From Cellulomonas hominis (GTDB taxonomy: Bacteria > Actinomycetota > Actinomycetes > Actinomycetales > Cellulomonadaceae): a stretch of 64,000 nucleotides of DNA. Below the pieces are notes generated by a model. The model was not told where the DNA came from. It worked only from the letters and a program-made list of their open reading frames with translations, and did no database searches. Location of the stretch: NCBI RefSeq assembly GCF_014201095.1, contig NZ_JACHDN010000001.1, forward strand, positions 3,658,001 to 3,722,000, written 5' to 3'. The translations under genes were made by a program, and so were the position numbers. Below are positions 1 through 64,000 of the stretch, in pieces; positions within the stretch are counted from its first letter, which is position 1, and each line of letters begins with the position of its first letter.

Positions 1-8
1 GTGGCCCC

Positions 9-518
9 GTGACCGCCCCGACCGTGGAGCAGATCGAGGAGGCGCTGACGACGCACGCGTTCAAGCCGGACGTGGCGTCGTTCGGCTCTGGGTGCGAGGG
101 CTGCGACTGGCGCGCGCAGACGATCTACGGCCGTGGCGAGCACCGACGCCACCTGGCCGAGCAGGTCGCCGCCCTCGGGGTGCGTGCTGGCGACCCCCGT
201 GACGTCGCGCACATCGAGTGCGATTGCGTCCCGGACATCGGGCCGTCGCACTGCCACCTGTGCAGCGTGCGGGCGGGCCGGGAGATGCCGTGGGCGGAGG
301 CTCACCCCAGCGAGGTTGAGTGGGGAGTGCGATGGCCCTGGGGGCAGGGCCCCGTCGAGAAGTATCACAGCCGCCAGGAGGCCGAACGGGAGATCCGTCG
401 GAACGGCCCCCAGGGCCCGGCTCGGGTGCCCGGCGTGCTGGTGTCGCGGATCGCTCCACGCCCTGTCGCACCTAGCCCGTGGGTCGAGGTCACGGACGAG
501 GGAGGTGAGGGGGCGTGA
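9..518 (+). CDS. Hypothetical Cys-rich protein
   Basis: 169 aa with a GTG start. Bases 1-12 are the last codons and TGA of an upstream gene, and this GTG overlaps that TGA, so it is inside an operon. A CEGCDW motif near residue 29 and later pairs of Cys and His (CDC, HCHLC) suggest zinc binding. The style is that of small accessory proteins of actinobacterial phages and plasmids. No catalytic motif is visible and the function is unknown. Confidence 0.7.
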   Translation: MTAPTVEQIEEALTTHAFKPDVASFGSGCEGCDWRAQTIYGRGEHRRHLAEQVAALGVRAGDPRDVAHIECDCVPDIGPSHCHLCSVRAGREMPWAEAHPSEVEWGVRWPWGQGPVEKYHSRQEAEREIRRNGPQGPARVPGVLVSRIAPRPVAPSPWVEVTDEGGEGA

Positions 519-703
519 GCGCCAGGAAGCCTGTGCGCCTGGACCTGACCGTGCGAGAGGCCGAGGTGGTCCGGGATGCACTCGTCCGGTACGACATCTG
601 GGTAGCCGCCGGGTTCGACGCCACCCGAGCCGACCAGCGGGACAGTGAGCGCGCCCAGCGGGTTCTGTCGCGTCTCGCCGCCGAGGGGGTGCCCGGTGCC
701 TGA
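515..703 (+). CDS. Small hypothetical protein
   Basis: 62 aa, GTG start overlapping the TGA of the preceding gene by 4 nt, so translational coupling is likely. It is charged and mostly helical, with a repeated Arg/Asp/Glu pattern and no Cys. Second gene of a four-gene overlapping operon (9-1378). Function unknown. Confidence 0.65.
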   Translation: MSARKPVRLDLTVREAEVVRDALVRYDIWVAAGFDATRADQRDSERAQRVLSRLAAEGVPGA

Positions 704-992
704 CGCCCAGCCGAAGCCGACCGCCGCGCTCGCCACCGTCCAGGTCCGCGAGATGTTCGCTAGCGAGGCCGAACGATGCGGTTTCGACGGACTAGCCGGG
801 TTCGACCGCTGGCTGGCCGAGCACGACGCGCAGGTCGCGGCGAGAGCGCTGAGAGCGCTGATCGCCGATCGGTCCGACATCGAGACGGCGGTCGCCATGA
901 TCGACGGGCAGGATGCCGTGAGTGTGGTGGACCTGATCGTGGAGACGGTCACCTCCGAGGCCGACCGGATCGCCGCCGGGGAGGAGCCGTGA
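696..992 (+). CDS. Small hypothetical protein
   Basis: 98 aa from the GTG at 696, which overlaps the end of the preceding gene and has a GAGGGGG Shine-Dalgarno just before it. The frame opens further upstream, but the overlap and Shine-Dalgarno favour this start. The C-terminal half is acidic and helical. Third gene of the 9-1378 operon. No recognisable domain. Confidence 0.65.
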   Translation: MPDAQPKPTAALATVQVREMFASEAERCGFDGLAGFDRWLAEHDAQVAARALRALIADRSDIETAVAMIDGQDAVSVVDLIVETVTSEADRIAAGEEP

Positions 993-1378
993 CCGGCCTG
1001 GACCCGCTCGCCGTCCGGCGCCGGCTCGGTCGGGACGACTGGTCCCCGCCGGAGCCGTTCGGGCCGGACGGGTTCCGGTACCGCGCGAAGGACGGGAACG
1101 GGACGGTGATCGTGTCGTGCTCGCCGCTGCCCCTCGAGGCCGGCCCGACCGACCGGGACGACTGGCTGCACGCGTCGATCTCCCGGCGTGACGCGATCCC
1201 GTCGTACGAGGACCTCGTCCTGCTGCACGGCGCAGTGTGGGGTGAGGGCGGGCACGCCGTGCAGGTCTTCGTCCCGACGGCGGAGCACCTGAACATCCAC
1301 CCGCGGACCCTGCACCTGTGGGGTCGCGCGGACGGGCAGCGGCTACTGCCGAACTTCGGAGTCCTAGGGAGCATCTGA
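989..1378 (+). CDS. DUF7694-like hypothetical protein
   Basis: 129 aa, GTG start in a 4-nt overlap with the gene before. The second half carries the pattern WLHASISR...P..EDL...K/H..., then VFVPTAEHLNIHP and LHLWGR, as I recall from the DUF7694 family of phage and plasmid proteins. That family has no established biochemical role. Last gene of this operon; the next gene is convergent. Confidence 0.6.
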   Translation: MTGLDPLAVRRRLGRDDWSPPEPFGPDGFRYRAKDGNGTVIVSCSPLPLEAGPTDRDDWLHASISRRDAIPSYEDLVLLHGAVWGEGGHAVQVFVPTAEHLNIHPRTLHLWGRADGQRLLPNFGVLGSI

Positions 1379-1482
1379 TGGCGCGCACGATCCGGAAGCG
1401 CCAGGTGTCAGCCGAACGTCACGACTCCGATGACGGTGGCTGCTGACGCGCGGGCCCCACCCCAGCGCGCGCCCAACTCCGG

Positions 1483-2979
1483 TCACCACAGCGCGACCAC
1501 ATGCCGGTCCGGCTCTGCGGGGTCCACCACCGGCGCCGGCGCACGAGGCACACGGACCGCCGGTGGCTGCGCCCATCTCACCGTCGAACGGACCGCTGGC
1601 TGCCCGAACCCCAGCGCCCCGACCTGCGGGCGCGGGGCAGCTGCACGACCTGGACGCGACAGCGGCGGGCACGGGAGCTCATCCCACCCAACCGGTCCGG
1701 TCAGCGCCTCCCACACCCGCGGCGCCCGCCCGGTCCGAAGCCAGTGCGGTGTGCCGAGCAGCAACGAGGCGTTGTCGATCACCGCGGTCAGGGCGGCAGG
1801 GTTCGTCGCCGCCAGTGGCCGGTCGATCACGTCGAGCATCGACGCCCGCTGCCAGCGATCGGCCGCCGGGCCGGTCGGCCGGTCGACCTCGAGCCGGGTG
1901 AACTCCGCCGTCGCGTAGCCCGGTGCCGGGAACCACTGCGACCACGACACGACGCCGATCCGTTCGGCGACGCGGTCGGACCCCACCCCGGGGAACTCCC
2001 GAACGACCTGCCCGACCGCCTTGTGCACCTGCGCGCGCAGCGACAGGCCGGACCCGAACCGGTGCGAACCGTCATGCGGAGCGGCCTCCACGAACACGAC
2101 CGTCAGGCCGGACGTCGCAAGGGGGCGCTCCGCCAGCAGCCGCGCCCACCGGCGCACCTTCTCCTCGAAGTCGCGGCCGACCGACGCCGTCAGCTCGACC
2201 GCGATCCGCAGGCCGTCGGCCCGAACGATCGTCAGGTCCGAGCCGCGGTCCTCGGTCACGCTCGGCAGCCCGAGGCCGGCCCCGGCGAGCAGGTCGACCG
2301 TCGACAGCTTCTCGCCGAGAACCGTGCCCACCTCGCAGAACTGCGCCACCCGCAACCCCAGCTCGACCGACAGCAGGTTGTGCCGGTCGTACTGTCGGCG
2401 GAAGTCCCACGGCAGTCCGCCGGTGATCGCAACCCGCTGCTCGTACGACAGCAACGGCGCCACCTCCTTCGCGAACGCGTCCGTGCGCGACGGGCGGTAC
2501 AGCGGCGCGCGGCGAGCCGCCGCCCCCGGAAGCAGCTCGGAGGTGAAGGCGCCCAGGTCCAACACCCCCAGCGCGAACAGCGCCGTCATCGTCCGGGTGT
2601 CGCGGACGGCCAGCCTGCCGAAGCCCGTGATCGCGGCCAGCTGCTCAGCCGAGCAGGTCCGCCACTGGTCCACCGCGCCCAGAGCCGCCATCCGCGGGCC
2701 GAGCGAACGTGTCGAAGCGAGCGCGTCGCGCGCCTCGGCCTCGGACATGTCCAGCGCCCGCGGCATCCGGGCCAACCCCGAAGCCACCTGCATGCGTGCG
2801 AGGTTGCGCGACATCCACACCGCCGTCGAGCCCTGCGTCCACATGCCGCCGTAGTACGGGTCCGTCCGGTCGCCGGCACCGAACCCCGGCGTGCACCCGC
2901 GGTCCTCCAGCTCGAAGAACGGCACCGGCGTGCCTTCCCACCTGGCAGGCGAGGCGCCGCCGCCGGTCGCGCCCTTCAC
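1483..2979 (-). CDS. Replication-relaxation-like protein (wHTH plus nuclease-like fold)
   Basis: 498 aa. The GTG start overlaps the TGA of the TraG-like gene by 4 nt, so the two are co-translated. Residues about 95-150 read as a winged helix (CSAEQLAAITGFG followed by a helical repeat). Further on, DLTIVRADGLRIAVELTAS has the acidic spacing of a restriction-endonuclease-like core. Actinobacterial transfer regions often carry a replication-relaxation family protein directly after the TraG ATPase, and that context is the main support. The C-terminal 60 residues are Pro/Ala rich and probably disordered. The role is inferred. Confidence 0.5.
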   Translation of the reverse strand: MKGATGGGASPARWEGTPVPFFELEDRGCTPGFGAGDRTDPYYGGMWTQGSTAVWMSRNLARMQVASGLARMPRALDMSEAEARDALASTRSLGPRMAALGAVDQWRTCSAEQLAAITGFGRLAVRDTRTMTALFALGVLDLGAFTSELLPGAAARRAPLYRPSRTDAFAKEVAPLLSYEQRVAITGGLPWDFRRQYDRHNLLSVELGLRVAQFCEVGTVLGEKLSTVDLLAGAGLGLPSVTEDRGSDLTIVRADGLRIAVELTASVGRDFEEKVRRWARLLAERPLATSGLTVVFVEAAPHDGSHRFGSGLSLRAQVHKAVGQVVREFPGVGSDRVAERIGVVSWSQWFPAPGYATAEFTRLEVDRPTGPAADRWQRASMLDVIDRPLAATNPAALTAVIDNASLLLGTPHWLRTGRAPRVWEALTGPVGWDELPCPPLSRPGRAAAPRPQVGALGFGQPAVRSTVRWAQPPAVRVPRAPAPVVDPAEPDRHVVALW

Positions 2980-5402
2980 CACGCGCTGACCGCCGGCGCC
3001 GAGGCCCCGCCGTAGCCCTGCGACGCGGCGAACCCGGCACGGTCCGCCTCGAAGTTCGCCACCGTGACCGTGCATGCCGGTACGCGCGCCTGGTGCACGT
3101 CCGTGCGAAGCACCGCCGAGAACACGGGGAGTCCGACGATGTCGGCCCCGGACCAGGTCGACCCGTCCGACGCCGCATCCCTCGCGGCGTCCTCCGCGAT
3201 GAAGCCGTCCTGGCGGAAGGTGAACATCGTGGCGAAGGTGGTGACCGCGGCGCGGACCTCCGGGTGCAGCTGGTCCATGTACTGGGTGGCGAACGCCGAC
3301 CGGGCGCCGTAGGAGCGGCCCTGGTTGCGCAGCCAGACGATGACCTCCGGGGAGGTCCCCGCCAGCAGCGACAGCTCGTCGGCGAAGATCGAGGTGTACC
3401 GGCCCTGCTCCTGCCACCCCGTGCACAGCCGCAGGACCGCGTGACGCAGCGCGTACGTCAGCATCCCGGACACCTGGGCGGACGCGGTGTCCTCCACGAT
3501 GACGCCCGAGCGGGAGACGCCGGTGTTGATGACCACGACCTGGTGGCCGGTCAGGATCTCGTCCCAGGTGCGCTTGGGGCGCGCCGGCGTCCAGAACTGC
3601 TCGCTCATCCGCAGCTGGTAGAACTTGTTCTCGCTCGAGCCGACGACGCTGCGCCGCTGTGCCGGGGTCGGACCGGAGAACAGGCCCGCGAGCTGGTCGC
3701 GCGCGGCCGACAGGTCACGGTCCGGTGCACCGGCCGACTCCAGTCGCGTCGCCTCCTCGTTGATGACACCCCAGATCGCCTCGGCCACCTTGTCACCCTG
3801 ACCGCCGACGAGCAGGTGCGCGTAGTAGAACGGGGAGCCGCCGGGCCGCACACCCGCCCTGGTAGCCAGCTCGTCGGTCATCACCATGGCGCCGGAGAAC
3901 ACCCGGACCATCGCGGGGAACGCCTGGTTGCCGACGGCATCGTCACCGAACACGTACCGCATCGCGTTCGCCGCGAACGCGGCCCGGTCCTCCAAGGTGC
4001 CGGGCACCGCGAAGATGTCGATGCCCGGGGTCTGCGGGTCCGCCACGTCGACCAGGAGCGGGGCATGCCCCAGCGCGGCTCCCCACTTCTCGTACGCGAC
4101 CGCGCCCTCGCCCTTGGACTCGAACGCGATCAGGCCGTGCCGCGCGCCGGGGAACCCGGGCATCGCGCACGGCCGCACCCGCTCCAGCAGCGACCACGCG
4201 AACAGCGAACGGATCAACTGCGACTTGCCCGACCCGGCCCGTCCGGTCGCGACGACCCCGTAGTGCAGGTCGTCAGCCGACAGGTGCACCGGGTTGCCGT
4301 CGGCGCCGGTGCCGATCAGCGGGCCGATGCGGCGGGTGAGCGCCGGGGGAGTCGCGCGGGTCGCGGTGCGTGCGGACCCGGAGATCGCGCCGGCGTGAGG
4401 TGCGACCAGACCGGCAACCACCTGCGGCCCGACCTTGAACACCGACCGGTCCAGGGGGTACCCGGCAGCAACGTGCCGGGAGTTGCCGTCGTCGTCCCGC
4501 CGGTCGGCCGCCTTGCGCCACAGCAGGGGAGAGCTCGCAGGCCCGGGCAGCGCACCCGCACGAGCCGCGGCGTGCACCCGGCGAGCGCGGGTGGGCAGCA
4601 CGTCGGCCGCGATCAGCGCCCCCACCCCGGCGAGCACCGAACCGAGCAGCCCGCCAACGGCCGGCCACCCGAGCCCCGTCACGTCAGCCACCTGCGCGAG
4701 CGGCAACCCGAAGGAGACCCCCGCGCCAGCTGCGAGCCCGCCGCCGGTCCACCCCAGCGCACCGCGGGCGGTGTGCTCGACCTGGGCGCGGGTGTCCTGG
4801 TCGAACCCCGGCATCGTCGAGCGAACCTGCCGCGCGAGCTGCGCGGCCTCCCGCTGGGAGCCGGCCCCGACCCGGATGGTGACCATGACCGCGTCGGACG
4901 CCATCGAGTGGTGCGTCGGGTTCTTCGCTCCCATGCGGTCCTCGAGCCACCCCCGATGCCGCCTCGTCTCTCGCTTGCTCGGCGCGCGCAGCGTGACCGC
5001 GACCCACTGGCCCGGGTCCATCGAACGGGCCAGCGTGCGAGCGGCCTCCGTCAGGTCGACCCCGTTCAGGGTGTCCCGGCCGGTCGCCGACCCGCGCGCC
5101 ACCCGCAGCGTCGCGATCGCACGAGCAACGCCCAAGTCCGGAGGGGACTGCATGAGCTGGGCGTTCGCAGCCACCGCGGCCGCCAAGTGCTCGGCGGCCG
5201 TCTGCACCGCCGGGGTCGCCGCCCCGGCGAACTGGACGTACGAGGCCACCTCCTGCTCGTCGCGGACGACGAGCAACCGGGCGCCACCCAGACCACCGGA
5301 CGCCGACGCGAACGCCGACGCCCGGGACGTGAACGTCGTGGGGTTCGCCTCGATCCCGCCTGCAGGGGTGAGCCGGAACGTGGACGTCGCCTGCTGCTTC
5401 AT
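2976..5402 (-). CDS. TraG/VirD4-type conjugative ATPase
   Basis: 808 aa. An N-terminal region is followed by hydrophobic segments (about residues 225-270, including LGWPAVGGLLGSVLAGVG), then a RecA-like ATPase. Walker A is GRAGSGKS near residue 387 and Walker B is SIFADEL near residue 670, followed by WLRNQGRSYG and FATQYMDQL, typical of type IV secretion coupling proteins. It should be a membrane-anchored hexamer that feeds DNA into the conjugation channel. It starts directly after the long non-coding region 5403-6749, and the replication-relaxation-like gene overlaps its 3' end. Confidence 0.85.
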   Translation of the reverse strand: MKQQATSTFRLTPAGGIEANPTTFTSRASAFASASGGLGGARLLVVRDEQEVASYVQFAGAATPAVQTAAEHLAAAVAANAQLMQSPPDLGVARAIATLRVARGSATGRDTLNGVDLTEAARTLARSMDPGQWVAVTLRAPSKRETRRHRGWLEDRMGAKNPTHHSMASDAVMVTIRVGAGSQREAAQLARQVRSTMPGFDQDTRAQVEHTARGALGWTGGGLAAGAGVSFGLPLAQVADVTGLGWPAVGGLLGSVLAGVGALIAADVLPTRARRVHAAARAGALPGPASSPLLWRKAADRRDDDGNSRHVAAGYPLDRSVFKVGPQVVAGLVAPHAGAISGSARTATRATPPALTRRIGPLIGTGADGNPVHLSADDLHYGVVATGRAGSGKSQLIRSLFAWSLLERVRPCAMPGFPGARHGLIAFESKGEGAVAYEKWGAALGHAPLLVDVADPQTPGIDIFAVPGTLEDRAAFAANAMRYVFGDDAVGNQAFPAMVRVFSGAMVMTDELATRAGVRPGGSPFYYAHLLVGGQGDKVAEAIWGVINEEATRLESAGAPDRDLSAARDQLAGLFSGPTPAQRRSVVGSSENKFYQLRMSEQFWTPARPKRTWDEILTGHQVVVINTGVSRSGVIVEDTASAQVSGMLTYALRHAVLRLCTGWQEQGRYTSIFADELSLLAGTSPEVIVWLRNQGRSYGARSAFATQYMDQLHPEVRAAVTTFATMFTFRQDGFIAEDAARDAASDGSTWSGADIVGLPVFSAVLRTDVHQARVPACTVTVANFEADRAGFAASQGYGGASAPAVSAW

Positions 5403-6026
5403 GCTCCCTCAACATGCGCCGAAACGCTGCGGACCCATGCCCAGGCCTGCCACCGGAACAGCCCGACCAAAGTCCGGCCACCCCAGGTCAAGAACGAGCA
5501 AATCCCCCAAGGGGACCGCGCCCCGCCCGCCCGCAGCGCTCCCCTCGTTCCTCGGGTCGCCCCTGGCCGGGCGTCGGTCCGTGTTCGCTTCGCTGTGGTC
5601 CTCGTCCGTGGGATGGGTCGCGCCTTGGGGGCGCTCTCCACCCGGTCAGGGTGCGCCGCCCGCGGGGCGTCGCCGCTTCGCGTCCGCCACGGCTGCGCCG
5701 TGTCGTCGCTGCGCGTGTGGTGGCCGGGTTGGGTGGTCGGGGTCGCAGTTGGGGGCGGCTGCGCCGGCCGGGACGGGTTCGCTGCGCTCACCGTCGCCGG
5801 CGGCTGGCTGCCCCCGTCTGCTCATGTGGGTGGTGCTCGCCGTCCGGTCCGTCCGCTGCGCGGCCGGCCCTGACGTCTCGGCCCCGTCGCTGCGCGCCGG
5901 CCCTGCGGTACTGGTGGCTGGCGGTGAGCGGCGCGGACGCCGTCCCGGTTGACCGTGACGGGAACCTGCCCGGTCCCGCGCCGGTGACCCCGCCCGGGTG
6001 TGGTCCTGTGCTGCTGCGCCCGGTAG

Positions 6027-6034
6027 ATGTGCGG
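6027..6034 (-). promoter_or_regulatory. CACAT box, orphan
   Basis: CCGCACATCTACC reads on the minus strand with no start codon at 9 nt and no clear gene until 5402. It may drive an untranslated RNA or give the TraG gene a leader of about 620 nt. Confidence 0.5.
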
Positions 6035-6036
6035 GG

Positions 6037-6079
6037 CACCGTGACGCCTGACCGGCCAGGTCACCGTGGCGTCACCGTG
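6037..6079. repeat. Nested inverted repeat
   Basis: CACCGTGACGCC (6037-6048) is perfectly inverted at 6068-6079 with a 19-nt spacer. The spacer holds a smaller TGACC/GGTCA pair. It lies next to the orphan CACAT box and at the point where the GCGCAGCG octamers change orientation. Confidence 0.75.
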
Positions 6080-6749
6080 ACGGGTTCGCGCGGGCGGGCA
6101 CCGGAACCGCGCAGCGGCACCCGTCACCCGCGGAACCCACCGCCCGTGTCACCGGTCCGCGCCGAGACGACCACCGGCACGCACCGAGTCGTGCACGCGC
6201 GAGCGCAGCGAGCTGCGTCGCACACGGAGGTGACCACACCTGACGAACCCGGCCACCCACGAACACCGGCCCGCCGCCCGACACACCGACAGCACCCCCG
6301 GCCGCGGAGCCGGGCACAGCGCAGCGGCGACCCGGCAGCCGGCCACGCGAAGCGGGCCCTGCGCGAGCGCAGCGAGACGCACACGCCCCGGCGCCGCCGC
6401 CGTCCCGCACCCGCACAGGACCGGTCACCCTCCGGCGGCCACCGTGGTCCGCGTCGCGGCATCCGGCCCGCCCCAGGTGGCACCCACCGGCAAGGCCGCG
6501 TCGTGCCCCGCGGGCGCGCCGCGACCCGACCCGCCGCCGTCCCGGCGCCGGTCCGGTCCCGGCGCGCCCGCGGGCGCGCACGACACCGCCCAGCACCGTC
6601 ACGGCAACCGGCTCGCCAACCGTCACGCACACGCGCAGCCGCGCAGCGGCGAGCAGCGCAGGCCGCAGGCCGAGCAGCGACCGACCCGACCGAGCGCAGC
6701 GAGGGAGGGGAGGGAGCTCATGGGGCGGCGGCGGGGCCCCGGGTCGCGG

Positions 6750-6971
6750 CTATCGCCGCTGGCGGCTCGCCTCCGGCTCGCTGGGCTGGCTCTGCCGGCT
6801 TGCCGATGTTCGGCGTCGGGCGAGGTGGCGGAGAACGGCGCTGGCGGTGGTGATGATCGCGCGGGCGGCCAGCGCGGCTTCGCTCTGCGTGAGTGGGTGG
6901 CCGTGGCGGGCGGCGAGGCTGGCGAAGAGCAGAGCAAGGAGGTCGGCGATGAGAGCCCGTGTGGTGTTCAT
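6750..6971 (-). CDS. Small helical hypothetical protein
   Basis: 73 aa from ATG 6971. Residues 1-50 form alternating hydrophobic helices (ALIADLLALLFASLA) and the tail is basic. The upstream sequence shows no good Shine-Dalgarno. It is the only frame between 5.4 and 7.0 kb with protein-like composition. Function unknown. Confidence 0.45.
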   Translation of the reverse strand: MNTTRALIADLLALLFASLAARHGHPLTQSEAALAARAIITTASAVLRHLARRRTSASRQSQPSEPEASRQRR

Positions 6972-7035
6972 GGGCCGGAACCTGCACGGCCTCGGTGGCT
7001 AGTGTCGCGCCCTCAGTCGGCGCTCGAGCTCCTGG

Positions 7036-8055
7036 TCACCAGCGGAGAGGGACCTTGGATTTGCGGATGTCGGTCACCTTGAGGTCGGCGGTATCGAGCA
7101 GCATCCGCACCGTGTGGTTGATGTCGCCGAACTGGCTGGTTGGTCCGATGGTCACCCCGACGATCGGCAACGTGCGGTCGGGTCGACCGTTCTTCTTGTC
7201 GCGGACATCGTTCATCGCCGAGTCAGAGGTAGCCGTGCTCTGGCTCTGGGCCACGCGGAGATAGGGGACGGGCAGCTCGTCGTTGGCTCGGTAGGAGACG
7301 AGGTTCTCCGGCATCGCTGCGTACGCGACGGCGCGCACTTCGCGTTCTGCGCGGAAGCCCTTCGGCTTCATCAGCGCACTCGCGAGGTCTACCGCGCTGG
7401 CAAGTGCGAGCCCGTGCTCATCCACGATGTCTGCCCAGTGGATCTCGCGGTCGGGGTGGTTCGCCGTCGCGTCGATGTCGTCCCGGGCGATCTCGTCGCG
7501 GCGGCGAACCCAGGCGACCAGATCGTCGAGAAGGAGGCGCTTCTGCTGGGCGGTGTACGCAACGGGGTACCAGCGGCTGACCACGGAGCTGAATCCCAGC
7601 TTCGTCCACATCGGGTCCTGCGCGGCGTGGTGCCTGCCGGGCGGGGCGATGACTTGCAGCGGGTGGCTCGTGTCGAGGTGGACGGCGAAGCCGCCGCGGC
7701 CGCCGCAGTAGAGGCGCCACTGTGCCGCGTCGTCGCGTTCTTGCGACGCGCAGAGCACGAAGGTGGACGGACGCCGTCCCGGCCGCAGCCGGTACCGGTC
7801 GGAGAGGGCGTCGCTGAGCGACTGGATGGCCCCGTCGTCGTCGTGTGACGCCTTGAGCTGGGCGTCGACGTACGCGCGAACCCGCTTGCGTCCGCCCTTG
7901 ACCTCGGACAGGTCGTTCAGTGTCGACGCCTCGCTCGCCCAGAGTTCGCGGTTGGTGAGGATGCCGACGAGTCCGGTGGGCGAGGTGTAGTGGTAGACGA
8001 TGGTGCCGGCCGGAACGGCGGGCGGCTCCCACGTCCGGTCATCGGCGGTCCCCAT
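7036..8055 (-). CDS. DUF2971 domain protein (possible defence)
   Basis: 339 aa. The N-terminus reads YHYTSPTGLVGILTNRELW, then STLNDLSE, the signature of DUF2971 proteins; FVLCASQERDDAAQW and GFAVHLD follow. Some DUF2971 proteins are found in phage-defence neighbourhoods. The ATG at 8055 has a TAGCCT hexamer exactly 6 nt upstream, giving a canonical leaderless promoter. Its neighbour is an Mrr-like nuclease on the same strand 41 bp upstream. The defence role is inferred from context. Confidence 0.75.
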   Translation of the reverse strand: MGTADDRTWEPPAVPAGTIVYHYTSPTGLVGILTNRELWASEASTLNDLSEVKGGRKRVRAYVDAQLKASHDDDGAIQSLSDALSDRYRLRPGRRPSTFVLCASQERDDAAQWRLYCGGRGGFAVHLDTSHPLQVIAPPGRHHAAQDPMWTKLGFSSVVSRWYPVAYTAQQKRLLLDDLVAWVRRRDEIARDDIDATANHPDREIHWADIVDEHGLALASAVDLASALMKPKGFRAEREVRAVAYAAMPENLVSYRANDELPVPYLRVAQSQSTATSDSAMNDVRDKKNGRPDRTLPIVGVTIGPTSQFGDINHTVRMLLDTADLKVTDIRKSKVPLRW

Positions 8056-8061
8056 GGACGG

Positions 8062-8067
8062 AGGCTA
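8062..8067 (-). promoter_or_regulatory. Canonical -10 box, leaderless start
   Basis: TAGCCT on the minus strand ends 6 nt before ATG 8055, so transcription would begin at the start codon. Useful contrast with the CACAT boxes. Confidence 0.55.
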
Positions 8068-8083
8068 GCGCCCCGCGGGGCGC
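8068..8083. repeat. 16-bp perfect palindrome
   Basis: GCGCCCCGCGGGGCGC abuts the -10 box of the DUF2971 gene, between it and the upstream nuclease gene. It could be an operator or a terminator for the nuclease gene. Confidence 0.6.
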
Positions 8084-8096
8084 GCGTCGGGGCGGT

Positions 8097-9791
8097 TCAT
8101 CGTGCTGTGGGGTCGGGACGGTGGAGCGTGACGGCGAACAGGCCTCCTGGAGGTGCGACCTTCACTGGGTCGGAGGGTCCGGCGGGCGCCTCGACGGCTT
8201 CGACGGTCTCGGCTTCGACCAAGGCCATGATCGGGATCTTGCGACCGGCGACGGTGCAGTGCATCTGCTGGGCGATCCGCACCGGCGCCGCACCGGTGGC
8301 CTCCCAGCTGGTCCGCTCGACCCAGATGTCCATGGGCACGTGCAGGGTCTCGCCGTTGAGCAGGCGTGCAGCCGCGATCACCTCGTTGGCTGCCTCGATC
8401 GGCTCGGTGCTGAGGTCGGGCACGACTACGCGCTCTGAGAGGTGCCGTTGAAGTGTGGCGAGGCTATCGAGGTAGTCCAGGACGAGCGGTCGGAACTGGC
8501 CGCCGTCGTCCAGCGGCTCCTCGCGCTTCGCCTCGTGAAGCACGCGCCCCGCGTCGGCAACACGCCACTGGTGCCGGCCGGCCTGCAGGTAGGCCGCGAA
8601 CGCACGCGCCGCTCGTGCTGCGGCAGCGGGCGCCATCCCCGTGAGTGAGGGCGCCTCCAGCCCCATGCGGGCCGTGAACGTTCGTCCGTCCTCGGACGCG
8701 CGGATCGAGAACGTGAACATGGATGACCCACCGACGGCGCGTGCCCGGAGCTGGACGCCTCGGCCGTCGAGGCCGCGTGTCCGCTGAAAACGCCCGAGCG
8801 GGATGGTGGCGAGCTCGGTCCCGTCGGTGTCGAGGATGGCGAGCTCGGTGTCGGGCAGGTCGGCTTCCTCGGGCCAGGGGCTCAGCGTGACGGTGTACTC
8901 GCCGGCGGGTGCGTCAAGGCCGGGGGGACCGCCGACTGCTTCGACGGTGGCGGGCACTCCTACGAGGGCGGTGCCGTAGTCGTGGAAGGACTCGAACGAG
9001 GCGCGGTGCTCGTCGGGGACGTGGATGGTGGTGTTGATGGTGATCGGGGACAGCTCGGCGGACAAGGCGGTCTTGGCGTACATCGCAACCGTGCGAGCTT
9101 CACCTCCCGCGAGCCCGACGGTCTGCATCATGGCGAGCCCGGCGCGTCCGGCCGCGGCGTTCTCGGCCGCTCTGGCGGCCGCCATGTCTGGGTGGTGCTG
9201 CACCTCGTACCGGTAGAACGGGTCGACCCGGTCGAGGGCTCGCTGCACATGCAGCGAGTGGGCGGTCGCGACGCCGAGCAGGTCGGCGCCTTCGACCGTG
9301 CTGGGGTCGGGGAGGCGGGAACGCAGAGCTTCGAGGAGGAGCTCGTCGCGGGGCGAGCGCCCCGGCAGGAAATAGTCGAGCAGGTTCGGGTGGGCGCTCG
9401 CCCAGGTGTCGAGGCGGGCCTTGTCGTCCCAGCGCAGCTCGATCGGGTCGATGCGCTTCGCCAGGTCGTCCTCCAGCCAGGCGATGCGTTCCGGAGTCGG
9501 GTCCCACGGCATGACCAGGTGCCATGCGGCGACGTCGTGCTCGGCAGCGACGTGCTGGTGCATCGTCTGCAGGGACTTCTCGATCTCCTGGGCCTGCCGG
9601 GTGGTGAGGGGGCCGGTGTACCGCTTCACCTGGTAGATCACGAGGGTCCCGTCGTCCTGCCGGACGCGGATGTCCATGCCACGGTCGCCGCGCGACGGTG
9701 TGATCCTGTTCGCGCGCGGGTGGTCGAGGGCGATGAGGCTGGCCACGAGGCGTTCGATGACGTCGCCGTCGAGCTCGCTCCAGGGGATCAC
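8097..9791 (-). CDS. Mrr-like PD-(D/E)XK nuclease fusion (probable defence)
   Basis: 564 aa, GTG start with GAAGG upstream. The first 120 residues match the Mrr/RE-like fold: helix, then GDRGMDIRV (D40) and IYQVKRY (Q54, K56), giving a D...QxK core. The remaining 440 residues form an unknown domain with beta-rich stretches, perhaps sensing or binding a target. A TAGCGT hexamer about 50 nt upstream (9842-9847) may be its promoter. Followed by the DUF2971 gene, so the pair may be one defence module. Target unknown. Confidence 0.7.
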   Translation of the reverse strand: MIPWSELDGDVIERLVASLIALDHPRANRITPSRGDRGMDIRVRQDDGTLVIYQVKRYTGPLTTRQAQEIEKSLQTMHQHVAAEHDVAAWHLVMPWDPTPERIAWLEDDLAKRIDPIELRWDDKARLDTWASAHPNLLDYFLPGRSPRDELLLEALRSRLPDPSTVEGADLLGVATAHSLHVQRALDRVDPFYRYEVQHHPDMAAARAAENAAAGRAGLAMMQTVGLAGGEARTVAMYAKTALSAELSPITINTTIHVPDEHRASFESFHDYGTALVGVPATVEAVGGPPGLDAPAGEYTVTLSPWPEEADLPDTELAILDTDGTELATIPLGRFQRTRGLDGRGVQLRARAVGGSSMFTFSIRASEDGRTFTARMGLEAPSLTGMAPAAAARAARAFAAYLQAGRHQWRVADAGRVLHEAKREEPLDDGGQFRPLVLDYLDSLATLQRHLSERVVVPDLSTEPIEAANEVIAAARLLNGETLHVPMDIWVERTSWEATGAAPVRIAQQMHCTVAGRKIPIMALVEAETVEAVEAPAGPSDPVKVAPPGGLFAVTLHRPDPTAR

Positions 9792-9887
9792 GCTGCCGCC
9801 TTCGCGTCGGGTCGGAGCCGCTTCGTGCGGTCCGCCGCCACGCTAGCCGCGAGGGGAGGCGGCCGTCCCTTGACGCGCGCTGGCGCC

Positions 9888-10706
9888 TCAGCTCATCGCG
9901 CGGATGAGGTCAGCGAGGGCTGCCGGCACCTGGGCGCGCGGGGTGTTCGTCGCGCCGGCGACCCGGCCGAGGGCGATGTCGCGCGCGATGCCCTCGACCT
10001 TGGTGCAGGCGGCTCGCAGCTCCAGGACACCGCGGTCGTTGAGGCTCGCGGTGACGTGCTGCTTGCCGCCGGCGGACGCGACGAACTCCTCGTGGTCGAG
10101 CACGAGCATGGCCTGCCCGGTGCGCGCGTACTGGAAGCGGGACCGAGCCAGGACCCGTGAGCCGGCGAGCGGGCTGGCCTGCACGTGCTGCTGGAGCAGC
10201 AGGTGGGTGTCGAGGCGCGCGGCGACCGTGTCGACGACGGGCGGGATGTCACGGTCGATCGGCTCGCGTCGGAGCCACTCGCTGGTCGCCCCCACGTACC
10301 GGGGGTTGGTTCCGGTCTCGCGCAGGAGAGCAAGCCCGCTGACGAGGAGTCCGGCCGCGTCGGGGCCGCCGCCCGACCATCCGGGCGCCTCCTGCGCGAT
10401 CCGGACGTCGGCGACGTACTCCGCGCACCGGGCGTCGGTGATCGCGCGCATCTCGACGTCGACGGGCTCGGCGTGCCCTGCCGCCTGGGCTGCGGCGAGC
10501 GCGGCCTGCACGGCCAGCTCCCGGCGCTCGAGCAGGTCGGCGCGGCCGGTCTGCCCGGTTCGGCGCGCGAGCATCGCTGCGGCGACGAGGCGGGGCGCGC
10601 CGGGGTCGTCGCGGGCGAGCCGGGTGGCGGACTCGCTGCGCGGTGTGGCGGTGTACTGGCCGCCGGTCGTGACGCCGGCCGGGACCCGGGGCTGCAGGAG
10701 GCTCAT
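9888..10706 (-). CDS. Hypothetical protein with RxPAGxxxGGQ N-terminus
   Basis: 272 aa from ATG 10706, chosen because a CACAT box lies exactly 9 nt upstream. The N-terminus LQPRVPAGVTTGGQY matches the starts of the genes at 24341-25063 and 28507. The rest is alpha-helical without catalytic motifs. Transcribed alone after a strong hairpin that ends the response-regulator gene. Confidence 0.7.
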   Translation of the reverse strand: MSLLQPRVPAGVTTGGQYTATPRSESATRLARDDPGAPRLVAAAMLARRTGQTGRADLLERRELAVQAALAAAQAAGHAEPVDVEMRAITDARCAEYVADVRIAQEAPGWSGGGPDAAGLLVSGLALLRETGTNPRYVGATSEWLRREPIDRDIPPVVDTVAARLDTHLLLQQHVQASPLAGSRVLARSRFQYARTGQAMLVLDHEEFVASAGGKQHVTASLNDRGVLELRAACTKVEGIARDIALGRVAGATNTPRAQVPAALADLIRAMS

Positions 10707-10715
10707 GTGCTGTAG

Positions 10716-10723
10716 ATGTGCGG
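10716..10723 (-). promoter_or_regulatory. CACAT box, 9 nt before ATG 10706
   Basis: Core CCGCACAT followed by 9 nt (CTACAGCAC) and the start codon; no Shine-Dalgarno, so a leaderless mRNA is likely. Confidence 0.75.
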
Positions 10724-10740
10724 GCTGGCGCCGGCCCGGC

Positions 10741-10787
10741 ACGCCACCAGCACCTCGGGGTGCTCGGCGGCGAGGTGCTGGTGGCGT
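10741..10787. terminator. 17-bp perfect hairpin
   Basis: Arms 10741-10757 and 10771-10787 are perfectly complementary (ACGCCACCAGCACCTCG and its inverse) with a 13-nt loop. It lies just past the stop of the response-regulator gene. No U-tract is present, as is usual for actinobacterial terminators. Confidence 0.75.
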
Positions 10788-10800
10788 GGGTGTGATCGGC

Positions 10801-11460
10801 CTACCAGGTGGGGTGGCAGTGCGCGGCGTACCACGCCGCCAGTTGGGTGCGCCGGACCATGCCCAGCACGTCGAGCAGGCTCGTGACGTGGCGCTTGACG
10901 GTCCGGTCGACGACGCCCAGCTGGTCGGCGATCTGCTGGTTCGTCTCGCCGGCGCCGACGCCTTCGAGCACGAGCCGTTCGGCCGGGGTCAGGACGTCGA
11001 GGACCTGTTCGAACGCGTCGGGGGACGCGGTGATCGCCGCGAGGGTCCGTTGCGCGCGGTCGCGGCCCGCCGCGACGTCGCGGATGGTCTGCCGGATCGC
11101 GTCCTCGGAGGCGTTCTTGCGGAGGTACCCGACGGCGCCGACGTCGATCGCCCGCTCGACCGCGCCCCGGTGCCCGACTGCGGTGAACATGATGCAGCGG
11201 GTCCGCAGGCGGTGCTCGGCGAAGTGCGAGACGACCGCGAAGCCGTTGCCGTCGGGCAGGTTGAGGTCGACGAGTGCGACGTCGGGGTCGAGGTTGACGC
11301 CTGCGTCCATGGCCTCGGCGACCGTGCGGGCCTCCGCGGCGACGGTCATGTCCGGTGCGGCGTCGATCACCCCCACCACGCCGTGCCGGAGCACGGCGTG
11401 GTCGTCGACCACGAGCACCTTGAGGGTGCCGCTGTCGGGCTCGGTGCGGTGCGGGCGCAC
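10801..11460 (-). CDS. NarL/LuxR-family response regulator, orphan
   Basis: About 219 aa. The receiver domain has VVDDH near the start, the phosphoacceptor in DVALVDLNLPDG, FTAVG and YLRKNA as the conserved Thr and Lys regions. The C-terminal LuxR helix-turn-helix reads LTPAERLVLEGV...NQQIADQLGVVDRTVKRHV. No histidine kinase gene is near. The frame opens at 11556; GTG 11460 gives the usual family length, but there is no clear Shine-Dalgarno, so the start is uncertain. Confidence 0.85.
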   Translation of the reverse strand: MRPHRTEPDSGTLKVLVVDDHAVLRHGVVGVIDAAPDMTVAAEARTVAEAMDAGVNLDPDVALVDLNLPDGNGFAVVSHFAEHRLRTRCIMFTAVGHRGAVERAIDVGAVGYLRKNASEDAIRQTIRDVAAGRDRAQRTLAAITASPDAFEQVLDVLTPAERLVLEGVGAGETNQQIADQLGVVDRTVKRHVTSLLDVLGMVRRTQLAAWYAAHCHPTW

Positions 11461-11533
11461 GGATCGGCTGTGCGCGCGGAAGCGGGCTTGATCCGGCCAT
11501 CGGTGTTCTGGTGCCGATCCGCCGGCGCGGAGG

Positions 11534-11650
11534 TCACGCGGCGACTGCAGCAGCATGGGCGGCGGCCGCGAACGGCTCCACGGGCGGCGGGGGAACCGGC
11601 GCGGTGGCGCCGGTGTCAGTCTCGTCGGGGTGCGACATGTCGGGGGTCAT
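11534..11650 (-). CDS. Small hypothetical protein
   Basis: 38 aa (starts MTPDMSHPDETDTG, Ala/Pro-rich tail). ATG 11650 is preceded by AAGGAG at good spacing, stronger than most starts here. It may be a short leader or coupled peptide for the response regulator, whose longest possible start lies inside it. Confidence 0.45.
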   Translation of the reverse strand: MTPDMSHPDETDTGATAPVPPPPVEPFAAAAHAAAVAA

Positions 11651-11842
11651 GGGGCCGCTCCTTGGCCGGTTGCAGGACTTCCTGTCGTGTCAGGACGGGT
11701 AGCGGGAAGCGTCGCCGTGACCACGTAGCACCTGCGTGCAGGTGCAGCCCCCTACTGGTCCTGCGGCCTTCCCATCGGCGCGTCGGCGCGCGTTTCCAGT
11801 CGAGGGCGTCCACGCGCGAACCCCGGCCAGGGGCGATGGTCT

Positions 11843-12409
11843 TCACGCACCGGCGGCGATGGGCAGTTCGGCGAGTGCTCGGGACGTCGAGAGCAGGGCG
11901 CGCGCAGTGCCCAGGCGCCCGAGGCGCGTGCCCGCGGAGATGGCGTCGAGTACCTCCATCGCGCGGGCCAGCGGCAGTGGCCCGGCGTCGGTGACGAGCA
12001 GCGCGCCGCCTTGATGCAGCTGCAGGGTGACGGGGAGCGCGGCGGCGCTGTTCGGTCCGTGTTGGGGGAGCAGGATGTCGGCTCCGTCCGGCCCGAGCAC
12101 CGGGACGCCGCCGGCCAGGGTGCTCGAGCGGGAGAGGGGCTGCCGCCCGAGCACGTGCCGCAGGGCGAGCGCGTCGCGCAGCAGCGTGGTCGCCTCCAGG
12201 GCCAGGGCGGCCGCGCTGTGGGTGGGGCGTCGCGCGGTCAGGTGCGCGATCTGCTCGTGGTGCGCGCCTGTGCGGCCCAGGTGGGCGAGCGCTTCGGAGA
12301 GCACTGCGGCAGCGTCCACGTCGCCGACCAGCCAGTCGTTGGTCTCGGCGAGCGCTCGGACGCGGCGGACGAACGCCGCCGGCGAGCGGTTGACGTTCGC
12401 GGTGGTCAC
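11843..12409 (-). CDS. Hypothetical protein
   Basis: 188 aa, GTG 12409 overlapping the TGA of the preceding gene by 4 nt. Mostly helical, with a beta segment GGVPVLGPDGADILLPQHG and LLVTDAGPLPLARAM. Second gene of the operon opened by the CACAT box at 12880. No family recognised. Confidence 0.65.
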   Translation of the reverse strand: MTTANVNRSPAAFVRRVRALAETNDWLVGDVDAAAVLSEALAHLGRTGAHHEQIAHLTARRPTHSAAALALEATTLLRDALALRHVLGRQPLSRSSTLAGGVPVLGPDGADILLPQHGPNSAAALPVTLQLHQGGALLVTDAGPLPLARAMEVLDAISAGTRLGRLGTARALLSTSRALAELPIAAGA

Positions 12410-12870
12410 CGGGGCCGGACGGGCGTGGTGACGAGCTCCGACGGCTCCACCCCGTAGGCGGCGACGAAGGACGCGTGCATCGCGGCGACGTCCTCGTCGG
12501 CGGTCGAGACGGGCCGCGGACGGTGCGCGTGCTGCCAGGGGTACATGCCGATCAGGGACCGGTGCGCCTTCGCGGCGGAGTACGCGGCGATGTCGTGCTG
12601 CGCGGCCCAGTTCAGCCAGGTCTCGGCGTCGGGCTGCCCGTTCGGCACGGCACCGCCGGTGGTCGTGGCGTCGGTCGCGTGCCAGAACGAGTCGGTCAGG
12701 TCGGCGGTCGCGCGGTGCACCATCGCGGTACCGCACTCGTCGCACTCGGAGGTTGCCAGGATGCGGGCCGGCGCCTGGTCGGGGTGCAGGTCGAACCACC
12801 GCGCCAGGCGAGCGGCGTAGGGCTCGGTGAGCAGCGCGGGTGTCGGGTGGGGCAGCGTCGAGGTGGTCAC
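12406..12870 (-). CDS. Hypothetical protein with CxxC pair
   Basis: 154 aa from GTG 12870, fixed by the CACAT box exactly 9 nt upstream. Residues about 43-46 hold CDEC, a possible zinc knuckle. Tryptophans and His are frequent (SFWHATDA, WLNWAAQHD). Function unknown. Confidence 0.7.
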   Translation of the reverse strand: MTTSTLPHPTPALLTEPYAARLARWFDLHPDQAPARILATSECDECGTAMVHRATADLTDSFWHATDATTTGGAVPNGQPDAETWLNWAAQHDIAAYSAAKAHRSLIGMYPWQHAHRPRPVSTADEDVAAMHASFVAAYGVEPSELVTTPVRPR

Positions 12871-12879
12871 GGACTACCG

Positions 12880-12887
12880 ATGTGCGG
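12880..12887 (-). promoter_or_regulatory. CACAT box, 9 nt before GTG 12870
   Basis: Core plus 9 nt (CGGTAGTCC) to the GTG. Opens the two-gene operon 12870-11843. Confidence 0.75.
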
Positions 12888-12925
12888 CACGTCCTCGATC
12901 CGGTGCGGGCGCCAACGTGGTCAGG

Positions 12926-13234
12926 TCACGCCGGGTACAGGCACAGGGCGTAGCAGGCGTACGGCTCGGCGAACACCCCGATGCCCGCCATCTGGTCGGC
13001 CAGCTCGTGCGCAGCGAAGATCGCCCAGTCGTCCGGTCCGCCCTCGAGCAGGATCGTCGGGGTGGGGCCGGACGACGGCCAGTCCCACTCCGGGTTCAGC
13101 ATCGGGCCGCTGGCGGTGTAGGCGGCGTCCTTCCCGGTCGGGGCAGGCCCGTCGTAGCCGAGCTTCGGGCCGAGCCAGGCGGCGACGAGCTCCAGGGCTC
13201 GGTCCTGCTGCTGTGAGGTGAGTCGCGTCTCCAT
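12926..13234 (-). CDS. Hypothetical protein
   Basis: 102 aa, ATG 13234 placed 9 nt after a CACAT box. Globular composition with PEWDWPSSGPTPTILLEGGPDDW and a Cys pair near the C-terminus. Monocistronic. Function unknown. Confidence 0.65.
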   Translation of the reverse strand: METRLTSQQQDRALELVAAWLGPKLGYDGPAPTGKDAAYTASGPMLNPEWDWPSSGPTPTILLEGGPDDWAIFAAHELADQMAGIGVFAEPYACYALCLYPA

Positions 13235-13243
13235 GCCCTGCTG

Positions 13244-13251
13244 ATGTGCGG
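13244..13251 (-). promoter_or_regulatory. CACAT box, 9 nt before ATG 13234
   Basis: Core plus 9 nt (CAGCAGGGC) to the ATG; no Shine-Dalgarno. Confidence 0.75.
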
Positions 13252-13411
13252 CAGTGCGGGCCTGCGGCGTGGGTCAGCCCGCCAGTGAGAGGGCAGACCA
13301 GTGCCGTGCCAGGTCGCATCCGCCTGCGGCCACGTCGCCGTCGAGCGCTCCCATGCCGGCGCGCTCGTCGTCCGCGGGCGGCCCGGCGCCGGGTGGCGAC
13401 TGGCTCCCGGG

Positions 13412-13945
13412 TCAAGACCGCACTGCATCGGCGGCCGCGGCGTAGGCCGAGCCCGTCGCCTCGACCCACTGCGGGCCGAGCTCGACGCCGTCGGGCTGCT
13501 CGGCCGCCGGCGGCATCGAGAGCCCGAACCACGCGGCGTCACCGACCAGGATCGGGTCGGGGTACAGGGTCCAGTGCCGGCCGCGGTCGTCGCGGCCGCC
13601 GTCGATGATGTTCGGCAGCCCGGGCGCTCCGGGCAGCGTGGCCCGGATGGTCGACATGGCCTGGTGCAGCGGGTCGGACTTGTAGGGACGCCAGCCGTCG
13701 CGGTGCCGGGTCCAGGACCCGGTGGCGGGCTTGCGGGCCGCGCCGATCCCGGTCAGCACGATGATCGTCCCGTCCCCGTGGCGGTCCGGAGCGCGCCACA
13801 GCTTCGCGCTGGCGTCCGGGCCGCCGTGCTCGTGGGCGAAGTCGAGCGCACGGATGCGGAACTCGGCCTCCAGGAGCGCGCGGACCTCCAGGGCGGCGAG
13901 GACGTTGGGGTCGGTGCTGGTGGCGTGCTGGGGGATGCGGGACAC
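13412..13945 (-). CDS. Hypothetical protein
   Basis: 177 aa, GTG 13945 with AAAGGAG before it and no CACAT box, so it is probably transcribed with the upstream 14296 gene or from a promoter I cannot see. Contains HGDGTIIVLTG and a C-terminal WFGLSMPP segment. Function unknown. Confidence 0.65.
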   Translation of the reverse strand: MSRIPQHATSTDPNVLAALEVRALLEAEFRIRALDFAHEHGGPDASAKLWRAPDRHGDGTIIVLTGIGAARKPATGSWTRHRDGWRPYKSDPLHQAMSTIRATLPGAPGLPNIIDGGRDDRGRHWTLYPDPILVGDAAWFGLSMPPAAEQPDGVELGPQWVEATGSAYAAAADAVRS

Positions 13946-14023
13946 GGGGTGCTCCTTTGCCGGGACGGGGCGGGAAGGGTGGGCGGGCTCGCGATGCGGG
14001 GCGCGGGCGGCCGGGTGCGGGGG

Positions 14024-14296
14024 TCAGCGGCGCGACTCGTCCAGCGCAGTCCGGCCGGCGTCGGTCAGCGACACGCTCGAGGTGGTGGTCCCGATCCGCT
14101 TGGGCTCCACGCGGATCAGGCCGTTGCTCTTGAGCCAGTCCATCGGGGCCGCCTTGACCGGCGCCGCGGCGGCGCTTCCGCGACGCTCCCAGCGTGGCTC
14201 TCGGGCCCCGGCGGTCCAGGGCCAGTGGAGCACGATCAGTCCGTCGGCGACCTCGCGCAGGGCGGCGGCGCGGGTGGGGGTGAGCTTGGTAGGCAT
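14024..14296 (-). CDS. Small winged-helix-like protein
   Basis: 90 aa, ATG 14296 with GGGAAGGAA upstream. The order of elements fits a compact winged helix: a helix around ALREVADGLIVL, then MDWLKSNGLIRVEP and a wing TTTSSVSLTDAGRTALDE, as in MarR/PadR-like domains. It may bind DNA. Promoter: CACAT box 42 nt upstream. Confidence 0.55.
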   Translation of the reverse strand: MPTKLTPTRAAALREVADGLIVLHWPWTAGAREPRWERRGSAAAAPVKAAPMDWLKSNGLIRVEPKRIGTTTSSVSLTDAGRTALDESRR

Positions 14297-14338
14297 GGCG
14301 GCCTGGGTTCCTTCCCGGGTGCGGATGACGCTGTGCTG

Positions 14339-14346
14339 ATGTGCGG
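14339..14346 (-). promoter_or_regulatory. CACAT box, 42 nt before ATG 14296
   Basis: Leadered class: the 42-nt leader contains a Shine-Dalgarno. Confidence 0.65.
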
Positions 14347-14382
14347 CGCGCGCCGAGACTGTCGGCAGGGTCCGAGCGGGGG

Positions 14383-14733
14383 TTACCGGCGCCGTCGCAG
14401 GTAGGCCGGCCCCTCCCCACGGGCGGCGAGGATCTGGTCGCGGGCGTGCTCGACGGCGATCTTGCGCCGTACGGCGGTCAGCGACGCGGCGGTCAGCCGG
14501 CGCTGGTCACGGGAGTCCATGACGCCGGCGAGGTAGTTGCCGCCGGGGATCCGCAGGACCCGCCAGGGCAGCGGGACGGTCTCCAGGTCGGACTGGAGCC
14601 CGCGCACCCAGCCGCACCAGTGGACCTCCGGCCCCTGCGGGGTGGAGGCGACGGACTGCGGCCGCTGGCGTGCTCCGCGCACGAACCGCTCCTCGGCCCG
14701 GTCGATCCAGGCCGCGATGGGGTGCTCGCTCAC
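14383..14733 (-). CDS. Hypothetical protein
   Basis: 116 aa from GTG 14733 (VSEHPIAAWIDRAEERF), chosen by the CACAT box exactly 9 nt upstream; the open frame extends further but would cross that box. Contains VHWCGWVRGL and a basic C-terminus. Divergent from 14828. Confidence 0.65.
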   Translation of the reverse strand: MSEHPIAAWIDRAEERFVRGARQRPQSVASTPQGPEVHWCGWVRGLQSDLETVPLPWRVLRIPGGNYLAGVMDSRDQRRLTAASLTAVRRKIAVEHARDQILAARGEGPAYLRRRR

Positions 14734-14742
14734 GCCGTGCAG

Positions 14743-14750
14743 ATGTGCGG
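14743..14750 (-). promoter_or_regulatory. CACAT box, 9 nt before GTG 14733 (divergent pair)
   Basis: Core plus 9 nt (CTGCACGGC) to the GTG. Only 19 bp separate it from the opposite-facing box at 14770. Confidence 0.75.
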
Positions 14751-14769
14751 CGCCCCACGCGCGAGCGTG

Positions 14770-14777
14770 CCGCACAT
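14770..14777 (+). promoter_or_regulatory. CACAT box, 50 nt before ATG 14828 (divergent pair)
   Basis: Leadered class with AGAGGAGG before the ATG. Faces away from the 14743 box, so any -35 or upstream sites of the two overlap. Confidence 0.7.
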
Positions 14778-14827
14778 CTCCACGGCAGCCGGCACCGGGA
14801 CTCGCCCGGGCCCTAGAGGAGGTCGTC

Positions 14828-15136
14828 ATGAGTACTCCGCACGCCTGCCCCGGCCGCGTCAGCACCGACCCCGTGACGGGGAACGACCCGGTCGTCGACG
14901 ACCGGGCGGTGAGCGCGCTCGCGTGGACGCGGATCGCCCCCGGGCACTACGTCGCGGTCGGCATCGCGTTCGAGCACACCATCGTCAAGCAGCGCCGCGG
15001 TGCGGTACTCGTGTCCCTGCCGATCGTCGAAGGGACGGTGCCCGACCGGTTCGCCACCACGTGGCCGCAGAGCCATCACCGCAACGTCCGTGCCGCCAAG
15101 GATGCCGCTGCGGCTGTCGAGAAGCGGGCACGGTGA
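14828..15136 (+). CDS. Hypothetical protein
   Basis: 102 aa, ATG with strong Shine-Dalgarno AGAGGAGG. A beta-rich centre (GHYVAVGIAFEHTIVKQRR, AVLVSLPIVEG) and a helical C-terminus with Lys/Arg. Followed by an overlapping gene. Function unknown. Confidence 0.7.
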   Translation: MSTPHACPGRVSTDPVTGNDPVVDDRAVSALAWTRIAPGHYVAVGIAFEHTIVKQRRGAVLVSLPIVEGTVPDRFATTWPQSHHRNVRAAKDAAAAVEKRAR

Positions 15137-15519
15137 CCGGCCGGCGGGTGCCGGCCGGTGCGGCCCAGCCCGGACCCGAGCGAGCGAAGCGCCTGCGATT
15201 CGTGCGCGGGTACGCGGGGCGGTACTGGTCCTTCGGCAACCGCTGGTACGTCGAGCTCACCGCCGTGGAGGACTCCGGCTGCGCGGGCTGGAAGGTGGTG
15301 GCCTGGCCGACGCTCCTCTCGGCGGATGGCTCCCGCTACGTCGACCGGCGCGCAGTCTCGATGCGGCGCCACCGTGCCAGGCTCCTGGCCGACGCGAAGT
15401 CCTGGGCGCAAGGGCTGGAGGACGGGAACCGGACCACCGGCTCCTGCGACGAACGTCCGCCGGAGCACGTGCGGCACGCTGGCGCCACGACCCGATCCGG
15501 GCGACGCCGGGCGCGGTGA
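15133..15519 (+). CDS. Hypothetical protein
   Basis: 128 aa, GTG in a 4-nt overlap with the gene before. Begins VTGRRVPAGAAQPG, a partial echo of the RxPAG N-termini seen elsewhere. The middle is beta-rich (YWSFGNRWYVELTAVED) and the C-terminus basic. Function unknown. Confidence 0.65.
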   Translation: MTGRRVPAGAAQPGPERAKRLRFVRGYAGRYWSFGNRWYVELTAVEDSGCAGWKVVAWPTLLSADGSRYVDRRAVSMRRHRARLLADAKSWAQGLEDGNRTTGSCDERPPEHVRHAGATTRSGRRRAR

Positions 15520-15551
15520 TCCGCGGCACCAACGTGCAGGTCTGGTGACCC

Positions 15552-16457
15552 TCAGCCGGGCTGTCCGGCTTGCGAGAAGCCGGTCCGGCGGCGGGCGAAC
15601 ATCGACGCCGTCGCTGGCCCATGCGCCGAGCACGGACGCCCCACCAGGCCTCGTACCGCGGCCGCGAGGTCGCCGGTCGCCGCGGCCGGCCCGGCCACGA
15701 TCGTGCCAGTCTCGTCGACGCTGACGTGTCCCCACTCGAACAGGGCGTCGCAGCCCAGCGCGCACGCCAGCATCGCGACCTCGTCGAAGCGGCGGCGCTC
15801 GGCGTCGGTGAGTTCCCGGCGCGGGGCGATGTGGGCCGCGACCAGGAGCTGCTCCGGCAGCCTCCGCCCGCACAGCGCGCAGGGTGCTTCTGCCCGCCCG
15901 TGCAGGAGATGGCGGCGCAGCTCGCGCTGCTCGGTGCGGACCGTCGCGAGCGCCGCGGCGTCGGTCGGGCCGGCGCCCTCTGGCGCGGGCAGCCCGAGCA
16001 CGCTCTCGGCGACCTCCGCGATCCCCAGCTCGGCGAGCAGGGCGGACCCTTCGCTGTCGGTGAGCGTGCTGATGAACCGCCGGCCGGGGCGCCCGGTCCT
16101 GTCGAACGGGCCGGGGGAGCCGGCGTGCACGATCTGCGCGGCGCGGCGTCCGGGCAGCGACAGTCCGCGGTGGGTGGGTTCAACCCGCACGAGCCAGCCG
16201 TGGTCGAAGTCCTGGGGCCGACCCTTGCTCGTGTAGCCGACGGCGGGGCGCGGGGCGTCTTCCGCTGCGGAGGAGACCCGACTCACTGCGCGGATGGCCT
16301 GGCCGCCGTAGTGGAACACGATGTCGCCGCGCGCGAGCTCGGTGAGCCGCACCCAATCGGATCGGTCGGTTCCCGCCGGGTTGGCGCCCGCCCACAGGGT
16401 GCCCTCGTCGATCACCACCTTCCAGTTCGTGCTCTGGCTGGCCCACCAGTACGCCAT
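15552..16457 (-). CDS. EVE-like plus HNH nuclease (modification-dependent restriction candidate)
   Basis: 301 aa from ATG 16457 (GGAG about 10 nt upstream). Residues 1-110 (MAYWWASQSTNWKVVIDEG, LARGDIVFHYGGQAIRAVS, GWLVRVEP) look like an EVE/PUA-type domain that can bind modified bases. Residues about 193-260 form an HNH nuclease: CALC, the catalytic-type His in VAAHIAP, then CALGCDALFEWGHVSVD. EVE-HNH fusions are thought to cut modified phage DNA. Divergent from an SOS-controlled gene. Confidence 0.7.
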   Translation of the reverse strand: MAYWWASQSTNWKVVIDEGTLWAGANPAGTDRSDWVRLTELARGDIVFHYGGQAIRAVSRVSSAAEDAPRPAVGYTSKGRPQDFDHGWLVRVEPTHRGLSLPGRRAAQIVHAGSPGPFDRTGRPGRRFISTLTDSEGSALLAELGIAEVAESVLGLPAPEGAGPTDAAALATVRTEQRELRRHLLHGRAEAPCALCGRRLPEQLLVAAHIAPRRELTDAERRRFDEVAMLACALGCDALFEWGHVSVDETGTIVAGPAAATGDLAAAVRGLVGRPCSAHGPATASMFARRRTGFSQAGQPG

Positions 16458-16545
16458 CGACCTCACCGCTCCTTCGTGCTCGCGGTCGCATGCTGCCAGG
16501 TCGTGGACGCCCGGGGTGGGGAGTTCTGTACGCGACTACCGGGCT

Positions 16546-16561
16546 TCGAACGTGTGTTCGA
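16546..16561 (+). promoter_or_regulatory. Perfect LexA (SOS) box
   Basis: TCGAACGTGTGTTCGA matches the actinobacterial LexA operator TCGAAC-N4-GTTCGA without mismatch. It lies 31 nt before the ATG at 16593 and 89 bp upstream of the divergent EVE-HNH gene, so either could be DNA-damage inducible. Confidence 0.85.
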
Positions 16562-16592
16562 TACTGGCGCGGTGGGGATCGATCGGGTGCCG

Positions 16593-16829
16593 ATGCGCGA
16601 CATGGCGCGCCAGGTGCCGCCGTCCGTGATCACGGGTGCACGGGTGACTCGCCCGGACGAGCCACCCCAGGTGCGTGCCTGGATCGTCGACGGCAGAGCG
16701 CGCGACGTCGAAGTCGACGGCGAGGCGGTGGCATGGACCCCGAGAGCGGTGCACGTGCACTACGTCGACGCCCACGGTCGCGAGGGCTGGGTGTGGGTCT
16801 GGGCCTCCGCGGTGACCCGGCGCCCCTGA
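16593..16829 (+). CDS. Small SOS-controlled protein
   Basis: 78 aa. GTG 16587 and ATG 16593 are both possible; GGGGA lies upstream. Beta-rich composition, with PPQVRAWIVDGRARDVEVDG and ending in WVWVWASAVTRR. The perfect LexA box just upstream makes induction by DNA damage very likely. No known fold; the product could aid repair or signal damage to the element. Confidence 0.7.
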   Translation: MRDMARQVPPSVITGARVTRPDEPPQVRAWIVDGRARDVEVDGEAVAWTPRAVHVHYVDAHGREGWVWVWASAVTRRP

Positions 16830-16902
16830 CCATGGCAGCATGCCGGGAGTCGGCCGAGGGGGCAGCGGCCGTCACTCGCTCCCAACCCCTCGGAATTCGG
16901 GA

Positions 16903-17367
16903 TCACCCGGTGCGCCACCTCCGCAGCGCCCGGGCCCACCACCGCACCGGCGAAGGGCTCGGGTCGAACGAACCGTCCAGGTTCTTGCGCCACGTCACCC
17001 CCGCACCGTCGGTGAACTCCAGCCACTTGGTGAAGGGCAGGTTCGTTCGCGGGCCGTACTCGGAGATCGCCAGCGACGCCTGCGGCATCACCGGCCCGTG
17101 GATCGACTCGGCCTCGTACTCCTCGCCTTCTTCCGAGGTCCAGCTCGGGATCCGCACGTTCGTGATCGGCAGCGCCGAGGCGTTGTGCACGTTGAAGACG
17201 GTGGACCCGTCCTCGTCGAACCCGTCCTGCCAGAACGCCACCAGCCCGGCTTGCTCACGGCGCCGCGCCCGGGTCTCGTTCCTGGTGAGGTGCACCGCGT
17301 AGAGCAGCGCGCCTCCGGTCAGGAGGGCCGCGGCCCAGTCCGCCAGCGACCCCATCTCGAGCGTCAC
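16903..17367 (-). CDS. Membrane-anchored hypothetical protein
   Basis: 154 aa, GTG 17367 overlapping the TGA of the HNH gene; ATG 17355 is an alternative. One N-terminal membrane helix (WAAALLTGGALLYAVHL), a basic stretch, then a soluble domain with FNVHNASALPITNVRIPSW. Downstream partner of the HNH gene. Function unknown. Confidence 0.65.
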   Translation of the reverse strand: MTLEMGSLADWAAALLTGGALLYAVHLTRNETRARRREQAGLVAFWQDGFDEDGSTVFNVHNASALPITNVRIPSWTSEEGEEYEAESIHGPVMPQASLAISEYGPRTNLPFTKWLEFTDGAGVTWRKNLDGSFDPSPSPVRWWARALRRWRTG

Positions 17368-18038
17368 GCGCCGAGCTCCTGTCCCTCGGCACGGGGCGCG
17401 CCGAGCCCGTCGAACTCGTAGGCGACGGTGGACGCTGCGATCGCCCCCGGCGCCGCCGCAGCGTCCACCGCGCGCATCCACTCGCGCTCGTGGGAGCCTA
17501 GATCGGGCCGGCCGGCAGCGTCCCACAGCGGGCGGTACGAAGAGCTGAGCCCGTCCCAGTCGCGGTGCGACGGCTCCAGGGTCAGCTCGAACCCGGCGTC
17601 GGCCATGCGCAGGTCAGCCTTGCGCAGGTTGCACGACCAGCACGCGCACACCAGATTCGCTTCGTCGAGGCTGTGCCCGCCGAGCGCGACGGGCACGACG
17701 TGGTCCAGCGTCGCGGACAGGGCCGCGTAGACGGGGTGGGCGACGCCGGCTCTCCAGTTCGCCTGGTAGGGCAGAGCCGCCGGGTGCAGGCGGGAGAGCA
17801 GCCGCAGCATCGCCGAGAGCACGACCCGCCGCCCGCAGTAGCGGCACTGGTAGCGATCGCGGGCGTAGACCCGAGCGACCGAGCGCACCGACGGCTCGCG
17901 GCGGACTGGCACCACCGCGGGCGCGAACGCCAGATCGGTGAGCGCCTGCTGCTGCGCGGCCTTGTCGTCTGCGAGGAGCGCGACCGAGAGCGACTGGACG
18001 GCGGCGAGCATCTGGTCGACGGGGGTGGGGTCGGTCAC
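17364..18038 (-). CDS. HNH endonuclease
   Basis: 224 aa from GTG 18038. A classical HNH site: YQCRYCGRR, then TLDHVVPVALGG, then NLVCACWSCNLRK. The two CxxC pairs should hold zinc and DHVVP supplies the catalytic His. Such proteins occur as restriction or mobile-element nucleases. Neither a CACAT box nor an obvious -10 is visible upstream. It is overlapped by the membrane protein gene. Confidence 0.85.
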   Translation of the reverse strand: MTDPTPVDQMLAAVQSLSVALLADDKAAQQQALTDLAFAPAVVPVRREPSVRSVARVYARDRYQCRYCGRRVVLSAMLRLLSRLHPAALPYQANWRAGVAHPVYAALSATLDHVVPVALGGHSLDEANLVCACWSCNLRKADLRMADAGFELTLEPSHRDWDGLSSSYRPLWDAAGRPDLGSHEREWMRAVDAAAAPGAIAASTVAYEFDGLGAPRAEGQELGA

Positions 18039-18162
18039 GCCGACATCATGTCGTGCGCCGCGGTGTCTCAGGGTGCACTTCGGCTCGACGAGGGCGTCGG
18101 CGGGCGGGCCTGCATGACCGGACTGGGAGGTTCGCAGCGCACCTGAGCAGCACGACGCCATG

Positions 18163-18170
18163 CCGCACAT
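18163..18170 (+). promoter_or_regulatory. CACAT box, 9 nt before GTG 18180
   Basis: Core plus 9 nt (CCCAGTGAG) to the GTG; leaderless class. Confidence 0.75.
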
Positions 18171-18179
18171 CCCAGTGAG

Positions 18180-19037
18180 GTGACCCATCACCTCGACGGA
18201 ACGCTGGCGCATACCGCCAGCGACATGCTGGAGATGCTGCGGCGGCACTACATCGCCGAGGGCCGACCTGCCGCTGGGGTGTTCGCCTCGGAGATCCAGG
18301 CCCCGGACTCCTACCGGCGTGCCGACCTCATCTGGGCGCCGGTCGTCCCCTCGGCCGGCGATGGCATGGTCGGGCACGAGATCAAGGTGTCCCGCTCGGA
18401 CGTGCTCGTTGAGCTGACCGACCCGATGAAGTGCGAGGCGTGGGCGCAGTTCTGCACCCGGTGGTGGCTGGTCGTGTCCGACCCGGCGTTCGTAGCGGGC
18501 CTGGATGTGCCTGAGACCTGGGGGATCATGGCTCCGCCGTCCGGCAGGCGCACCCGGTCGATGACCGTGATCCGGCCGGCCCCTGCGCGCAAGGTGCATG
18601 ACGCCGGCCCCGGGTGGAAGCGCGTGCTGTCCTGGCAGCACCACCACCTGTCCACCGAGGTGCCGGAGCTGCAGCGAAGCCTGCGGTACATGACCGAGGA
18701 CCGCGACCGGTACCGGCAGCAGGCGCACGAGCTGTCGTACTCGGCGCGCGAGACCCCGCAACATCAGCGGGTGTCGAACATCATCAAGCTGCTCGACGTG
18801 GAGATGGCCAAGCACCAGCCGTACGACGGCCCTCTGCCTTGGCTGTCCGCTCACCACGACGCCACCGACGAGCAGATCGTCGAGGTGCTCCTCGACGTCA
18901 TGCGATCACGCAAGGTGGCCGAGCAGGTTCGCAGCGAAGCCGACGCGGTCCTGCGCGCGCTGGACCGCGTCACCGAGGCCACGGCGAAGCAACGCGAGCG
19001 GCTGGCGCACCTCGCGGGCCTTGCCGGCGGCGAGTGA
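18180..19037 (+). CDS. MmcB-like PD-(D/E)XK nuclease-fold protein
   Basis: 285 aa. YRRADLIW...VGHEIKVSRSDVLVEL has the D...ExK spacing of the MmcB/VRR-like nuclease fold, followed by CTRWWLVVSD and the conserved WGIMAPP. The second half is a helical coiled region. A paralogous core is encoded at 41332-42054. It may act in element DNA repair or processing; activity is unproven. Confidence 0.65.
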   Translation: MTHHLDGTLAHTASDMLEMLRRHYIAEGRPAAGVFASEIQAPDSYRRADLIWAPVVPSAGDGMVGHEIKVSRSDVLVELTDPMKCEAWAQFCTRWWLVVSDPAFVAGLDVPETWGIMAPPSGRRTRSMTVIRPAPARKVHDAGPGWKRVLSWQHHHLSTEVPELQRSLRYMTEDRDRYRQQAHELSYSARETPQHQRVSNIIKLLDVEMAKHQPYDGPLPWLSAHHDATDEQIVEVLLDVMRSRKVAEQVRSEADAVLRALDRVTEATAKQRERLAHLAGLAGGE

Positions 19038-19038
19038 C

Positions 19039-19046
19039 CCGCACAT
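19039..19046 (+). promoter_or_regulatory. CACAT box, 46 nt before ATG 19093
   Basis: Leadered class; AGGAGG lies 10 nt before the ATG. Confidence 0.7.
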
Positions 19047-19092
19047 CTATCGGTGCGCAGAGGCACCACAGGTCCCAGGAGGCGGCACTCGC

Positions 19093-19668
19093 ATGAGCAT
19101 CTTCGAGCAGATCCTGCAGGCCCACGGCTACGGCGACATCACCGACGGCGGGATGGTCGAGGGCACCCGGCCGGACGGGAGCAAGCTGGGCCTGTTCCGG
19201 TGGGGCAACACCAAGCACGCCGAGGCGGACCTCATCCCGCGCGCCTACCTCGTGGTCGTCCTCACCCACTCCGGGCGGTTCCGCCTCCCGACGGTCGTCT
19301 GGGAGCCGTGGCTGCCCGTCACCGACCAGACGCCGCGCCCCTCTGCTGAGGTGCGGGCCGAGTTCGACGAGGTGTTCGGCCCCGCGCTCGACATGCCGGT
19401 CGAGCAGGCCGTGCAGCACCTGAGCGCCGCCGGCCCGCGGTACGACATGGACTGGGGCCTGCGCAAGGCGCTGAAGGAGGCCGGGCTCACCTACCTGGGG
19501 TTCCACTCGCGCAACACGCCGGTCTGGTCGCCCTCGCGCGCCGAGTACCGGGTCTACGGCGAGGGTGGCGAGCTCGTCGTGCGCCGCGACACCGCGGAGC
19601 GCCGCGTGACGCTCGCGGGCATGGCCTTCGACGACGTCGTGGACTGGCTGCGGCGAACCGCCGTCTGA
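19093..19668 (+). CDS. Hypothetical protein
   Basis: 191 aa, ATG with AGGAGG. No Cys. Beta segments around AYLVVVLTHSGRFRLPTVVW and an acidic middle. Monocistronic with its own CACAT box. Function unknown. Confidence 0.7.
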   Translation: MSIFEQILQAHGYGDITDGGMVEGTRPDGSKLGLFRWGNTKHAEADLIPRAYLVVVLTHSGRFRLPTVVWEPWLPVTDQTPRPSAEVRAEFDEVFGPALDMPVEQAVQHLSAAGPRYDMDWGLRKALKEAGLTYLGFHSRNTPVWSPSRAEYRVYGEGGELVVRRDTAERRVTLAGMAFDDVVDWLRRTAV

Positions 19669-19802
19669 GCGGCTGCGTGGATGCCCCGGCGCGCCGCCGG
19701 CCGGGGCGCGACCGGAACGATACCAAGGCGCCTCCCGCGTGTCCGGGCCTCGGCGGCCGGAGTGACCTGTGCGGGGCGACCTGGCGGGTCGGTGCTCGCC
19801 GC

Positions 19803-19808
19803 TACGGT
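19803..19808 (+). promoter_or_regulatory. Canonical -10 box, leaderless start
   Basis: TACGGT ends 6 nt before ATG 19815, the position expected for a leaderless vegetative promoter. No CACAT box is present. Confidence 0.6.
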
Positions 19809-19814
19809 TGCGCC

Positions 19815-20630
19815 ATGAGCAGCGCCCCTGTCAGCGACGACATCGCGGCGGCGATCGCCGCCTTCTTCCACGCTGGCGTGGGGCCCTCTCACTCCGCGGT
19901 GTCGAGGGCGCTCACCTCGGCAGGTCTCGACGACGGATACGTCTATCGGCCGAACGCCCAGGGCACGAGCAAGGAGCAGCGGGTGCTGGCGGCGTTCCGC
20001 CGCGCAGAGCGGGAGGGCGGCGGACGCAGGCTGGTCGAGGGGTTCCTGTCGGCCCTGCGGCACGAGGCCCTCGTCGGGGCGCCGGCGGATGCGCGGTCGG
20101 ACAACGAGAACCGCCTGCGCGTCGCGCTCGGCCGGGCCGGCTGGATGCTCAACGAGGACGGTCAGCTACGTGCGTTCGCCGGCGCCGACCTCGACACCGG
20201 CGGCCGCGAGGCGCTCGACGAGAGCCTGGCCAGGCTCCGGGCGAGCACGTCGGACCCCGCGCTGCTGATCGGGACCGCGAAGGACCTGCTCGAGTCGGTC
20301 GCGAAGTTCGTGCTCGAGGAGACCGGCATGGGCGTGCCGTCCTCGATGGGTTTCGACGCGCTCTGGCACATCGCGCGGGAGCGGCTCGGTGTGCTGCCCG
20401 AGCGGGTCGACAAGACGTTGCCCGGCTTCGCGGAGATCCGGGCGATCCACCAGTCGTCCTGGACCATCGCGAAGAACGTCAACGACCTGCGCAACCTGCA
20501 GGGGACCGGCCACGGACGGACCCTGCCCACGGGCGTCAGCGAGGACCTGGCGCTGCTGGTCGTGCGTGAGGCGTGCAGCGTGGCCGAGTACATGCTGCGC
20601 CGGCTGGACGCGGAGCACGGCCGCACCTGA
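19815..20630 (+). CDS. Abortive-infection-type protein (Abi C-terminal domain)
   Basis: 271 aa. The C-terminal half matches the Abi_C pattern: DLLESVAKFVLEE, a long helix, then NDLRNLQGTGHGR, where the GHGR motif is typical. The N-terminal half (DNENRLRVALGRAGW) is helical. Such proteins stop phage growth by harming the infected cell, by mechanisms that are mostly unknown. It has a canonical leaderless promoter, unlike its neighbours, so it is expected to be expressed constitutively as defence cargo. Confidence 0.7.
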   Translation: MSSAPVSDDIAAAIAAFFHAGVGPSHSAVSRALTSAGLDDGYVYRPNAQGTSKEQRVLAAFRRAEREGGGRRLVEGFLSALRHEALVGAPADARSDNENRLRVALGRAGWMLNEDGQLRAFAGADLDTGGREALDESLARLRASTSDPALLIGTAKDLLESVAKFVLEETGMGVPSSMGFDALWHIARERLGVLPERVDKTLPGFAEIRAIHQSSWTIAKNVNDLRNLQGTGHGRTLPTGVSEDLALLVVREACSVAEYMLRRLDAEHGRT

Positions 20631-20671
20631 CCAGGGCGCGTCCGGCCGCCTCCGCCGCGCTCTGGGCGTCG

Positions 20672-20679
20672 CCGCACAT
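20672..20679 (+). promoter_or_regulatory. CACAT box, 9 nt before ATG 20689
   Basis: Core plus 9 nt (CCGTAGCGC) to the ATG. Opens the two-gene operon 20689-21841. Confidence 0.75.
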
Positions 20680-20688
20680 CCGTAGCGC

Positions 20689-21447
20689 ATGAGCACGACG
20701 AGCGCGCTGCGCTGGACCCGGGAGCGACCTGGCCGCTACACGGCCCTGGGCGAGCGCGCCGCGTACGCGCTCAGCCGGTACAAGACCAGCTGGAGCCTCG
20801 CCCAGCTCGCCGTCGCAGAGCACGCCGGCGGACGCAGCGCCGGTGAGGTCACGGCGACGGAGCACCGCATCCCGACGCTCGCCCTCGCCAAGGCGATGGC
20901 TGGCCACCTCGAGTCCGGGCTGGCGGTGTACGACGCGGTCGCGCGGACCTACCGCGACGCGGCCGACCAGGAGCAGGCGGCCCTCGACGCCCGCGCGCTC
21001 GCCGCCTTGCCGGACCGTATGACCGCCGACGGAACCCACCAGCGCAGCGTCGTGCCCGGCGCCGGACCGGCCGGCGAGCTCGACGTCCAGCGGATGGCCA
21101 GGCTGACCGTCGCGCTGGCCGACCGGTTCGGTGTCCCGGCGCCGCGGGTGATGAGCGACGTGCAGGCCGGCCCTGTGGCGCACGGTGCGCTCAAGCTGGG
21201 GAGCTACTCGCGCGAGGACGACGCCGGCGTGATCCGGCTGTACACCCTGTACCTCGACACCGGCTCGATCCTGCAGGTCGCCGCGCACGAGTTCGCTCAC
21301 CACCTGGAGTGGGAGCGCGGCGCCATCACCGGTTACGACCCGCGCGACGCCCACGGACCCCGGTTCGTCGCGGTGTGGGACGAGGTTCGCGCCGCTGCCC
21401 GAGAGCTGGTCGCGACCATCCAGGCCGTGGAGATCGGCCGTGGCTGA
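20689..21447 (+). CDS. SprT-like zinc metallopeptidase
   Basis: 252 aa. HEFAHH near residue 203 gives the HExxH zinc site, followed by HGPRFVAVWDEV, where a third His and G resemble SprT/Wss-like proteases. The N-terminal 120 residues are helical. SprT-type enzymes digest DNA-protein crosslinks, which would fit an element rich in DNA-processing genes. Coupled to a ParB-like gene by overlap. Confidence 0.6.
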   Translation: MSTTSALRWTRERPGRYTALGERAAYALSRYKTSWSLAQLAVAEHAGGRSAGEVTATEHRIPTLALAKAMAGHLESGLAVYDAVARTYRDAADQEQAALDARALAALPDRMTADGTHQRSVVPGAGPAGELDVQRMARLTVALADRFGVPAPRVMSDVQAGPVAHGALKLGSYSREDDAGVIRLYTLYLDTGSILQVAAHEFAHHLEWERGAITGYDPRDAHGPRFVAVWDEVRAAARELVATIQAVEIGRG

Positions 21448-21841
21448 CCTCGACGCCGACGGCCTGCTGACGGTCCCGCTGGACCGGTTCCTCGAGCTGA
21501 TCTGCAACCCGCTGGCCGACGACCCGTGGGGCGTCGGACCGATCACCGCGGCCGAGGTCTGGGCGGAGATCGAGCAGCCGACCGAGCCGGACCACGGACA
21601 CCGCGCGGACGAATGGTGCCACGGGTGCGAGGTGCGCCGCGTCGCGCACTTCGTGGCCAACGGGGTGCCTGAACTGGACGACCACCCGATCTGCGTCGAC
21701 ATCGGCCTTCGCGGCTACACGCCGCGGTGGCCCCTCGTCGACGGCAACCACCGCGTCGCCGCCCTGGCCGTCCTGGGCTCGCCCACCGTGCGCGTCGCGG
21801 TCGTCGGCGACGTCGACAAGGCGATCGCCTGGCTGACCTGA
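21440..21841 (+). CDS. ParB-like domain protein
   Basis: 133 aa, GTG start overlapping the preceding stop. It ends with PLVDGNHRVAALAVLG, the DGxHRxxA motif of ParB/Srx-type nucleotide-binding domains. A CxxC (WCHGC) may bind metal. It lacks the helix-turn-helix of true ParB, so it is probably a small modifier or nuclease-like relative, not a partition protein. Confidence 0.55.
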   Translation: MADLDADGLLTVPLDRFLELICNPLADDPWGVGPITAAEVWAEIEQPTEPDHGHRADEWCHGCEVRRVAHFVANGVPELDDHPICVDIGLRGYTPRWPLVDGNHRVAALAVLGSPTVRVAVVGDVDKAIAWLT

Positions 21842-21860
21842 TCCGTCGCAGGGCCCAGGC

Positions 21861-21890
21861 CTGATGCCCCGCACATCTACGGGGCATCAG
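21861..21890. terminator. 10-bp hairpin with a CACAT box as its loop
   Basis: CTGATGCCCC and GGGGCATCAG pair perfectly around the loop GCACATCTAC. It follows the ParB-like gene by 19 nt, so it probably ends that operon. The CACAT core spans 21869-21876 and starts inside the stem. Confidence 0.7.
21869..21876 (+). promoter_or_regulatory. CACAT box inside a hairpin
   Basis: Core lies at the stem-loop junction. The next start is 124 nt downstream (ATG 22001), the longest spacing seen, so its role as a promoter is less clear. Confidence 0.5.
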
Positions 21891-22000
21891 GCGTCACCGG
21901 CGGCCCAGTGAGACCTGCCTGCTGCCACCCGGGCAGCTCGGCACGAACCCTGCCTCTGAGCCGGCCCGCTCCGCATCCTTGGCCAGGTAGGAACCCCACC

Positions 22001-22430
22001 ATGATCACAGAGCACCATGACACTGCCATCTTCGACGACGGGAACCACCTGGCAGCTGTTGGCGTGCCGCTGCAACCTGTGCCGATCGACGCATCCAAGC
22101 TATTCGTTCGCCGGGGTGGCCACCTGCTCCAGACGGACGCTGCTCACTGGGAGGCACTCGACTTCGTGCGCGTCGCAGCACCCGGTCCGACGGTGCCCCC
22201 GGAGCACCGGGCCCCGCTGGTGGCTCGCGAACGAGGGGCTGGTGCTGGTCTGGAGACGCTACGACGACACGTTCAGCAGCCACCCTGGGATCCGGCTGCT
22301 ACGCCGCGGTGTCAGCAAGGGGTACGCCCGGGCCGCGAACGTCAACATCGTCGGCTCGGACAGCGGGGCGGACATGATGATCTCGCCGGTCTCGTTCTGG
22401 GTATGGGCGTGGTGCGACGCCTACCCGAAC
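22001..22430 (+). pseudogene. 5' part of a gene split by an IS element, also frameshifted
   Basis: ATG 22001 (TAGGAA upstream) opens a frame (MITEHHDTAIFDDGNHL...) that reads well to about 22210. A CCCC run then shifts it into a second frame (RWWLANEGLVLVWRRYDD...WVWAWCDAYPN) that reads well up to the insertion point at 22430. With one C fewer the two halves join. The gene resumes in the same frame at 23697. Function unknown. Confidence 0.7.
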
Positions 22431-22470
22431 GGAGCCTGACCCGGTTTCCCGGACAGTTGCGGTGTGGTGA

Positions 22471-23346
22471 TCATGCCGCCGCGGTGGCGGCGGTGTGTAG
22501 GTCCTCGAAGTCGTTCGGGGACCGGTAGCCGAGGCCGGAGTGGCGTCGGACGGGGTTGTAGAAGCCCTCGATCCACTCGAAGATCGCCGAGGCGAGCTCC
22601 TCGCGGGAGGACCAGGCGTGGCGGTCGAGCAGCTCGCGCTGCATGCTCGACCAGAAGCTCTCCATCATGGTGTTGTCGACCGAGGACGCGACTCGGCCCA
22701 TCGAGCCGAGCAGGCCGGCCTCGCGCAGCCGGTGCCCGAAGATCCACGACGTGTACTGGCTTCCGCGGTCCGCGTGCACGATCGCACCTGGTGCGGGGTG
22801 GCGCCGCCAGATCGCCATCTGCAGGGCGTCGACGACCAGCTCCGAGCGCATGTGGTCCGCGATGGACCACCCGACGATCTTGCGGGTGAACACGTCCAGG
22901 ACCGCGGCGCAGTAGACCTTCCCGGTGCCCGTGGGGTGCTCGGTGATGTCGGTGCACCACAATCGGTCCGGGCCGTTGGCGGTGAACCGCCGCTGGACGA
23001 GGTCGTCGTGCGGTGCTGGCAGCGGTCGTTGCCCGCAGCGTTTGCGCCGGTGGCAGACCCCTATCAACCCGGCCGCGCGCATCAGCCTCGCGACGCGTTT
23101 GCGTCCGCAGGCGACCCCGAGCCCGAGACGCAGCTCGGCATGGACTCGCGGGGCGCCGTAGGTCGCCCGCGAGCCGTGATGGATCGCCGTGATCGTCGCG
23201 GTCAGCGCCTGGTCGGCGATCGCGCGGGTGCTCGGCGGTCGGTTCATGGCGTCGTAGAGCCCGGAGCGGGAGATCCCGAGGACCCGGCAGGTCGCCGCGA
23301 CGGGCACCCCGTCAGCGGCCAGCTCTTGGACCAGCCGGGCGCTCAT
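22471..23346 (-). CDS. IS3-family transposase OrfB (DDE)
   Basis: 291 aa. HTH_21-like start, then the rve integrase core: WCTDIT (first D), HADRGSQYTS (second D), and ESFWSSMQRELL (E). The start overlaps the orfA stop as ATGA; a -1 frameshift in the AAAATGA context could make the OrfAB fusion. Intact, so the element may be active. Confidence 0.9.
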   Translation of the reverse strand: MSARLVQELAADGVPVAATCRVLGISRSGLYDAMNRPPSTRAIADQALTATITAIHHGSRATYGAPRVHAELRLGLGVACGRKRVARLMRAAGLIGVCHRRKRCGQRPLPAPHDDLVQRRFTANGPDRLWCTDITEHPTGTGKVYCAAVLDVFTRKIVGWSIADHMRSELVVDALQMAIWRRHPAPGAIVHADRGSQYTSWIFGHRLREAGLLGSMGRVASSVDNTMMESFWSSMQRELLDRHAWSSREELASAIFEWIEGFYNPVRRHSGLGYRSPNDFEDLHTAATAAA

Positions 23347-23630
23347 TTTGGGAGGACGTTCTCCCGGGCGAAGTACGCCGAGGCCCGCTTGAGGATCTCG
23401 ACCTCCATCTCCAGCACCCGGTTGCGGCGCCGCAGCTCGACCAGCTCGCGGCGCTCGTCGGAGCTCACGCCCTCACGGCGACCGGCATCGACGTCGTCCT
23501 GGGCCATCCACCGGCGCAGACACGACTCGCTGATCCCGAGATCGGACGCGACCTTCGCGACCGGCTGCCGACCCGAGCGGGCCAGATCCACTGCTCGACG
23601 CCGGAACTCCGGCGGCTTGGCTGCAGGCAT
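23343..23630 (-). CDS. IS3-family transposase OrfA
   Basis: 95 aa from ATG 23630 with AAGGGAG upstream. Helix-turn-helix (PEFRRRAVDLARSGRQPVAKVA..LGISESCLRRW) and a C-terminal leucine-rich helix (LRRRNRVLEMEVEILKRAS). Encoded just ahead of OrfB. Confidence 0.85.
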   Translation of the reverse strand: MPAAKPPEFRRRAVDLARSGRQPVAKVASDLGISESCLRRWMAQDDVDAGRREGVSSDERRELVELRRRNRVLEMEVEILKRASAYFARENVLPK

Positions 23631-23696
23631 CCCAGACTCCCTTCCCGAGACGATCATCGCCTCGGACCAGGTGTCCGGAGAAGCGGGTCAGGCTCC

Positions 23697-23831
23697 AACC
23701 TCTCCAGCGCACTCGAGGAGGGCGCGGCCGTTAACGGCATGGAGGTCGAGAGTTTCTCTCGCGCGTTCGCTCGAGACGTCACGGACATGCTCCGGCTTGG
23801 CCGTCTCGCGCTTGACGGGGCGCTGGCCTGA
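23697..23831 (+). pseudogene. 3' part of the IS-split gene
   Basis: Starts with the duplicated AAC codon and continues in the frame left at 22430: NLSSALEEGAAVNGMEVESF and so on to TGA 23829-23831. The 44-residue tail is helical and protein-like, which confirms that the element landed inside a reading frame. Confidence 0.75.
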
Positions 23832-23994
23832 TGGGGCTTCGCTTGGCGCGCACGTGGTCCAGCAGCTGCTGGCCGTAGGCGACCATCTGGATCGGCAGGC
23901 TGCACCCGTTCAACAGCGACGAGCAGTCCCGGATGTCGTGCACGGGGCAGGTCGGGCGGACCTCACGGGCGGCGCCCGCGGCGGTCAGGTCCAT
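23779..23994 (-). pseudogene. Truncated copy of the 26676-27182 gene
   Basis: 71 aa. The first 50 residues (MDLTAAGAAREVRPTCPVHD...) nearly match the gene at 26676-27182, then the sequence changes to an unrelated basic tail where the 398-bp duplication ends. Probably not functional. Confidence 0.65.
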
Positions 23995-24240
23995 CAGGTC
24001 TCCTCGGTCGAGGCCAGGACGGTCAGGTGGGTGAGCAGCTCGCGGCGACGGGCTGGGGCCAGGTCGGCGTCGAACGCGAGTGCCTGGTGCAGCGCGGTCG
24101 CCGCGGCCCGGCGTCGGGCGCTCGTGGGCACGTCCCGCGCCCCGGCGACCGACAGGGTCGCCAGGGCGCACTCGCGGGCGAGCGACCGGATGTCCGGCAG
24201 GCCCCGCCGGGTGGTCTGCATCGAGTCGATGACGGCGTCG
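23843..24240. repeat. 398-bp direct duplication, copy A
   Basis: About 95 percent identical (roughly 20 mismatches by eye, no gaps) to 27031-27428. It covers the last 80 codons of one gene and the first 50 of the next. Confidence 0.85.
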
Positions 24241-24319
24241 ACCTTGATGCCCAGGGCGGCCAGAGCAGCCAGCCGGTACGCGGGAACCGAGGCCAGGTGC
24301 AGGGGCTCGGTGGCGGCAT
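23994..24319 (-). pseudogene. Frameshifted partial copy of the 27182-27856 gene
   Basis: The last 80 codons match the C-terminus encoded at 27182-27856 (AVIDSMQTTRRGLPD... to LASTEET). A CACAT box sits exactly 9 nt before ATG 24319, but this ATG is out of frame with the good coding sequence (EPLHLASVPAYRLAAL). So the gene has a promoter and start yet cannot be read through without a shift right after the ATG. Confidence 0.6.
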
Positions 24320-24328
24320 GAAAGGCAG

Positions 24329-24336
24329 ATGTGCGG
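24329..24336 (-). promoter_or_regulatory. CACAT box, 9 nt before ATG 24319
   Basis: Core plus 9 nt (CTGCCTTTC) to the ATG of a frameshifted gene. Confidence 0.7.
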
Positions 24337-24340
24337 CAGC

Positions 24341-25063
24341 TCAGCCGAGCGCCTCGAGCGCGGCGAACAGCTCGGCCACGGTCTCGAAGGTGCGGCTGGC
24401 CCCGGCGCAGGAGACGACGACCTGGGACTCCGTCTCCCAGGTCTCGCACCCCCACAGGTTGTTCTCGCTGGTCTCGCGGCGGGTGTGGACCGTGCCGGTG
24501 CCCACGCCCAAGAGGGCCCGGACCCGGGTGTCGAACTCCGAGCCCGTACCGGCCACCTCGACCGTCTCGATCGAGGTGGGGTACTCCTCGGTGTCGCGCC
24601 GCTCCTCGACGACCCGGAAGTCGACCTGGCGGATGGCGTCCCGAACGGCCTTGGGTAGTGGTGGCGTCCACGGGGCGTCCAGATCGACGCGGGCGAGACG
24701 GTCGACCAGGGCGTCCTCGTCGGCGACCTCCGCCCAGCGGTCACCGCTGCGAAGTCGCAGGCGAGTGCTGGCGTGCACGGTCGGCGGCTCGGTGCTGCGG
24801 TCGGTGTTGCTCTCGTGCACCAGCTCGACCCGGACGGGGTCGCAGCTGTTGAGAGACCGCTGGGCGCGGATGAGCTGTTCGCCGTCCAGGTGGGCGCGGC
24901 GGGTCTCGATCCGGGTGTCCGTGCCCCTCCAGCTCCACTCCTTGACCTCCGGCTCGCCCCAGCTGATGCCGGGTGCGGGGAGCTCCGCGGGCGACTCGTC
25001 GTGCGCAGCGGCGCTGAACTGGCCGCCGGCGCGCCGTCCGGCAGGGACTCGGGGCTGGGTCAT
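24341..25063 (-). CDS. Hypothetical protein with RxPAGxxxGGQF N-terminus
   Basis: 240 aa from ATG 25063, fixed by the CACAT box 9 nt upstream. Starts MTQPRVPAGRRAGGQFSA. The body alternates charged and beta-rich stretches (RVELVHESNTDRS, SQVVVSCAGASRTFET). Function unknown; the shared N-terminus may be a targeting or docking signal. Confidence 0.7.
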   Translation of the reverse strand: MTQPRVPAGRRAGGQFSAAAHDESPAELPAPGISWGEPEVKEWSWRGTDTRIETRRAHLDGEQLIRAQRSLNSCDPVRVELVHESNTDRSTEPPTVHASTRLRLRSGDRWAEVADEDALVDRLARVDLDAPWTPPLPKAVRDAIRQVDFRVVEERRDTEEYPTSIETVEVAGTGSEFDTRVRALLGVGTGTVHTRRETSENNLWGCETWETESQVVVSCAGASRTFETVAELFAALEALG

Positions 25064-25072
25064 GGCAGGTAG

Positions 25073-25080
25073 ATGTGCGG
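25073..25080 (-). promoter_or_regulatory. CACAT box, 9 nt before ATG 25063
   Basis: Core plus 9 nt (CTACCTGCC) to the ATG. Confidence 0.75.
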
Positions 25081-25127
25081 ACCGGCGCGCCGTCAGGCGC
25101 CGGCGGCGACGGCGATGGAGGTGGGGG

Positions 25128-25421
25128 TCAGGCTCCGGCGGCCGCGAGCTTGCCCGCGCGGTAGCGGTCGGCCGTGCCGGCGTCCATGATCAGGGTGCGC
25201 AGCGGCGTGTTGGCGAGCGCGATGTCGAGGTCGCGGTGCACGTCGTACGCGATGTGCGCGTACGTCGCGTGGTCGTCCACGCTGACCTTGGCGATGCCGG
25301 CGGCCGCCGTCTGCTCGATCCGGTCGGCCACCTCGCGCAGCGCCCGCGCCGTGTCGGCCACGTGCCGCGTGATCTCGGCGGCGAGGTGGGCCTCGACGTC
25401 GAGCTGGTTGGGGCTGGGCAT
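25128..25421 (-). CDS. Small helical hypothetical protein
   Basis: 97 aa, ATG 25421 with GAGAGGAG upstream. Mostly one long amphipathic helix (HLAAEITRHVADTARALREV) and a C-terminal helix; may form a coiled coil. Function unknown. Confidence 0.65.
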   Translation of the reverse strand: MPSPNQLDVEAHLAAEITRHVADTARALREVADRIEQTAAAGIAKVSVDDHATYAHIAYDVHRDLDIALANTPLRTLIMDAGTADRYRAGKLAAAGA

Positions 25422-25467
25422 CGCACGCTCCTCTCGGTGCAGGCGCTGCGCCTGCGGTGCCGATCGT

Positions 25468-25475
25468 ATGTGCGG
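25468..25475 (-). promoter_or_regulatory. CACAT box, 46 nt before ATG 25421
   Basis: Leadered class with a Shine-Dalgarno. Followed by ACGAT, so a TACGAT hexamer overlaps its end. Confidence 0.7.
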
Positions 25476-25966
25476 CGCGGGCCCCAGCCGGGCCGCAGCG
25501 ATCGGGGGTGGGCACGAGGATGGTCCCTCGCGCTTCGGGGGTGCGCCAGCCGGGGCCTCGGTCGGTGGGTGCCAGGAACCAGCTGAGGCCCCGTGTGCGG
25601 GTCGCGTCGTCGCGGACGTCGAGCGGCGTCGAGGGTCAGGAGAACCGGGCGCCGACGATCAGATGTCAGCGCCGTCGGCCAGACCTCGTGCACCAGGGCT
25701 GTGAGCTCGGGCGTCCACAGCATCCGGCCACGGCCCGCCACAGCGAGTCGGACGTTCGCCCGCATCGCCTCGATCTCGCTTCCGTCCCTGCGCCATGCGC
25801 GCGACTTGCGCGGCGCCGAGTACAGCAGCGCGTCGGCGCTGGCCCGACCCCACAGGGCCTCCCACGCGGCCGCGGCCCGGATCCGGTGCGCGGTCTGCGC
25901 GAGCCGGTCCTCACGGCGGGTCGGCTCGTGGTGCTGGTACCCGTCGCCGACGTCGATGTCGATCAA
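25476..25966 (-). pseudogene. Frameshifted hypothetical gene
   Basis: TTG 25966 overlaps the stop of the PTH2-like gene. The frame reads well (REDRLAQTAHRIRAAAAWEA ... VHEVWPTALTSDRRRPVLL) to about 25620. Good coding then continues in another frame (LDVRDDATRTRGLSWFLAP). The two halves join if one base is added near CTCGACGCCG. The 3' end is uncertain because no stop occurs before the next gene. Confidence 0.5.
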
Positions 25967-26592
25967 GCGGTGGGGATCGCCACTGCCGTCAGGGTGCCCG
26001 GGGTGACCTCGGTGAGGCCGTTGTCGCGGATCGCGACCGCACCCGGCCGCGCCGCGAGCAGCCGCAGGTGGCCAGGGCCGGTGAAGGCGAGGTGCAGCCC
26101 GGTGCTCACGCCCAGGACACGCTCGACCGCGGAGCCGTCCGCCTCCAGCGCCCACCCGAGCAGGGCGTGCGCGGCCTGCGCCGCGGCCTTCCCGGTCGTC
26201 AGGGTCTCCAGCACGGTGACGGACACGCCGGCGACCGGCGCCGGTGCCGGACGCGTGCGCTCGAGGTCGGTGCTCGCGACCTGTGCCTTGGCGACCAGCT
26301 TGGGCAGGTCGACCATCCGCATCGGCGCGAGCGCGACGCCCCGGGACCCACCCCAGCGGACCTCGTGCCCGCCGAGCTCGGCGACGGCCCGGTCCAGGTG
26401 CGCGGCGCTCGCGCGGCGGACCGACTTGGTGAACGGACCGGACAGCCAGGCGTCGAAGGCGGCCTGCTGGTCTGCGGTGCGCCGCGCCCACGCGAGGACG
26501 CACGCACGCGCCGCGGCCTCCACGGTCAGCTCGTGGGTACCCGTCTTGTCGACGAGGATCGGCATGACCCAGTCGGTGCGCAGCTCGCTCAT
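25963..26592 (-). CDS. PTH2-like peptidyl-tRNA hydrolase family protein
   Basis: 209 aa from ATG 26592. The second half holds GKAAAQAAHALLGWAL, the PTH2 signature, and the first half carries the helical and beta pattern of actinobacterial plasmid PTH2 relatives. PTH2 enzymes release peptides from stalled peptidyl-tRNA, or are used as folds for other roles. In the operon opened at 28392. Catalysis is not proven. Confidence 0.65.
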   Translation of the reverse strand: MSELRTDWVMPILVDKTGTHELTVEAAARACVLAWARRTADQQAAFDAWLSGPFTKSVRRASAAHLDRAVAELGGHEVRWGGSRGVALAPMRMVDLPKLVAKAQVASTDLERTRPAPAPVAGVSVTVLETLTTGKAAAQAAHALLGWALEADGSAVERVLGVSTGLHLAFTGPGHLRLLAARPGAVAIRDNGLTEVTPGTLTAVAIPTA

Positions 26593-26657
26593 GATGACTC
26601 CCGGATGCCGTAGGCGAAGGACAGGTCGTTGTAGAGGTCGGTCGGGTAGGCCGCCAC
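26589..26657 (-). CDS. Very short ORF
   Basis: 22 aa (MAAYPTDLYNDLSFAYGIRE..). Its TGA overlaps the ATG of the PTH2-like gene as ATGA. The sequence is protein-like and the frame stays coding-like a few codons upstream (EHDFG), so it may be a coupling peptide or the tail of a decayed gene. Confidence 0.35.
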   Translation of the reverse strand: MAAYPTDLYNDLSFAYGIRESS

Positions 26658-26675
26658 GCCGAAGTCGTGCTCGGC

Positions 26676-27182
26676 TCAGAGCGACGGGTCCGCGGGCGAG
26701 CCCGGCCCGTCCTGAGCGGCGCAACCCAGGGCGTCCAGGACCAGGTCGCGGTCGGCAGCCGCGGCGGCCCGGCCGTTCTCGTCGCCGGCCGTGTGGTAGG
26801 TCTGGTTGAACAGCCTCAGGGCCGCGTCCCGCGCGGCGCCCGAGGCGGGCTGCAGCGCGGCGTTGTGGGCCTGCGCGATCGCGGCCGCCTCCGCGTGGGT
26901 CAGGTTCGCCAGCGCGTGCGTGACGGGGTACCCGTCGCTGCCGACGACGTCGTAGGAGTTCGCGGGCCGCGAGTCGCGCTCGTGCAGCGGCTCGACCCGC
27001 CACACCGTGTCGGTGCGCTCGAACTCGTCGTTGGCGCGCACGTGGTCCAGCAGCTGCTGGCCGTAGGCGATCATCTGGGTCGGCAGGCTGCACCCGTTCA
27101 ACAGCGACGAGCAGTCCGGGGTGTCGTGCACGGGGCAGGTCGGGCGGACCTCACGGGCGGCGCCCGCGGCGGTCAGGTCCAT
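26676..27182 (-). CDS. Hypothetical protein
   Basis: 168 aa from ATG 27182, overlapping the TGA of the preceding gene. TCPVHD and DCSSLLNGC near the N-terminus suggest a metal or disulfide site; the rest is Ala-rich helix. Its first 50 codons are duplicated at 23.9 kb. Function unknown. Confidence 0.7.
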   Translation of the reverse strand: MDLTAAGAAREVRPTCPVHDTPDCSSLLNGCSLPTQMIAYGQQLLDHVRANDEFERTDTVWRVEPLHERDSRPANSYDVVGSDGYPVTHALANLTHAEAAAIAQAHNAALQPASGAARDAALRLFNQTYHTAGDENGRAAAAADRDLVLDALGCAAQDGPGSPADPSL

Positions 27183-27428
27183 CAGGTCTCCTCGGTCGAG
27201 GCCAGGACGGTCAGGTGGGTGAGCAGCTCGCGGCGACGGGCCGGGGTCAGGTCGGCGTCGAACGCGAGTGCCTGGTGCAGCGCGGCCGCTGCGGCCCGGC
27301 GTCGGGCGCTCGTGGGCACGTCCCGCGTCCCGGTGACCGACAGGGCCGCCAGGGCGTAGTCGGATGCCAGCGACCGGGTGTCCGGCAGGCCGCGGCGGGT
27401 GGTCTGCATCGAGTCGATGACGGCGTCG
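27031..27428. repeat. 398-bp direct duplication, copy B
   Basis: Partner of 23843-24240. This copy lies inside two intact genes, so it is the likely source. Confidence 0.85.
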
Positions 27429-27856
27429 GTCGCGGCGTCCAGGACGCTCCGCTGGTCCCGGACGGGGTGCTCCCACAGCGACCGGGTGCCCGGCAGGACG
27501 CAGCGGGTGGTCTGCACCATGTCGATGACGTCGTCCAGGGCCCGCCAGCCGGTGCGGCGCAGGAAATCGACCGCGCTCTCGCCGGGCAGCGGATCCGTGG
27601 CGGGGTGGGACTGCTCGGCGGGCTCCTTCCCGGCCTGCAGCACGTTCACGCTGCGGCGCCGCACGATTCCGACCGCGGGCGTCACGCGGAGGTCGGCGTC
27701 GTCCGCCGCGAGGATCGCAGTCGTCGCCGAGTGGTTGGTGGTGGCGTACGCGCGCAGCTGCGCGATCGCCTCGGCCGGCTCGGCGGTGCCGTGCAGCATC
27801 AGGCCGGAACCCGAGGGCTGGCCGGGCACGGAGACGGCGGTCATGCGCTCGGTCAT
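27182..27856 (-). CDS. Hypothetical protein, paralogue of 43679-44083
   Basis: 224 aa from ATG 27856 in an ATGA overlap. The N-terminal 75 residues (TERMTAVSVPGQPSGSGL, EAIAQLRAYATT, AILAADDADLRVTPAVGIVRR) parallel those of the 43679-44083 product. The C-terminus holds two copies of a QTTRx(V/G)LPxTRSL motif. Function unknown. Confidence 0.7.
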   Translation of the reverse strand: MTERMTAVSVPGQPSGSGLMLHGTAEPAEAIAQLRAYATTNHSATTAILAADDADLRVTPAVGIVRRRSVNVLQAGKEPAEQSHPATDPLPGESAVDFLRRTGWRALDDVIDMVQTTRCVLPGTRSLWEHPVRDQRSVLDAATDAVIDSMQTTRRGLPDTRSLASDYALAALSVTGTRDVPTSARRRAAAAALHQALAFDADLTPARRRELLTHLTVLASTEET

Positions 27857-28341
27857 GAGTTCTGCTCCGGGCTCGGGGTGGGCGCCATCGCGTCGTGGAT
27901 GCGCGCGAGGCGCTCGATCCGCTCGGGGGTCGCGTCCAGCCCCAGCTGGGCCAGCGTCTGGCGGATCTCCTGCTCGACGGACTCCGGCGTCGAATCGGCC
28001 AACAGGCTGCGCGCGATCACCGTCGCCCCCACACCCGGCTGCCCGGGGCGGTGGGTGCGTCCCTCGCGCTGGGGCGCGGCGCCGATGACGTCGTCCAGGG
28101 TGTGCGTGAGGGTGGCCGGGCGAACCGGGCCGGGTCGAGCAAGCAGGGCGCGCCGGTCCTCGTCGGACAGCATCGGCCAGCTCTCCTCCGTGAAGATCTG
28201 GGCCGTGATGCCGCGGCCGTTGGCCGGGCGGCCGAAGTACATCGCGGCGGCGCTCGGGGAGATGCCCTGGGGGAGCAGGGGCGCCGGCAGGGGCTGCCCG
28301 TTCGTGGTGCCGATCGACTCGGGGCTGTGCGGCTGCGTCAC
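27853..28341 (-). CDS. Hypothetical protein
   Basis: 162 aa, GTG 28341 with GGAGG. First gene of a long overlapping operon (28341 down to 25476). Pro-rich N-terminus, helical C-terminus (SVEQEIRQTLAQLGLDATPE). Function unknown. Confidence 0.7.
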   Translation of the reverse strand: MTQPHSPESIGTTNGQPLPAPLLPQGISPSAAAMYFGRPANGRGITAQIFTEESWPMLSDEDRRALLARPGPVRPATLTHTLDDVIGAAPQREGRTHRPGQPGVGATVIARSLLADSTPESVEQEIRQTLAQLGLDATPERIERLARIHDAMAPTPSPEQNS

Positions 28342-28387
28342 GGGCTCGCCTCCTGCTCACAGGCCCCGGAGCGGAGCCTCTCGCCAG

Positions 28388-28507
28388 GCCTATGTGCGGC
28401 AGGCGCGGTCGGCCCGCAGTGAGGTCGTTGACGGCCTCGCCGCGCAGGCTGGGCTCGAACTGCCCGCCTGCGCGGACGCCGGCGGGGGTGCGGGGCTGGT
28501 CGCTCAT
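28388..28507 (-). CDS. Short gene with RxPAGxxxGGQF N-terminus, 3' end uncertain
   Basis: ATG 28507 is exactly 9 nt after a variant CACAT box and opens MSDQPRTPAGVRAGGQFEP, like two other genes here. The frame has no stop for 440 codons and runs through the next genes, so the true end cannot be fixed. The span given stops where composition ceases to look coding. Possibly a remnant of a longer gene. Confidence 0.4.
28392..28399 (-). promoter_or_regulatory. CACAT box, 50 nt before GTG 28341
   Basis: Leadered class with GGAGG before the GTG. Opens the six-gene operon that includes the PTH2-like gene. Confidence 0.7.
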
Positions 28508-28516
28508 GCCGGGTAG

Positions 28517-28524
28517 ACGTGCGG
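28517..28524 (-). promoter_or_regulatory. Variant CACAT box (CCGCACGT), 9 nt before ATG 28507
   Basis: One base differs from the core (A to G at position 7), yet the 9-nt spacing (CTACCCGGC) is kept. Confidence 0.6.
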
Positions 28525-28535
28525 CCCAAGGGGGC

Positions 28536-28897
28536 TCACAGGCCCCGGGCTCGGGCGCGGACGGTGTCCGCTGCTGTGGCGGCGGCGGCCATGCGGCGGG
28601 CGGCGTGGCCCACCCGGCGGGCTGCGCGGGTGCCGGCGGCGCAGCGGCGTGCGGCGTCGGCGGTCCGGGCGCCCACGGGTCGGCCCTGGCGGAGAGCGAG
28701 GCGTCGTACGCCGCGCGGCGCACCGGGTCGGTCAGGACCTCGCCGGCGCGCTGGACGAGATCGAACTGGACGTGCGAGGCGACCCCGGTTGTGTCCGGAT
28801 GCGTCGCCCGTCGCTGGGCGGCGAATGCCCTCTTGATCGCCGCTGCGTCGGCACCGGGCGACACACCCAGGACGTCGTAGTACGTGGGGTGGTCCAT
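28536..28897 (-). CDS. J-domain (DnaJ-like) protein
   Basis: Residues 1-70 form a J-domain: YYDVLGVSPGADAAAIKRAF, then the HPD tripeptide in THPDTTG, and VLTDPVRRAAYDASL. It should stimulate an Hsp70 ATPase. A Pro/Ala-rich linker follows. The J-domain frame has no stop and runs into the next genes. A second frame ends naturally at 28536 (RARARGL then TGA), so a shift within the linker is possible. ATG 28897 overlaps the preceding stop as TGATG. Confidence 0.65.
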
Positions 28898-29304
28898 CAG
28901 GACTCCTTGGCCGTGTCGGGCTCGGATGCGGCGAAGACGTACGGGCGCAGGTACTTCTCGCCTGTGACCTCCTGGGCGTCGGCGTGCGCCCGGGCCAGGA
29001 AGCGGCCGGCTCGGCCGGCGAGATCGGCCAGCCCGGCCTCGTGGGCCCGCTCTGTCAGCAGGCCGACGGCACGGATGGCGCGCCGCATGCCGGCTTCCCC
29101 GCCGCCCAGAGGGGGCAGGCGCACGTCGAGCCCGGCGGTCAGGTCGGCCAGGACCCGAGGGGTCTGCCGGATGATGGCCTGTCGGATCCGGCGCGCATCG
29201 CTTCCGGGCGGAGCGACTGGGCTGCAGGCAGCGGTCAGCAGCGTGAAGGTCGTGCCCGCCAGAGCGTGCGCGAGTGCGCGGGCCCTGTCCGGCTCGGAGG
29301 TCAC
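28897..29304 (-). CDS. Hypothetical protein
   Basis: 135 aa, GTG 29304 overlapping the previous stop. Helical throughout (RIRQAIIRQTPRVLADL, AVGLLTERAHEAGLADLAG). Part of the four-gene operon 29638-28536 that ends with the J-domain gene. Function unknown. Confidence 0.65.
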   Translation of the reverse strand: MTSEPDRARALAHALAGTTFTLLTAACSPVAPPGSDARRIRQAIIRQTPRVLADLTAGLDVRLPPLGGGEAGMRRAIRAVGLLTERAHEAGLADLAGRAGRFLARAHADAQEVTGEKYLRPYVFAASEPDTAKES

Positions 29305-29459
29305 AGCGGCCTCCGGTAGGTCTCCAGCTGCTCCAGGACGTCGGCGAGCACCTCCACCGGGACGTCGTACAGGTGCGTGACGATCTCGGCCTCAGTGGCG
29401 CCGGGCGCGGTCGCCGGCAGCGAGAGCGCGATGGTGGTGCCCGTGGCGAGGGTCTTCAT
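29301..29459 (-). CDS. Small hypothetical protein
   Basis: 52 aa from ATG 29459, overlapping both neighbours by 4 nt. A hydrophobic start (LATGTTIALSLPATAPG) and an acidic amphipathic helix at the end. Function unknown. Confidence 0.55.
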   Translation of the reverse strand: MKTLATGTTIALSLPATAPGATEAEIVTHLYDVPVEVLADVLEQLETYRRPL

Positions 29460-29638
29460 GTGCCTGCCCCGGTCTTCTTCACGGTGCTGGCCGGGTGGTT
29501 GCGGGCACCCCTGGGCCACCCGCCGTGCCGAGCACGGAGGAAGCCCGCGTGCGTCCACTGGGCGCTCTGGACGCCGGAGCGCGCCTGCCGAGACCCTCGC
29601 AACGCGCGGCGGGTGAGGGCAGCCTCGAGGTCGTCCAT
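29456..29638 (-). CDS. Small basic hypothetical protein
   Basis: 60 aa from ATG 29638, located 9 nt after a CACAT box. Strongly basic (ALTRRALRGSRQARSG, RARHGGWPRGARNH), so it may bind nucleic acid. First gene of a four-gene operon. Confidence 0.6.
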   Translation of the reverse strand: MDDLEAALTRRALRGSRQARSGVQSAQWTHAGFLRARHGGWPRGARNHPASTVKKTGAGT

Positions 29639-29647
29639 GATCGGTGA

Positions 29648-29655
29648 ATGTGCGG
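29648..29655 (-). promoter_or_regulatory. CACAT box, 9 nt before ATG 29638
   Basis: Core plus 9 nt (TCACCGATC) to the ATG. Confidence 0.75.
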
Positions 29656-29771
29656 CACGCGCTCCTGCGGCGGGCGGCCTGCGGTCGGCGTGCGCGGGTC
29701 TCGCGGACAGGGCTGCACCAGAGGCTGGACCGCGCCAGTCGGGGCGGCGGCGAGTGAGCCGGCCGACAGGC

Positions 29772-30332
29772 TCAGGCCCATGCCGGCTCCGCGTCCTCCC
29801 GGACCAGCAGGCTGTACAGCCGGTCCAGGTAGCGGCGCTCGGCCTCCTGGGCGGGCAGCGGTCCGATGTCCACCCCGAGGGTTCCCAAGGCCTCGGTGTC
29901 CCACGGGGCGGGCGGCTCGGACAGCAGTGCGGCGCGCTCGTCGAGGCAGATGCGGATGTCGGCGTCGTGCACCGACGACGGGATCTGCGCCGAGATGCCG
30001 AACCGCTCCGCGATCGCCTTCCACACCACGTCCTCGATGTCACGGAAGGCCGGGACGTGGTTCTTGAGGGGGCGGATCATGTCGCCGATGTACGCCTCGG
30101 TTGCGTCGTGCAGCAGCGCGTGCAGCTGGTCGCGCACTGGGACGGCCCACGACATCAGCAGGCAGTGCTCCGCCACGGAGTAGTGCTCGCGGGTCATGCC
30201 GTTGTAGCGGCACTGGTAGGCCAGTGCGTGGGCGATGTCCCGCGGGTCGACCTCCTCGGGTCGCGGGTCGAGCGGCCAGAACTGGCGGCCGGTGTAGGTC
30301 TGCATCCAGTCGCCGGTGCGGGTCTGCGGCAC
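29772..30332 (-). CDS. HD-domain phosphohydrolase (YfbR-like)
   Basis: 186 aa from GTG 30332 with GAGGAGG. The metal-binding HD pattern is clear: REHYSVAEHC, then HALLHDATEAYIGDM and a later DADIRICLDERAAL. Similar small HD proteins act on deoxynucleoside monophosphates, which would suit an element that replicates itself. Last gene of the operon starting at 31262. Confidence 0.75.
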   Translation of the reverse strand: MPQTRTGDWMQTYTGRQFWPLDPRPEEVDPRDIAHALAYQCRYNGMTREHYSVAEHCLLMSWAVPVRDQLHALLHDATEAYIGDMIRPLKNHVPAFRDIEDVVWKAIAERFGISAQIPSSVHDADIRICLDERAALLSEPPAPWDTEALGTLGVDIGPLPAQEAERRYLDRLYSLLVREDAEPAWA

Positions 30333-30813
30333 GGGTCCTCCTCGGTGGTGGGTCAATGGAGCGGGCGCGTGCCTGCGACCGTGCACGGCAGGCGGCGACT
30401 CGCTCGGGGGCGCCGGGGATGCCCAGGTACGGGCACACCGGGAAAGGCCTGGCGTGCACCGGCACGGTGGCCGTGGCAGTCGGGACGTGCCCGGGCGCCG
30501 GTGGCAGAGCACGGGACCAGATCGCCGTAGCGGGCATGTCCACGAGGACCACGGCCGCGAGCAGGCGCCGCTCGATGGCCACGAGAGCCGCTCCCGTGAG
30601 CAGCCCGCCGGAGTAGCCGACGACCGCGGCCGTCCCGGTCGCCGCGCCCACGTCCGTGGCACCGATCCCGTGCTGGGCGTCGGAGGGACTCTCGAGCACG
30701 AACCCGCTGGCTGCGACGAACACGGCCAGCGCCGTTGTGGCGAGCGCGGCGGCAGCCGCAAGCAGCAGCGCGAACGCGATCGCGAACGGGTGCGCCGCCC
30801 GGATCCGGGTCAC
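30040..30813 (-). CDS. Membrane protein, 3' end uncertain
   Basis: GTG 30813 overlaps the previous stop. Two hydrophobic segments (IAFALLLAAAAALATTALAV and TGTAAVVGYSGGLLTGAALV) make a small membrane protein of about 110 residues. The frame then stays open and overlaps the HD gene by 293 nt with shadow-like composition. The real end may lie near 30350 after a frameshift. Function unknown. Confidence 0.5.
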   Translation of the reverse strand: MTRIRAAHPFAIAFALLLAAAAALATTALAVFVAASGFVLESPSDAQHGIGATDVGAATGTAAVVGYSGGLLTGAALVAIERRLLAAVVLVDMPATAIWSRALPPAPGHVPTATATVPVHARPFPVCPYLGIPGAPERVAACRARSQARARSIDPPPRRTRAADPHRRLDADLHRPPVLAARPATRGGRPAGHRPRTGLPVPLQRHDPRALLRGGALPADVVGRPSARPAARAAARRNRGVHRRHDPPPQEPRPGLP

Positions 30814-31262
30814 TCGAAGGCCCCCTGCTCGGACATGTCCCGACCGCCGTAGTACCTCGCGCCGTAGGCGTCGCGGCTGGCGTGAGGGTCGGCCGCGGCG
30901 TCCATGAGGGCGTCGTAGACGTGGGCGTAGGTCTGCCGGGCTGGGTCGGAGAGGTCGTTGACGGTGCGCCGCCAGGCGATGATGCGTCCGCCGGGCAGCC
31001 GGAGCACCAGGAACCGGTCGGCGATCGCCAGTGCGGCCGCCTCGCGGGCGCGCCGCATCGGGTCGTCGGTGAAGCGCGGCCGCCACACGGCCGCCTTCGC
31101 CCGCAGCACCAGCAGCCCTCGGAGCACCAGCAGGACCAGCCCGAGAGCTGCGGCGATCAGGAACGGGGTGGCGAACCCGCCCCAGTAGGCAGCGCTCACT
31201 GCCGCGGAACCTGGTTCGGATCGGTCGCGGGCATCACGGTCCTCCTGCGGTGTACGGGTCAC
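30810..31262 (-). CDS. Membrane-anchored hypothetical protein
   Basis: 150 aa from GTG 31262 (GGGGA just before). One strong membrane helix (PFLIAAALGLVLLVLRGLLVL), then a cytoplasmic domain with DRFLVLRLPGGRIIAWRRTV. The operon continues into two more genes. The start is 12 nt, not 9, from the CACAT box. Confidence 0.6.
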   Translation of the reverse strand: MTRTPQEDRDARDRSEPGSAAVSAAYWGGFATPFLIAAALGLVLLVLRGLLVLRAKAAVWRPRFTDDPMRRAREAAALAIADRFLVLRLPGGRIIAWRRTVNDLSDPARQTYAHVYDALMDAAADPHASRDAYGARYYGGRDMSEQGAFE

Positions 31263-31274
31263 GTCCCCTGGTGG

Positions 31275-31282
31275 ATGTGCGG
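31275..31282 (-). promoter_or_regulatory. CACAT box, 12 nt before GTG 31262
   Basis: The only copy with 12-nt spacing, one codon more than the usual 9. Confidence 0.65.
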
Positions 31283-31431
31283 CAGCTACGCAGGCCGGAT
31301 CGGCGGCGCGGAGTTCGTGGCGGAAAACCCCGCCCGGGCGGCAACCTCGTCGATCGTGGTGCCCACCGTCTACTCCTCGAGGCTGGCGTGCTCGCGGGCG
31401 TAGTACTCCAGGTGCTCCTGCTCGGTCGGGG

Positions 31432-31614
31432 TCAGCACCACGCAGGCATGCTGGTGGCACCGCCGCCCCAGGCCGACACCTTCCGGTTGCACCGCCACAT
31501 GAACCCGAAGGTCGCGGCGGAGTGCTTTCGGGTCGCGGACAGGCCGCCGTACCGGGCCGGTGCGAAGCAGACCGGTACCAGGTTCGCGCGCCGCTCGGCG
31601 GCCGGGACAGCCAC
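31432..31614 (-). CDS. Small Cys-containing protein
   Basis: 60 aa, GTG 31614 just after the stop of the gene before. TFGFMWRCNRK and a C-terminal Cys. A second frame downstream (CHQHACVVLTPTEQEHLEYY, stop near 31378) also looks coding, so a frameshift could link them into one zinc-binding protein. Confidence 0.4.
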   Translation of the reverse strand: MAVPAAERRANLVPVCFAPARYGGLSATRKHSAATFGFMWRCNRKVSAWGGGATSMPAWC

Positions 31615-31615
31615 C

Positions 31616-31702
31616 TCAGGCCTGCGCGCGCTGCTGGGTGGCCAGCAGCCGTCGGGCGCGCCAGTGCCAGGCGCGCAGCGCGGCCACGAGGTTGCCGTTC
31701 AC
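31616..31702 (-). CDS. Very short basic peptide gene
   Basis: 28 aa (VNGNLVAALRAWHWRARRLL...), GTG in a 4-nt overlap with the preceding stop. Basic amphipathic helix. Could be a real small protein of the operon. Confidence 0.45.
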   Translation of the reverse strand: MNGNLVAALRAWHWRARRLLATQQRAQA

Positions 31703-32358
31703 GCCCGCTCCCACCGCGCGGTCACGCTGACGCGGTTGACCACGCGCGGGTCGCTCATCCCGGACGGATCCGACCAGTGGCGGGTCTGGGCCAGCATCGC
31801 CCTGGCGACCTCCTCGGTCTGGGCCGGGTCGACGTGCATGTCGTCGGGCAGGCCCCACGAGGTCGGGACGGTCCAGCCCAGACCCCAGGTGGTCTCCACC
31901 TGCGCGCTGTAGGCCGCGTGCACGGCAGCCAGTCGCCGCGTCAGGGCGTCCAGGCGAGCGCGTTCGCGCGCGAAGGCGGACGCCTCGGCGGCGTACCGCA
32001 TCGCCCAGGTCGAGCGCCCCCCGACGCGGTTGGCCTCGGCCAGGTACTCCCCGGGGGTGTACCGGATCGCCGGGTCCAGGCCGAGATCGAGCACGTCTGC
32101 GATGGTCCGCAGCAGCGGGTGCTCCGTCCCGGGGGCGTCGTCGGGCGTGAAGCCTTCAGCGAACCGCACGGGGGGCATCCCGGCCGCGGACAGCTCCTGC
32201 ACGGCCCGGTGGTACTCGGACCGGCGGATGAAGGAGGCCAGCTCGTCGGCACCGGCCAGGGTCATGCCCTTGTGCCGGGCGGCCCACAGCACGTGCACCA
32301 GGGCCGTGTGGTCGCCCTGCCAGGCCTGGGGCAGCACGGGAGCGGTGTCGGCGCTCAC
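31699..32358 (-). CDS. Hypothetical protein
   Basis: 219 aa, GTG 32358 overlapping the previous stop. Helical with FIRRSEYHRAVQELSAAG and TTWGLGWTVPTSWGLPDD. Second gene of the operon from 32678. No family recognised. Confidence 0.7.
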   Translation of the reverse strand: MSADTAPVLPQAWQGDHTALVHVLWAARHKGMTLAGADELASFIRRSEYHRAVQELSAAGMPPVRFAEGFTPDDAPGTEHPLLRTIADVLDLGLDPAIRYTPGEYLAEANRVGGRSTWAMRYAAEASAFARERARLDALTRRLAAVHAAYSAQVETTWGLGWTVPTSWGLPDDMHVDPAQTEEVARAMLAQTRHWSDPSGMSDPRVVNRVSVTARWERA

Positions 32359-32678
32359 GACTGCTCCGGTGCGTCGGTGACCAGCCGGTACCCCGTCGAG
32401 GTCGGGCGCATGCGCCGGACCTTGACGGTCACGACCTTCCCGCGGCCGTCGGCCGGCACCCACTGCGCGCCGACGAAGGCACCGCGCGAGCGCCCCGGCG
32501 CCTTCGCGTCGTCGATCAGCCGCTGGTCGTCAGCGGAGTTGGTCAGCTGCTCCAGGCGGGCGACCTCGTGCCCGGCGGCGTCGGTGAGGACCTCCAGGAC
32601 GCGCAGGGTTCGACCCGCACAGCGAGGGTCGTTGTCGGCCCAGACCTGACCGACCCGGACGGGGGTGTTCGTGCTCAT
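32355..32678 (-). CDS. Hypothetical protein, SH3-like beta fold
   Basis: 107 aa from ATG 32678, fixed by the CACAT box 9 nt upstream. VRVGQVWADNDPRCAGRTLRV and GKVVTVKVRRMRP suggest a small beta barrel, as in phage DUF6354-type proteins. Function unknown. Confidence 0.6.
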   Translation of the reverse strand: MSTNTPVRVGQVWADNDPRCAGRTLRVLEVLTDAAGHEVARLEQLTNSADDQRLIDDAKAPGRSRGAFVGAQWVPADGRGKVVTVKVRRMRPTSTGYRLVTDAPEQS

Positions 32679-32687
32679 GGATAGGGG

Positions 32688-32695
32688 ATGTGCGG
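32688..32695 (-). promoter_or_regulatory. CACAT box, 9 nt before ATG 32678
   Basis: Core plus 9 nt (CCCCTATCC) to the ATG. Confidence 0.75.
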
Positions 32696-32712
32696 CATGG
32701 GCGCGATGTGCG

Positions 32713-32946
32713 TCAGCCGGCGGTGTGCGCGGATCGCCGCATGAGGTCGATCAGGACTGCGAGGGCGGCCGGCCACACCAGCACCAGCGTGGGCGCCAGC
32801 ACGTACAGGTAGTCGGTCGGTCGAGGGTCCTTCAGGAATCGGTGGCCGTGGGTGTGGTCGAACCGGACCAGGGCCAGGCACACGACCACCCCGATGGACA
32901 GGTAGGCGATCACGTAGGCGTTGCGGGTGAGCTCGAAGCCGTCCAT
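32713..32946 (-). CDS. Small membrane protein
   Basis: 77 aa from ATG 32946 (GAGG upstream). Two membrane helices (VIAYLSIGVVVCLALV and YLYVLAPTLVLVWPAALAVL) joined by a basic/His loop. Function unknown. Confidence 0.65.
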   Translation of the reverse strand: MDGFELTRNAYVIAYLSIGVVVCLALVRFDHTHGHRFLKDPRPTDYLYVLAPTLVLVWPAALAVLIDLMRRSAHTAG

Positions 32947-33006
32947 GGCTGCCACCTCAGGCTGTCAGCGGCCGGCTCGCCGGCGACCCGGTCTCGTGAC
33001 CCGTAG

Positions 33007-33014
33007 ATGTGCGG
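33007..33014 (-). promoter_or_regulatory. CACAT box, 60 nt before ATG 32946
   Basis: Leadered class; the longest leader among the copies with a Shine-Dalgarno. Confidence 0.6.
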
Positions 33015-33063
33015 CGCCGGGAGACGAACGCGCCCCGCGGTTGGTCCGACCCCGGGGTAGGAC

Positions 33064-34998
33064 CTAGACCCTCCCGGTCCGGGCGAGCTCGGCCTGCTCG
33101 GTCAGCCAGGCGGGCACGGAGATCTCCCAGGGCAGGGTCAGCGACCAAGTCGCAGCCTCGGTGAGGACCTCGGCCCGGGCCCGTCGCACCCCCTCGAGCA
33201 CCAGGGCGTAGACCTCCTCGGCGCTGTGGTGTCCGGCGGTGATGGCCTCGAACAGCTCGCGGGCCGCGGCCGGCACGTTCGCAGAGTCCGGCACGCCGGC
33301 CAGCTCGGGCGTAGCCGGCTGCGGAAGCCTGGACGGTTCAGCCGCCTGCGGCGGGGTGGGCGACTCGGTGCGCGACGCAAGCTCAGCCCGGTCGACCGGC
33401 TGGTAGGCCATCGCGTACCCCAGCGACCCGATGTCCAGGGCGCGCCTGGCGCGCGTCACCGCCACGTACGCGAGCCGCAGCTCCTCGGCGGCCGGGATGG
33501 AGACCTGACCGTCCTCATCGATCCGCGGCTGGGGGAAGTCGTCGCCGATGCGCGCGGCGTCCCACTCCAGGCCCTTGGCCTTGTGAGCGGTGGTGATCAG
33601 GATGTCGTAGCGCGCCGCGGTGCCAGCCTGGTCGACGTCGACGAGGCGGTCCACCAGCCGCAGCAACCGGTGGATGTCGACCTTGCCGACCAGCTTCACG
33701 ATCCGGGCCACCACGCCGCCGGAGTCCTTGCGTGCCTCCTCCAGCACCTCGCCCCAGCTGGCGAACTCGGCCAGGTCCTCGTGGATCACGCTGGGCCGCT
33801 TGAGGTGGTCGCGCAGGTGGCCGACAGTCTCCGCCAGCGACGTCAGGTCGGCCTTCATCCCCTTGGGGACGCCGATGACCTTGCGGGCGCGGTCCAGGTC
33901 GATCGCCTGCTCGAGCAGGCCGGCGTTGGTTCGCACGATGACGGCGTCCGGGGCCGCGATCGGGCCGACGTCCGTGTCCGGTCCGAGGCCCTCGACGCGC
34001 TCCTCGGTCTCCAGCAGGCACAGGAAGCAGTTGGCGATGTGGGCGACCTCGGACCCGAACCGCCAGGACCGGGTCAGCGCAAGCGTGGTGTCGACCTCCA
34101 CCTTGGCCAGGTAGTCCACGGCACCACGCCAGGCGTAGATCTGCTGGTTCTGGTCGCCCACGATGACCTTCTGGATCGGCTGGGACGCGACCAACGCACC
34201 GAGCACCGGGGCGGTGTCCTGGGCCTCGTCCAGCAGCACGATGCTCGCCGGGTACCTGGCGCCGGAGCCGGGCTGGTCGAACCGGGTGCCGGCCAGTGCC
34301 CAGAACTTGACCTCCTGGTCGAAGGAGACCGCCAGGTGCCCGTCCGGGTCGGTGACCTTCGCCCACCAGGTGTTCACCTGGCCGAGCACGACCTGGCAGA
34401 CCTTCAACCAGTGCCGCTGGAAGGCGGCGGCTTCGGCCTCCTCGGGGTCGTCGCCGGCACGACCGGCGGCCTGCCGGGCCCGGTAGGCGGCCTGCGTGAG
34501 GGCCTCGCGCAGCTCTGGGAACTCGGCGGCCGCGGCCTTGGGCACGTGCCGCCACGTCGGCTCGGGGTCGGCCGAGATGCACCAGCGTGTCATGGTCGCC
34601 CGGGTCAGGCGTGCCAGGTCGTAGGGGCTGGCGGCGCGCAGGCCGCCCAGGTACACGTCGCGGTCGATGCCGAGCTCGGCGATGAGCTCGCGCATCGGGA
34701 TGGCGCGAGGCTTCATGCGCCGATGCATCCACCCGGGCACGCTGCGGTGGGCCATGGCGTTGGCGGTGATGGCCTCGACGTTGGCGGGCATGCGCCCGCG
34801 GGCCTCGTCGGCCGTGACCTTGTTGAACGCGAGGTACAGGAGGCGGGCCTGGGGCTGGGTGACCTGGAGGTGCTCGGCGATCGCGGCGAGGATGCTCGTC
34901 TTGCCGGTGCCGGCCAGGGCGAGCACCGCGACGTCCTGGCCGTCGGCGACGGCCGAGACGATGGCCTGCTGCTGGTCGGTCAGGGGGTGCGCGCCCAA
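33064..34998 (-). CDS. UvrD/Rep-like superfamily 1 helicase
   Basis: 644 aa, TTG start with GGAGC upstream. Motif I ALAGTGKTS at residue 29, motif Ia YLAFNK, motif II LLDEAQD, motif III GDQNQQIYAWRGA, motif V/VI TTAHKAKGLEW and AYVAVTRAR. The spacing resembles FBH1-type UvrD helicases. It should unwind DNA or strip recombinase filaments. Its own CACAT box makes it an element gene, perhaps for replication or repair after transfer. Confidence 0.85.
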   Translation of the reverse strand: MGAHPLTDQQQAIVSAVADGQDVAVLALAGTGKTSILAAIAEHLQVTQPQARLLYLAFNKVTADEARGRMPANVEAITANAMAHRSVPGWMHRRMKPRAIPMRELIAELGIDRDVYLGGLRAASPYDLARLTRATMTRWCISADPEPTWRHVPKAAAAEFPELREALTQAAYRARQAAGRAGDDPEEAEAAAFQRHWLKVCQVVLGQVNTWWAKVTDPDGHLAVSFDQEVKFWALAGTRFDQPGSGARYPASIVLLDEAQDTAPVLGALVASQPIQKVIVGDQNQQIYAWRGAVDYLAKVEVDTTLALTRSWRFGSEVAHIANCFLCLLETEERVEGLGPDTDVGPIAAPDAVIVRTNAGLLEQAIDLDRARKVIGVPKGMKADLTSLAETVGHLRDHLKRPSVIHEDLAEFASWGEVLEEARKDSGGVVARIVKLVGKVDIHRLLRLVDRLVDVDQAGTAARYDILITTAHKAKGLEWDAARIGDDFPQPRIDEDGQVSIPAAEELRLAYVAVTRARRALDIGSLGYAMAYQPVDRAELASRTESPTPPQAAEPSRLPQPATPELAGVPDSANVPAAARELFEAITAGHHSAEEVYALVLEGVRRARAEVLTEAATWSLTLPWEISVPAWLTEQAELARTGRV

Positions 34999-35022
34999 GG
35001 TCTGCTCCGCTCCGGTCGGGGT

Positions 35023-35637
35023 CTAGACCTCGCGTATGTGCGGCGCGCTGCCCTGCAGGTCCGGCACGGCCAGCCAGGAGGACTCCAGCACCAGCAGGTC
35101 CGCCTGCGGGAGGCGTCCGTGCAGCCGGTCGGCGACCAGTGCGCGCAGCAGCGCCTCGCTGGCGTAGACCGGCACGTCGCGGACCTCGCGGCGGAAGCGG
35201 CGGTCGTCGAGGAGCCGGACCGGCAGCCAGGCCCAGATGACCCAGCCGACCCAGACGCCCAGCTGGATGGCCAGCGGGTTGCCCTCCCACGGCCAGCGCA
35301 GCAGGGAGACGGCCAGCATCGTGACTACCCCGACGACGACCGCGAGGCTCAGGATGCGGTGCAACCGGGACAGGGCCGGGTGGGCGGCACGGTGCTCGCC
35401 CTCGCGGGCCTCCTGGCGGGACATCTCCCACAGGTAGCCCAGCGGCTGGCCGGGCTCCTCGGCCTGACGGACCTGCTCGATCAGCTCCTCGACTCCGGCC
35501 GGGTCGACGGCGAGCGCAGACCCGATGGCGGCGTTCCCGGCCCGGTCGTGCCGGCGGGCGTGCTCGGCCAGGGCGGCAGCCTGCTGCCAGGTCAGGTGGG
35601 CGGCGGCGGACCAGCGGTCCGGTGCGGTGGCGTCCAT
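35023..35637 (-). CDS. Membrane protein with two helices
   Basis: 204 aa from ATG 35637, 9 nt after a CACAT box. Soluble helical N-terminus, then two membrane helices (ILSLAVVVGVVTMLAVSLL and IQLGVWVGWVIWAWLPVRLL), then a C-terminal domain. Its last codons (SAPHIREV) read through the next gene's CACAT box. Function unknown. Confidence 0.7.
   Translation of the reverse strand: MDATAPDRWSAAAHLTWQQAAALAEHARRHDRAGNAAIGSALAVDPAGVEELIEQVRQAEEPGQPLGYLWEMSRQEAREGEHRAAHPALSRLHRILSLAVVVGVVTMLAVSLLRWPWEGNPLAIQLGVWVGWVIWAWLPVRLLDDRRFRREVRDVPVYASEALLRALVADRLHGRLPQADLLVLESSWLAVPDLQGSAPHIREV
35036..35043 (-). promoter_or_regulatory. CACAT box, 37 nt before TTG 34998
   Basis: Leadered class; drives the UvrD-like helicase. 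The core is translated as PHI in the preceding gene. Confidence 0.65.
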
Positions 35638-36137
35638 GGCGGGCCTATGTGCGGCGGCCTCGCCGGGGGAGGCTGGCTCACCCGGCTGCGGTCGCGGCCT
35701 CGCGCAGCCGGTGCCGGGACCGGCGCCCACGGCCCGACCAGCCGGCCCGCCATGCGGGCCCCGTCCAGGCGGTACTGGCCGCGGTCGCCGGTGTAGCGGT
35801 CCACGGCCTCCTGCGCCTCGTGGCGGCGGTAGCCCTCGCGGGCGTACGGGGCGGAGGTCTCGAGCCGGTCGAAGTCGCCGTCGGTGAAGGTGCGGGTCTG
35901 CACCGCCCACTGCCAGTCCAGGTGGGCCACCGGCAGCCCGGCAGCCTCCAGGGCAGCGAGCATGGCGGCGGCCACCTGCGCGTCGGTGGCGTACAGGTCG
36001 CCGTCGGGCCCGGTCGCGGTCCACGGGGCGGGCCCGTCCGGGCCGCGGGTCCACAGCAGGGCCGTGCCGTCGCCGGTCGGCTCGGCGAAGACCTGCCCGG
36101 CAGTGAAGACCGCGGCCGCGGCCAGGCCCGCGCTCAT
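35592..36137 (-). CDS. Hypothetical protein, 3' end uncertain
   Basis: ATG 36137 overlaps the previous stop. The first 130 residues read well (GDGTALLWTRGPDG, VAHLDWQWAVQTRTF). The frame then crosses the next gene's CACAT box and ends inside that gene. An alternative frame ends at 35678 with a natural tail (RLREAATAAG then TGA), so a one-base shift is possible. Confidence 0.55.
   Translation of the reverse strand: MSAGLAAAAVFTAGQVFAEPTGDGTALLWTRGPDGPAPWTATGPDGDLYATDAQVAAAMLAALEAAGLPVAHLDWQWAVQTRTFTDGDFDRLETSAPYAREGYRRHEAQEAVDRYTGDRGQYRLDGARMAGRLVGPWAPVPAPAARGRDRSRVSQPPPARPPHIGPPWTPPHRTAGPPPPT
35647..35654 (-). promoter_or_regulatory. CACAT box, 9 nt before ATG 35637
   Basis: Core plus 9 nt (AGGCCCGCC) to the ATG. 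Confidence 0.75.
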
Positions 36138-36451
36138 GCGAGCGTCCAGCCGGCCTTGGTGAGCACCTCGCTGACCCACTGGGTCCAGGCGGTGTGGCCG
36201 CCGTGACGGTCGCGCCGCGACCCGGCCAGCTTGGAGCGGATCTCCCGGGTGAGGGCGTGCACCTGCCCGGGGGTGAGCGGGGTGTCGTCGATCGCGATAC
36301 CGGCGCGGGCCAGCGCGTGGCGGGCCTTGTCGTTCCAGACGGTGCGGGTCGCGCCGACGTAGGGGACCGGGCAGCCGCGGTGCTCGGCGGCCATCGCGGC
36401 GCCCAGGACCTCGATCCGCTGGGTGGTCTGCAGGGTGGCGGTGAGGGTCAC
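36134..36451 (-). CDS. Hypothetical protein
   Basis: 105 aa, GTG 36451 in a 4-nt overlap. Helical, with VWNDKARHALARAGI and basic RSKLAGSRRDRHGG. Part of the operon running from 38917 or beyond to 35592. Confidence 0.65.
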   Translation of the reverse strand: MTLTATLQTTQRIEVLGAAMAAEHRGCPVPYVGATRTVWNDKARHALARAGIAIDDTPLTPGQVHALTREIRSKLAGSRRDRHGGHTAWTQWVSEVLTKAGWTLA

Positions 36452-37509
36452 GGGGTCTCCTTCGTGGTGGCGGTCAGGGTGACGCCGGCGCCGGTCAGCG
36501 CGTCGGTCAGGGTGGCGAGCCAGTCCTCGCGCCCGGTGGTGGTCTCAGCGGCCGCCATGACGTCCTGGCAGACCTGCTCGAGCTGCTCGTGGCTGATCGG
36601 GGCGTTCAGGTCCACGTTCGCGCCGCGCAGGATGTTGGCCATCGCGAGCGTGAACGCCCGCCGCAGCGGCCCAGTGAACGGCTCCCCGGCGTGGACCTTG
36701 GCCGCGGTGGCCTCGGCGAGCGCGATCACGCCGGGGTGCATGGTCAGGTCGACCGGCCGGACGGTCGGCATGCTCGGGTCGGCGAACCCGGCGAGGGTCA
36801 GCATCCGCCCGGTCCAGGCGATCCACCGGGCCTGCTGGGTGGAGGTCTTGAAGCAGCCGCTGGACTCGGTCATCTTGTCGTAGACGCCCTCGGCGATCCG
36901 CTCCCGGGCCGGCGGTCCGATCGGGGCGTCCAGGTCGGCGATGCCGGCGTCGGCGAACATCTGCAGGGCCAGCGTGTACCAGGGCGACAGGTCGGCCCAG
37001 GTCATCGGGTACTCGCTGCCGCGGTACTTGTGCGCCAGCGCTGTGGCGAACGCACTGACCCTGTCCCGCCGGGCGTTGAGGGCGGCGACGGGGTCGGGCG
37101 CGGGCGTGACGGAGACCTGCCCGGAGGCCGGGGCGGGCCGCTGGTCGGTCTCGGTGACGGCCGCGAGTACCGCCCGGGTGAGCTCGTGCGGGTCCAGGGG
37201 CCCGCCGGCGGCGGCCTGGGTGGCGATGTAGGCGGTGACGGCGGCGGCTCCGGCGTCCAGCTGGGTCAGCCGCTCCAGCGCGTACGGGAACGGCTCCTTC
37301 GGCGGGGTGGGGCCGTCCAGCCGGGTGTCGTGCACCAGCACCTCGATCCCGGCCGCGGGCCGACCCAGGGTCAGCAGGGCGAGCTCGACGGCGTTGACCA
37401 GCTCCAGCCCGTCCTCGATGCTCTGCAGGGCGGCTCCGCCGGGACAGGCCAGGTCGGTGGAGACCGACGCTGCGGTGCGGGAGGTGGTGAAGCGGGCGAT
37501 GACGCTCAC
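36448..37509 (-). CDS. Hypothetical protein
   Basis: 353 aa, GTG 37509 in a 4-nt overlap. The N-terminal half has IEVLVHDTRLDGP and long helices. The C-terminal half has DLSPWYTLALQMFADAGI and SGCFKTSTQQARWIAWTGRM. No known family; one of the longest unknown proteins here. Confidence 0.7.
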   Translation of the reverse strand: MSVIARFTTSRTAASVSTDLACPGGAALQSIEDGLELVNAVELALLTLGRPAAGIEVLVHDTRLDGPTPPKEPFPYALERLTQLDAGAAAVTAYIATQAAAGGPLDPHELTRAVLAAVTETDQRPAPASGQVSVTPAPDPVAALNARRDRVSAFATALAHKYRGSEYPMTWADLSPWYTLALQMFADAGIADLDAPIGPPARERIAEGVYDKMTESSGCFKTSTQQARWIAWTGRMLTLAGFADPSMPTVRPVDLTMHPGVIALAEATAAKVHAGEPFTGPLRRAFTLAMANILRGANVDLNAPISHEQLEQVCQDVMAAAETTTGREDWLATLTDALTGAGVTLTATTKETP

Positions 37510-37991
37510 GGGTGCTCCTTCGGGGTGCAGGTGATGGCGACGGGCGGGCGAAGCATCTGCTCGTCGGACAACGGCGGATCCGGGGTGCCGGTCGGGCCGG
37601 GCCGGTGCCACAGCTCGTCGGGGCCCTTGATCCGCTCGATGCCGTAGGCGTCGAGGCGGACCGCGCCGGCCGGCTGAGCGGCCAGGTCCTCGGGGCTGGC
37701 GGGCTGGCCGACGGCCTCGGCGTGCGCGCACCAGCCCTCCAGGAACACGTGCCGCAGCGGCCGCAGGTTCGCCCCGGGGTACAGGGCGCTGGCGCGGGCC
37801 ATGCCCAGGGCTGTGTCGGCGACGACCTGCTCGTCGGTGCGGGCCGGTGCGGGACCGGTCAGCAGGCCGCGCAGCCGGGCGACTTCCGGCGCCTCGGTGT
37901 CGAAGTGGCCCTCCCACTCCCGGCACAGCGCGTCGATGGCGGCCAGCCGGGCGCGGGCGGCGGCCAGCTCGGACCGCAGGTCGGCGCTCAC
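37506..37991 (-). CDS. Hypothetical protein with GIERxKG segment
   Basis: 161 aa, GTG 37991. N-terminal coiled helix (SELAAARARLAAIDALCREW). Near the C-terminus RLDAYGIERIKGPDELWHRP resembles GIERTKGRYDLWYA in the product of 38492-38917, so the two share a short module. Function unknown. Confidence 0.65.
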   Translation of the reverse strand: MSADLRSELAAARARLAAIDALCREWEGHFDTEAPEVARLRGLLTGPAPARTDEQVVADTALGMARASALYPGANLRPLRHVFLEGWCAHAEAVGQPASPEDLAAQPAGAVRLDAYGIERIKGPDELWHRPGPTGTPDPPLSDEQMLRPPVAITCTPKEHP

Positions 37992-38458
37992 CGGGCGGCC
38001 CGGTTCCGGGTGCCGGTGCGGGCGCAGCGCCCGGACTGGTCGACGGCGCAGTGCTGGTGGACGTCGGCCCGGCGGCGCCGGTGCTCGGCGTCCAGCAGGC
38101 CCTCGATGCGGGCGATGACCTGCTCGGCGCCCAGGTCGTCGGCCGGGTCCAGGGCGTGCATCTGGTGCAGTGCGCCGATGATCTGCTCACGGGCCAGATC
38201 GGGGTGGTCGGCCAGGGTCAGCAGGTCGTACTCCTGCCGGTTGCTGCGGATCGGGCGCCCGTTGCCCCAGTCGATCAGCACCCCGTCGTCCTCGCGGTCC
38301 AGGGAGGACAGGTCCACAACCCGTCCCACCCTGCCGGGGACGGCGCAGGCATCCCGGCGCAGGAAGTCGTCACCGCGGACCAGCACCACGAGGGCGCCCA
38401 TGGGCGGGCGGGGCGGTCGCGGCGGTGCGGGCGGAGTCGGGGTGCGGCGGCGCGTCAC
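37988..38458 (-). CDS. Hypothetical protein
   Basis: 156 aa, GTG 38458. Pro-rich basic start, then GALVVLVRGDDFLRRD and DGVLIDWGNGRPIRS, with a basic tail holding a Cys. Operon member. Function unknown. Confidence 0.65.
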   Translation of the reverse strand: MTRRRTPTPPAPPRPPRPPMGALVVLVRGDDFLRRDACAVPGRVGRVVDLSSLDREDDGVLIDWGNGRPIRSNRQEYDLLTLADHPDLAREQIIGALHQMHALDPADDLGAEQVIARIEGLLDAEHRRRRADVHQHCAVDQSGRCARTGTRNRAAR

Positions 38459-38491
38459 GAGCGGTCTCCAGGAAGGTTCGGGATGGGCAGG

Positions 38492-38917
38492 TCAGGGGAG
38501 CAGCCCGGCGCGCCGCAACGCGGCCACCACGTGCTCGGCCAGGTCGACGTCGTCGGCGGTCGGGACCCGCGGGTAGCCCGCACCGCCGCCCCGTAGGTGG
38601 TGGGCGACCGCGACGGCGGCCACCTGCTCGGCGCCCAGCGGGGCGGCGTGCGCGGAGGGGATGTCGGCCCGGCCGCGGTTGTGCCCGGGGGGCAGCGGGC
38701 AGCCGCCCCAGGCGCCGCACGGGTCGGGGTCGGGTGCTGGCGGCGGCGACATCCGGTAGGAGGGGATGCCGATGCCCGAGGGTGCACCGTCCGAGCCGGT
38801 GGCGTACCACAGGTCGTAGCGGCCCTTGGTCCGCTCGATGCCGTCCTGCCCGGTGCGGGTGGATCCCTCGGGCAGGTCGTCGAGCTCCGGCCACGACGGG
38901 ACGGTCGTCACGCTCAT
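38492..38917 (-). CDS. Hypothetical protein with GIERxKG segment
   Basis: 141 aa from ATG 38917. Contains DGIERTKGRYDLWYATG, a Cys-rich CGAWGGCPLPPGHN, and an amphipathic C-terminal helix. Shares its short module with 37506-37991. Confidence 0.65.
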   Translation of the reverse strand: MSVTTVPSWPELDDLPEGSTRTGQDGIERTKGRYDLWYATGSDGAPSGIGIPSYRMSPPPAPDPDPCGAWGGCPLPPGHNRGRADIPSAHAAPLGAEQVAAVAVAHHLRGGGAGYPRVPTADDVDLAEHVVAALRRAGLLP

Positions 38918-38932
38918 CGGTGCCCCTTCGTG

Positions 38933-39139
38933 TCAGGCGGGTCCGCCGGCCGCGGGTGCGGCACGCACCCGGGCGCGCTGGGAGGCGATGTCGATGCTGA
39001 TGACCGACGCCTGGGCGAAGCCCTCGTGCCGCGAGTGGCCCGAGTTGATCGTCTTGGTGGCCGTGTCGTAGGCGGCGAGCTTGGCGTCCTCGCTGATCGG
39101 CAGCGAGTCGATCAGCTCCGAGGCCTGCGACTCGTTCAC
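38933..39139 (-). CDS. Small hypothetical protein beside an IS
   Basis: 68 aa from GTG 39139 (NESQASELIDSLPISEDAKL...). It starts only 15 bp from the IS boundary, so its original promoter (CACAT box 40629) is now 1.5 kb away behind the element. Confidence 0.55.
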   Translation of the reverse strand: MNESQASELIDSLPISEDAKLAAYDTATKTINSGHSRHEGFAQASVISIDIASQRARVRAAPAAGGPA

Positions 39140-39182
39140 GAGCGTCCGGGCCCTACCCCCGGTTCTTGGACACGGGGTGTGA

Positions 39183-40079
39183 TTACGCGGCGATCGGCAG
39201 CGTAGCGGCCCGGCGGGCCTCGTAGGCGGTCGGGGACAGGTAGCCGCACCAGGAGTGGCGGCGGCGGGTGTTGTAGCGGGTCAGCCAGCGGAAGACCTGC
39301 CGGCGGCAGGTTGGCTCGTCGGGCCAGCAGGCGTCGTCTTGCAGGACCTCGCGCTTGAGGGTGGCGTTGAACGACTCGGCCATCGCGTTGTCGGCCGAGG
39401 ACCCGACGGCGCCCATCGACTGGGTCACGCCGAGCCTCGCGCAGACCCTGGCGTAGTCCTTCGAGCAGTAGACCGACCCGTGGTCGGAGTGGAACAGCGC
39501 CCCGGCCAGGGTGCCGCGGGTCGCGGCGGCGGCCTTGAGCGCGTCTTCGACGAGCTCGGTGCGCATGTGGTCGGCGACTGCCCACCCGACGAGCCGGCGG
39601 GAGTGGCAGTCGATGACCGTGGCGAGGTAGAGGTTCGTGCCGTCGGCGATCGGCAGGTAGGTGATGTCGCCGACGTAGCGCCGGTTCGGTGCCGGCGCGG
39701 TGAAGTCCCGCTTGAGCAGGTCGGGGTGCTTGCGGCCCGACGGCTCGGGGATCGTGGTCCGCACTCGACGCTTCTTGACGTAGCCCGCGATACCCGCCGC
39801 GCGCATCACCCGGGCGACGCGCTTGTGGTTGACCTGCTCACCGGCGGGCGCGTCGTCGTTGAGCTCGGCCGTGACCCGCGGCGCGCCGAGCGTGCTGTCC
39901 GCGGCGTGGACCTTGCGGATCCGTGCCTCGAGCCGAGCGTCCGCCGCGGCGCGCTCGGCCCGCGCCGGCGCGCCAGCCTTCCACGCGTAGTAGGACGAGC
40001 GCTCGACCTGCACGAGCTCGCACAGTCGCTTCACCGGGTAGGTGGCGGAGTTGTCGGCGACGAACTGGAAGCGACTCAC
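39183..40079 (-). CDS. IS3-family transposase OrfB (DDE)
   Basis: 298 aa from GTG 40079. HTH_21 region (KRVARVMRAAGIAGYV), then VGDITYLPI (D), FHSDHGSVYCS (D), ESFNATLKREVL (E). Intact. A different IS3 subgroup from the copy at 22.4 kb, judged by sequence and ends. Confidence 0.9.
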   Translation of the reverse strand: MSRFQFVADNSATYPVKRLCELVQVERSSYYAWKAGAPARAERAAADARLEARIRKVHAADSTLGAPRVTAELNDDAPAGEQVNHKRVARVMRAAGIAGYVKKRRVRTTIPEPSGRKHPDLLKRDFTAPAPNRRYVGDITYLPIADGTNLYLATVIDCHSRRLVGWAVADHMRTELVEDALKAAAATRGTLAGALFHSDHGSVYCSKDYARVCARLGVTQSMGAVGSSADNAMAESFNATLKREVLQDDACWPDEPTCRRQVFRWLTRYNTRRRHSWCGYLSPTAYEARRAATLPIAA

Positions 40080-40444
40080 CAGCGCGTCTCCCCGGCGAAA
40101 TACTTCGCCGCCTGCTGCAAGATCGCCCGCTCGGTGGACAGCTTGGTCGTCTCGACCTCGAGCTCGCGGACCCGGGCCTCGAGCCGGGCGATCCGCTCCT
40201 GCGGCGACTCGCCGACAGGCGCCGTCGAGCTCGCCGCAGCGCTCTTGGACCGCAACGGGCTGGGCGTCGCCGACCCGTCGACGGCCGTCTTGGCGCCCGT
40301 GCCGTAGACCTCGAGCCAGTGGCGCAGCGTGCCGCGCACGATGCCCAGGTCCGCGGCGATCCCGCGCACCGTGGCGCCCGGAGTGGACTCGTACAAGTCG
40401 ACGGCCTGACGACGGAACTCCTCGGAGTAGCTCTTCCTGGCCAT
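40076..40444 (-). CDS. IS3-family transposase OrfA
   Basis: 122 aa from ATG 40444. Helix-turn-helix (YSEEFRRQAVDLYESTPGAT) and C-terminal leucine helix (RIARLEARVRELEVETTKLS). Confidence 0.85.
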   Translation of the reverse strand: MARKSYSEEFRRQAVDLYESTPGATVRGIAADLGIVRGTLRHWLEVYGTGAKTAVDGSATPSPLRSKSAAASSTAPVGESPQERIARLEARVRELEVETTKLSTERAILQQAAKYFAGETRW

Positions 40445-40512
40445 GAACTGGATCATCTCGCTTCCCCAGCGCGTTGCTGGATTCAGCGTGTCCAAGAACC
40501 GGGGTCAGGCCC

Positions 40513-40577
40513 CTCCCGCCGCGCGCCAGCGACCAGAACGCGTCCGCGGCCCGGCCCAGGTCAGCCTCCATCGACAT
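40513..40577 (-). pseudogene. 5' stub of an IS-interrupted gene
   Basis: ATG 40577 (GGGGAG upstream) encodes MSMEADLGRAADAFWSLA up to the insertion site. Rejoining the flanks does not keep frame with the 38933-39139 gene, so the original arrangement was either two overlapping genes or already shifted. Confidence 0.45.
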
Positions 40578-40628
40578 GCTCCCCACCCCTTCGGTGCGGG
40601 CGGGTTCCTCCCGCCCATCGCCACACAG

Positions 40629-40636
40629 ATGTGCGG
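40629..40636 (-). promoter_or_regulatory. CACAT box, 51 nt before ATG 40577
   Basis: Leadered class. The IS now separates this promoter from the seven-gene operon 39139-35592. An ATG also lies 10 nt after the core but has no good frame. Confidence 0.6.
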
Positions 40637-40646
40637 CACGCCCGGA

Positions 40647-40856
40647 TCAGTCGTCGAGCGCAGCCAGGCGGGCCCGCAGCTCCGCCTCCTGCTCGTCCAG
40701 CGCGGCGATTGCCGCCGGGCTCGGCAGCATCGAGCGCGCGCGGCCGATGTAGCGCAGCGCGACGCTGATCTCCTCGCGCTCCGTCAACGCCGGTTCGGGG
40801 ATGGCGGGCGGACCGGCAGGGTGGGCGGCGAGCCCGTCGGCAGTCAGGCGGGTCAT
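40647..40856 (-). CDS. Small helical protein
   Basis: 69 aa. EEISVALRYIGRARSMLPSP and LDEQEAELRARLAALDD match the N-terminal domain of the 41332-42054 product (SEIRASLRYIARVRSMMPTP), so one domain exists both alone and fused to a nuclease. Overlaps the stop of the gene before. Confidence 0.65.
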   Translation of the reverse strand: MTRLTADGLAAHPAGPPAIPEPALTEREEISVALRYIGRARSMLPSPAAIAALDEQEAELRARLAALDD

Positions 40857-41068
40857 CGTGTCCGCCCCTCGGCGTGCAGGGGGCAGGTGTCCAGGCGGCG
40901 TCGGGCACCGGGGTTGGGGATGTTGACGGTCCAGCCGCCTGCCTTGGCGTCGGCGCGCACGTCGCGGGCCAGCGAGAAGGCGTTCGGGGAGTCGAAGAGC
41001 GCCGGGCAGCCCCAGCGGCCGTCGCCGTCGCAGTTGATCCGGTAGCCGGTGGTCAGCGAGATGCTCAC
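40853..41068 (-). CDS. Small Cys-rich protein
   Basis: 71 aa from ATG 41068. INCDGDGRWGCPALF and a C-terminal CPLH could hold a zinc ion. Phage-like in style. Middle gene of a three-gene operon. Confidence 0.65.
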   Translation of the reverse strand: MSISLTTGYRINCDGDGRWGCPALFDSPNAFSLARDVRADAKAGGWTVNIPNPGARRRLDTCPLHAEGRTR

Positions 41069-41262
41069 GAGCCGGTCGCCTCAGCCATCCGGTCCCGGCA
41101 GCCGGGGCACAGGTCCACCAGGCGGCCCTCGACCTTGACCCGGACGTAGCCGTCCCCGCGGGCGTACTGGCGGGCCTCGCTGGCGCCGCCGGTCGCGATC
41201 GGGGCCGGGTCGCCCCCGCACGGGCCGTCGCAGGCGACGTAGCAGGCCTTCCGGATGGACAT
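41065..41262 (-). CDS. Small Cys-rich protein
   Basis: 65 aa from ATG 41262 with GGGGAAGAGG. CYVACDGPCGG and LCPGC suggest a zinc ribbon. Related in style to 40853-41068. First gene of the operon. Confidence 0.65.
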   Translation of the reverse strand: MSIRKACYVACDGPCGGDPAPIATGGASEARQYARGDGYVRVKVEGRLVDLCPGCRDRMAEATGS

Positions 41263-41312
41263 GGCGCCGACCTCTTCCCCAGGCCGGTCGCTCCGGCCCT
41301 GCCCCCCTGCGT

Positions 41313-41320
41313 ATGTGCGG
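41313..41320 (-). promoter_or_regulatory. CACAT box, 50 nt before ATG 41262
   Basis: Leadered class with a strong Shine-Dalgarno. Confidence 0.7.
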
Positions 41321-41331
41321 CAGGGCTCGGC

Positions 41332-42054
41332 TCAGGTCAGCTGCATCCGGCGGGCCATCGTGGTCAGGGCGGTGTCGCCGCCGGTGACGGACAGCCGCAG
41401 GGTGGTCTTGGTGACCGCGCGGGCGAAGGTGGCCAGCAGGTCCTTGGTGGGCGGTGCCGGGTCGCGGCGGGGCGCGTCCACGACGACCCGCAGCCCGGGC
41501 CCGGACGCGGCCAGCAGGCCCCACCCGGGCGGGAGCTCGCCGTCACGGACGATGCTGGCGTCGGAGACCACCAGCCACCAGTGGTCGCACAGCGAGGCGA
41601 ACGCCTCGGCCTTGTCCGGGTCGCGCAGCTCGGTGAGCCAGTCGGCGCGGGAGACCTTGACCTCGTGCCCGTGCAGCTTGGTGCCCTTGCCGGGCCCGAC
41701 CCCGGGCCACAGGTCCAGCGCCATGTAGTCGCAGATCCGGGCGTTGTAGTGCCCGGCGGCGACCTTGACGTGCTCGGCGCGGGCGTACCGCATGCCGTTC
41801 CCTCCGACGTAGGCGTACCGGCGGTTCAGCCGGTCCAGCATGGTCCGCTCGGTCTCGCGGCCCGCCTGCAGTGAGCGGTCCGGCTCGGGGGCGAGCGCCG
41901 CCAGGTCCGCGAGCAGGCGGGCCTGGTCGGCATCCAGCATGGCCAGCACCGCGGGTGTGGGCATCATCGAGCGGACCCGGGCGATGTAGCGCAGCGACGC
42001 CCGGATCTCCGACTCCGGCAGGTCCGAGCGCGCGTGCCGGGTCGGGCCGCTCAC
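41332..42054 (-). CDS. Helical domain plus MmcB-like nuclease fold
   Basis: 240 aa. Residues 1-60 equal the stand-alone 40647-40856 domain. Residues 80-180 hold ICDYMALDLWP and HGHEVKVSRADWLTEL, the same D...ExK core as the 18180-19037 product, then CDHWWLVVSD. Last gene of the operon from 44262. Probable DNA-processing enzyme; activity unproven. Confidence 0.65.
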   Translation of the reverse strand: MSGPTRHARSDLPESEIRASLRYIARVRSMMPTPAVLAMLDADQARLLADLAALAPEPDRSLQAGRETERTMLDRLNRRYAYVGGNGMRYARAEHVKVAAGHYNARICDYMALDLWPGVGPGKGTKLHGHEVKVSRADWLTELRDPDKAEAFASLCDHWWLVVSDASIVRDGELPPGWGLLAASGPGLRVVVDAPRRDPAPPTKDLLATFARAVTKTTLRLSVTGGDTALTTMARRMQLT

Positions 42055-42707
42055 CGGCGGACCTCCCGCGGGTGGGCGATGAGCCAGGCGTGGGCGGCGT
42101 CCAGCGCCGCCTCGAGACGGGTCCAGTTGCCCTCCCGTCGGGCGTTATGGACCCTGGTGCGCCAGTGCGGGGCGTACGGCAGCGAGGTCGGGATCCGGGC
42201 CCAGCAGGAGTCGCAGCACAGGTCCTCGCCGCGCTTGTCCTGACCGCAGCCCGGGCAGGTGCGCGCCTGCCCGGGTTCGGGCCGCGGGCGCATGGCGGCG
42301 CCCTCGCCGGTCAGCAGGTCAAGGGCGGCCTGGTAGGCCTTGGCGTGGCGGGAGCCGGGCCGGGCGCGCCGCAGCCAGCCCGCCACCGTCACGGCGTCGT
42401 CGGTGGGGCCGGCGATGAGGGCACCGGCCCCACCGGCCATGCGGATGTTGCCGTGGGAGTCGCGGCCGCAGACGTAGTAGCCGGGGTCGGTTGAGGTCAG
42501 GGCGGCGTCGGCGACGACCACGCGCGCCAGGTCCAGGGCTCGAGCCAGGGCGGCCACCTCGGGCTCGTGCAGGGACACCTCCAGTACCGTTCCGGCGACC
42601 TCGACCCGAAGGTGGGCGCGGGCCTGCGGGCCCAGGCCGGCGGCGGTGATGGTGATGGCCTGGTCGCCGTCGGCCACCTGCACCGGGTGCATGGTCTGCT
42701 CGGTCAC
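42051..42707 (-). CDS. Hypothetical protein with zinc-finger-like Cys cluster
   Basis: 218 aa, GTG 42707 overlapping the stop before. A beta-rich N-terminal domain (QAITITAAGLGPQARAHLRV) is followed by CPGCGQDKRGEDLCCDSC, two CxxC pairs typical of a zinc ribbon, and a Trp-rich C-terminus. Possibly DNA or RNA binding. Confidence 0.65.
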   Translation of the reverse strand: MTEQTMHPVQVADGDQAITITAAGLGPQARAHLRVEVAGTVLEVSLHEPEVAALARALDLARVVVADAALTSTDPGYYVCGRDSHGNIRMAGGAGALIAGPTDDAVTVAGWLRRARPGSRHAKAYQAALDLLTGEGAAMRPRPEPGQARTCPGCGQDKRGEDLCCDSCWARIPTSLPYAPHWRTRVHNARREGNWTRLEAALDAAHAWLIAHPREVRR

Positions 42708-42876
42708 GGTCGTTCGCTCCAGTTCCGGTAGGCCGCCAGGTCGGCGGGCGGGACCTGCTCGACCGGGGCGATACGCCAGGTCGGGTGCCGCTGGCGCAGG
42801 GTGCCAGGTCGCTGTTGGTGGTGATGATGTTCTGCACGGTGCCGCGCTCGGACAGCACCGCCACCTCCCGGGTCAC
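42704..42876 (-). pseudogene. Small gene with a one-base deletion
   Basis: GTG 42876 and TGA 42704 both overlap their neighbours, but the span is 173 nt, one short of 58 codons. The first frame (MTREVAVLSERGTVQNIITT) and the last (HPTWRIAPVEQVPPADLAAY) both read well. Adding one C to the CCC run joins them. Decay or an assembly indel. Confidence 0.6.
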
Positions 42877-43682
42877 AGCGTGCTCGCGGGTCGGGTCAGC
42901 ACCGTGGAGATGGTGTCGCCGGGGCGGGCGATCACCAGGGCGGACCCGGTGCGGCCGACGGCGTGGGTCCCGATCTGCTCCGCGCGCCGGATGACCCGCT
43001 CGGTGTAGAGGTCGTCCGGGATGTCCGCGGCGGGCGGGACCCTCCGGATGGCACGCAGCAGCACGTCGGCGCGGGCCGCATTCAGCTGCCGGTCGGCCAC
43101 GACGCCCCGCAGGGCTGGCATGATTCTGTCGCGCGGGTGGGCGACAGCGGTGCACAGCCACACGAGCAGCCGGGCGACCCCCATCGCGTCCAGCGCGAGG
43201 TAGAGCGAGTCGCCACTGGCCATCTGGAGTTGCACCTCGGCGCCCTGACGAGCGGCAGCGGTCACGATGAGGTGCCCAGCGGACCCGTGCAGGTTCAGCC
43301 GGACGGCCGCCTGTGCGTGCACCAGCGACGCTCGCAGCAGCGCGATCATCGCCGGGGTCAGCACGAAGGAGGTCTCGTCACCCTCGACGAGGTCGTGCTC
43401 ACTGGTGCCGTCCAGGTCGAAGGAGACGTGGGCGTACATCCGCTCGTCGAAGCGCCACTGCATGGTGTCGCCGTTGGTGCCGGCCACCACCAGCGGCCCG
43501 GGGCGGCGGGCCGCAGTCGGGGCAGGCGGTGGTGTCGGGCCAGGGGCGTCGGTGAGCAGGCGGTGCGCGCGCAACACCTCCGCCAGGTGGGCCAGGTCGA
43601 CCTCGACCACCTGGGACATGCCGTCGGTGCGCAGCAGGCCTTCGGCGGCCAGCGCGGTCCGGAGCCGGGCGAGGTCGCTCAC
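42873..43682 (-). CDS. Hypothetical protein
   Basis: 269 aa, start overlapping the stop before. Contains GDTMQWRFDERMYAHVSFDL and a helical C-terminal half (NAARADVLLRAIRRVPPA). No known family. Confidence 0.7.
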   Translation of the reverse strand: MSDLARLRTALAAEGLLRTDGMSQVVEVDLAHLAEVLRAHRLLTDAPGPTPPPAPTAARRPGPLVVAGTNGDTMQWRFDERMYAHVSFDLDGTSEHDLVEGDETSFVLTPAMIALLRASLVHAQAAVRLNLHGSAGHLIVTAAARQGAEVQLQMASGDSLYLALDAMGVARLLVWLCTAVAHPRDRIMPALRGVVADRQLNAARADVLLRAIRRVPPAADIPDDLYTERVIRRAEQIGTHAVGRTGSALVIARPGDTISTVLTRPASTL

Positions 43683-44083
43683 GGCTGCTCGCCCAGGGCG
43701 GCCGCGAGCCGGTCGATGACCGTGGCGGAGACGTCGAACGGGGCCGGGTCGGGGTAGGCGCGGCGCAGGTCCGCCAGCAGCACCCGGAACGGGGCCATCG
43801 CGCCCTGCACGTCGGCGCCCGGCTCGGGCAGCTCCGGGGCGGGCTGGGGATCACGGCCCGGCTGCAGCACCTGCCGGTCACGGCGCACGTGCACGCCCGT
43901 GTAGGTCTCGACCCGGAAGTCCTCCTCGGCGGCGGCCAGGATCGCCAGGGCGTTCCGCGCCTCGACGGTGGCGTGCGCGCGCAGCTGGGTGATCATCTCC
44001 TGCGGGCTCTTGCGCCCGTAGTCGGCCAGGCCGGCGCCCGGCGGCAGCCCGGGCAGGGTGATGCCGGTCATCCGCTCGCTCAC
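43679..44083 (-). CDS. Hypothetical protein, paralogue of 27182-27856
   Basis: 134 aa from GTG 44083. SERMTGITLPGLPPGAGL, MITQLRAHATVEARNALAIL and VHVRRDRQVLQPG parallel the 27182-27856 product. Each lies third or second in a CACAT-box operon beside helical partners, so the two operons may be old duplicates. Confidence 0.7.
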   Translation of the reverse strand: MSERMTGITLPGLPPGAGLADYGRKSPQEMITQLRAHATVEARNALAILAAAEEDFRVETYTGVHVRRDRQVLQPGRDPQPAPELPEPGADVQGAMAPFRVLLADLRRAYPDPAPFDVSATVIDRLAAALGEQP

Positions 44084-44262
44084 GGTTGCACTCCTCGCTG
44101 GGTCGGGACGCGGCTGGCCAGCGGGCCCGCCGGGGTGTGGCCGCGGGTGACGCGGGCCAGCTCGGTCATCCGCCGGCGGGCCTGCGGGCTCGGCGTCGGC
44201 GACCACGTCTGCTCGACCTCGATGTGCTCTCGGTCCGGGTCCGGTCCGGGCGTGTCGTCCAT
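44080..44262 (-). CDS. Small hypothetical protein
   Basis: 60 aa from ATG 44262 with GGGAGG. Acidic start, basic centre (QARRRMTELARVTRG). First gene of a six-gene operon ending at 41332. Confidence 0.6.
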   Translation of the reverse strand: MDDTPGPDPDREHIEVEQTWSPTPSPQARRRMTELARVTRGHTPAGPLASRVPTQRGVQP

Positions 44263-44311
44263 GTCGCCTCCCGCGCCGCGGGACGGGAACCTCCCGTCGC
44301 GCACCCGGCCT

Positions 44312-44319
44312 ATGTGCGG
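44312..44319 (-). promoter_or_regulatory. CACAT box, 49 nt before ATG 44262
   Basis: Leadered class with a Shine-Dalgarno. Confidence 0.7.
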
Positions 44320-44326
44320 CAGCCGG

Positions 44327-44839
44327 TCACTCGAGGTCGGCAGGCCGCACCGCGCTGGCCGGGATGGTGCCCGTGCGCCAGAACGCGAGCACGTCGTTCG
44401 GTTCCAGCGGCGCGAGGCCCTCGGCGAGGGCGTCGGTGGATCGGTCGTCGGCGACGAAGTAGCCCTGCTGGCCCGCGGCGTCGATGTCCAGGGTCAGGCA
44501 CAGGTCGCCCACGATCGACTCGATGACGATCCCTCCGGCGCTTCCCGACGACGGCCCGAGCATGAACGAGGCGAGCGAGGCACCGAGCCGTCGATCCGCG
44601 AGCTCGACGAGCCGCCCAGCGACGCCCGCAGCGGCAGGCTCGGTGGCGAGCGACCCTGGGCCCCACCAGCCGTCACGAAGCGCGGCGGTGCGGTGCAGCG
44701 CCGTGCGCAGGCGCACGATGTCCGCCTCCCAGGGCCAGTGACCGGTGCACCTGCGGAACGTGAAGCCCATGGCGCCGTCGTTGCGCAGGGCACGAACGAC
44801 GCCCCGGATGGTCAGGCGGGTCCTGGTCGGAGTGGGCAT
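44327..44839 (-). CDS. Hypothetical protein
   Basis: 170 aa from ATG 44839. GGIVIESIVGDLCLTLDID and GQQGYFVADD form a beta-rich core. Ten bases after the preceding gene, so co-transcribed with it. Function unknown. Confidence 0.65.
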   Translation of the reverse strand: MPTPTRTRLTIRGVVRALRNDGAMGFTFRRCTGHWPWEADIVRLRTALHRTAALRDGWWGPGSLATEPAAAGVAGRLVELADRRLGASLASFMLGPSSGSAGGIVIESIVGDLCLTLDIDAAGQQGYFVADDRSTDALAEGLAPLEPNDVLAFWRTGTIPASAVRPADLE

Positions 44840-44849
44840 GGGATCCCGT

Positions 44850-45203
44850 TCAGAGGGCGTCGGTCAGGGCGCGGCCGTCGACGGCGCCGAGGACCGCACG
44901 AACGATGTCGAGAGCGCGGGCGGTCACATCCTCGACGTCGGCGAAGGAGTCCAGCAGGCCGTTCACTGCCGCGCCGGCGGCAGCTTCGAGGTGCAGAGCA
45001 GCGGCCGGCGGCACGTGCACGAAGACGGGGTCGGCGACTGTGACCGGGTCGGCGAGCAGGCCGTTGGGCAGCTCGCGGCGCCAGGTCCCGCGCAGGGCAC
45101 CGGAGTCGTCCGCGGTGAGCTCGAGCATCCCGCGCGCGGGCAGGTCCTCCGGCTGCGGGGCCTGGGCGGACAGCAGGGTCACGGCGAGGTTCGGGTTGGT
45201 CAT
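44850..45203 (-). CDS. Hypothetical protein
   Basis: 117 aa from ATG 45203 with AAGGAG. Central beta pair (GMLELTADDSGALRGTWRRE, VFVHVPPAAALHLEA) and a C-terminal helix. First gene of a two-gene operon. Confidence 0.65.
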   Translation of the reverse strand: MTNPNLAVTLLSAQAPQPEDLPARGMLELTADDSGALRGTWRRELPNGLLADPVTVADPVFVHVPPAAALHLEAAAGAAVNGLLDSFADVEDVTARALDIVRAVLGAVDGRALTDAL

Positions 45204-45238
45204 GGTGGTCTCCTTCTGGGTCGCGGTGCGTCCGGCAG

Positions 45239-45246
45239 ATGTGCGG
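45239..45246 (-). promoter_or_regulatory. CACAT box, 35 nt before ATG 45203
   Basis: Leadered class, the shortest leader (35 nt) with a Shine-Dalgarno. Confidence 0.7.
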
Positions 45247-45251
45247 GGCCT

Positions 45252-45815
45252 TCACAGGCCGTCGATCTCGGGCATCAGGACGACGGTCTCGGCGAGCAGG
45301 AGCGAGACCTCGCTGATGGCCTCGTTCCAACCGCTGGGTCGCTTCCCGGTGCGGTCGGCTAGGGCGGCGACCTGTGCCATGGCCGTACGGACCGACCGGT
45401 TCAGGCGCTCGAGGTCGGCTGCACCCGCGACGGGGAAGTCGGTCAGTGCGGCCCGGGCGGCAGCGGCGCGCGACGCTTCGGCATGCAACGAGCCGGGGTG
45501 TGCGCCGGTGCAGGCGATCTGCTCGGCGGTGCGCATCCCCGCGAGGAAGGAGTCCGCGACGTCGCGCAGACCGCGCTCGACGTCGAACCGGCCGGCGTGC
45601 AGGACCTCAGCGATCCGCTCCGCCTCGGCGGTGCGCGCCGCTGCCGCCACCTCCAGTGTCACCGGAGACAGCGCACGCAGCAGATCCGTGCGTGCGATCG
45701 TCGCGATGAACGGACCGCGGCCGTCGTCGGGGTCGATCCGAAGGTCCAGCCCGTCCGCGTTGAACGTGAGCTCCACGCTGCAGTTGCTCATCTCGTGCCC
45801 GTCGGCGTTGCTCAT
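45252..45815 (-). CDS. Hypothetical protein
   Basis: 187 aa from ATG 45815 in an ATGA overlap. Short beta start (VELTFNADGLDLRIDPDDG), then long helices (LEVAAAARTAEAERIAEVL). Last gene of the operon from 46344. Confidence 0.7.
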   Translation of the reverse strand: MSNADGHEMSNCSVELTFNADGLDLRIDPDDGRGPFIATIARTDLLRALSPVTLEVAAAARTAEAERIAEVLHAGRFDVERGLRDVADSFLAGMRTAEQIACTGAHPGSLHAEASRAAAARAALTDFPVAGAADLERLNRSVRTAMAQVAALADRTGKRPSGWNEAISEVSLLLAETVVLMPEIDGL

Positions 45816-46123
45816 GCGGCCCCGTACTGCCCCTCGAACCACGCTTCTTCGAACTCGGCGAGAGTCGGGCGCGGGTGGTGCGCCCAGAACTCCAGGAGCT
45901 CGGCCGAGGCGTGCTGGGTTGCGGTGGCGCGGTTCGCGCTGAACAGCTGGGAGGGCTCGACCCCTGCTCGTCGCGCCGCCGCGTTCAGCAGACGCCCGCG
46001 GCAGGCAACCTCCGCAGCGTCGACGTGTGCGGTCAGGGTCGCGCTGAACTCGCGGTGCATCATCTGCCACTGCCTCGCGGCCGCGGCGAAGATCGGGCCG
46101 GTCGCCGTCCTGGCGCGCCTCAT
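45812..46123 (-). CDS. Hypothetical protein
   Basis: 103 aa from ATG 46123 in an ATGA overlap. Helical, with FSATLTAHVDAAEVACRGRL and WAHHPRPTLAEFEEAW. Function unknown. Confidence 0.65.
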   Translation of the reverse strand: MRRARTATGPIFAAAARQWQMMHREFSATLTAHVDAAEVACRGRLLNAAARRAGVEPSQLFSANRATATQHASAELLEFWAHHPRPTLAEFEEAWFEGQYGAA

Positions 46124-46344
46124 GGCTCCTCCACGTTGTCGTCGGTGCTGAAGAGGGACTCGGTCACGTCGTCGCCGGTCGCTGCCGGCTGTGGTCGGCG
46201 GTTCGCGTGCGAGCACATGCACGACCAGCCGGAGCCGGCGGGTCGGTGGTGGTCGCAGTCGCCGACCAGGCACCACCCGCAGGCGGGCCCGGGCGCCTCG
46301 ACCGTGGCGCCGTCGGCGTCAGGGGAGTCCTGCGGGCAGCTCAT
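46120..46344 (-). CDS. Small Cys-rich protein
   Basis: 74 aa from ATG 46344, 9 nt after a CACAT box. CGWCLVGDCDHHRP and WSCMCSHAN carry enough Cys/His for one or two zinc sites. Acidic C-terminus. Confidence 0.65.
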   Translation of the reverse strand: MSCPQDSPDADGATVEAPGPACGWCLVGDCDHHRPAGSGWSCMCSHANRRPQPAATGDDVTESLFSTDDNVEEP

Positions 46345-46353
46345 GCTCAGCAG

Positions 46354-46361
46354 ATGTGCGG
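46354..46361 (-). promoter_or_regulatory. CACAT box, 9 nt before ATG 46344
   Basis: Core plus 9 nt (CTGCTGAGC) to the ATG. Confidence 0.75.
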
Positions 46362-46370
46362 CACGCCCGC

Positions 46371-46833
46371 TCAGCCGTCGGTGAACTCGATCAGGACGTA
46401 GCGGTCGAGGTGGGCGGGGATCGCGCACGCGTACGCGACGGCCCTGCGTGGCGGCGCCTCGACGGCGAACCGTGGCTCGCCGCGCAGCGAGTCGTCCAGT
46501 CGGCGGACGGCGACCGCCGGGTCACGCAGTGCGGCGCGGACCGCGGCCTCGACGTGCCATGGGCCGCAGGCGGTGCCGTGCGGCCGCGGGCACGTGCGAG
46601 ACCTCAGGCCAGCCACACTCACCGCACAGCGGGATCAGACCCGGATGCTCGCGTTCGGGCACGGAGAACCCGTCGTCGCACGGCGTGCCCTGCGGAACCG
46701 TGCACACGCAGCTGGGGTCGCTGCACGCGGCCTCCCACTGCCCGGGGCTGTGCATCGTCATCGGGCGGCGGACTCCAGGCGGCTGCGTGCTCGCATGCCC
46801 GCCGACGGAGATCGGGGACTGCTTGTGGTTCAT
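46371..46833 (-). pseudogene. Cys-rich gene with a one-base shift
   Basis: ATG 46833 lies 9 nt after a CACAT box. The first part (MNHKQSPISVGGHAS...LIPLCGECGWPEVSHVP) and the last (HGTACGPWHVEAAVRAALRD...LIEFTDG, TGA 46371) both look real but lie in different frames. The span is 463 nt, one over a multiple of three. The shift is near 46600. The intact product would be about 153 aa with several CxxC motifs. Confidence 0.55.
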
Positions 46834-47033
46834 GGCGATGGGATGTGCGGCACTGGCGTCGGCGGGGAGTCGTCGTGGCGCCCGTACTCGGGGTGGTAGG
46901 TGCGCGTGAACGTGGTGCCGTCGGTGCAGCACACCTGGACCCGAACGTCCGAGTGAGTGTTCGCAGCCAGGCGCGCTGCCTCGACCATCGCGTCGGCCTG
47001 CCTCAAGTCCCAGCGGGAACGGGTGGCTCTCAC
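46830..47033 (-). CDS. Small hypothetical protein
   Basis: 67 aa from GTG 47033, 9 nt after a CACAT box. VRVQVCCTDGTTFTRTYHPE is beta-rich. It ends VPHIPSP, where PHI is the next CACAT box read as protein, and its TGA overlaps the next ATG. Confidence 0.65.
   Translation of the reverse strand: MRATRSRWDLRQADAMVEAARLAANTHSDVRVQVCCTDGTTFTRTYHPEYGRHDDSPPTPVPHIPSP
46843..46850 (-). promoter_or_regulatory. CACAT box, 9 nt before ATG 46833
   Basis: Core plus 9 nt (CCCATCGCC) to the ATG; translated as PHI in the gene before. Confidence 0.75.
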
Positions 47034-47042
47034 ACCGTGCGG

Positions 47043-47050
47043 ATGTGCGG
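47043..47050 (-). promoter_or_regulatory. CACAT box, 9 nt before GTG 47033
   Basis: Core plus 9 nt (CCGCACGGT) to the GTG. It lies just past the end of the ParA-sigma-DUF2637 operon. Confidence 0.75.
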
Positions 47051-47060
47051 CAGCCCATCG

Positions 47061-47762
47061 CTAGACGGAGGTGAGCTCCCCGCGCAGCGCGGCCAGCCGT
47101 CGCCGGCCGGTGGCAGCGGAGACCCCGAAGGTCTCGGCGAACATCGCTCCGGTCGGGTTGAGCCCGGCGCTGACCTGGGCGTCGTACCAGGCGCGCGCGG
47201 CCTCGTCGGCGACGGCCTTGGGTGCGCCCGGGCGCCGCGGCGCGGGGCTGTCGGGCGTTGAGCCGGCGCCTGCGGGTTCGGACGGTGCGGCGGGCTGCTC
47301 GATGCGCCGCCGAACGGGGCGAAGACCGGTGAACGCCCCGGGGGAGACTCGGTCGGCGAGCAGGACGCTGAGGTGGGTGGCGCCCACGAGCGCGAGCGGC
47401 GGGATCGTCGCGACCGCGACGGCGACGGGGCTAGGGACGTCGGTCTGCGACAGTGCGGCGTGGACCCCGTTCGCCGCCACGGACACCACAACGCCGCCGA
47501 TCAGCAGCCCCCACGGGTAGGCCGAAACCACGGCGCTGTGCCCGCGCAGGGCGAAGACGGCGACGGTCGAGACCAGGATGACGCCGTCGACGACCAGCGG
47601 CCACACCCACACCTGCTGGTCGGGAACGCCCGCGCGGCATGCGAGATCGGCGAGAGCCTCGAAGGACAACCAGAACGCCCCGGCGGCGATCAGCGCGGTG
47701 CCGATGAGCGCGCTGATGAGCGCGGCGCGCGCGACCGGACGCGCAGAACGGGCCCTGCTCAT
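47061..47762 (-). CDS. DUF2637 membrane protein with C-terminal HTH-like region
   Basis: 233 aa. Four membrane helices, including GTALIAAGAFWLSFEALADL and VWPLVVDGVILVSTVAVFAL, match DUF2637 proteins of actinobacterial transfer elements, where they sit near spread (Spd) functions. The C-terminal TGAMFAETFGVSAATGRRRL may be a helix-turn-helix. Last gene of the operon from 52713; may help intramycelial or cell-to-cell spread. Confidence 0.7.
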   Translation of the reverse strand: MSRARSARPVARAALISALIGTALIAAGAFWLSFEALADLACRAGVPDQQVWVWPLVVDGVILVSTVAVFALRGHSAVVSAYPWGLLIGGVVVSVAANGVHAALSQTDVPSPVAVAVATIPPLALVGATHLSVLLADRVSPGAFTGLRPVRRRIEQPAAPSEPAGAGSTPDSPAPRRPGAPKAVADEAARAWYDAQVSAGLNPTGAMFAETFGVSAATGRRRLAALRGELTSV

Positions 47763-48049
47763 CGCAGCTCGGTCGCCGCCATCATGCGCCTGGCGGCGAT
47801 CGCGAACTGGGCGTCGTGCACCAGGCTGATCGCTCCCTCGATCAGCCCTTGGGTGACGGCGCCGTACAGCTCGGTGACCACCGCCGACATCGCGACCGGA
47901 CCGAGGGCGTCGCCAGCCAGCGCCTGGACCAGCAGGATGAGCTCGCGTTGCAGGTCGACGTCGCCACGGGCGCTGTCCAGGTCCGCGGCGAGTGCCCCCT
48001 GGGCATGCGTGTATGCGTGCCGGGGCAGGGGCGTGGGGTCGGTGGTCAA
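47759..48049 (-). CDS. Small helical protein
   Basis: 96 aa from TTG 48049 (AAGGA upstream). LQRELILLVQALAGDALGPV resembles ERLIALVHALTGQAEPATV in the next gene upstream, so the two may be distant paralogues. Function unknown. Confidence 0.6.
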   Translation of the reverse strand: MTTDPTPLPRHAYTHAQGALAADLDSARGDVDLQRELILLVQALAGDALGPVAMSAVVTELYGAVTQGLIEGAISLVHDAQFAIAARRMMAATELR

Positions 48050-48140
48050 CGCAGGCGTCCGTCCTTCCTCACGGTCGACGGAACCGCCGACCGACGCTCA
48101 CAACCGCGGGCTGAGCGAGGACATCACACCATGTGCGTGC

Positions 48141-48416
48141 TCACGGGTGCGCGTCAACGGCCTGCTGAAGTAGCGGCGCGATGTGCGCGGCGTCGCGCTC
48201 ACCGCCGGCATCGAGATGCTCGACCACGCGATCGACTGCGCGCAGTACGGTCGCCGGCTCGGCCTGCCCGGTGAGCGCGTGCACGAGTGCGATGAGACGT
48301 TCCTCGCGCACCCTCTCCCAGACGGCGACGTCCTCGTGCAGCACTGCGGAGTCGAGGACGTTCTGCGCGGCGAAGACGTCCGCGACGATGCGGTCGGCCA
48401 TGGTGATGCTGCTCAT
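48141..48416 (-). CDS. Small helical protein
   Basis: 91 aa from ATG 48416 in an overlap with the sigma gene stop. Two long helices (ADRIVADVFAAQNVLDSAVL). Because it is coupled directly to the sigma gene, it is a candidate partner or anti-sigma-type regulator, though nothing in its sequence proves this. Confidence 0.6.
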   Translation of the reverse strand: MSSITMADRIVADVFAAQNVLDSAVLHEDVAVWERVREERLIALVHALTGQAEPATVLRAVDRVVEHLDAGGERDAAHIAPLLQQAVDAHP

Positions 48417-49282
48417 GCGGGCTCCCTCGTGTCGCGGACGCCGAACTCGTTCACCAGGACGCGCACGGCCAGGTCCTGGGCGGCGGCGATGAGCTCGGCG
48501 GTCTCCGCGACGCGCATGCCCATCAACGCCGCGACCTCGCTCACGGGCCGCGGCGCTCCGATCGCCTCGTCGAACGTCGACCCCAGCCACGCGCCGAGCA
48601 CGCGCGCGAGACGCTCGTCGGTCTCCATCGCGCGCGCGATCGCGACCGTCAGGAACTTGCGCGCCTCGTGCGGGGCGAGCGGCGCGTCGGAGTGCATCCA
48701 GACGGGGGCGTCGTTCTCCTCGGGCAGCAGCGGCACGTTGGTCGGCTGCTGCAGGTCCTCGACGGTGGAGATCATGCCCTCGCGCTTGGCGTCCTTGCGC
48801 TTGGCGCGCATGCGGGCGTTGGTGACCTCGACGATCTGCTCGGGGGTCGGTTCGGCGTTCAGCTCGGCCCGCAGTGCGGCCTGCGTGCGGTTGAGCTCGC
48901 GCTGGCGGCGGGCGAGCGACGTGGTGCCCGAGGGCTTCTCACCAGACTGCGCCCCGTCGGCGTAGGAGCGCATCGCCGCCTTCGTGTGGTGGTAGAGGTA
49001 CCCGTTGAACGCGGTGATCCGATCCATCCGGGTGGGGTCGGCGATGATCGCGTTGCACAGCATCGTGAACTGGGTCTCGACGATGCCGACGGCGTCGTCG
49101 CCGTGCACCATCGGGTCCAGACCCGCGATGCGGCACAGCTGAAGAGCGATCGAGCGCATGTCGGGCAGCTTGCTGCGAGCGAAGTCGTTCAGCAGTCGGG
49201 CGCGAACGTGCCCATCGGCGGCCACGATGGCCTCGAGCGCCTCACGCTCGGGGTACTGGGCTGCAGGGTCGGGGCTCGACAT
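48413..49282 (-). CDS. Divergent sigma-70-like factor
   Basis: 289 aa from ATG 49282 (TGATG overlap with the gene before). Residues about 30-115 resemble region 2 (LPDMRSIALQLCRIAG, then FNGYLYHHTKAAMRSYADG). Residues 120-160 match region 3 (LARRQRELNRTQAALRAEL, then EPTPEQI, which is very typical). Residues 205-280 fit a region 4 helix-turn-helix (RPVSEVAALMGMRVAETAEL). The acidic and aromatic core is altered relative to housekeeping factors, so a different promoter is expected. It is the best candidate to read the CACAT boxes. Its own operon has none. Confidence 0.6.
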   Translation of the reverse strand: MSSPDPAAQYPEREALEAIVAADGHVRARLLNDFARSKLPDMRSIALQLCRIAGLDPMVHGDDAVGIVETQFTMLCNAIIADPTRMDRITAFNGYLYHHTKAAMRSYADGAQSGEKPSGTTSLARRQRELNRTQAALRAELNAEPTPEQIVEVTNARMRAKRKDAKREGMISTVEDLQQPTNVPLLPEENDAPVWMHSDAPLAPHEARKFLTVAIARAMETDERLARVLGAWLGSTFDEAIGAPRPVSEVAALMGMRVAETAELIAAAQDLAVRVLVNEFGVRDTREPA

Positions 49283-49737
49283 CAGCGGGTGAGTCCTGTC
49301 TGGGTGGGAGACGTCTGGGGCGCGAAGGGGAACCCGCGCCACGGCGGGCCGATGTCGCCGTCGTTCAGCGCGTCGGTGAAGGCCAGGACGCGCGCCCCCC
49401 GGGTCCGGGGGTCCACCAGCCACGCGACGGTGAGGCGCCTGTCGGTGCGGGGCTCGCCGAGCAGGACGCGCAGGCGCGTGACGGCTGCCGAGACGCGGGT
49501 CTTGCCCCACTCGGGCTGGGCGCCGAGCAGCTGGGTCAACGAGATCCGCAGCAGCGCGCTGCCGTCGGGCGCGCACGCCGCGGTGATGACGTCGTGCACG
49601 TTGAGCAGGCCGGTGGCCACCGACGTCAGGTACTCGGCGCGGCGCCGGTTGGCGTTCGTGCGCGCCGCTGCGGCGACGGCTGGGTCGGCCAGCGCACCTC
49701 CCGACGGCCGCGGGGCCGGAACCGTGCGGGTCGTCAT
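49282..49737 (-). CDS. mIHF-like nucleoid-associated protein
   Basis: 151 aa. VHDVITAACAPDGSALLRIS, then LTQLLGAQPEWGKTRVSAAV resembles the helix-two-turn-helix of mycobacterial integration host factor (LxxLLxxxPxxGxxRA). A longer C-terminal part carries WLVDPRTRGARVLAF. Probably binds DNA and may shape the element or its promoters. Just upstream of the sigma gene in the same operon. Confidence 0.5.
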   Translation of the reverse strand: MTTRTVPAPRPSGGALADPAVAAAARTNANRRRAEYLTSVATGLLNVHDVITAACAPDGSALLRISLTQLLGAQPEWGKTRVSAAVTRLRVLLGEPRTDRRLTVAWLVDPRTRGARVLAFTDALNDGDIGPPWRGFPFAPQTSPTQTGLTR

Positions 49738-50786
49738 GACGCCCGCCTGAGGTCCGCGTTCAGCGCGCCGGCCAGGGCCCGGCGCGAGCGCGCGGCGAGC
49801 TCGGTGACGTCACTGGTCGCGTTCTCGGCCCGCGCGAGGGCGAGGGCCTCGACGTCGACCGCGGTGCGTGCGGTGGCCGCTCGTGGCTCGCGCGCTGCGG
49901 AGGCGTTCAGATCGGCGCCGGCGGACAGGGCGCGGGCGGCCCGTCGCATGGACAGGAAGTCGCGCGGGTGCGCCTGGCGGTAGGCGGCCACGACCTCGTC
50001 CAGGCTCGCGCCGGGCATGGCGCGCTGGACCGTGCGGATCTTGCGGCCGATCGGCGGGTCGGAGATCGCGCGTCGCACGTAGGCTTCGGCGGCGCGCCGC
50101 AGGTCGACGGTCAGGTAGTGCAGGGGGTCGACCCGCACGAACGCGGCGGGCGCGAGCGACCTCTCGATGATGCGGTCGACTGCGCCGGGGGTCTGGCCGG
50201 TTCCGAGGAGCATCGCGTCGCGGACAGTCTCCGTGCTGGTGGCATCCAGCACGGAGTGCACCGATCGCAGGCCGAGGACGTCCCGGGTCACTGTGGCGAC
50301 GGCGGCGTCGACGGCCTGCTCGACGTAGCGCTCGAGGCTCATCCGGGCCTGCCAGCGCGAGGTGTCGGCGCGCTGGAGGAGGGCGGCGCGGGCGGCCTGG
50401 GTGTCGGGGCCGTGATCGGTCGGTGCGAGGTCCGCGCAGCCCTTGATGCTGTGGACCCCGTGCTCCGTGACCTGGACGGTCAGCACGCCGGTGACCGCGT
50501 GGCCCAGCCCGGTCGCGGACCACGGCAGGTGGTGGGTCCCGGCCGGAAGTGCGACCAGGTGCGCGGCATCGGGCCAGGTGACCCGCACGGGCATGAGCAT
50601 CGTGCGGCCGTCGGCGCGCACTGCCTTGCGCCCGATGCTGATGGCGGGGGCGAGCCACAGCCACGCGGGAAGTGCGACGAGCCGGCGCCCGGTCTGCGGC
50701 GTGGTGGAGGACGGCTGCTGCAGGAGGTTCTCGAGGTGGCCGCACCACGCGTCGATCCACTCGTGGCGTGCGCTGGTTTCGCTCAC
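49734..50786 (-). CDS. Hypothetical protein
   Basis: 350 aa, GTG 50786 in a 4-nt overlap. N-terminal mixed domain (LPAWLWLAPAISIGRKAVRA, GVLTVQVTEHGVHSIKGC), C-terminal helical domain (DLRRAAEAYVRRAISDPPIG). No family recognised. Lies between ParA and the sigma factor, which suggests a role in maintenance or regulation. Confidence 0.65.
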   Translation of the reverse strand: MSETSARHEWIDAWCGHLENLLQQPSSTTPQTGRRLVALPAWLWLAPAISIGRKAVRADGRTMLMPVRVTWPDAAHLVALPAGTHHLPWSATGLGHAVTGVLTVQVTEHGVHSIKGCADLAPTDHGPDTQAARAALLQRADTSRWQARMSLERYVEQAVDAAVATVTRDVLGLRSVHSVLDATSTETVRDAMLLGTGQTPGAVDRIIERSLAPAAFVRVDPLHYLTVDLRRAAEAYVRRAISDPPIGRKIRTVQRAMPGASLDEVVAAYRQAHPRDFLSMRRAARALSAGADLNASAAREPRAATARTAVDVEALALARAENATSDVTELAARSRRALAGALNADLRRAS

Positions 50787-51226
50787 CGCTTCCTCCTGAG
50801 GGCATGAAGGGTCAGCAGCGCGGGCACGACAGGGCTCGCCGCGAGGGCGGCGTGGTCCCACAGCAGGGCGGCGGCGACGATGGCCGCGGCGAGCGCGAGT
50901 GTGGCGACCGCAGCTGTCGGGACTCGGCTGCTGTCCGGTGCGGGGCTGTGCTCCGCGGATGTGGGCTGTCGGCGAGTCGGTGGCTGCGGCTCCGGCGACG
51001 TGGTCGAGTCAACCCCCGGGGGTGCAACCCGAACGTCCCAAAGGTCCCAGACGGCCCCAGCGGGGATCTCGGGCTCCGCGCTCTGGTCCTTCGCCGGGTG
51101 GCCGGGGGTCATCCGTAGCGGGCGCTGTTGCACAACTTCCCACGGACTGGGCTCCTGGGTGGCGGGAACACGCCGTGTCGGCCCGAAGAGGTCCTCGGCG
51201 CGATCCGGTCCGCTTGGGCCTGTCAC
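50783..51226 (-). CDS. Tail-anchored membrane protein
   Basis: 147 aa, GTG 51226 overlapping the ParA stop. A Pro/Ser-rich soluble region (SPEPQPPTRRQPTSAEHS) and one C-terminal membrane helix region (AAVATLALAAAIVAAALLW, then PVVPALLTLHAL). Could tether ParA or another partner to the membrane. Confidence 0.6.
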   Translation of the reverse strand: MTGPSGPDRAEDLFGPTRRVPATQEPSPWEVVQQRPLRMTPGHPAKDQSAEPEIPAGAVWDLWDVRVAPPGVDSTTSPEPQPPTRRQPTSAEHSPAPDSSRVPTAAVATLALAAAIVAAALLWDHAALAASPVVPALLTLHALRRKR

Positions 51227-52713
51227 CTGCCGAGCCCCAGGAAGCCGCGGCGGCGCTTGGCCGTCTTCACCTCGACGTCCTTGGGTGCGAACTCCTCGAG
51301 CCCGGTCACGGCGAACAGCACCTGGTCGAGCACCGGGGCGAGCACGGGGTGATCCCACGGCACCTCACCGGCGTTGGTGGCAGCGATGATCGCCGGGTCA
51401 CGCATGACTCGTCCCCGCACCCAGCCGAGCTTGCCGAGGTGGTCCATCGTCCGCTGCTGGGGGTAGTCGATCTCGGCCGGCACGTCGTTCAGGACGATGC
51501 TGATGTTGTCCACGTCGACGCCGGCGTCCCGGAAGGAACGGATCCTCGAGGACAGGTTGTCGATCGACACGGGCACGAGGTTGGTGATGCCGACCATGTG
51601 GGCGTACTGCTCCAGAGCGGGGACCCACACGTCGTCGAACAGGCCGGAGGTGTCGTCGCTCTCGGCGATCTGGGTGTCCACCACCACGAGGTCTGCCATC
51701 GAGCGGGCGGCCTGGAGCACCTCGGAGTAGACCGCGGACGTCACGACGTCCCTGTCGGCCATGCCGTCGAGCGGCGCGAGCGCGACGGCGAAGTGGATGC
51801 GCTCGAGGCCCGCGGGCCGGTAGGCGGCGATCTGGTCGGGGAGGACGAGCACGGACTCGGCCGGGGCGCCGGCGGCCACGTCGTAGACGGTCGGCAGTGG
51901 TGCGCGGGACAGACGCAGGTAGCCTCGCAGGTCACCCTGCCCGCGGTTGCCGTCCAGAACGGCGACGCGGAGCTTGGCGAGCCGGGCGGCCCGCTCGCCG
52001 AGCGCCAGGGCGTAGGTCGTCTTGCCGACGCCGCCCTTGCCTGCGATGGGGAGCACCGTGTGTGCACCGGCCACGGGAGTCGGCACGGTGGCGCGCGCGG
52101 TGGCCTGCGAGGCCGCGGGGGTGGGTGCGGAGTCGGGCTGATGCACGGCCGGCGGTGTGCGAACAGCGGTGCGAGCAGGTGCTGGAGCGGGGGCGGCGGG
52201 GGCTGGGGCCGCGTCCAGTGAAGCCGGCGCGAGGCCGGAGGCTGCTGGCATAGTCGCGGGGTCCGCGGCTGGGGTCGCCTGCGGCGGCTCGGCCACCATC
52301 ACCACGCCGTCGGGGGCCACGAACGCGTCGCGCAGCGGCTCCGGGCAGGCCACGCCGACCTCGGCGAGCAGCTCGGCCACCATGACCGGGGCGGCGAACC
52401 GCTTGGCGCGTGCGGTGTTCCCGCCGATCGGGGACGGGACCGGACCCAGGCCGGCGGCGACCGGGTCGAGCTGCACGATGGCTGCGCGCGGGCGCGTGAC
52501 CCACTTCTCCAGCCAGGGGGTCTGGCCGGGGCCGGCGTAGTCGCCCACGATCAGCGCCAGCTCGGGGTGGGCTCGACCCGCGGTGGTGATCGCGGTCGCC
52601 GCTGTGCGGAAGTCCGGTCCGCCGACGCTGGCGACGCCGCACGCCTCGAGCGCTGCGTGCAGGCTGGGCAGGTGGAGCAGACCCACGACGGGAGAGGTGG
52701 GGAAGGTCGTCAC
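51223..52713 (-). CDS. ParA/MinD-type ATPase with N-terminal receiver-like domain
   Basis: 496 aa from GTG 52713. Residues 1-120 look like an atypical receiver fold (VVGLLHLPSLHAALEACG, LALIVGDYAGPGQTP, AAIVQLD), as in CpaE/TadZ proteins. A Pro/Ala linker follows, then the deviant Walker A GKGGVGKTT and DLVVVDTQIAESD. It may position the element or a transfer machine. TAGGGAT lies just before the start, hinting at a near-leaderless vegetative promoter. Opens the eight-gene operon that encodes the sigma factor. Confidence 0.75.
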   Translation of the reverse strand: MTTFPTSPVVGLLHLPSLHAALEACGVASVGGPDFRTAATAITTAGRAHPELALIVGDYAGPGQTPWLEKWVTRPRAAIVQLDPVAAGLGPVPSPIGGNTARAKRFAAPVMVAELLAEVGVACPEPLRDAFVAPDGVVMVAEPPQATPAADPATMPAASGLAPASLDAAPAPAAPAPAPARTAVRTPPAVHQPDSAPTPAASQATARATVPTPVAGAHTVLPIAGKGGVGKTTYALALGERAARLAKLRVAVLDGNRGQGDLRGYLRLSRAPLPTVYDVAAGAPAESVLVLPDQIAAYRPAGLERIHFAVALAPLDGMADRDVVTSAVYSEVLQAARSMADLVVVDTQIAESDDTSGLFDDVWVPALEQYAHMVGITNLVPVSIDNLSSRIRSFRDAGVDVDNISIVLNDVPAEIDYPQQRTMDHLGKLGWVRGRVMRDPAIIAATNAGEVPWDHPVLAPVLDQVLFAVTGLEEFAPKDVEVKTAKRRRGFLGLGR

Positions 52714-53046
52714 ACCATCCCTACGCAGGGGCGTCGGGGTTTGGTGTCGCCGCGTGCGCTGAACCGCCCGGACCCGACAATCGCCGTCGCTAGGGTGTGC
52801 CGAACAACTGTCGCTGGTCGGGCCGGCGTAGGAGGAGTCCGATCCGGGCGGGCATGCCGCGCCCAAGACGCTCGTCGCGACACCTCGGCGTACTCCCGCC
52901 AGCCAGTGCTCAGAGCAGGGATGTCCGCCGCAGCTGGACGTACCGAAAGACGAGATGAGCGATGGGCCGCTAGGCGGTGTCGGGCAGGTCCGACGCCAGG
53001 AGCGCTGTCGTTCGGGCCGGTCACACGGACGACATCCCGCAGACCA
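52714..53046. other. Intergenic region before the TnpB element
   Basis: No convincing gene. Holds TAGGGTGTGCCGAACAAC at 52791-52808, which nearly repeats the leaderless promoter of the 54605 gene (TAGGGTGTGCC, three bases, GAACAAC). Some of it is probably the left end of the TnpB element. Confidence 0.4.
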
Positions 53047-53074
53047 GCACTGACATCCTCGGCCGTGTCAGTGC
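53047..53074 (+). repeat. Left-end hairpin of the TnpB element
   Basis: GCACTGACA and TGTCAGTGC pair perfectly around a 10-nt loop, 21 nt before the TnpB start. IS200/IS605 ends carry such subterminal hairpins. Confidence 0.65.
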
Positions 53075-53095
53075 AGCTCGATAGCGTGCGTGTCG

Positions 53096-54538
53096 ATGAC
53101 TCGGCATACGACCTTCCAGCTGGTGGCCGCCCCCACCGCGGAACAGGCGCGTGCGTTGACCCGCCATGAGGGCGCCGCGCGGTTCGCGTTCAACCAGGGC
53201 TTGCGTCTGCACCTGGACGCCCGCCGTACGGCCAAGCGCGACGATGTCGAGGACATCGACGCGGTGAAGGTGCCGTGGACCGGGTTCGACCTGATCAACG
53301 CGCTCAACGCGTGGAAGAAGACCGAGGACGCCGGCCGTAGGTTCGTTGTCGGCACCGACGGGACCGTCGAGCTGGAGGTCACCGGTCTGGCGTGGCGGTC
53401 GCAGGTCAGCGCGCAGGTCTTCGAAGAAGCTGTCGTGGACCTCGGCAACGCCCTCAGGGCTTGGACCGACTCCCGGCGCGGAAGGCGCGCCGGTCGGTCG
53501 ATCGGACACCCGAGGTTCAAGAAGAAGAACCCGGAGCGCGGCTCGTTTCGGATGCGGAACAAGACCTCGAAGACGAAGACCGGCGTACGTCCCACGATCC
53601 GCCTGGGTGAGAATGGCCCACGCTCGGTCACCCTGCCCGGTATCGGTGCCATCAAGGTCCACGACGACACCCGACGGCTGCGTCGCCTGCTCGCTACGGG
53701 CCGGGCGCGGATCTTGTTCGCGACGGTCTCACGGCGCGGGGGACGGTGGCGGATCTCGCTGACCACCGAGGCCGCCGACCTCCACCCAGCCGGCCGCCAC
53801 GAGCCGCGTGCCGACGCCGACCGCGGCGGTTGGGCAGGTGTCGACCGAGGCTTGCACGCGCCTGTCGTCGTCGCCCTGGCCGACGGCACCAAGACCCTGC
53901 GCATTGACGAGGCACCTAAGGCGCTCAGCACCTCGCGAGCGGTCACCCGCCGGATGCAGAAGTCGGTGTCTCGCAAGGTCATGGGCTCGGCGAACCGCCG
54001 GTCCGCCGTGGCGCGGCTGGCCCGGCACCACGAGCGGGTCCGTGCTCGCCGTCACTACTTCCTGCACCAGGTTTCGAACCTGCTGGTCAAGACCCACGAC
54101 CGGCTCGTGATCGAAGACCTCAACATCACCGGCATGCTCGCCAATCACCGGCTCGCCGCGGCGATCTCGGATGCGGCCTGGGGCGAGCTCGCCCGCCAGC
54201 TGCTCTACAAGCAGGCCTGGCGCGGCGGGACCGTGCTGACCGCGGACCGGTGGTTCCCGTCGTCGAAGACCTGCTCGGCCTGCACGAACGTCAACCAGAC
54301 GCTCACGCTCGCTGACCGGGTCTTCGTCTGCGAGAGCTGCGGGCACATCGTCGACCGCGACCTGAACGCCGCGATCAACCTCGCCACCTGGGGCGTGCGC
54401 AACTTCTCCCAGGTCCTGGACCCCGAAGCACGAGGCCAGGTCACCAACGTCCACCGACGGGGAGGCTCTGGCCCGCGCATCCGCGCGAGTGAAACCGGCC
54501 CGGATGACGTGGAAACCCTCACCGTCACCGCGGCATAG
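53096..54538 (+). CDS. tnpB: TnpB, RNA-guided nuclease of an IS200/IS605-type element
   Basis: 480 aa from ATG 53096 (GTG 53090 possible). The RuvC-like site is visible: DRGLHAPVV (D), VIEDLNITGM (E), DRDLNAAINLA (D). Between the last two lies a zinc ribbon (CSACTNVN ... CESCG). TnpB uses an RNA copied from the element's right end to cut DNA and keep the element. No TnpA transposase gene is present, so it depends on another source to move or is a solitary TnpB. Confidence 0.85.
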   Translation: MTRHTTFQLVAAPTAEQARALTRHEGAARFAFNQGLRLHLDARRTAKRDDVEDIDAVKVPWTGFDLINALNAWKKTEDAGRRFVVGTDGTVELEVTGLAWRSQVSAQVFEEAVVDLGNALRAWTDSRRGRRAGRSIGHPRFKKKNPERGSFRMRNKTSKTKTGVRPTIRLGENGPRSVTLPGIGAIKVHDDTRRLRRLLATGRARILFATVSRRGGRWRISLTTEAADLHPAGRHEPRADADRGGWAGVDRGLHAPVVVALADGTKTLRIDEAPKALSTSRAVTRRMQKSVSRKVMGSANRRSAVARLARHHERVRARRHYFLHQVSNLLVKTHDRLVIEDLNITGMLANHRLAAAISDAAWGELARQLLYKQAWRGGTVLTADRWFPSSKTCSACTNVNQTLTLADRVFVCESCGHIVDRDLNAAINLATWGVRNFSQVLDPEARGQVTNVHRRGGSGPRIRASETGPDDVETLTVTAA

Positions 54539-54556
54539 GGACGTCCGAGAAGGACG

Positions 54557-54588
54557 CTGTCGAAGGACCCGCCGAGGTTGTTCGACAG
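54557..54588 (+). ncRNA. Right-end hairpin, candidate omega RNA scaffold
   Basis: CTGTCGAA and TTCGACAG pair perfectly around a 16-nt loop, 19 nt past the TnpB stop. In this family the guide RNA ends at the right end, so its scaffold should cover the tnpB tail and this hairpin, with the guide just beyond. Confidence 0.4.
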
Positions 54589-54592
54589 GCTT

Positions 54593-54598
54593 TAGGGT
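54593..54598 (+). promoter_or_regulatory. Canonical -10 box, leaderless start
   Basis: TAGGGT ends 6 nt before GTG 54605. A TANNNT leaderless promoter, not a CACAT box. Confidence 0.65.
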
Positions 54599-54604
54599 GT
54601 GCCC

Positions 54605-55306
54605 GTGAACAACCCGTTGGCGCTCCCCGCGGCCTGGGCCGCAGCCCTGTGCGAACCGCTCATCAGCACGCGACGGCGCGCCGACCTCGATGCGGCGATG
54701 CGGCAGCGGGCCACGGAGTCGCCACGGTGGGCGGTCATCTTCTTCGCCGGCATGGTCTCCGACCAGATCCAGACCCTGCCCGCCGAGGACCCCTGGCGAC
54801 ACCTGTCGGCCCGAGCCGGCGACCTGACTCGGTGCGACGTACCTCGCCCTCCGGACAGCACCGGGGCAGTCTCGGGCGGCGACGTGTTCGGCCAGCCGAG
54901 CCAGGGGGAGGACCTGGTCGACCTTTCCCCGGGCGACCCCGGCGCCGAGGTGACCAGCGCAGCCCTCGCCGATGGGCTCGAGCCCCCTGCTGCAGCTGTG
55001 CTCGCGTTCGCCGCCGACGGCTGGCGGGCGGCCGCCGGGGCGCTCGAGGAGGTGCTTGCGCAGGGGCATGAGGTGTTCGAGATCGGTGCCGACGCGCTGC
55101 GCTGGGCCGTCTGGCGCCGGCGTGCCTACGTGGGAGCCGACGACGACCTCACGATGCTCTCGGCGATGCAGTGGGCGTGGCGCGCGCAGGCCCTGAGCGA
55201 GGGCGGCGCGCTCGACCTCGCCGAGTCCGAGACGACCATGATCGCCACGACGCTGGCCGACTACGCGGTCGCAGCTGGCGAGTACGAGCGGTACCGGCTG
55301 CGCTGA
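54605..55306 (+). CDS. Hypothetical protein
   Basis: 233 aa from GTG 54605, start fixed by the -10 box. Two helical halves joined by an acidic linker. AVLAFAADGWRAAAGALEEV and MLSAMQWAWRAQALSEGG are its clearest segments. Sits between TnpB and the replication gene. Function unknown. Confidence 0.7.
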   Translation: MNNPLALPAAWAAALCEPLISTRRRADLDAAMRQRATESPRWAVIFFAGMVSDQIQTLPAEDPWRHLSARAGDLTRCDVPRPPDSTGAVSGGDVFGQPSQGEDLVDLSPGDPGAEVTSAALADGLEPPAAAVLAFAADGWRAAAGALEEVLAQGHEVFEIGADALRWAVWRRRAYVGADDDLTMLSAMQWAWRAQALSEGGALDLAESETTMIATTLADYAVAAGEYERYRLR

Positions 55307-55328
55307 CCCGACCGGGGCGCCGGCGGCC

Positions 55329-55385
55329 CTGTTACGCTCGCCGTCCCTCGCTCCGAAACCCGCTCGGGCGCGACGAGCGTAACAG
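55329..55385. repeat. 12-bp inverted repeat
   Basis: CTGTTACGCTCG (55329-55340) and its perfect inverse (55374-55385) with a 33-nt spacer. Could end the gene before or form part of an origin. Confidence 0.75.
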
Positions 55386-55601
55386 CCGAATCAAGCCCGG
55401 AACATGTCCGGAATGCACTGCTTAGTGGTGGTTTGGTGGTTCCGGCGAGCCCTGCGGGCGGCGCGCTCCGCAGAAGGCCAACCGCGCGCCACGGGTGTTT
55501 GCGCAGGTCAGAGGCCGATTTCAGGCCTGCGGAGCAACGGGCCCGATTCTCGGGTGCACCCCCTATGGGATATGGAGATACTCACTCTCTCGGCCTACCT
55601 A

Positions 55602-55613
55602 AGGGGTACCCCT
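55602..55613. repeat. 12-bp palindrome
   Basis: AGGGGTACCCCT, perfect, in the candidate origin region. Twelve bases on, GGGGGT and ACCCCC form another small hairpin. Confidence 0.7.
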
Positions 55614-55795
55614 GTGAGAGGGCGATGGGGGTGTCTATGTGTAACCCCCTTATGTGACTACGAATACGTCTCCGTTACTCCGTTACCCCCCAACAGGGAC
55701 CCACGGAAACGAGGCCTGACCTGCACGGGAGCAGCCCGGGGTGCAACGGAGCGCCCTGCGGTCGCCCTGCGGGACTGCGGGGGAGGGCGAACTCG

Positions 55796-55803
55796 CCGCA
55801 CAT
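55796..55803 (+). promoter_or_regulatory. CACAT box, 41 nt before ATG 55845
   Basis: Leadered class (CCGGAG near the ATG). Would drive the primase-helicase gene. Confidence 0.7.
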
Positions 55804-55844
55804 CTACCGGGAGCACCAGCCCTGCAACCCCCGGAGCTCCCGCC

Positions 55845-58544
55845 ATGACCGTGCCCACCGCTTCCGTGCACCGCCTCAACCCGAACCACGAACAGATCCT
55901 CGCCCGGTCCGGGATCACCCGGGAGCAGGCCGAGAAGTGGGGCGTGTGGAGCTGCTCGACACCGGACGGGCTGGCCGGCACCGACCTCGACCACGACGGC
56001 AACCGCGGCAAGACCGGCCTGGTCTTCCCGCTGCGCCGCTCCGACGGCTCCGTCACCTACCAGATGCGCGTCGACGACCACCTCGTCGACGAGGCCAAGG
56101 GCGTGCGCAAGTACGCCCAGGCAGCCGGCGTCGGGGCCATCATCAACGTCCCCGAGATGATGGCCCCGCGCGTCGGCAAGGTCAGCAAGGTCTTCGTCGT
56201 CGAGGGCACCAAGCAGACCATCGCTGCCTCGCTCTACGCGCCCGAGGACGTCCTCGTCTTCGGCATCCAGGGCGCCCGCAACTGGTCCAAGGACGGCATC
56301 CCGCTGTCGGTGCTGTGCGAGCTCGTCCCGCAGGGCTCGGAGGTCTGGCTCGGCTTCGACGCCGACTGGCAGACCAACCCGGACGTGTGGGCCGCGGCGA
56401 AGTACCTCAAGGGCCACCTCGAGGACGGCGCCGGCGCCGGCAGCGTCAAGGTCGTCGTCATGTCCTCCGGCGGCAAGACCGGCCTGGACGACTTCCTCGG
56501 GTCCAACCCCGACCCGACCTCGCGCCCGGCCATGCTCGCCCGGCTCATGGACAAGGCGACCACGAGCCTGGGGCGCAAGCCCGCCGCCCGCAAGCAGTCC
56601 GCCGCCGTCAAGGTCGACGAGGCCCTCACGGTCGACCTCGAGGCCGGCCGCATCATGAAGGTCGTCAAGGGCACCGACGGCTTCGGCAACGAGGTCACCC
56701 GCAGCGAGGTGGCCCTGTACGCCGCCGCCGAGATCATCGCTTCCGAGGCCCACGTCGACGAGGAGACCGGCGAGACCGCCGACCAGATGCTCACCCTGCG
56801 CGTGCACGTGCCCATCTCCGGGCAGGACAGCCCCTCCAAGTTCGTCGTGAAGAAGGTGAAGTCCTCCAAGCTCGCCGACATCGGCGGCTGGCTCGACCGC
56901 CTCCCGCGGGGCATCGGCGTGCCCATCCCGCGCTCGACCAAGCCCGACGACGACATCGCCAACTCCATCCGGGCGAACTCCACCGCGATCGAGTCGGTCA
57001 CCGTCGTCTCCCACACAGGGTGGACCTTCGACCCCGAGACCGAGCTGTGGCGCTGGTGCGACGGTGTCGGGGCGATCGGCGCCGAGGACAAGGTCGCGTT
57101 CCTGCGCGGGGAGCCCGCCTCCAGCGACTTCCGGGCCATCGACCTGCCCAAGCCGGCCACCACGGCCGCCGAGAAGGCCAAGACCCGCGACGCGATCAGC
57201 GCCCTGATCTGGTCCCGCGACCACTTCAACGACGACAAGAAGTTCAACTGGGACGTCGCGGTGGCGGCCTGGGGGCTGGCCTTCCTCGGGATCACGCCGC
57301 TGGCCTCGCTGTGCTACTTCGGTCCGCCGGCCTCCGGCAAGTCGACCATCGCCCAGACCATCGCCTCCTCCCTGAACAAGCTCTGGGCACCCAACGGCGC
57401 CGCGATGTCGACGTTCAACGCCCGCCCCGCGGGCATGGACCTGCTGCCCGACGGACTGCGGCACGCCTTCCTGCACGTCGACGACCTCAAGCCCGAGGCC
57501 GACTCCCGCAAGATGACCGACGCCCTGGCTGCCTTCGACGCCCTGCTGCGCCGCGCACACGGTTCCGGCGGCGCGGTGCGAGGCACCGTCGACAAGGCCG
57601 CCGACCGGCTCGGCGTGCGCAAGGTCGACGCCGCCTCGCCGATGATGATCATCACCGGCGAGGAGATCCCCACCGGGGAGGGCTTCGCCGAGTCCGGCCT
57701 GGATCGCGCTCTGTTCATCCAGGTGCTGCCGCGCACCCAGCTCAAGGACGAGAAGGCCCTGTCGGCCCTGACCCGCATGGCCTCCTCGGGCCTGCTGCGC
57801 CACGCCACGACGGCCTACCTGCAGTGGATCGCCGCGCAGATCAACACCGCGGACGTCGACGGCGTGGGCGAGATCCCCGCCGAGCGGCGGTTGGACGCCT
57901 GGAAGGCTCACCTGGACGCCCAGCGCCAGTCGATCAACTCCAACGACGAGCACGCAGACGACCTCTCGCTCAAGAAGCGTCTGCCGGCCGAGTTCAAGGT
58001 CTCCGACCGCGCGAGGATGCTGGTGGCCTCGCTCGTGCTCGGCTACGAGAACGTGCTCGCCTTCGCCTGCGAGGCCGGGGTGGTCACCGACGAGCAGGCC
58101 GGGGAGCTCTGGGACCACTTCGTCGACGGCATCGTCGAGGCGATCAAGACCCACACCCGGGAGGTCATGGGCGGCAACGCCACGCCATCCGAGCGGGCGC
58201 TGACCGCTCTGCGTAACGCCGTCTCGTCCCGCGAGGTCACGCTCAACCCCGACGAGCCCGGGAACAAGCCGCTCATCGGAGAGGTCCGCGCCTCCAGCCA
58301 CCCCCAGCGGGTCATGGAGGTCGAGGGCACCGCGGTCATCATCAACCACGCCGCGGCCGCCAAGGCCCTGCGCTGGAGCGGCGGAGCCCGCGCCCTGCAG
58401 AGTGCGCTCGCCGACGTCGCCGTGGCGACCAGCACCGGGCAGACCACGCGCACCCTGACCATCAACCGCGCCCGCGTGCAGTGCATGGTCATCAGCGAGG
58501 ACGTCTGGGGGCCGGTCGACGAGCCGACGGCCTCGTCGTTCTGA
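55845..58544 (+). CDS. TOPRIM primase-helicase (replication protein)
   Basis: 899 aa. Residues about 110-230 form a TOPRIM-like domain: FVVEGTKQT (E120) and GFDADW (D172, D174), then a GGKTGLDDFL motif, as in DUF3854 proteins. Residues about 490-720 are a DUF927-like helicase: Walker A GPPASGKST, then HVDDLKPEADSRK. A C-terminal domain of 180 residues follows. This is the usual layout of plasmid and phage replication proteins. Probably the element's main replication enzyme. Confidence 0.8.
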   Translation: MTVPTASVHRLNPNHEQILARSGITREQAEKWGVWSCSTPDGLAGTDLDHDGNRGKTGLVFPLRRSDGSVTYQMRVDDHLVDEAKGVRKYAQAAGVGAIINVPEMMAPRVGKVSKVFVVEGTKQTIAASLYAPEDVLVFGIQGARNWSKDGIPLSVLCELVPQGSEVWLGFDADWQTNPDVWAAAKYLKGHLEDGAGAGSVKVVVMSSGGKTGLDDFLGSNPDPTSRPAMLARLMDKATTSLGRKPAARKQSAAVKVDEALTVDLEAGRIMKVVKGTDGFGNEVTRSEVALYAAAEIIASEAHVDEETGETADQMLTLRVHVPISGQDSPSKFVVKKVKSSKLADIGGWLDRLPRGIGVPIPRSTKPDDDIANSIRANSTAIESVTVVSHTGWTFDPETELWRWCDGVGAIGAEDKVAFLRGEPASSDFRAIDLPKPATTAAEKAKTRDAISALIWSRDHFNDDKKFNWDVAVAAWGLAFLGITPLASLCYFGPPASGKSTIAQTIASSLNKLWAPNGAAMSTFNARPAGMDLLPDGLRHAFLHVDDLKPEADSRKMTDALAAFDALLRRAHGSGGAVRGTVDKAADRLGVRKVDAASPMMIITGEEIPTGEGFAESGLDRALFIQVLPRTQLKDEKALSALTRMASSGLLRHATTAYLQWIAAQINTADVDGVGEIPAERRLDAWKAHLDAQRQSINSNDEHADDLSLKKRLPAEFKVSDRARMLVASLVLGYENVLAFACEAGVVTDEQAGELWDHFVDGIVEAIKTHTREVMGGNATPSERALTALRNAVSSREVTLNPDEPGNKPLIGEVRASSHPQRVMEVEGTAVIINHAAAAKALRWSGGARALQSALADVAVATSTGQTTRTLTINRARVQCMVISEDVWGPVDEPTASSF

Positions 58545-58550
58545 GCCGTG

Positions 58551-58558
58551 CCGCACAT
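58551..58558 (+). promoter_or_regulatory. CACAT box, 36 nt before GTG 58595
   Basis: Leadered class with AAGGAGG just before the start. Confidence 0.7.
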
Positions 58559-58594
58559 CTGCTCCTCGACGCTGACCGTGCGGAAGGAGGCTTG

Positions 58595-59590
58595 GTGAGC
58601 ACCAACGGCACGTGGGCTGCCCGTCGCGCCGCCTCGCGCTACGGGTCAGGAGCCGCCCCAGCGATCCGTGCGCTGGGGGCGACGACCCCCAGCGCGGCCG
58701 CTGTCCTGGCCGAGGTTCCGTTGCCGTACACCGCCGACACGATCGCGCCGCCGGTGGTCCCGCTGACGAAGTCCGAGCCCGTGCGCGTCGTGGCGAAGGT
58801 CGTCGACCTGCGCCCGCCGGAGCAGGTCGACGCCGAGCGCGCTTCACGGCGGGCGCAGCAGGAGGCGTTGCGAGCCGAGACTCCCGACGACATCCCCGAC
58901 GAGCCGGCGCACGAGATGGCCCCACCCGTGCCGTCCGCCGACGACGAACCGGCGGACGGTGAGCTGGCACCGCAGACCGACGGACTTGTCGTGCTCGCAC
59001 TGCGAGACCTGCCGACCTACCCGCCGCACATCATGCGGGTCGGGGCCGGCCCGCTGCCCGAGTGGTGCGGAACCCGTCCGCTCGGAGTCCGCTGGGCTTC
59101 GGGCTGGTGGACCGACGCGGGCCCCCTGCCCGCCAAGGCGAAGGCCGCGCCCGAGGGAACCTCCACCGCCCGAGTCGCCCTGCCGGGAGACGCCGCCGGC
59201 GCCTGGGCTCGGCTCGAGGGGCAGACGAACGACGGCTGGGCGTGGGTGCTCGCGCTCGACGTACAGGGCGACGTCGTCGGTGCGTTCCACGTCCCGAGGG
59301 AGCGGCGCGCCGGCCTGCTCGACGCCCTCGGTGCCCAAGACGCCGGCACGCCGCCCGAGGACGACTGGGTGCTGCTCGCCGGCGAGCGCTTCAACGGCGA
59401 GCCCGCGTCCGCGGAGCGCCCGGCCATCGAACCCGCCCAGCCCATCACCGGCTGCCAGCCGTCCGGGCACGCCGACGTCGACGACGTCGACCCCTGGGCT
59501 GGGTCGCTGCCGGAGGCGGAGTGCGACTGGGCCGCATCGAGCGGCGAGTACCTGGCCGAGGACGGCTGGGCCCTGCCCGGGGCGTTCTGA
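58595..59590 (+). CDS. Hypothetical protein
   Basis: 331 aa from GTG 58595. Pro/Ala-rich, with a long acidic linker (DDIPDEPAHEMAPPVPSADD) and two beta-rich parts (LPTYPPHIMRVGAGPLPEW, GWAWVLALDVQGDVVGAFHV). A CACAT core at 59024-59031 lies inside the frame as PHI and may be chance. Located between the primase and a RecB-like nuclease, so a replication accessory role is possible. Confidence 0.65.
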   Translation: MSTNGTWAARRAASRYGSGAAPAIRALGATTPSAAAVLAEVPLPYTADTIAPPVVPLTKSEPVRVVAKVVDLRPPEQVDAERASRRAQQEALRAETPDDIPDEPAHEMAPPVPSADDEPADGELAPQTDGLVVLALRDLPTYPPHIMRVGAGPLPEWCGTRPLGVRWASGWWTDAGPLPAKAKAAPEGTSTARVALPGDAAGAWARLEGQTNDGWAWVLALDVQGDVVGAFHVPRERRAGLLDALGAQDAGTPPEDDWVLLAGERFNGEPASAERPAIEPAQPITGCQPSGHADVDDVDPWAGSLPEAECDWAASSGEYLAEDGWALPGAF

Positions 59591-59606
59591 GCTCCGGTGC
59601 CACCCG

Positions 59607-59614
59607 CCGCACAT
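59607..59614 (+). promoter_or_regulatory. CACAT box, 9 nt before GTG 59624
   Basis: Core plus 9 nt (ATGCACTAG) to the GTG; leaderless class on the plus strand. Confidence 0.75.
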
Positions 59615-59623
59615 ATGCACTAG

Positions 59624-61171
59624 GTGAGCAACCCGGAGCTGATCTTCCAAGGCGATCGCCTCGCCTGGGACGCCGGACGCCTCGTCATCACCGACACCAC
59701 CCTGCTGGGCCGCCTGGACAGGCCGTACCTGTCGGCGTCCACCGCGAAGGCGATCCACTCGTGCCCGGCCAGGCTGGTGGGGGACAAGGCGCTCCCGCGC
59801 GGCTTCGACCTTCTCGGGGCACCCGAGAGGGGGACCGCGGCGCACCTGGTCCTGGAGCGGCTGTACGAGCTACCCCCGGGGCAGCGCGACCGGCAGCACG
59901 CCATGAAGATCCTGACCGACCTGGTGCTGCTGGAGCCCGGCCCCGACGAGGTCGACTACGCGGCGGCGCTCGGCTCGGACCCTGTGCGCTACGCCACGTG
60001 GATCGCCTCGGTCACCAACGCCTTCCAGGGCATCTTCGAGCTGGAGTCGCCGCCCGCGGTCGAGGTGTGGGCGCGCGAGCTGCGCCTGGACCGGTTCGAG
60101 GTCGCCGGCGTCCCGTTCAAGGGCTTCGTGGACCGCATCGACGGCGACCCCGACACGGGCCTCAAGGTCATCGACTACAAGAGCGGCAAGGTGCCCAAGC
60201 TCCAGTACGGGGACGACCACGGCGACCAGATGCGCCTGTACGCCGAAGCGCTCCTCGCCGGCCTGGGCCACACGGTCGCCGCCGCGCAGCTGCTCTACAT
60301 CGAGAAGGTCGTCAGCCGGGACGTCGACCTGTCCCCGCAGGCGATCGACAACACCAAGCGCGGGTTCGTGCGGTCCTGGGAAGACCTGCGCGGGTACGTG
60401 GAGCGCTCGGCGTTCCCGGCCAAGCCGTCCGCGCTGTGCGGCTGGTGCCCGCTGGTCAACTCCTGCCCGGTCGCGCGCCCCGCGCGCAACCCGGCCGACC
60501 CGCGCGGCAGCAAGCCGTCCGCGATCGACCTGGGCATCCCGACCCTTCGGGCCGGCGGGCGCCCAGAGCCTGTGCCGGTACCGGCTGCGGCGCCGGGCGC
60601 TTCGGCGGCGGCCGCTGCCGCACATACGTCATCCAGGGACGCGCACCAGGGCGCAGCCCACCGGAGCGAGGAGGACCCCATGACCAGCCGCACCCGAGGT
60701 GCTCGCGAGGAGGCGAAGCAGTGGGAGTCCACCGTCAACGGAGAGCTGAACCTCGCCTCGTACGACGCCATCGGCACCATCGGCCTGGCCAGCTTCGCCA
60801 CCGAGCTGCTCGCGGAGCGTGAGGCCGACCTCAAGGTCCACGGGCTCGCGATGAACCCCGCCACCCTGCGCGCGCTCACCGCGGCGCTCGGCCGGATCGT
60901 CCTCGCGGTCCAGTCGGACATCACGGGCGGCTCGCGGTCCTGGGCGGAGGGCTCGAACACTCGCGTGCGGGGCGCCCTGCGCTCGGTGATCGGTGCGCGC
61001 CCGCTGCCCATCGGCGCGGACGGGGCCACCTGGGCGGAGTGGGAGAAGCGGGTGTTCGCCTTCACCCGCGCGATCGTCCAGACCGGCATCGACCTGTTCG
61101 ACGGGAAGCTCGCCGAGGAGCCCCTGACCGCCCTGCTGCCGGCCCCCGCCGCCCCCGCGAAGGCCGCCTGA
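59624..61171 (+). CDS. Cas4/RecB-like iron-sulfur nuclease in frame with a second domain
   Basis: 515-codon frame. Residues 1-290 form a PD-(D/E)XK nuclease: H74, D170 (GFVD), IDYK (D184, K186), Q202. Four Cys (C47, C272, C275, C281) have the layout of the Cas4/AddB iron-sulfur cluster. A Pro/Ala linker then leads, with no stop, into a 163-aa domain that has its own CACAT box and Shine-Dalgarno (see 60680-61171). Either a fusion with an internal start or a lost stop codon. Confidence 0.75.
   Translation: MSNPELIFQGDRLAWDAGRLVITDTTLLGRLDRPYLSASTAKAIHSCPARLVGDKALPRGFDLLGAPERGTAAHLVLERLYELPPGQRDRQHAMKILTDLVLLEPGPDEVDYAAALGSDPVRYATWIASVTNAFQGIFELESPPAVEVWARELRLDRFEVAGVPFKGFVDRIDGDPDTGLKVIDYKSGKVPKLQYGDDHGDQMRLYAEALLAGLGHTVAAAQLLYIEKVVSRDVDLSPQAIDNTKRGFVRSWEDLRGYVERSAFPAKPSALCGWCPLVNSCPVARPARNPADPRGSKPSAIDLGIPTLRAGGRPEPVPVPAAAPGASAAAAAAHTSSRDAHQGAAHRSEEDPMTSRTRGAREEAKQWESTVNGELNLASYDAIGTIGLASFATELLAEREADLKVHGLAMNPATLRALTAALGRIVLAVQSDITGGSRSWAEGSNTRVRGALRSVIGARPLPIGADGATWAEWEKRVFAFTRAIVQTGIDLFDGKLAEEPLTALLPAPAAPAKAA
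60618..60625 (+). promoter_or_regulatory. CACAT box inside the nuclease frame, 54 nt before ATG 60680
   Basis: Leadered class (GCGAGGAGG before the ATG), lying in the linker of the 59624-61171 frame. Confidence 0.65.
60680..61171 (+). CDS. Internal-start product of the nuclease frame
   Basis: 163 aa from ATG 60680, equal to residue 353 of the longer frame. Helical (YDAIGTIGLASFATELLAER, NPATLRALTAALGRIVLAVQ). Its own CACAT box and Shine-Dalgarno make separate synthesis very likely. Followed by a strong hairpin. Function unknown. Confidence 0.65.
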   Translation: MTSRTRGAREEAKQWESTVNGELNLASYDAIGTIGLASFATELLAEREADLKVHGLAMNPATLRALTAALGRIVLAVQSDITGGSRSWAEGSNTRVRGALRSVIGARPLPIGADGATWAEWEKRVFAFTRAIVQTGIDLFDGKLAEEPLTALLPAPAAPAKAA

Positions 61172-61175
61172 GACC

Positions 61176-61207
61176 CGCACCGGCGCGGCCCTTCCCGCGC
61201 CGGTGCG
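61176..61207. terminator. 13-bp perfect hairpin
   Basis: CGCACCGGCGCGG and its inverse enclose a 6-nt loop just past the stop at 61171. Confidence 0.75.
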
Positions 61208-61241
61208 CCACCCGACCCCTCACGAACGGAAGAGAGAAACC

Positions 61242-61760
61242 ATGGCCACCGACGTCAAGACCGAGGACATCATCCTCGCCGCCATCACCGCCGCCGGCCC
61301 CATCCCGTCGCGCAGCACCGGCGAGGTCCACAAGGGCACCTGGATGGCGCGCGTGCGGGACCTCGCCGCCGAGATCACCACGTCCCTGAGCCCGGAGTCC
61401 TCGCTGTCGAAGCTGGTCGAGGAGTTCAAGAAGGCCGAGAAGCCGTTCACGGCCATCCTGCTCGGCGGCAACGTCGAGGAGCGGACCGGGCGCGCGATCA
61501 TCCGCTTCCGCTCGCTGCGGAGCAAGGACGAGGGCGAGGACGAGGAGGTGCGGACCAAGCACCTCAACACCGCCGACGGCGCCCGGATCTGGGAGCACGC
61601 CAAGACCCTCAAGCACCACAAGGTCGTGATCCACAAGTTCCTGGAGGAGAAGGACGGCAAGCGCTACCGCCTCCTGCTCCGCCTGGACGACCTCGGGCCG
61701 GCCAGCGCCGAGGACCTGGCCGCCGCCGGCATCCAGGTGCCCCAGGCCTCCGCCGCCTGA
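61242..61760 (+). CDS. Hypothetical protein
   Basis: 172 aa, ATG with GGAAGAGAG. Beta strands (PFTAILLGGNVEERTGRAII, KVVIHKFLEEKDGKRYRLLL) recall an OB-like fold, so a single-strand DNA-binding role is possible but unproven. Between two strong hairpins, hence a single-gene unit. Confidence 0.65.
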   Translation: MATDVKTEDIILAAITAAGPIPSRSTGEVHKGTWMARVRDLAAEITTSLSPESSLSKLVEEFKKAEKPFTAILLGGNVEERTGRAIIRFRSLRSKDEGEDEEVRTKHLNTADGARIWEHAKTLKHHKVVIHKFLEEKDGKRYRLLLRLDDLGPASAEDLAAAGIQVPQASAA

Positions 61761-61771
61761 GCCACACAGGC

Positions 61772-61819
61772 ACCCGGGCCGCCGCCCACCTTCCCCCTGC
61801 GCTGGGTGGCGGCCCGGGT
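61772..61819. terminator. 12-bp hairpin
   Basis: ACCCGGGCCGCC and its inverse, with further near-pairing inside, just past the stop at 61760. Confidence 0.7.
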
Positions 61820-61875
61820 CTTCGGCGCATGTTGACCCGCTGACCAACCCCCACACGACCCGAGGTGCCTACGCC

Positions 61876-62493
61876 ATGACGTACCCCACAGCATCCACCC
61901 TCGACGCCGACTCCCCGGACGAGGCGTACCCGTCCGAGGAGTCCGACGAGGGGATGGCCGAGCTCGACACCGCCCCCGTCGACGAGGGGGAGGACCTCGA
62001 CCTCGACGAGGAGGAGGTCGACGATCCGTCCGCGAACTCGTCCGTGCCCGGCTCCGTGCCCGGCTCCGCCCACCGGGTGGGCCCGAGCAAGGCCTCGGTG
62101 CGGCGCGTCGGGGCCAAGGTCATCCAGCTCCAGGGCGCCGACGACCAGGACCTGATGGTGCTCGCCTCGCTGTACGGCGTCGAGCCCGACCCGCTCGAGG
62201 TCACCGTCGCCGTCATGACCAGCGACCGGTCCGCCCTGATGCCCGTGCGGGACCTCACCGACATCGCCAAGGCCACCGGCTTCGCGGCGATGGTCACCGC
62301 CCAGGAGAAGGGTCGTGGCCGCATGAAGGCCGTCCACGCCCTGCTCACCGCGCTCGGCGGTGCGTCGACCGGCAGCCTGAACGGCAACGACGCGAAGGCC
62401 TCGATGGTCATCGCCCAGGACGTCCTCGCCCTGCCGAAGTCGGCCAAGGAGTCCCTCGACCGCGTCCTGGACCTGGCCCGCCGCACCTCCTGA
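61876..62493 (+). CDS. Hypothetical protein with acidic N-terminus
   Basis: 205 aa. Residues 10-55 are very acidic (DEGEDLDLDEEEVDD), then a basic joint (GPSKASVRRVGAKVIQLQ) and a helical domain. The acidic part may mimic DNA or bind a basic partner. Ends in a hairpin. Confidence 0.65.
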   Translation: MTYPTASTLDADSPDEAYPSEESDEGMAELDTAPVDEGEDLDLDEEEVDDPSANSSVPGSVPGSAHRVGPSKASVRRVGAKVIQLQGADDQDLMVLASLYGVEPDPLEVTVAVMTSDRSALMPVRDLTDIAKATGFAAMVTAQEKGRGRMKAVHALLTALGGASTGSLNGNDAKASMVIAQDVLALPKSAKESLDRVLDLARRTS

Positions 62494-62496
62494 ACC

Positions 62497-62537
62497 CGGG
62501 CGACGGGGGCTGCCCGCACGGGTGGCCCCCGCGCCCG
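62497..62537. terminator. Imperfect GC-rich hairpin
   Basis: CGGGCGACGGGGGC faces GCCCCCGCGCCCG with one internal mismatch, after the stop at 62493. Confidence 0.55.
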
Positions 62538-62569
62538 CCAACTCCGCACGGCACTACCGGAAGGGCGAC

Positions 62570-63592
62570 ATGCCCAGCAAGAGCAAGCGCAAGGGATCCG
62601 CCCCCGACGTTTGGCAGGACGCCGCCGAGCTGCCGCGCGCCGGCCTGCCCGACGAGCGAGCCCGTAGCCGCGCCCACCGCCGGATGACCCGGTACGCGAT
62701 GGTCTCGATGGTCTCGCTGCCCCTGCTGATCGTGCTGACCGCGCTGGCCGTCATGAGCACCCTGAGCCGGCAGGAGACCCCGCCGCCCGCCGCGGAGTCG
62801 GCGCCGGCGACCCAGCCGCTGGCGATGGCCGCGGTCGAGAACTGGCTCCACGAGGACCCCGCGCCCCTGCCCGGAGCCAGCCTCCTGACCTGGGAGGACT
62901 ACGAGGTCCTCCCTCTCGTCGTCGACACCTCCACCTCGCAGCCCGACCGCACGCGCCGCGAGGCCCACACCCTGCTCGTGCGGTCCCACGCCGGCACCCT
63001 GCTGCGCGTCCAGGTCATGATCGCGGTGTCCGAGGAGGGCGGGCAGGCCGTCGTCGGCGCTCCGTCGCTGAGCGCGACCGCCGGGACCGACCAGGACCTC
63101 ACCGGGACCGCGCTGTGGTCGGGGCTGCAGACCGACTCCCCGTCGCCGGACGTGGCCAAGGCCATCGACACGTGGGTGGCCGCGTACACCAGCGGTGACC
63201 CGTTGGCGCTGCGCCAGGCCGTCGGCGACCCCGACGCGAACCACACGTACCTGCCCCTGTCCGGCCTGACCGGCGCGAAGGCCACCACCAGCGTCGGCGC
63301 CTGGCTGACCGAGGGCGACGGTGACTCGGCCGTCCGCACCGGCGACATGGTCGTCTCGTTGACGATGACGTTGCCCTGGACCGGTGTCGTCGACGACGCC
63401 GGGCGCCTTCCTCAGGCGTCGTTCGACCTGCTCGTCACGGACGCCGACACCGCGGCACCCCGCGTGGTCGCCTGGGGCGGGCCCGGCACCGGCCCCACGC
63501 TCAGCGCCTACGGCAACGCCGTGCTCGGCTCCGTCGCCGAGGCACCCGCAGCCGTCGCGACGACCGCCCCCGACCTGACGACGGAGGGCTGA
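62570..63592 (+). CDS. TcpC-like conjugal transfer protein
   Basis: 340 aa. Basic cytoplasmic start, one membrane helix (residues about 42-62, MVSMVSLPLLIVLTALAVM), then two NTF2-like domains, the layout of TcpC/VirB8 proteins of Gram-positive conjugation systems. It should be a structural part of the channel. Followed by a probable VirB4-type ATPase gene. Confidence 0.7.
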   Translation: MPSKSKRKGSAPDVWQDAAELPRAGLPDERARSRAHRRMTRYAMVSMVSLPLLIVLTALAVMSTLSRQETPPPAAESAPATQPLAMAAVENWLHEDPAPLPGASLLTWEDYEVLPLVVDTSTSQPDRTRREAHTLLVRSHAGTLLRVQVMIAVSEEGGQAVVGAPSLSATAGTDQDLTGTALWSGLQTDSPSPDVAKAIDTWVAAYTSGDPLALRQAVGDPDANHTYLPLSGLTGAKATTSVGAWLTEGDGDSAVRTGDMVVSLTMTLPWTGVVDDAGRLPQASFDLLVTDADTAAPRVVAWGGPGTGPTLSAYGNAVLGSVAEAPAAVATTAPDLTTEG

Positions 63593-63593
63593 C

Positions 63594-64000
63594 GTGGCCA
63601 AGAAGCAGCCGGACTGGGACCCGGAGATGTCGACCGAGCCCCGCTGGCCGACGTTCCTGCGAGGCCGCCTGCGCGGTGGGTGGAAGGACGGCCTCATCCT
63701 CGGGGCCGGCAAGGGCACCAAGGACCGGTCGGTCTGGCTGTACCGCACCGTGCCGCTCGGGCCTGTCGCGGACGCCAAGAGCGTTCGCGAGATGGAGCGC
63801 GCCTGCGAGCCGCTGCTCGCCGCCTACGAGGAGCTCGCGGCGATGGCGTCGACGACCGGCGGCCGCCGGTCGATGACCCGCCAGAGCTACCGCGAGACCC
63901 ACCTGCTGGTCGTGAACGTCCCGGGCACCTGGACGCCATCTCGAGGCCTGCCCCACTCGGACTACCTGTCGCGCATGTACACCGGCGCTGACCGCCAGGA
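63594..64000 (+). CDS. Start of a probable VirB4-type conjugation ATPase, cut by the window end
   Basis: GTG 63594, one base after the TcpC-like stop. 135 codons are visible (VAKKQPDWDPEMSTEPRWPT..., DRSVWLYRTVPLGPVADAKS) with no ATPase motif yet. The call rests on context: VirB4/TcpF-type ATPases usually follow TcpC genes. Confidence 0.45.
   Translation, partial: MAKKQPDWDPEMSTEPRWPTFLRGRLRGGWKDGLILGAGKGTKDRSVWLYRTVPLGPVADAKSVREMERACEPLLAAYEELAAMASTTGGRRSMTRQSYRETHLLVVNVPGTWTPSRGLPHSDYLSRMYTGADRQ

Follow-up and report, generated by a model that had tools for sequence, protein, structure and literature searches.

The octamer CCGCACAT, which recurs throughout a window of 64,000 nucleotides from Cellulomonas hominis (the whole stretch of DNA analysed here), is in our judgement likely to be the invariant core promoter of a mobile element, to which sigma70-like factors encoded by the same element would direct the host RNA polymerase. 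The window is part of an integrated, conjugative-type element of ~302 kb (element A). An earlier note on this DNA had spoken of a plasmid, which fits the relatives of the element that are free plasmids but not the integrated element itself.

Distribution of the motif and its link to gene starts

Over the two strands of the window CCGCACAT has 33 exact copies, in line with the number (about 33) given in the earlier note. The rarity it had assumed for a chance 8-mer was borne out by 100 dinucleotide shuffles, which contained on average 2.76 and at most 8 copies. The outermost copies start at 6027 and 60618. Inside the window the tracts 1–6026, 47051–55795 and beyond 60625 are devoid of the motif, in agreement with the gaps described before (1–6 kb, 47.1–55.7 kb and after 60.7 kb). 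Past the window edge the motif continues, such that 132 copies are found across the ~302 kb of element A. The element thereby holds 132 of the 196 copies of the genome in 6.7% of its length. The remaining 64 copies are fewer than the 119 copies of the reversed pattern that were counted genome-wide, i.e. there is no excess in the host chromosome. The motif is confined to the element that also encodes a candidate sigma factor, as in a plasmid-private regulon of the SigN type.

A directional, start-linked motif on a mobile element, as the earlier note had proposed, should neither be equally dense inside genes, nor equally linked to starts on the opposite strand, nor equally frequent in the host chromosome. 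Besides the lack of a chromosomal excess, 118 of the 132 copies in element A were intergenic (14% for random positions), and a start on the same strand followed within 150 nt for 103 of them (7.9% for random positions), while reading on the opposite strand linked only 15 of 132 to a start. All three results support the proposal.

In the window a start-codon rule found a same-strand start after 30 of the 33 copies (misses: 6027, 31275 and 59024), of which 15 were leaderless at 9 nt and 15 had a Shine-Dalgarno sequence and lay within 160 nt. A motif-blind gene caller placed a start within 150 nt of only 22 of the 33 copies (misses: 6027, 21869, 29648, 40629, 44312, 46354, 46843, 47043, 58551, 59024 and 60618). 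Whether the motif direction always agrees with the following gene, as had been claimed, hence depends on the gene calls. The two exceptions named at the time, 6027 and 59024, were missed by both rules; the copy at 60618 likewise lies inside a predicted gene. The copy at 59024 probably occurs by chance. All start counts were taken from the caller without a leaderless bonus or from the start-codon rule; an initial caller that was biased to leaderless starts supplied the genes for the upstream-flank profile, the element B identities and the hhalign ranking. Separately, ARAGORN called one tRNA.

Table 1. Features in the window. The first 33 rows are the copies of CCGCACAT.
Feature	Position	Strand	Basis
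Class II, no downstream start found	6027..6034	-	exact match, two start rules
Class II, leaderless start +9 of tagged gene (272 aa, GGQY)	10716..10723	-	
Class I, leaderless	12880..12887	-	
Class I, leaderless	13244..13251	-	
Class I-like (CG before core), leadered	14339..14346	-	
Class II-weak, leaderless	14743..14750	-	
Class I, leadered; divergent pair with 14743	14770..14777	+	
Class I, start 9 nt (one rule) or 54 nt (other rule)	18163..18170	+	
Class II-weak, leadered	19039..19046	+	
Class I-like, leaderless	20672..20679	+	
Class II, leadered by one rule only	21869..21876	+	
Class I, start 9 nt (one rule) or 107 nt (other rule)	24329..24336	-	
Class II, leaderless start of GGQF-tagged gene (240 aa)	25073..25080	-	
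Class I-like, leadered	25468..25475	-	
Class I, leadered	28392..28399	-	
Class I, leaderless by one rule only	29648..29655	-	
Class I, one rule alone gives a start, 75 nt downstream	31275..31282	-	
Class I, leaderless	32688..32695	-	
Class II, leadered	33007..33014	-	
Class I-like, leadered, ahead of UvrD-like helicase	35036..35043	-	
Class I-like, leaderless	35647..35654	-	
Class I, start by one rule only; IS3-type insertion downstream	40629..40636	-	
Class I, leadered	41313..41320	-	
Class I, leadered by one rule only	44312..44319	-	
Class II-weak, leadered	45239..45246	-	
Class I, leaderless by one rule only	46354..46361	-	
Class I, leaderless by one rule only	46843..46850	-	
Class I, leaderless by one rule only	47043..47050	-	
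Class II, leadered, ahead of 899-aa protein	55796..55803	+	
Class I, leadered by one rule only	58551..58558	+	
Inside gene, neither class	59024..59031	+	
Class I-like, leaderless start of PD-(D/E)XK nuclease	59607..59614	+	
Class I, within 3' part of nuclease ORF; start by one rule only	60618..60625	+	
A2, divergent sigma70-like protein, 289 aa, candidate promoter-recognition factor	48413..49282	-	Foldseek, hhalign
151-aa protein of sigma operon	49282..49737	-	54% identity to B1078600 (element B); no Pfam
350-aa protein of sigma operon	49734..50786	-	43% identity to B1077569 (element B); no Pfam
ParA/CbiA-like ATPase, heads sigma operon, leaderless GTG	51223..52713	-	CbiA E 8.7e-6
Motif-free operon head, -35-like GCGACA, -10-like CGTAGG (putative)	52720..52750	-	by eye

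Promoter architecture and two promoter classes

CCGCACAT is best read as a putative compact core promoter. The first C of the core was most often found 17 nt upstream of a leaderless start codon, and the core ends 9 nt before this codon with no Shine-Dalgarno sequence. The core would therewith cover positions -17 to -10, and transcription would most often start at the start codon itself. From -60 up to the two bases preceding the core no position exceeded 0.12 bit in the 132 aligned copies, i.e. there is no conserved -35 element and no bipartite -35/-10 consensus of the SigN kind. What is found is a single strict block near the start, as for T4 late promoters. An ECF sigma promoter was rejected, since ECF sigma promoters need a -35 element.

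The fixed distance of most copies from a start codon could also mean that the motif acts in the mRNA as a signal for translation initiation, comparable to the start-associated sequences of cluster K mycobacteriophages. We regard this as highly improbable: Among the 437 copies in element A and two related elements (B and C, see below), 139 lack a start codon at +8 to +10, and 82% of these keep a purine at +17. The purine retained at this distance in leadered copies speaks for a start of transcription. In 112 of the 437 copies the assigned start instead lies further downstream and has a Shine-Dalgarno sequence, and no Rfam family was detected within the window.

Selecting exact cores forces 100% conservation in the core columns, such that the strictness was tested separately with one-mismatch cores. 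The exact core was followed by a leaderless ORF in 81/132 (A), 83/135 (B) and 112/170 (C) cases, the 24 one-mismatch cores pooled in only 8/181, 12/212 and 8/225, i.e. without enrichment.

A TG before the core and a CTAC after it avoid each other (Fisher 1.4e-7, 3e-10 and 3e-19), which defines two promoter classes, I and II, that recur across the elements. The 12-mer YGCCGCACATCT, previously taken as one motif, fuses these two mostly exclusive extensions. Out of 158 reciprocal ortholog pairs 141 could be classified, and 130 of these had the identical class. The products of many class II genes carry at the N-terminus an RxPxGxxxGGQFA tag, which occurred in no class I gene; the tag pattern is our own and misses variants, such that by eye several class II genes scored as "untagged" appear tagged as well.

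The shared tag behind class II promoters would also result if the copies were a repeat, or a cassette of promoter plus tag, that had multiplied with no dedicated factor. We give this idea next to no weight, since the tag is absent from class I genes, the upstream flanks are unconserved and the geometry is repeated in replicons of different spelling.

Related elements and replicon-specific spelling

The same core is found in two further integrated elements. The counts of CCGCACAT were 132 (A), 135 (B) and 170 (C) compared to expected values of 12.0, 12.4 and 13.0; the reversed 8-mer occurred 3, 3 and 12 times. Three plasmids and one 67-kb contig carry other spellings at the same position relative to the start: CCGCACACAT on pACHL01 of Pseudarthrobacter chlorophenolicus A6 (139 copies) and on an A. 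caoxuetaonis plasmid (132 copies), CCGCGCATAG on Curtobacterium pS16 (89 copies) and CCGCGCATAT on the G193 contig (15 copies), with 0.1–1.2 copies expected in each case. The changes between replicons fall into the stretch from -14 to -7. Stretches of three other genomes (G093, G049 and G091) contained 1–3 copies of CCGCACAT each and no dense cluster.

Two divergent sigma70-like proteins

Two very divergent proteins encoded by the elements, A1 and A2, resemble sigma70 in predicted fold and in profile comparison; both stay below the Pfam cut-offs. The A2 gene sits in the motif-free gap of the window. The gene of A1 (368 aa, genome position 3739535-3740641) is located outside the window and has itself a class II promoter. 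It is tagged and of class II in A, B, C, pACHL01, the A. caoxuetaonis plasmid and G193.

The predicted A2 model has the domain order and fold of sigma regions 2 to 4. In a Foldseek search of the PDB the best 50 of 218 matches (E up to 10) were all sigma or RNA polymerase complex chains, where for matches in polymerase complexes sigma was inferred by chain. The top match, 9a58_A, had an E-value of 2.4e-4 at a probability of 1.00 over about 300 columns, with a model pTM of only 0.33. Of the 50 VIA rows listed, all but one (rank 40) are sigma. For A1 the best eight matches were all sigma or polymerase-complex chains, but with an E-value of 0.028. Sequence alignment of A1 and A2 to PDB sequences gave weak matches or none.

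A2 misses the curated Pfam sigma70 cut-off (Sigma70_r3 E 0.23); its pACHL01 relative comes closer (E 1.2e-4, 22.5 bits vs a cut-off of 25.3). Against a sigma70 profile built from four host sigma70s and one FliA of G153, hhalign ranked A2 first and A1 second of 188 element families. With plasmid relatives added, probabilities of 94.0% (A2) and 93.7% (A1, over 232 columns) were reached; against three narrower sigma profiles A1 obtained 27.6-73.4%, and its region 4 is doubtful. A2 was present in exactly the three CCGCACAT genomes out of eight searched, and more diverged relatives occur on six plasmids. A match in G153 was set aside as a chromosomal relative adjoining flagellar genes and FliA. Neither a scan of viral contigs with A2 nor a tblastn search of phages with P0002, a relative of A1, gave a match.

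Instead of being a promoter core, the motif might be the site of an element-encoded activator, e.g. of WhiB type, acting with a host or element sigma. The strict invariance of the core would suit this, and a WhiB protein is indeed encoded in element A (3736955-3737362, Pfam E 2e-25), with a counterpart of 59% identity over 81 residues in B; on pS16 a WhiB gene adjoins the A2 relative. Yet the motif fills -17 to -10, the place of the -10 element, with no other upstream conservation at a fixed distance, and its spelling varies between replicons within -14 to -7, such that we consider an activator site unlikely.

A phage-type single-subunit or another element-encoded RNA polymerase could be the reader as well, since promoters of single-subunit polymerases typically consist of one compact block beside the start. 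This appears very unlikely: PF00562 was found once per genome, each time outside the element, and none of 17 long element proteins scanned was a polymerase, five of them having no Pfam match. PF00940 was found in 0 of 3 genomes, a weak result as the control was silent too. A conserved 954-aa protein, which has no Pfam match, was also considered as a polymerase and is probably none.

Proposed mechanism

For the preferred reading, recognition of the core by an element-encoded sigma factor, A2 and A1 are the candidates that would lead the host RNA polymerase to the private promoters, of which a large replicon has about 90-170. The sigma operon comprises four genes in an order identical to that in element B. 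It lacks the motif and has a -35/-10-like head, from which a host sigma would start it. In element B the head reads TTGACA and CATAGG, and the spacing is equal in A, B and C (by eye). After the A2 operon the element's own promoters would follow in two classes. Enrichment, geometry, class structure, ortholog class agreement, replicon-specific spelling and sigma-like folds and profiles are computed results; the activity of A1 and A2 as sigmas, the assignment of sigma to class and the cascade are inferred. Rather speculatively, the tag may be a secretion or loading signal, with which the element would ship its sigma A1 and other tagged proteins to the recipient during conjugation, such that the private promoters would fire there at once.

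If the preferred reading is correct, giant plasmids and integrated elements of actinobacteria would form a family with a promoter code of its own: two classes of mostly leaderless promoters, about 90-170 in each large replicon, with a spelling that varies by replicon. Sigma-promoter recognition could then be tested directly on the naturally occurring pairs of spelling and sigma, and both sigma families would evade current sigma models.

Comparison with known systems

In the literature searched (subscription journals lay outside) we found no paper on the motif, the tag or the promoters of these plasmids, consistent with the earlier note, which knew of no described promoter or operator with this sequence; the available part of PMC4351075 concerns another repeat. 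The start-associated sequences of mycobacteriophages had been suggested as the nearest concept. They share with CCGCACAT that an asymmetric repeat precedes many genes of one mobile element. According to the portion of PMC3203893 available, they comprise 93 sites over several cluster K phages, contain a Shine-Dalgarno core and precede the start codon by 3-7 bp; the authors suggest for them a role in translation initiation. They are not an apt comparison, as the core described here has no Shine-Dalgarno sequence and ends 9 nt before the start.

The closest precedents appear to be the plasmid sigma SigN and T4 gp55. T4 late promoters consist of the short, highly conserved TATAAATA at -13 to -6, which is read by the phage sigma gp55, and in the diverged phage Aeh1 both the late motif and gp55 have diverged (PMC1524935, in the part available). 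A short strict motif whose spelling diverges between relatives is common to both systems. T4 relies in addition on the sliding clamp gp45 and on gp33; the elements here differ by their GC-rich spelling and conjugative type, and the likeness to gp55 is one of promoter type. SigN (ZpdN) of Bacillus subtilis pBS32 is a plasmid-encoded sigma with a predominantly plasmid-restricted regulon, which is started by SigA promoters and activates itself, as stated in the accessible text of PMC6751061. The elements resemble it in a plasmid-encoded, here predicted, sigma with a mostly plasmid-bound regulon. While the SigN consensus has -35 and -10 parts, the promoters described here would consist of one block with no conserved -35, and they differ further in falling into two classes, in numbering about 90-170 on each large replicon, in their leaderless starts and in their replicon-specific spelling.

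Motif copies and gene starts

The earlier note had put the 8-mer CCGCACAT at about 33 copies in the window; we counted 33, with 2.76 expected from 100 shuffles. The host genome, a single contig of 4,489,147 bp in which the window takes up positions 3658001-3722000, holds 196 copies versus 119 of the reversed pattern, and 132 of the 196 fall within positions 3,519,672-3,820,159. The DNA between the outermost clustered copies forms a single element (element A) of about 302 kb, which spans the window. Here 118 of the 132 copies were intergenic, compared to 14% of random positions. A same-strand gene start followed within 150 nt for 103/132 copies (random positions 7.9%; other strand 15/132).

The same spelling was found on two relatives: element B, about 258 kb in a genome read as Pseudactinotalea terrae KACC 16542 (135 copies; 122 of 311 element A proteins match an element B protein), and element C, parts of two contigs of Cellulosimicrobium sp. 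Marseille-Q4280 (170 copies). Among 396 genomes of the order, only the hosts of A (20) and B (9) carry more than two copies of the 13-mer GCCGCACATCTAC.

The motif as a candidate core promoter

When the 132 copies were aligned, information content upstream stayed at or below 0.12 bit at every position beyond the two bases preceding the core, and thus there is no conserved -35 element. The tenth base after the core was a purine in 92% of these copies and the first base of a start codon in 46/132, according to a gene caller that took no account of the motif. A rule combining start codon and open frame placed a leaderless start at 9 or 10 nt in 81/132 copies. Within all three elements 139 of 437 copies lacked a start codon at +8 to +10, and 82% of these kept the purine. 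Being kept where no start codon exists, the purine is, in terms of sequence, a signature of transcription start. The second A of the core sits at -11, the position of the key A in sigma70 promoters. CCGCACAT is best read as a compact candidate core promoter. One-mismatch cores (24 pooled) were leaderless at 8/181 (A), 12/212 (B) and 8/225 (C) places, and among the one-mismatch cores listed none was enriched beyond about twofold.

Two motif classes and a protein tag

TG directly before the core (class I) and CTAC directly after it (class II) avoid each other: in A, B and C, respectively, TG only occurred at 50, 60 and 86 copies, CTAC only at 39, 39 and 55, both at 4, 4 and 6, and neither at 39, 32 and 23. 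Reciprocal ortholog pairs between elements preserved the class, with 69 I-I, 61 II-II and 11 discordant pairs among 141 classable of 158 (Fisher 2e-26); when the 54 tagged pairs are left out, the counts become 69, 5, 6 and 7 (1.6e-4).

The tag is an RVPAGVxTGGQFA-like N-terminus. A gene could be assigned to 398 of the 437 copies (none for 39), and 104 of these genes are tagged: 100 of class II or weak class II and 4 unclassed, compared to 0/210 class I or I-like genes. Another 58 genes of class II or weak class II lack the tag. In element A, 27 proteins with mostly unrelated bodies begin with R-x-P-x-G-x-x-x-G-G-Q-F. Leaderless starts at 10 rather than 9 nt were found for 23/110 class II versus 3/116 class I copies, most of them in element B.

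Replicons with other spellings

Candidates A1 (368 aa) and A2 (289 aa) were searched by tblastn against 72,556 plasmid records. A2 had relatives on 6 plasmids and A1 on 8; six, of 375-546 kb from Arthrobacter, Pseudarthrobacter, Paenarthrobacter and Curtobacterium, carry both. Motifs were counted on three of these six and on a contig of genome G193 that carries an A1 relative. Among 84,980 species genomes scanned, from which the window's own genome was possibly excluded, the only A2 relatives were those of B and C. A chromosomal A1 relative in genome G153 adjoins flagellar genes and FliA.

Main motifs of related replicons (last column: copies with 17 nt, the commonest distance, from first C to leaderless start)
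Replicon	Motif	Copies	Expected	17 nt
pACHL01	CCGCACACAT	139	1.2	68/139
A. caoxuetaonis plasmid, 370 of 375 kb	CCGCACACAT	132	1.0	58/132
Curtobacterium pS16, 450 of 546 kb	CCGCGCATAG	89	0.7	35/89
G193, 67-kb contig	CCGCGCATAT	15	0.1	7/15

The main motifs share CCGC-R-C-A at -17 to -11 and differ in the bases to -7, and the cross table of spelling and replicon is nearly diagonal. Matches to our tag pattern numbered 48 in pACHL01, and the A. caoxuetaonis plasmid had 21. For leaderless genes behind CCG[C/T]ACAC, the T of CCGCACACAT was absent at 21/28 tagged versus 6/96 untagged genes in pACHL01 (8e-13) and at 14/15 versus 19/87 in the A. caoxuetaonis plasmid (1.6e-7); the bases preceding CCGC showed no association with the tag in these plasmids. 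In G193, CCGCCCTTAT precedes 3 tagged genes. pS16, whose class II spelling was read by eye only, also holds 17 CCGCACACAT, some preceding tag-like genes, so that one spelling can be class I here and class II there.

Gene content of element A

The gene that element A interrupts codes for a SpoU-type methyltransferase (Pfam E 4e-35). An intact copy (304 aa) lies at the left end; a 125-aa fragment (72.6% identity) at the right end adjoins the gene of a serine recombinase (Resolvase E 1.6e-29). A first Pfam scan covered 17 long proteins of the 311 predicted genes, including an NAD ligase, an anaerobic NTP reductase, FtsK-like and UvrD-like proteins and an AAA_10 ATPase, which we read as VirB4-like. 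A 982-aa protein had no Pfam match; to us it resembles TrbL. We regard the element as a putative integrated conjugative element, and its confirmed pilus-type genes point to a possible type IV pilus of its own.

Features of element A and of related loci
Feature	Coordinates	Strand	Remark
A1	genome 3739535-3740641		
A2	window 48413-49282	-	
Tagged gene	window 9888-10706	-	
Tagged gene	window 24341-25063	-	
27 tagged proteins	genome 3521965-3782519		
IS3-type insertion	window 39183-40456	-	three copies, identical proteins (126 + 298 aa)
IS3-type insertion	genome 3612687-3613960		
IS3-type insertion	genome 3787604-3788877		
TnpB/OrfB_IS605 gene	window 53096-54538	+	motif-free gap; Cas12f1-like TNB E 2.2e-21
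PilM, two T2SSE ATPases, T2SSF, prepilin peptidase	genome 3574003-3579293 and 3816468-3817274		
Conserved 954-aa protein	genome 3541940-3544804		62% identity to element B counterpart; no Pfam match
1184-aa helicase-like protein	genome 3733404-3736958		LAGLIDADG domain
WhiB transcription factor gene	genome 3736955-3737362		E 2e-25; relative in element B
DNA polymerase III alpha	genome 3811089-3815882		intein
A1 relative	G153:C1 about 236516-237541		

A proposed cascade

By fold and profile, A1 and A2 are candidate sigma70-family factors. Across six replicons the A2 operon had no sense copy of the motif that its own replicon uses; in B there was a single antisense copy. The head of this operon in A, B and C reads GACA and then, equally spaced in all three, CATAGG or CGTAGG, followed by a leaderless GTG; the two Arthrobacter-type plasmids have CATAG only, and the head in pS16 showed nothing clear. 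Class II promoters precede the A1 gene in A, B, C, pACHL01, the A. caoxuetaonis plasmid and G193. A host sigma factor would start the A2 operon, A2 would then drive class I genes, and A1 would drive class II genes, including its own. This pairing of A1 with class II and A2 with class I is a guess. The WhiB protein may act together with A1 or A2.

Comparison with known systems

Plasmid sigma factors as such are already known. In the literature searched we found no single-block, replicon-specific, two-class leaderless promoters that recur about 100 times on giant conjugative-type elements and go with sigma-like proteins too diverged for Pfam to recognize. SigN of plasmid pBS32 (PMC6751061) resembles the proposed system functionally; because SigN promoters are bipartite, however, we do not class the system as SigN-type. 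The T4 gp55 late promoters (PMC1524935) likewise resemble it in function, and the system is not classed with gp55.
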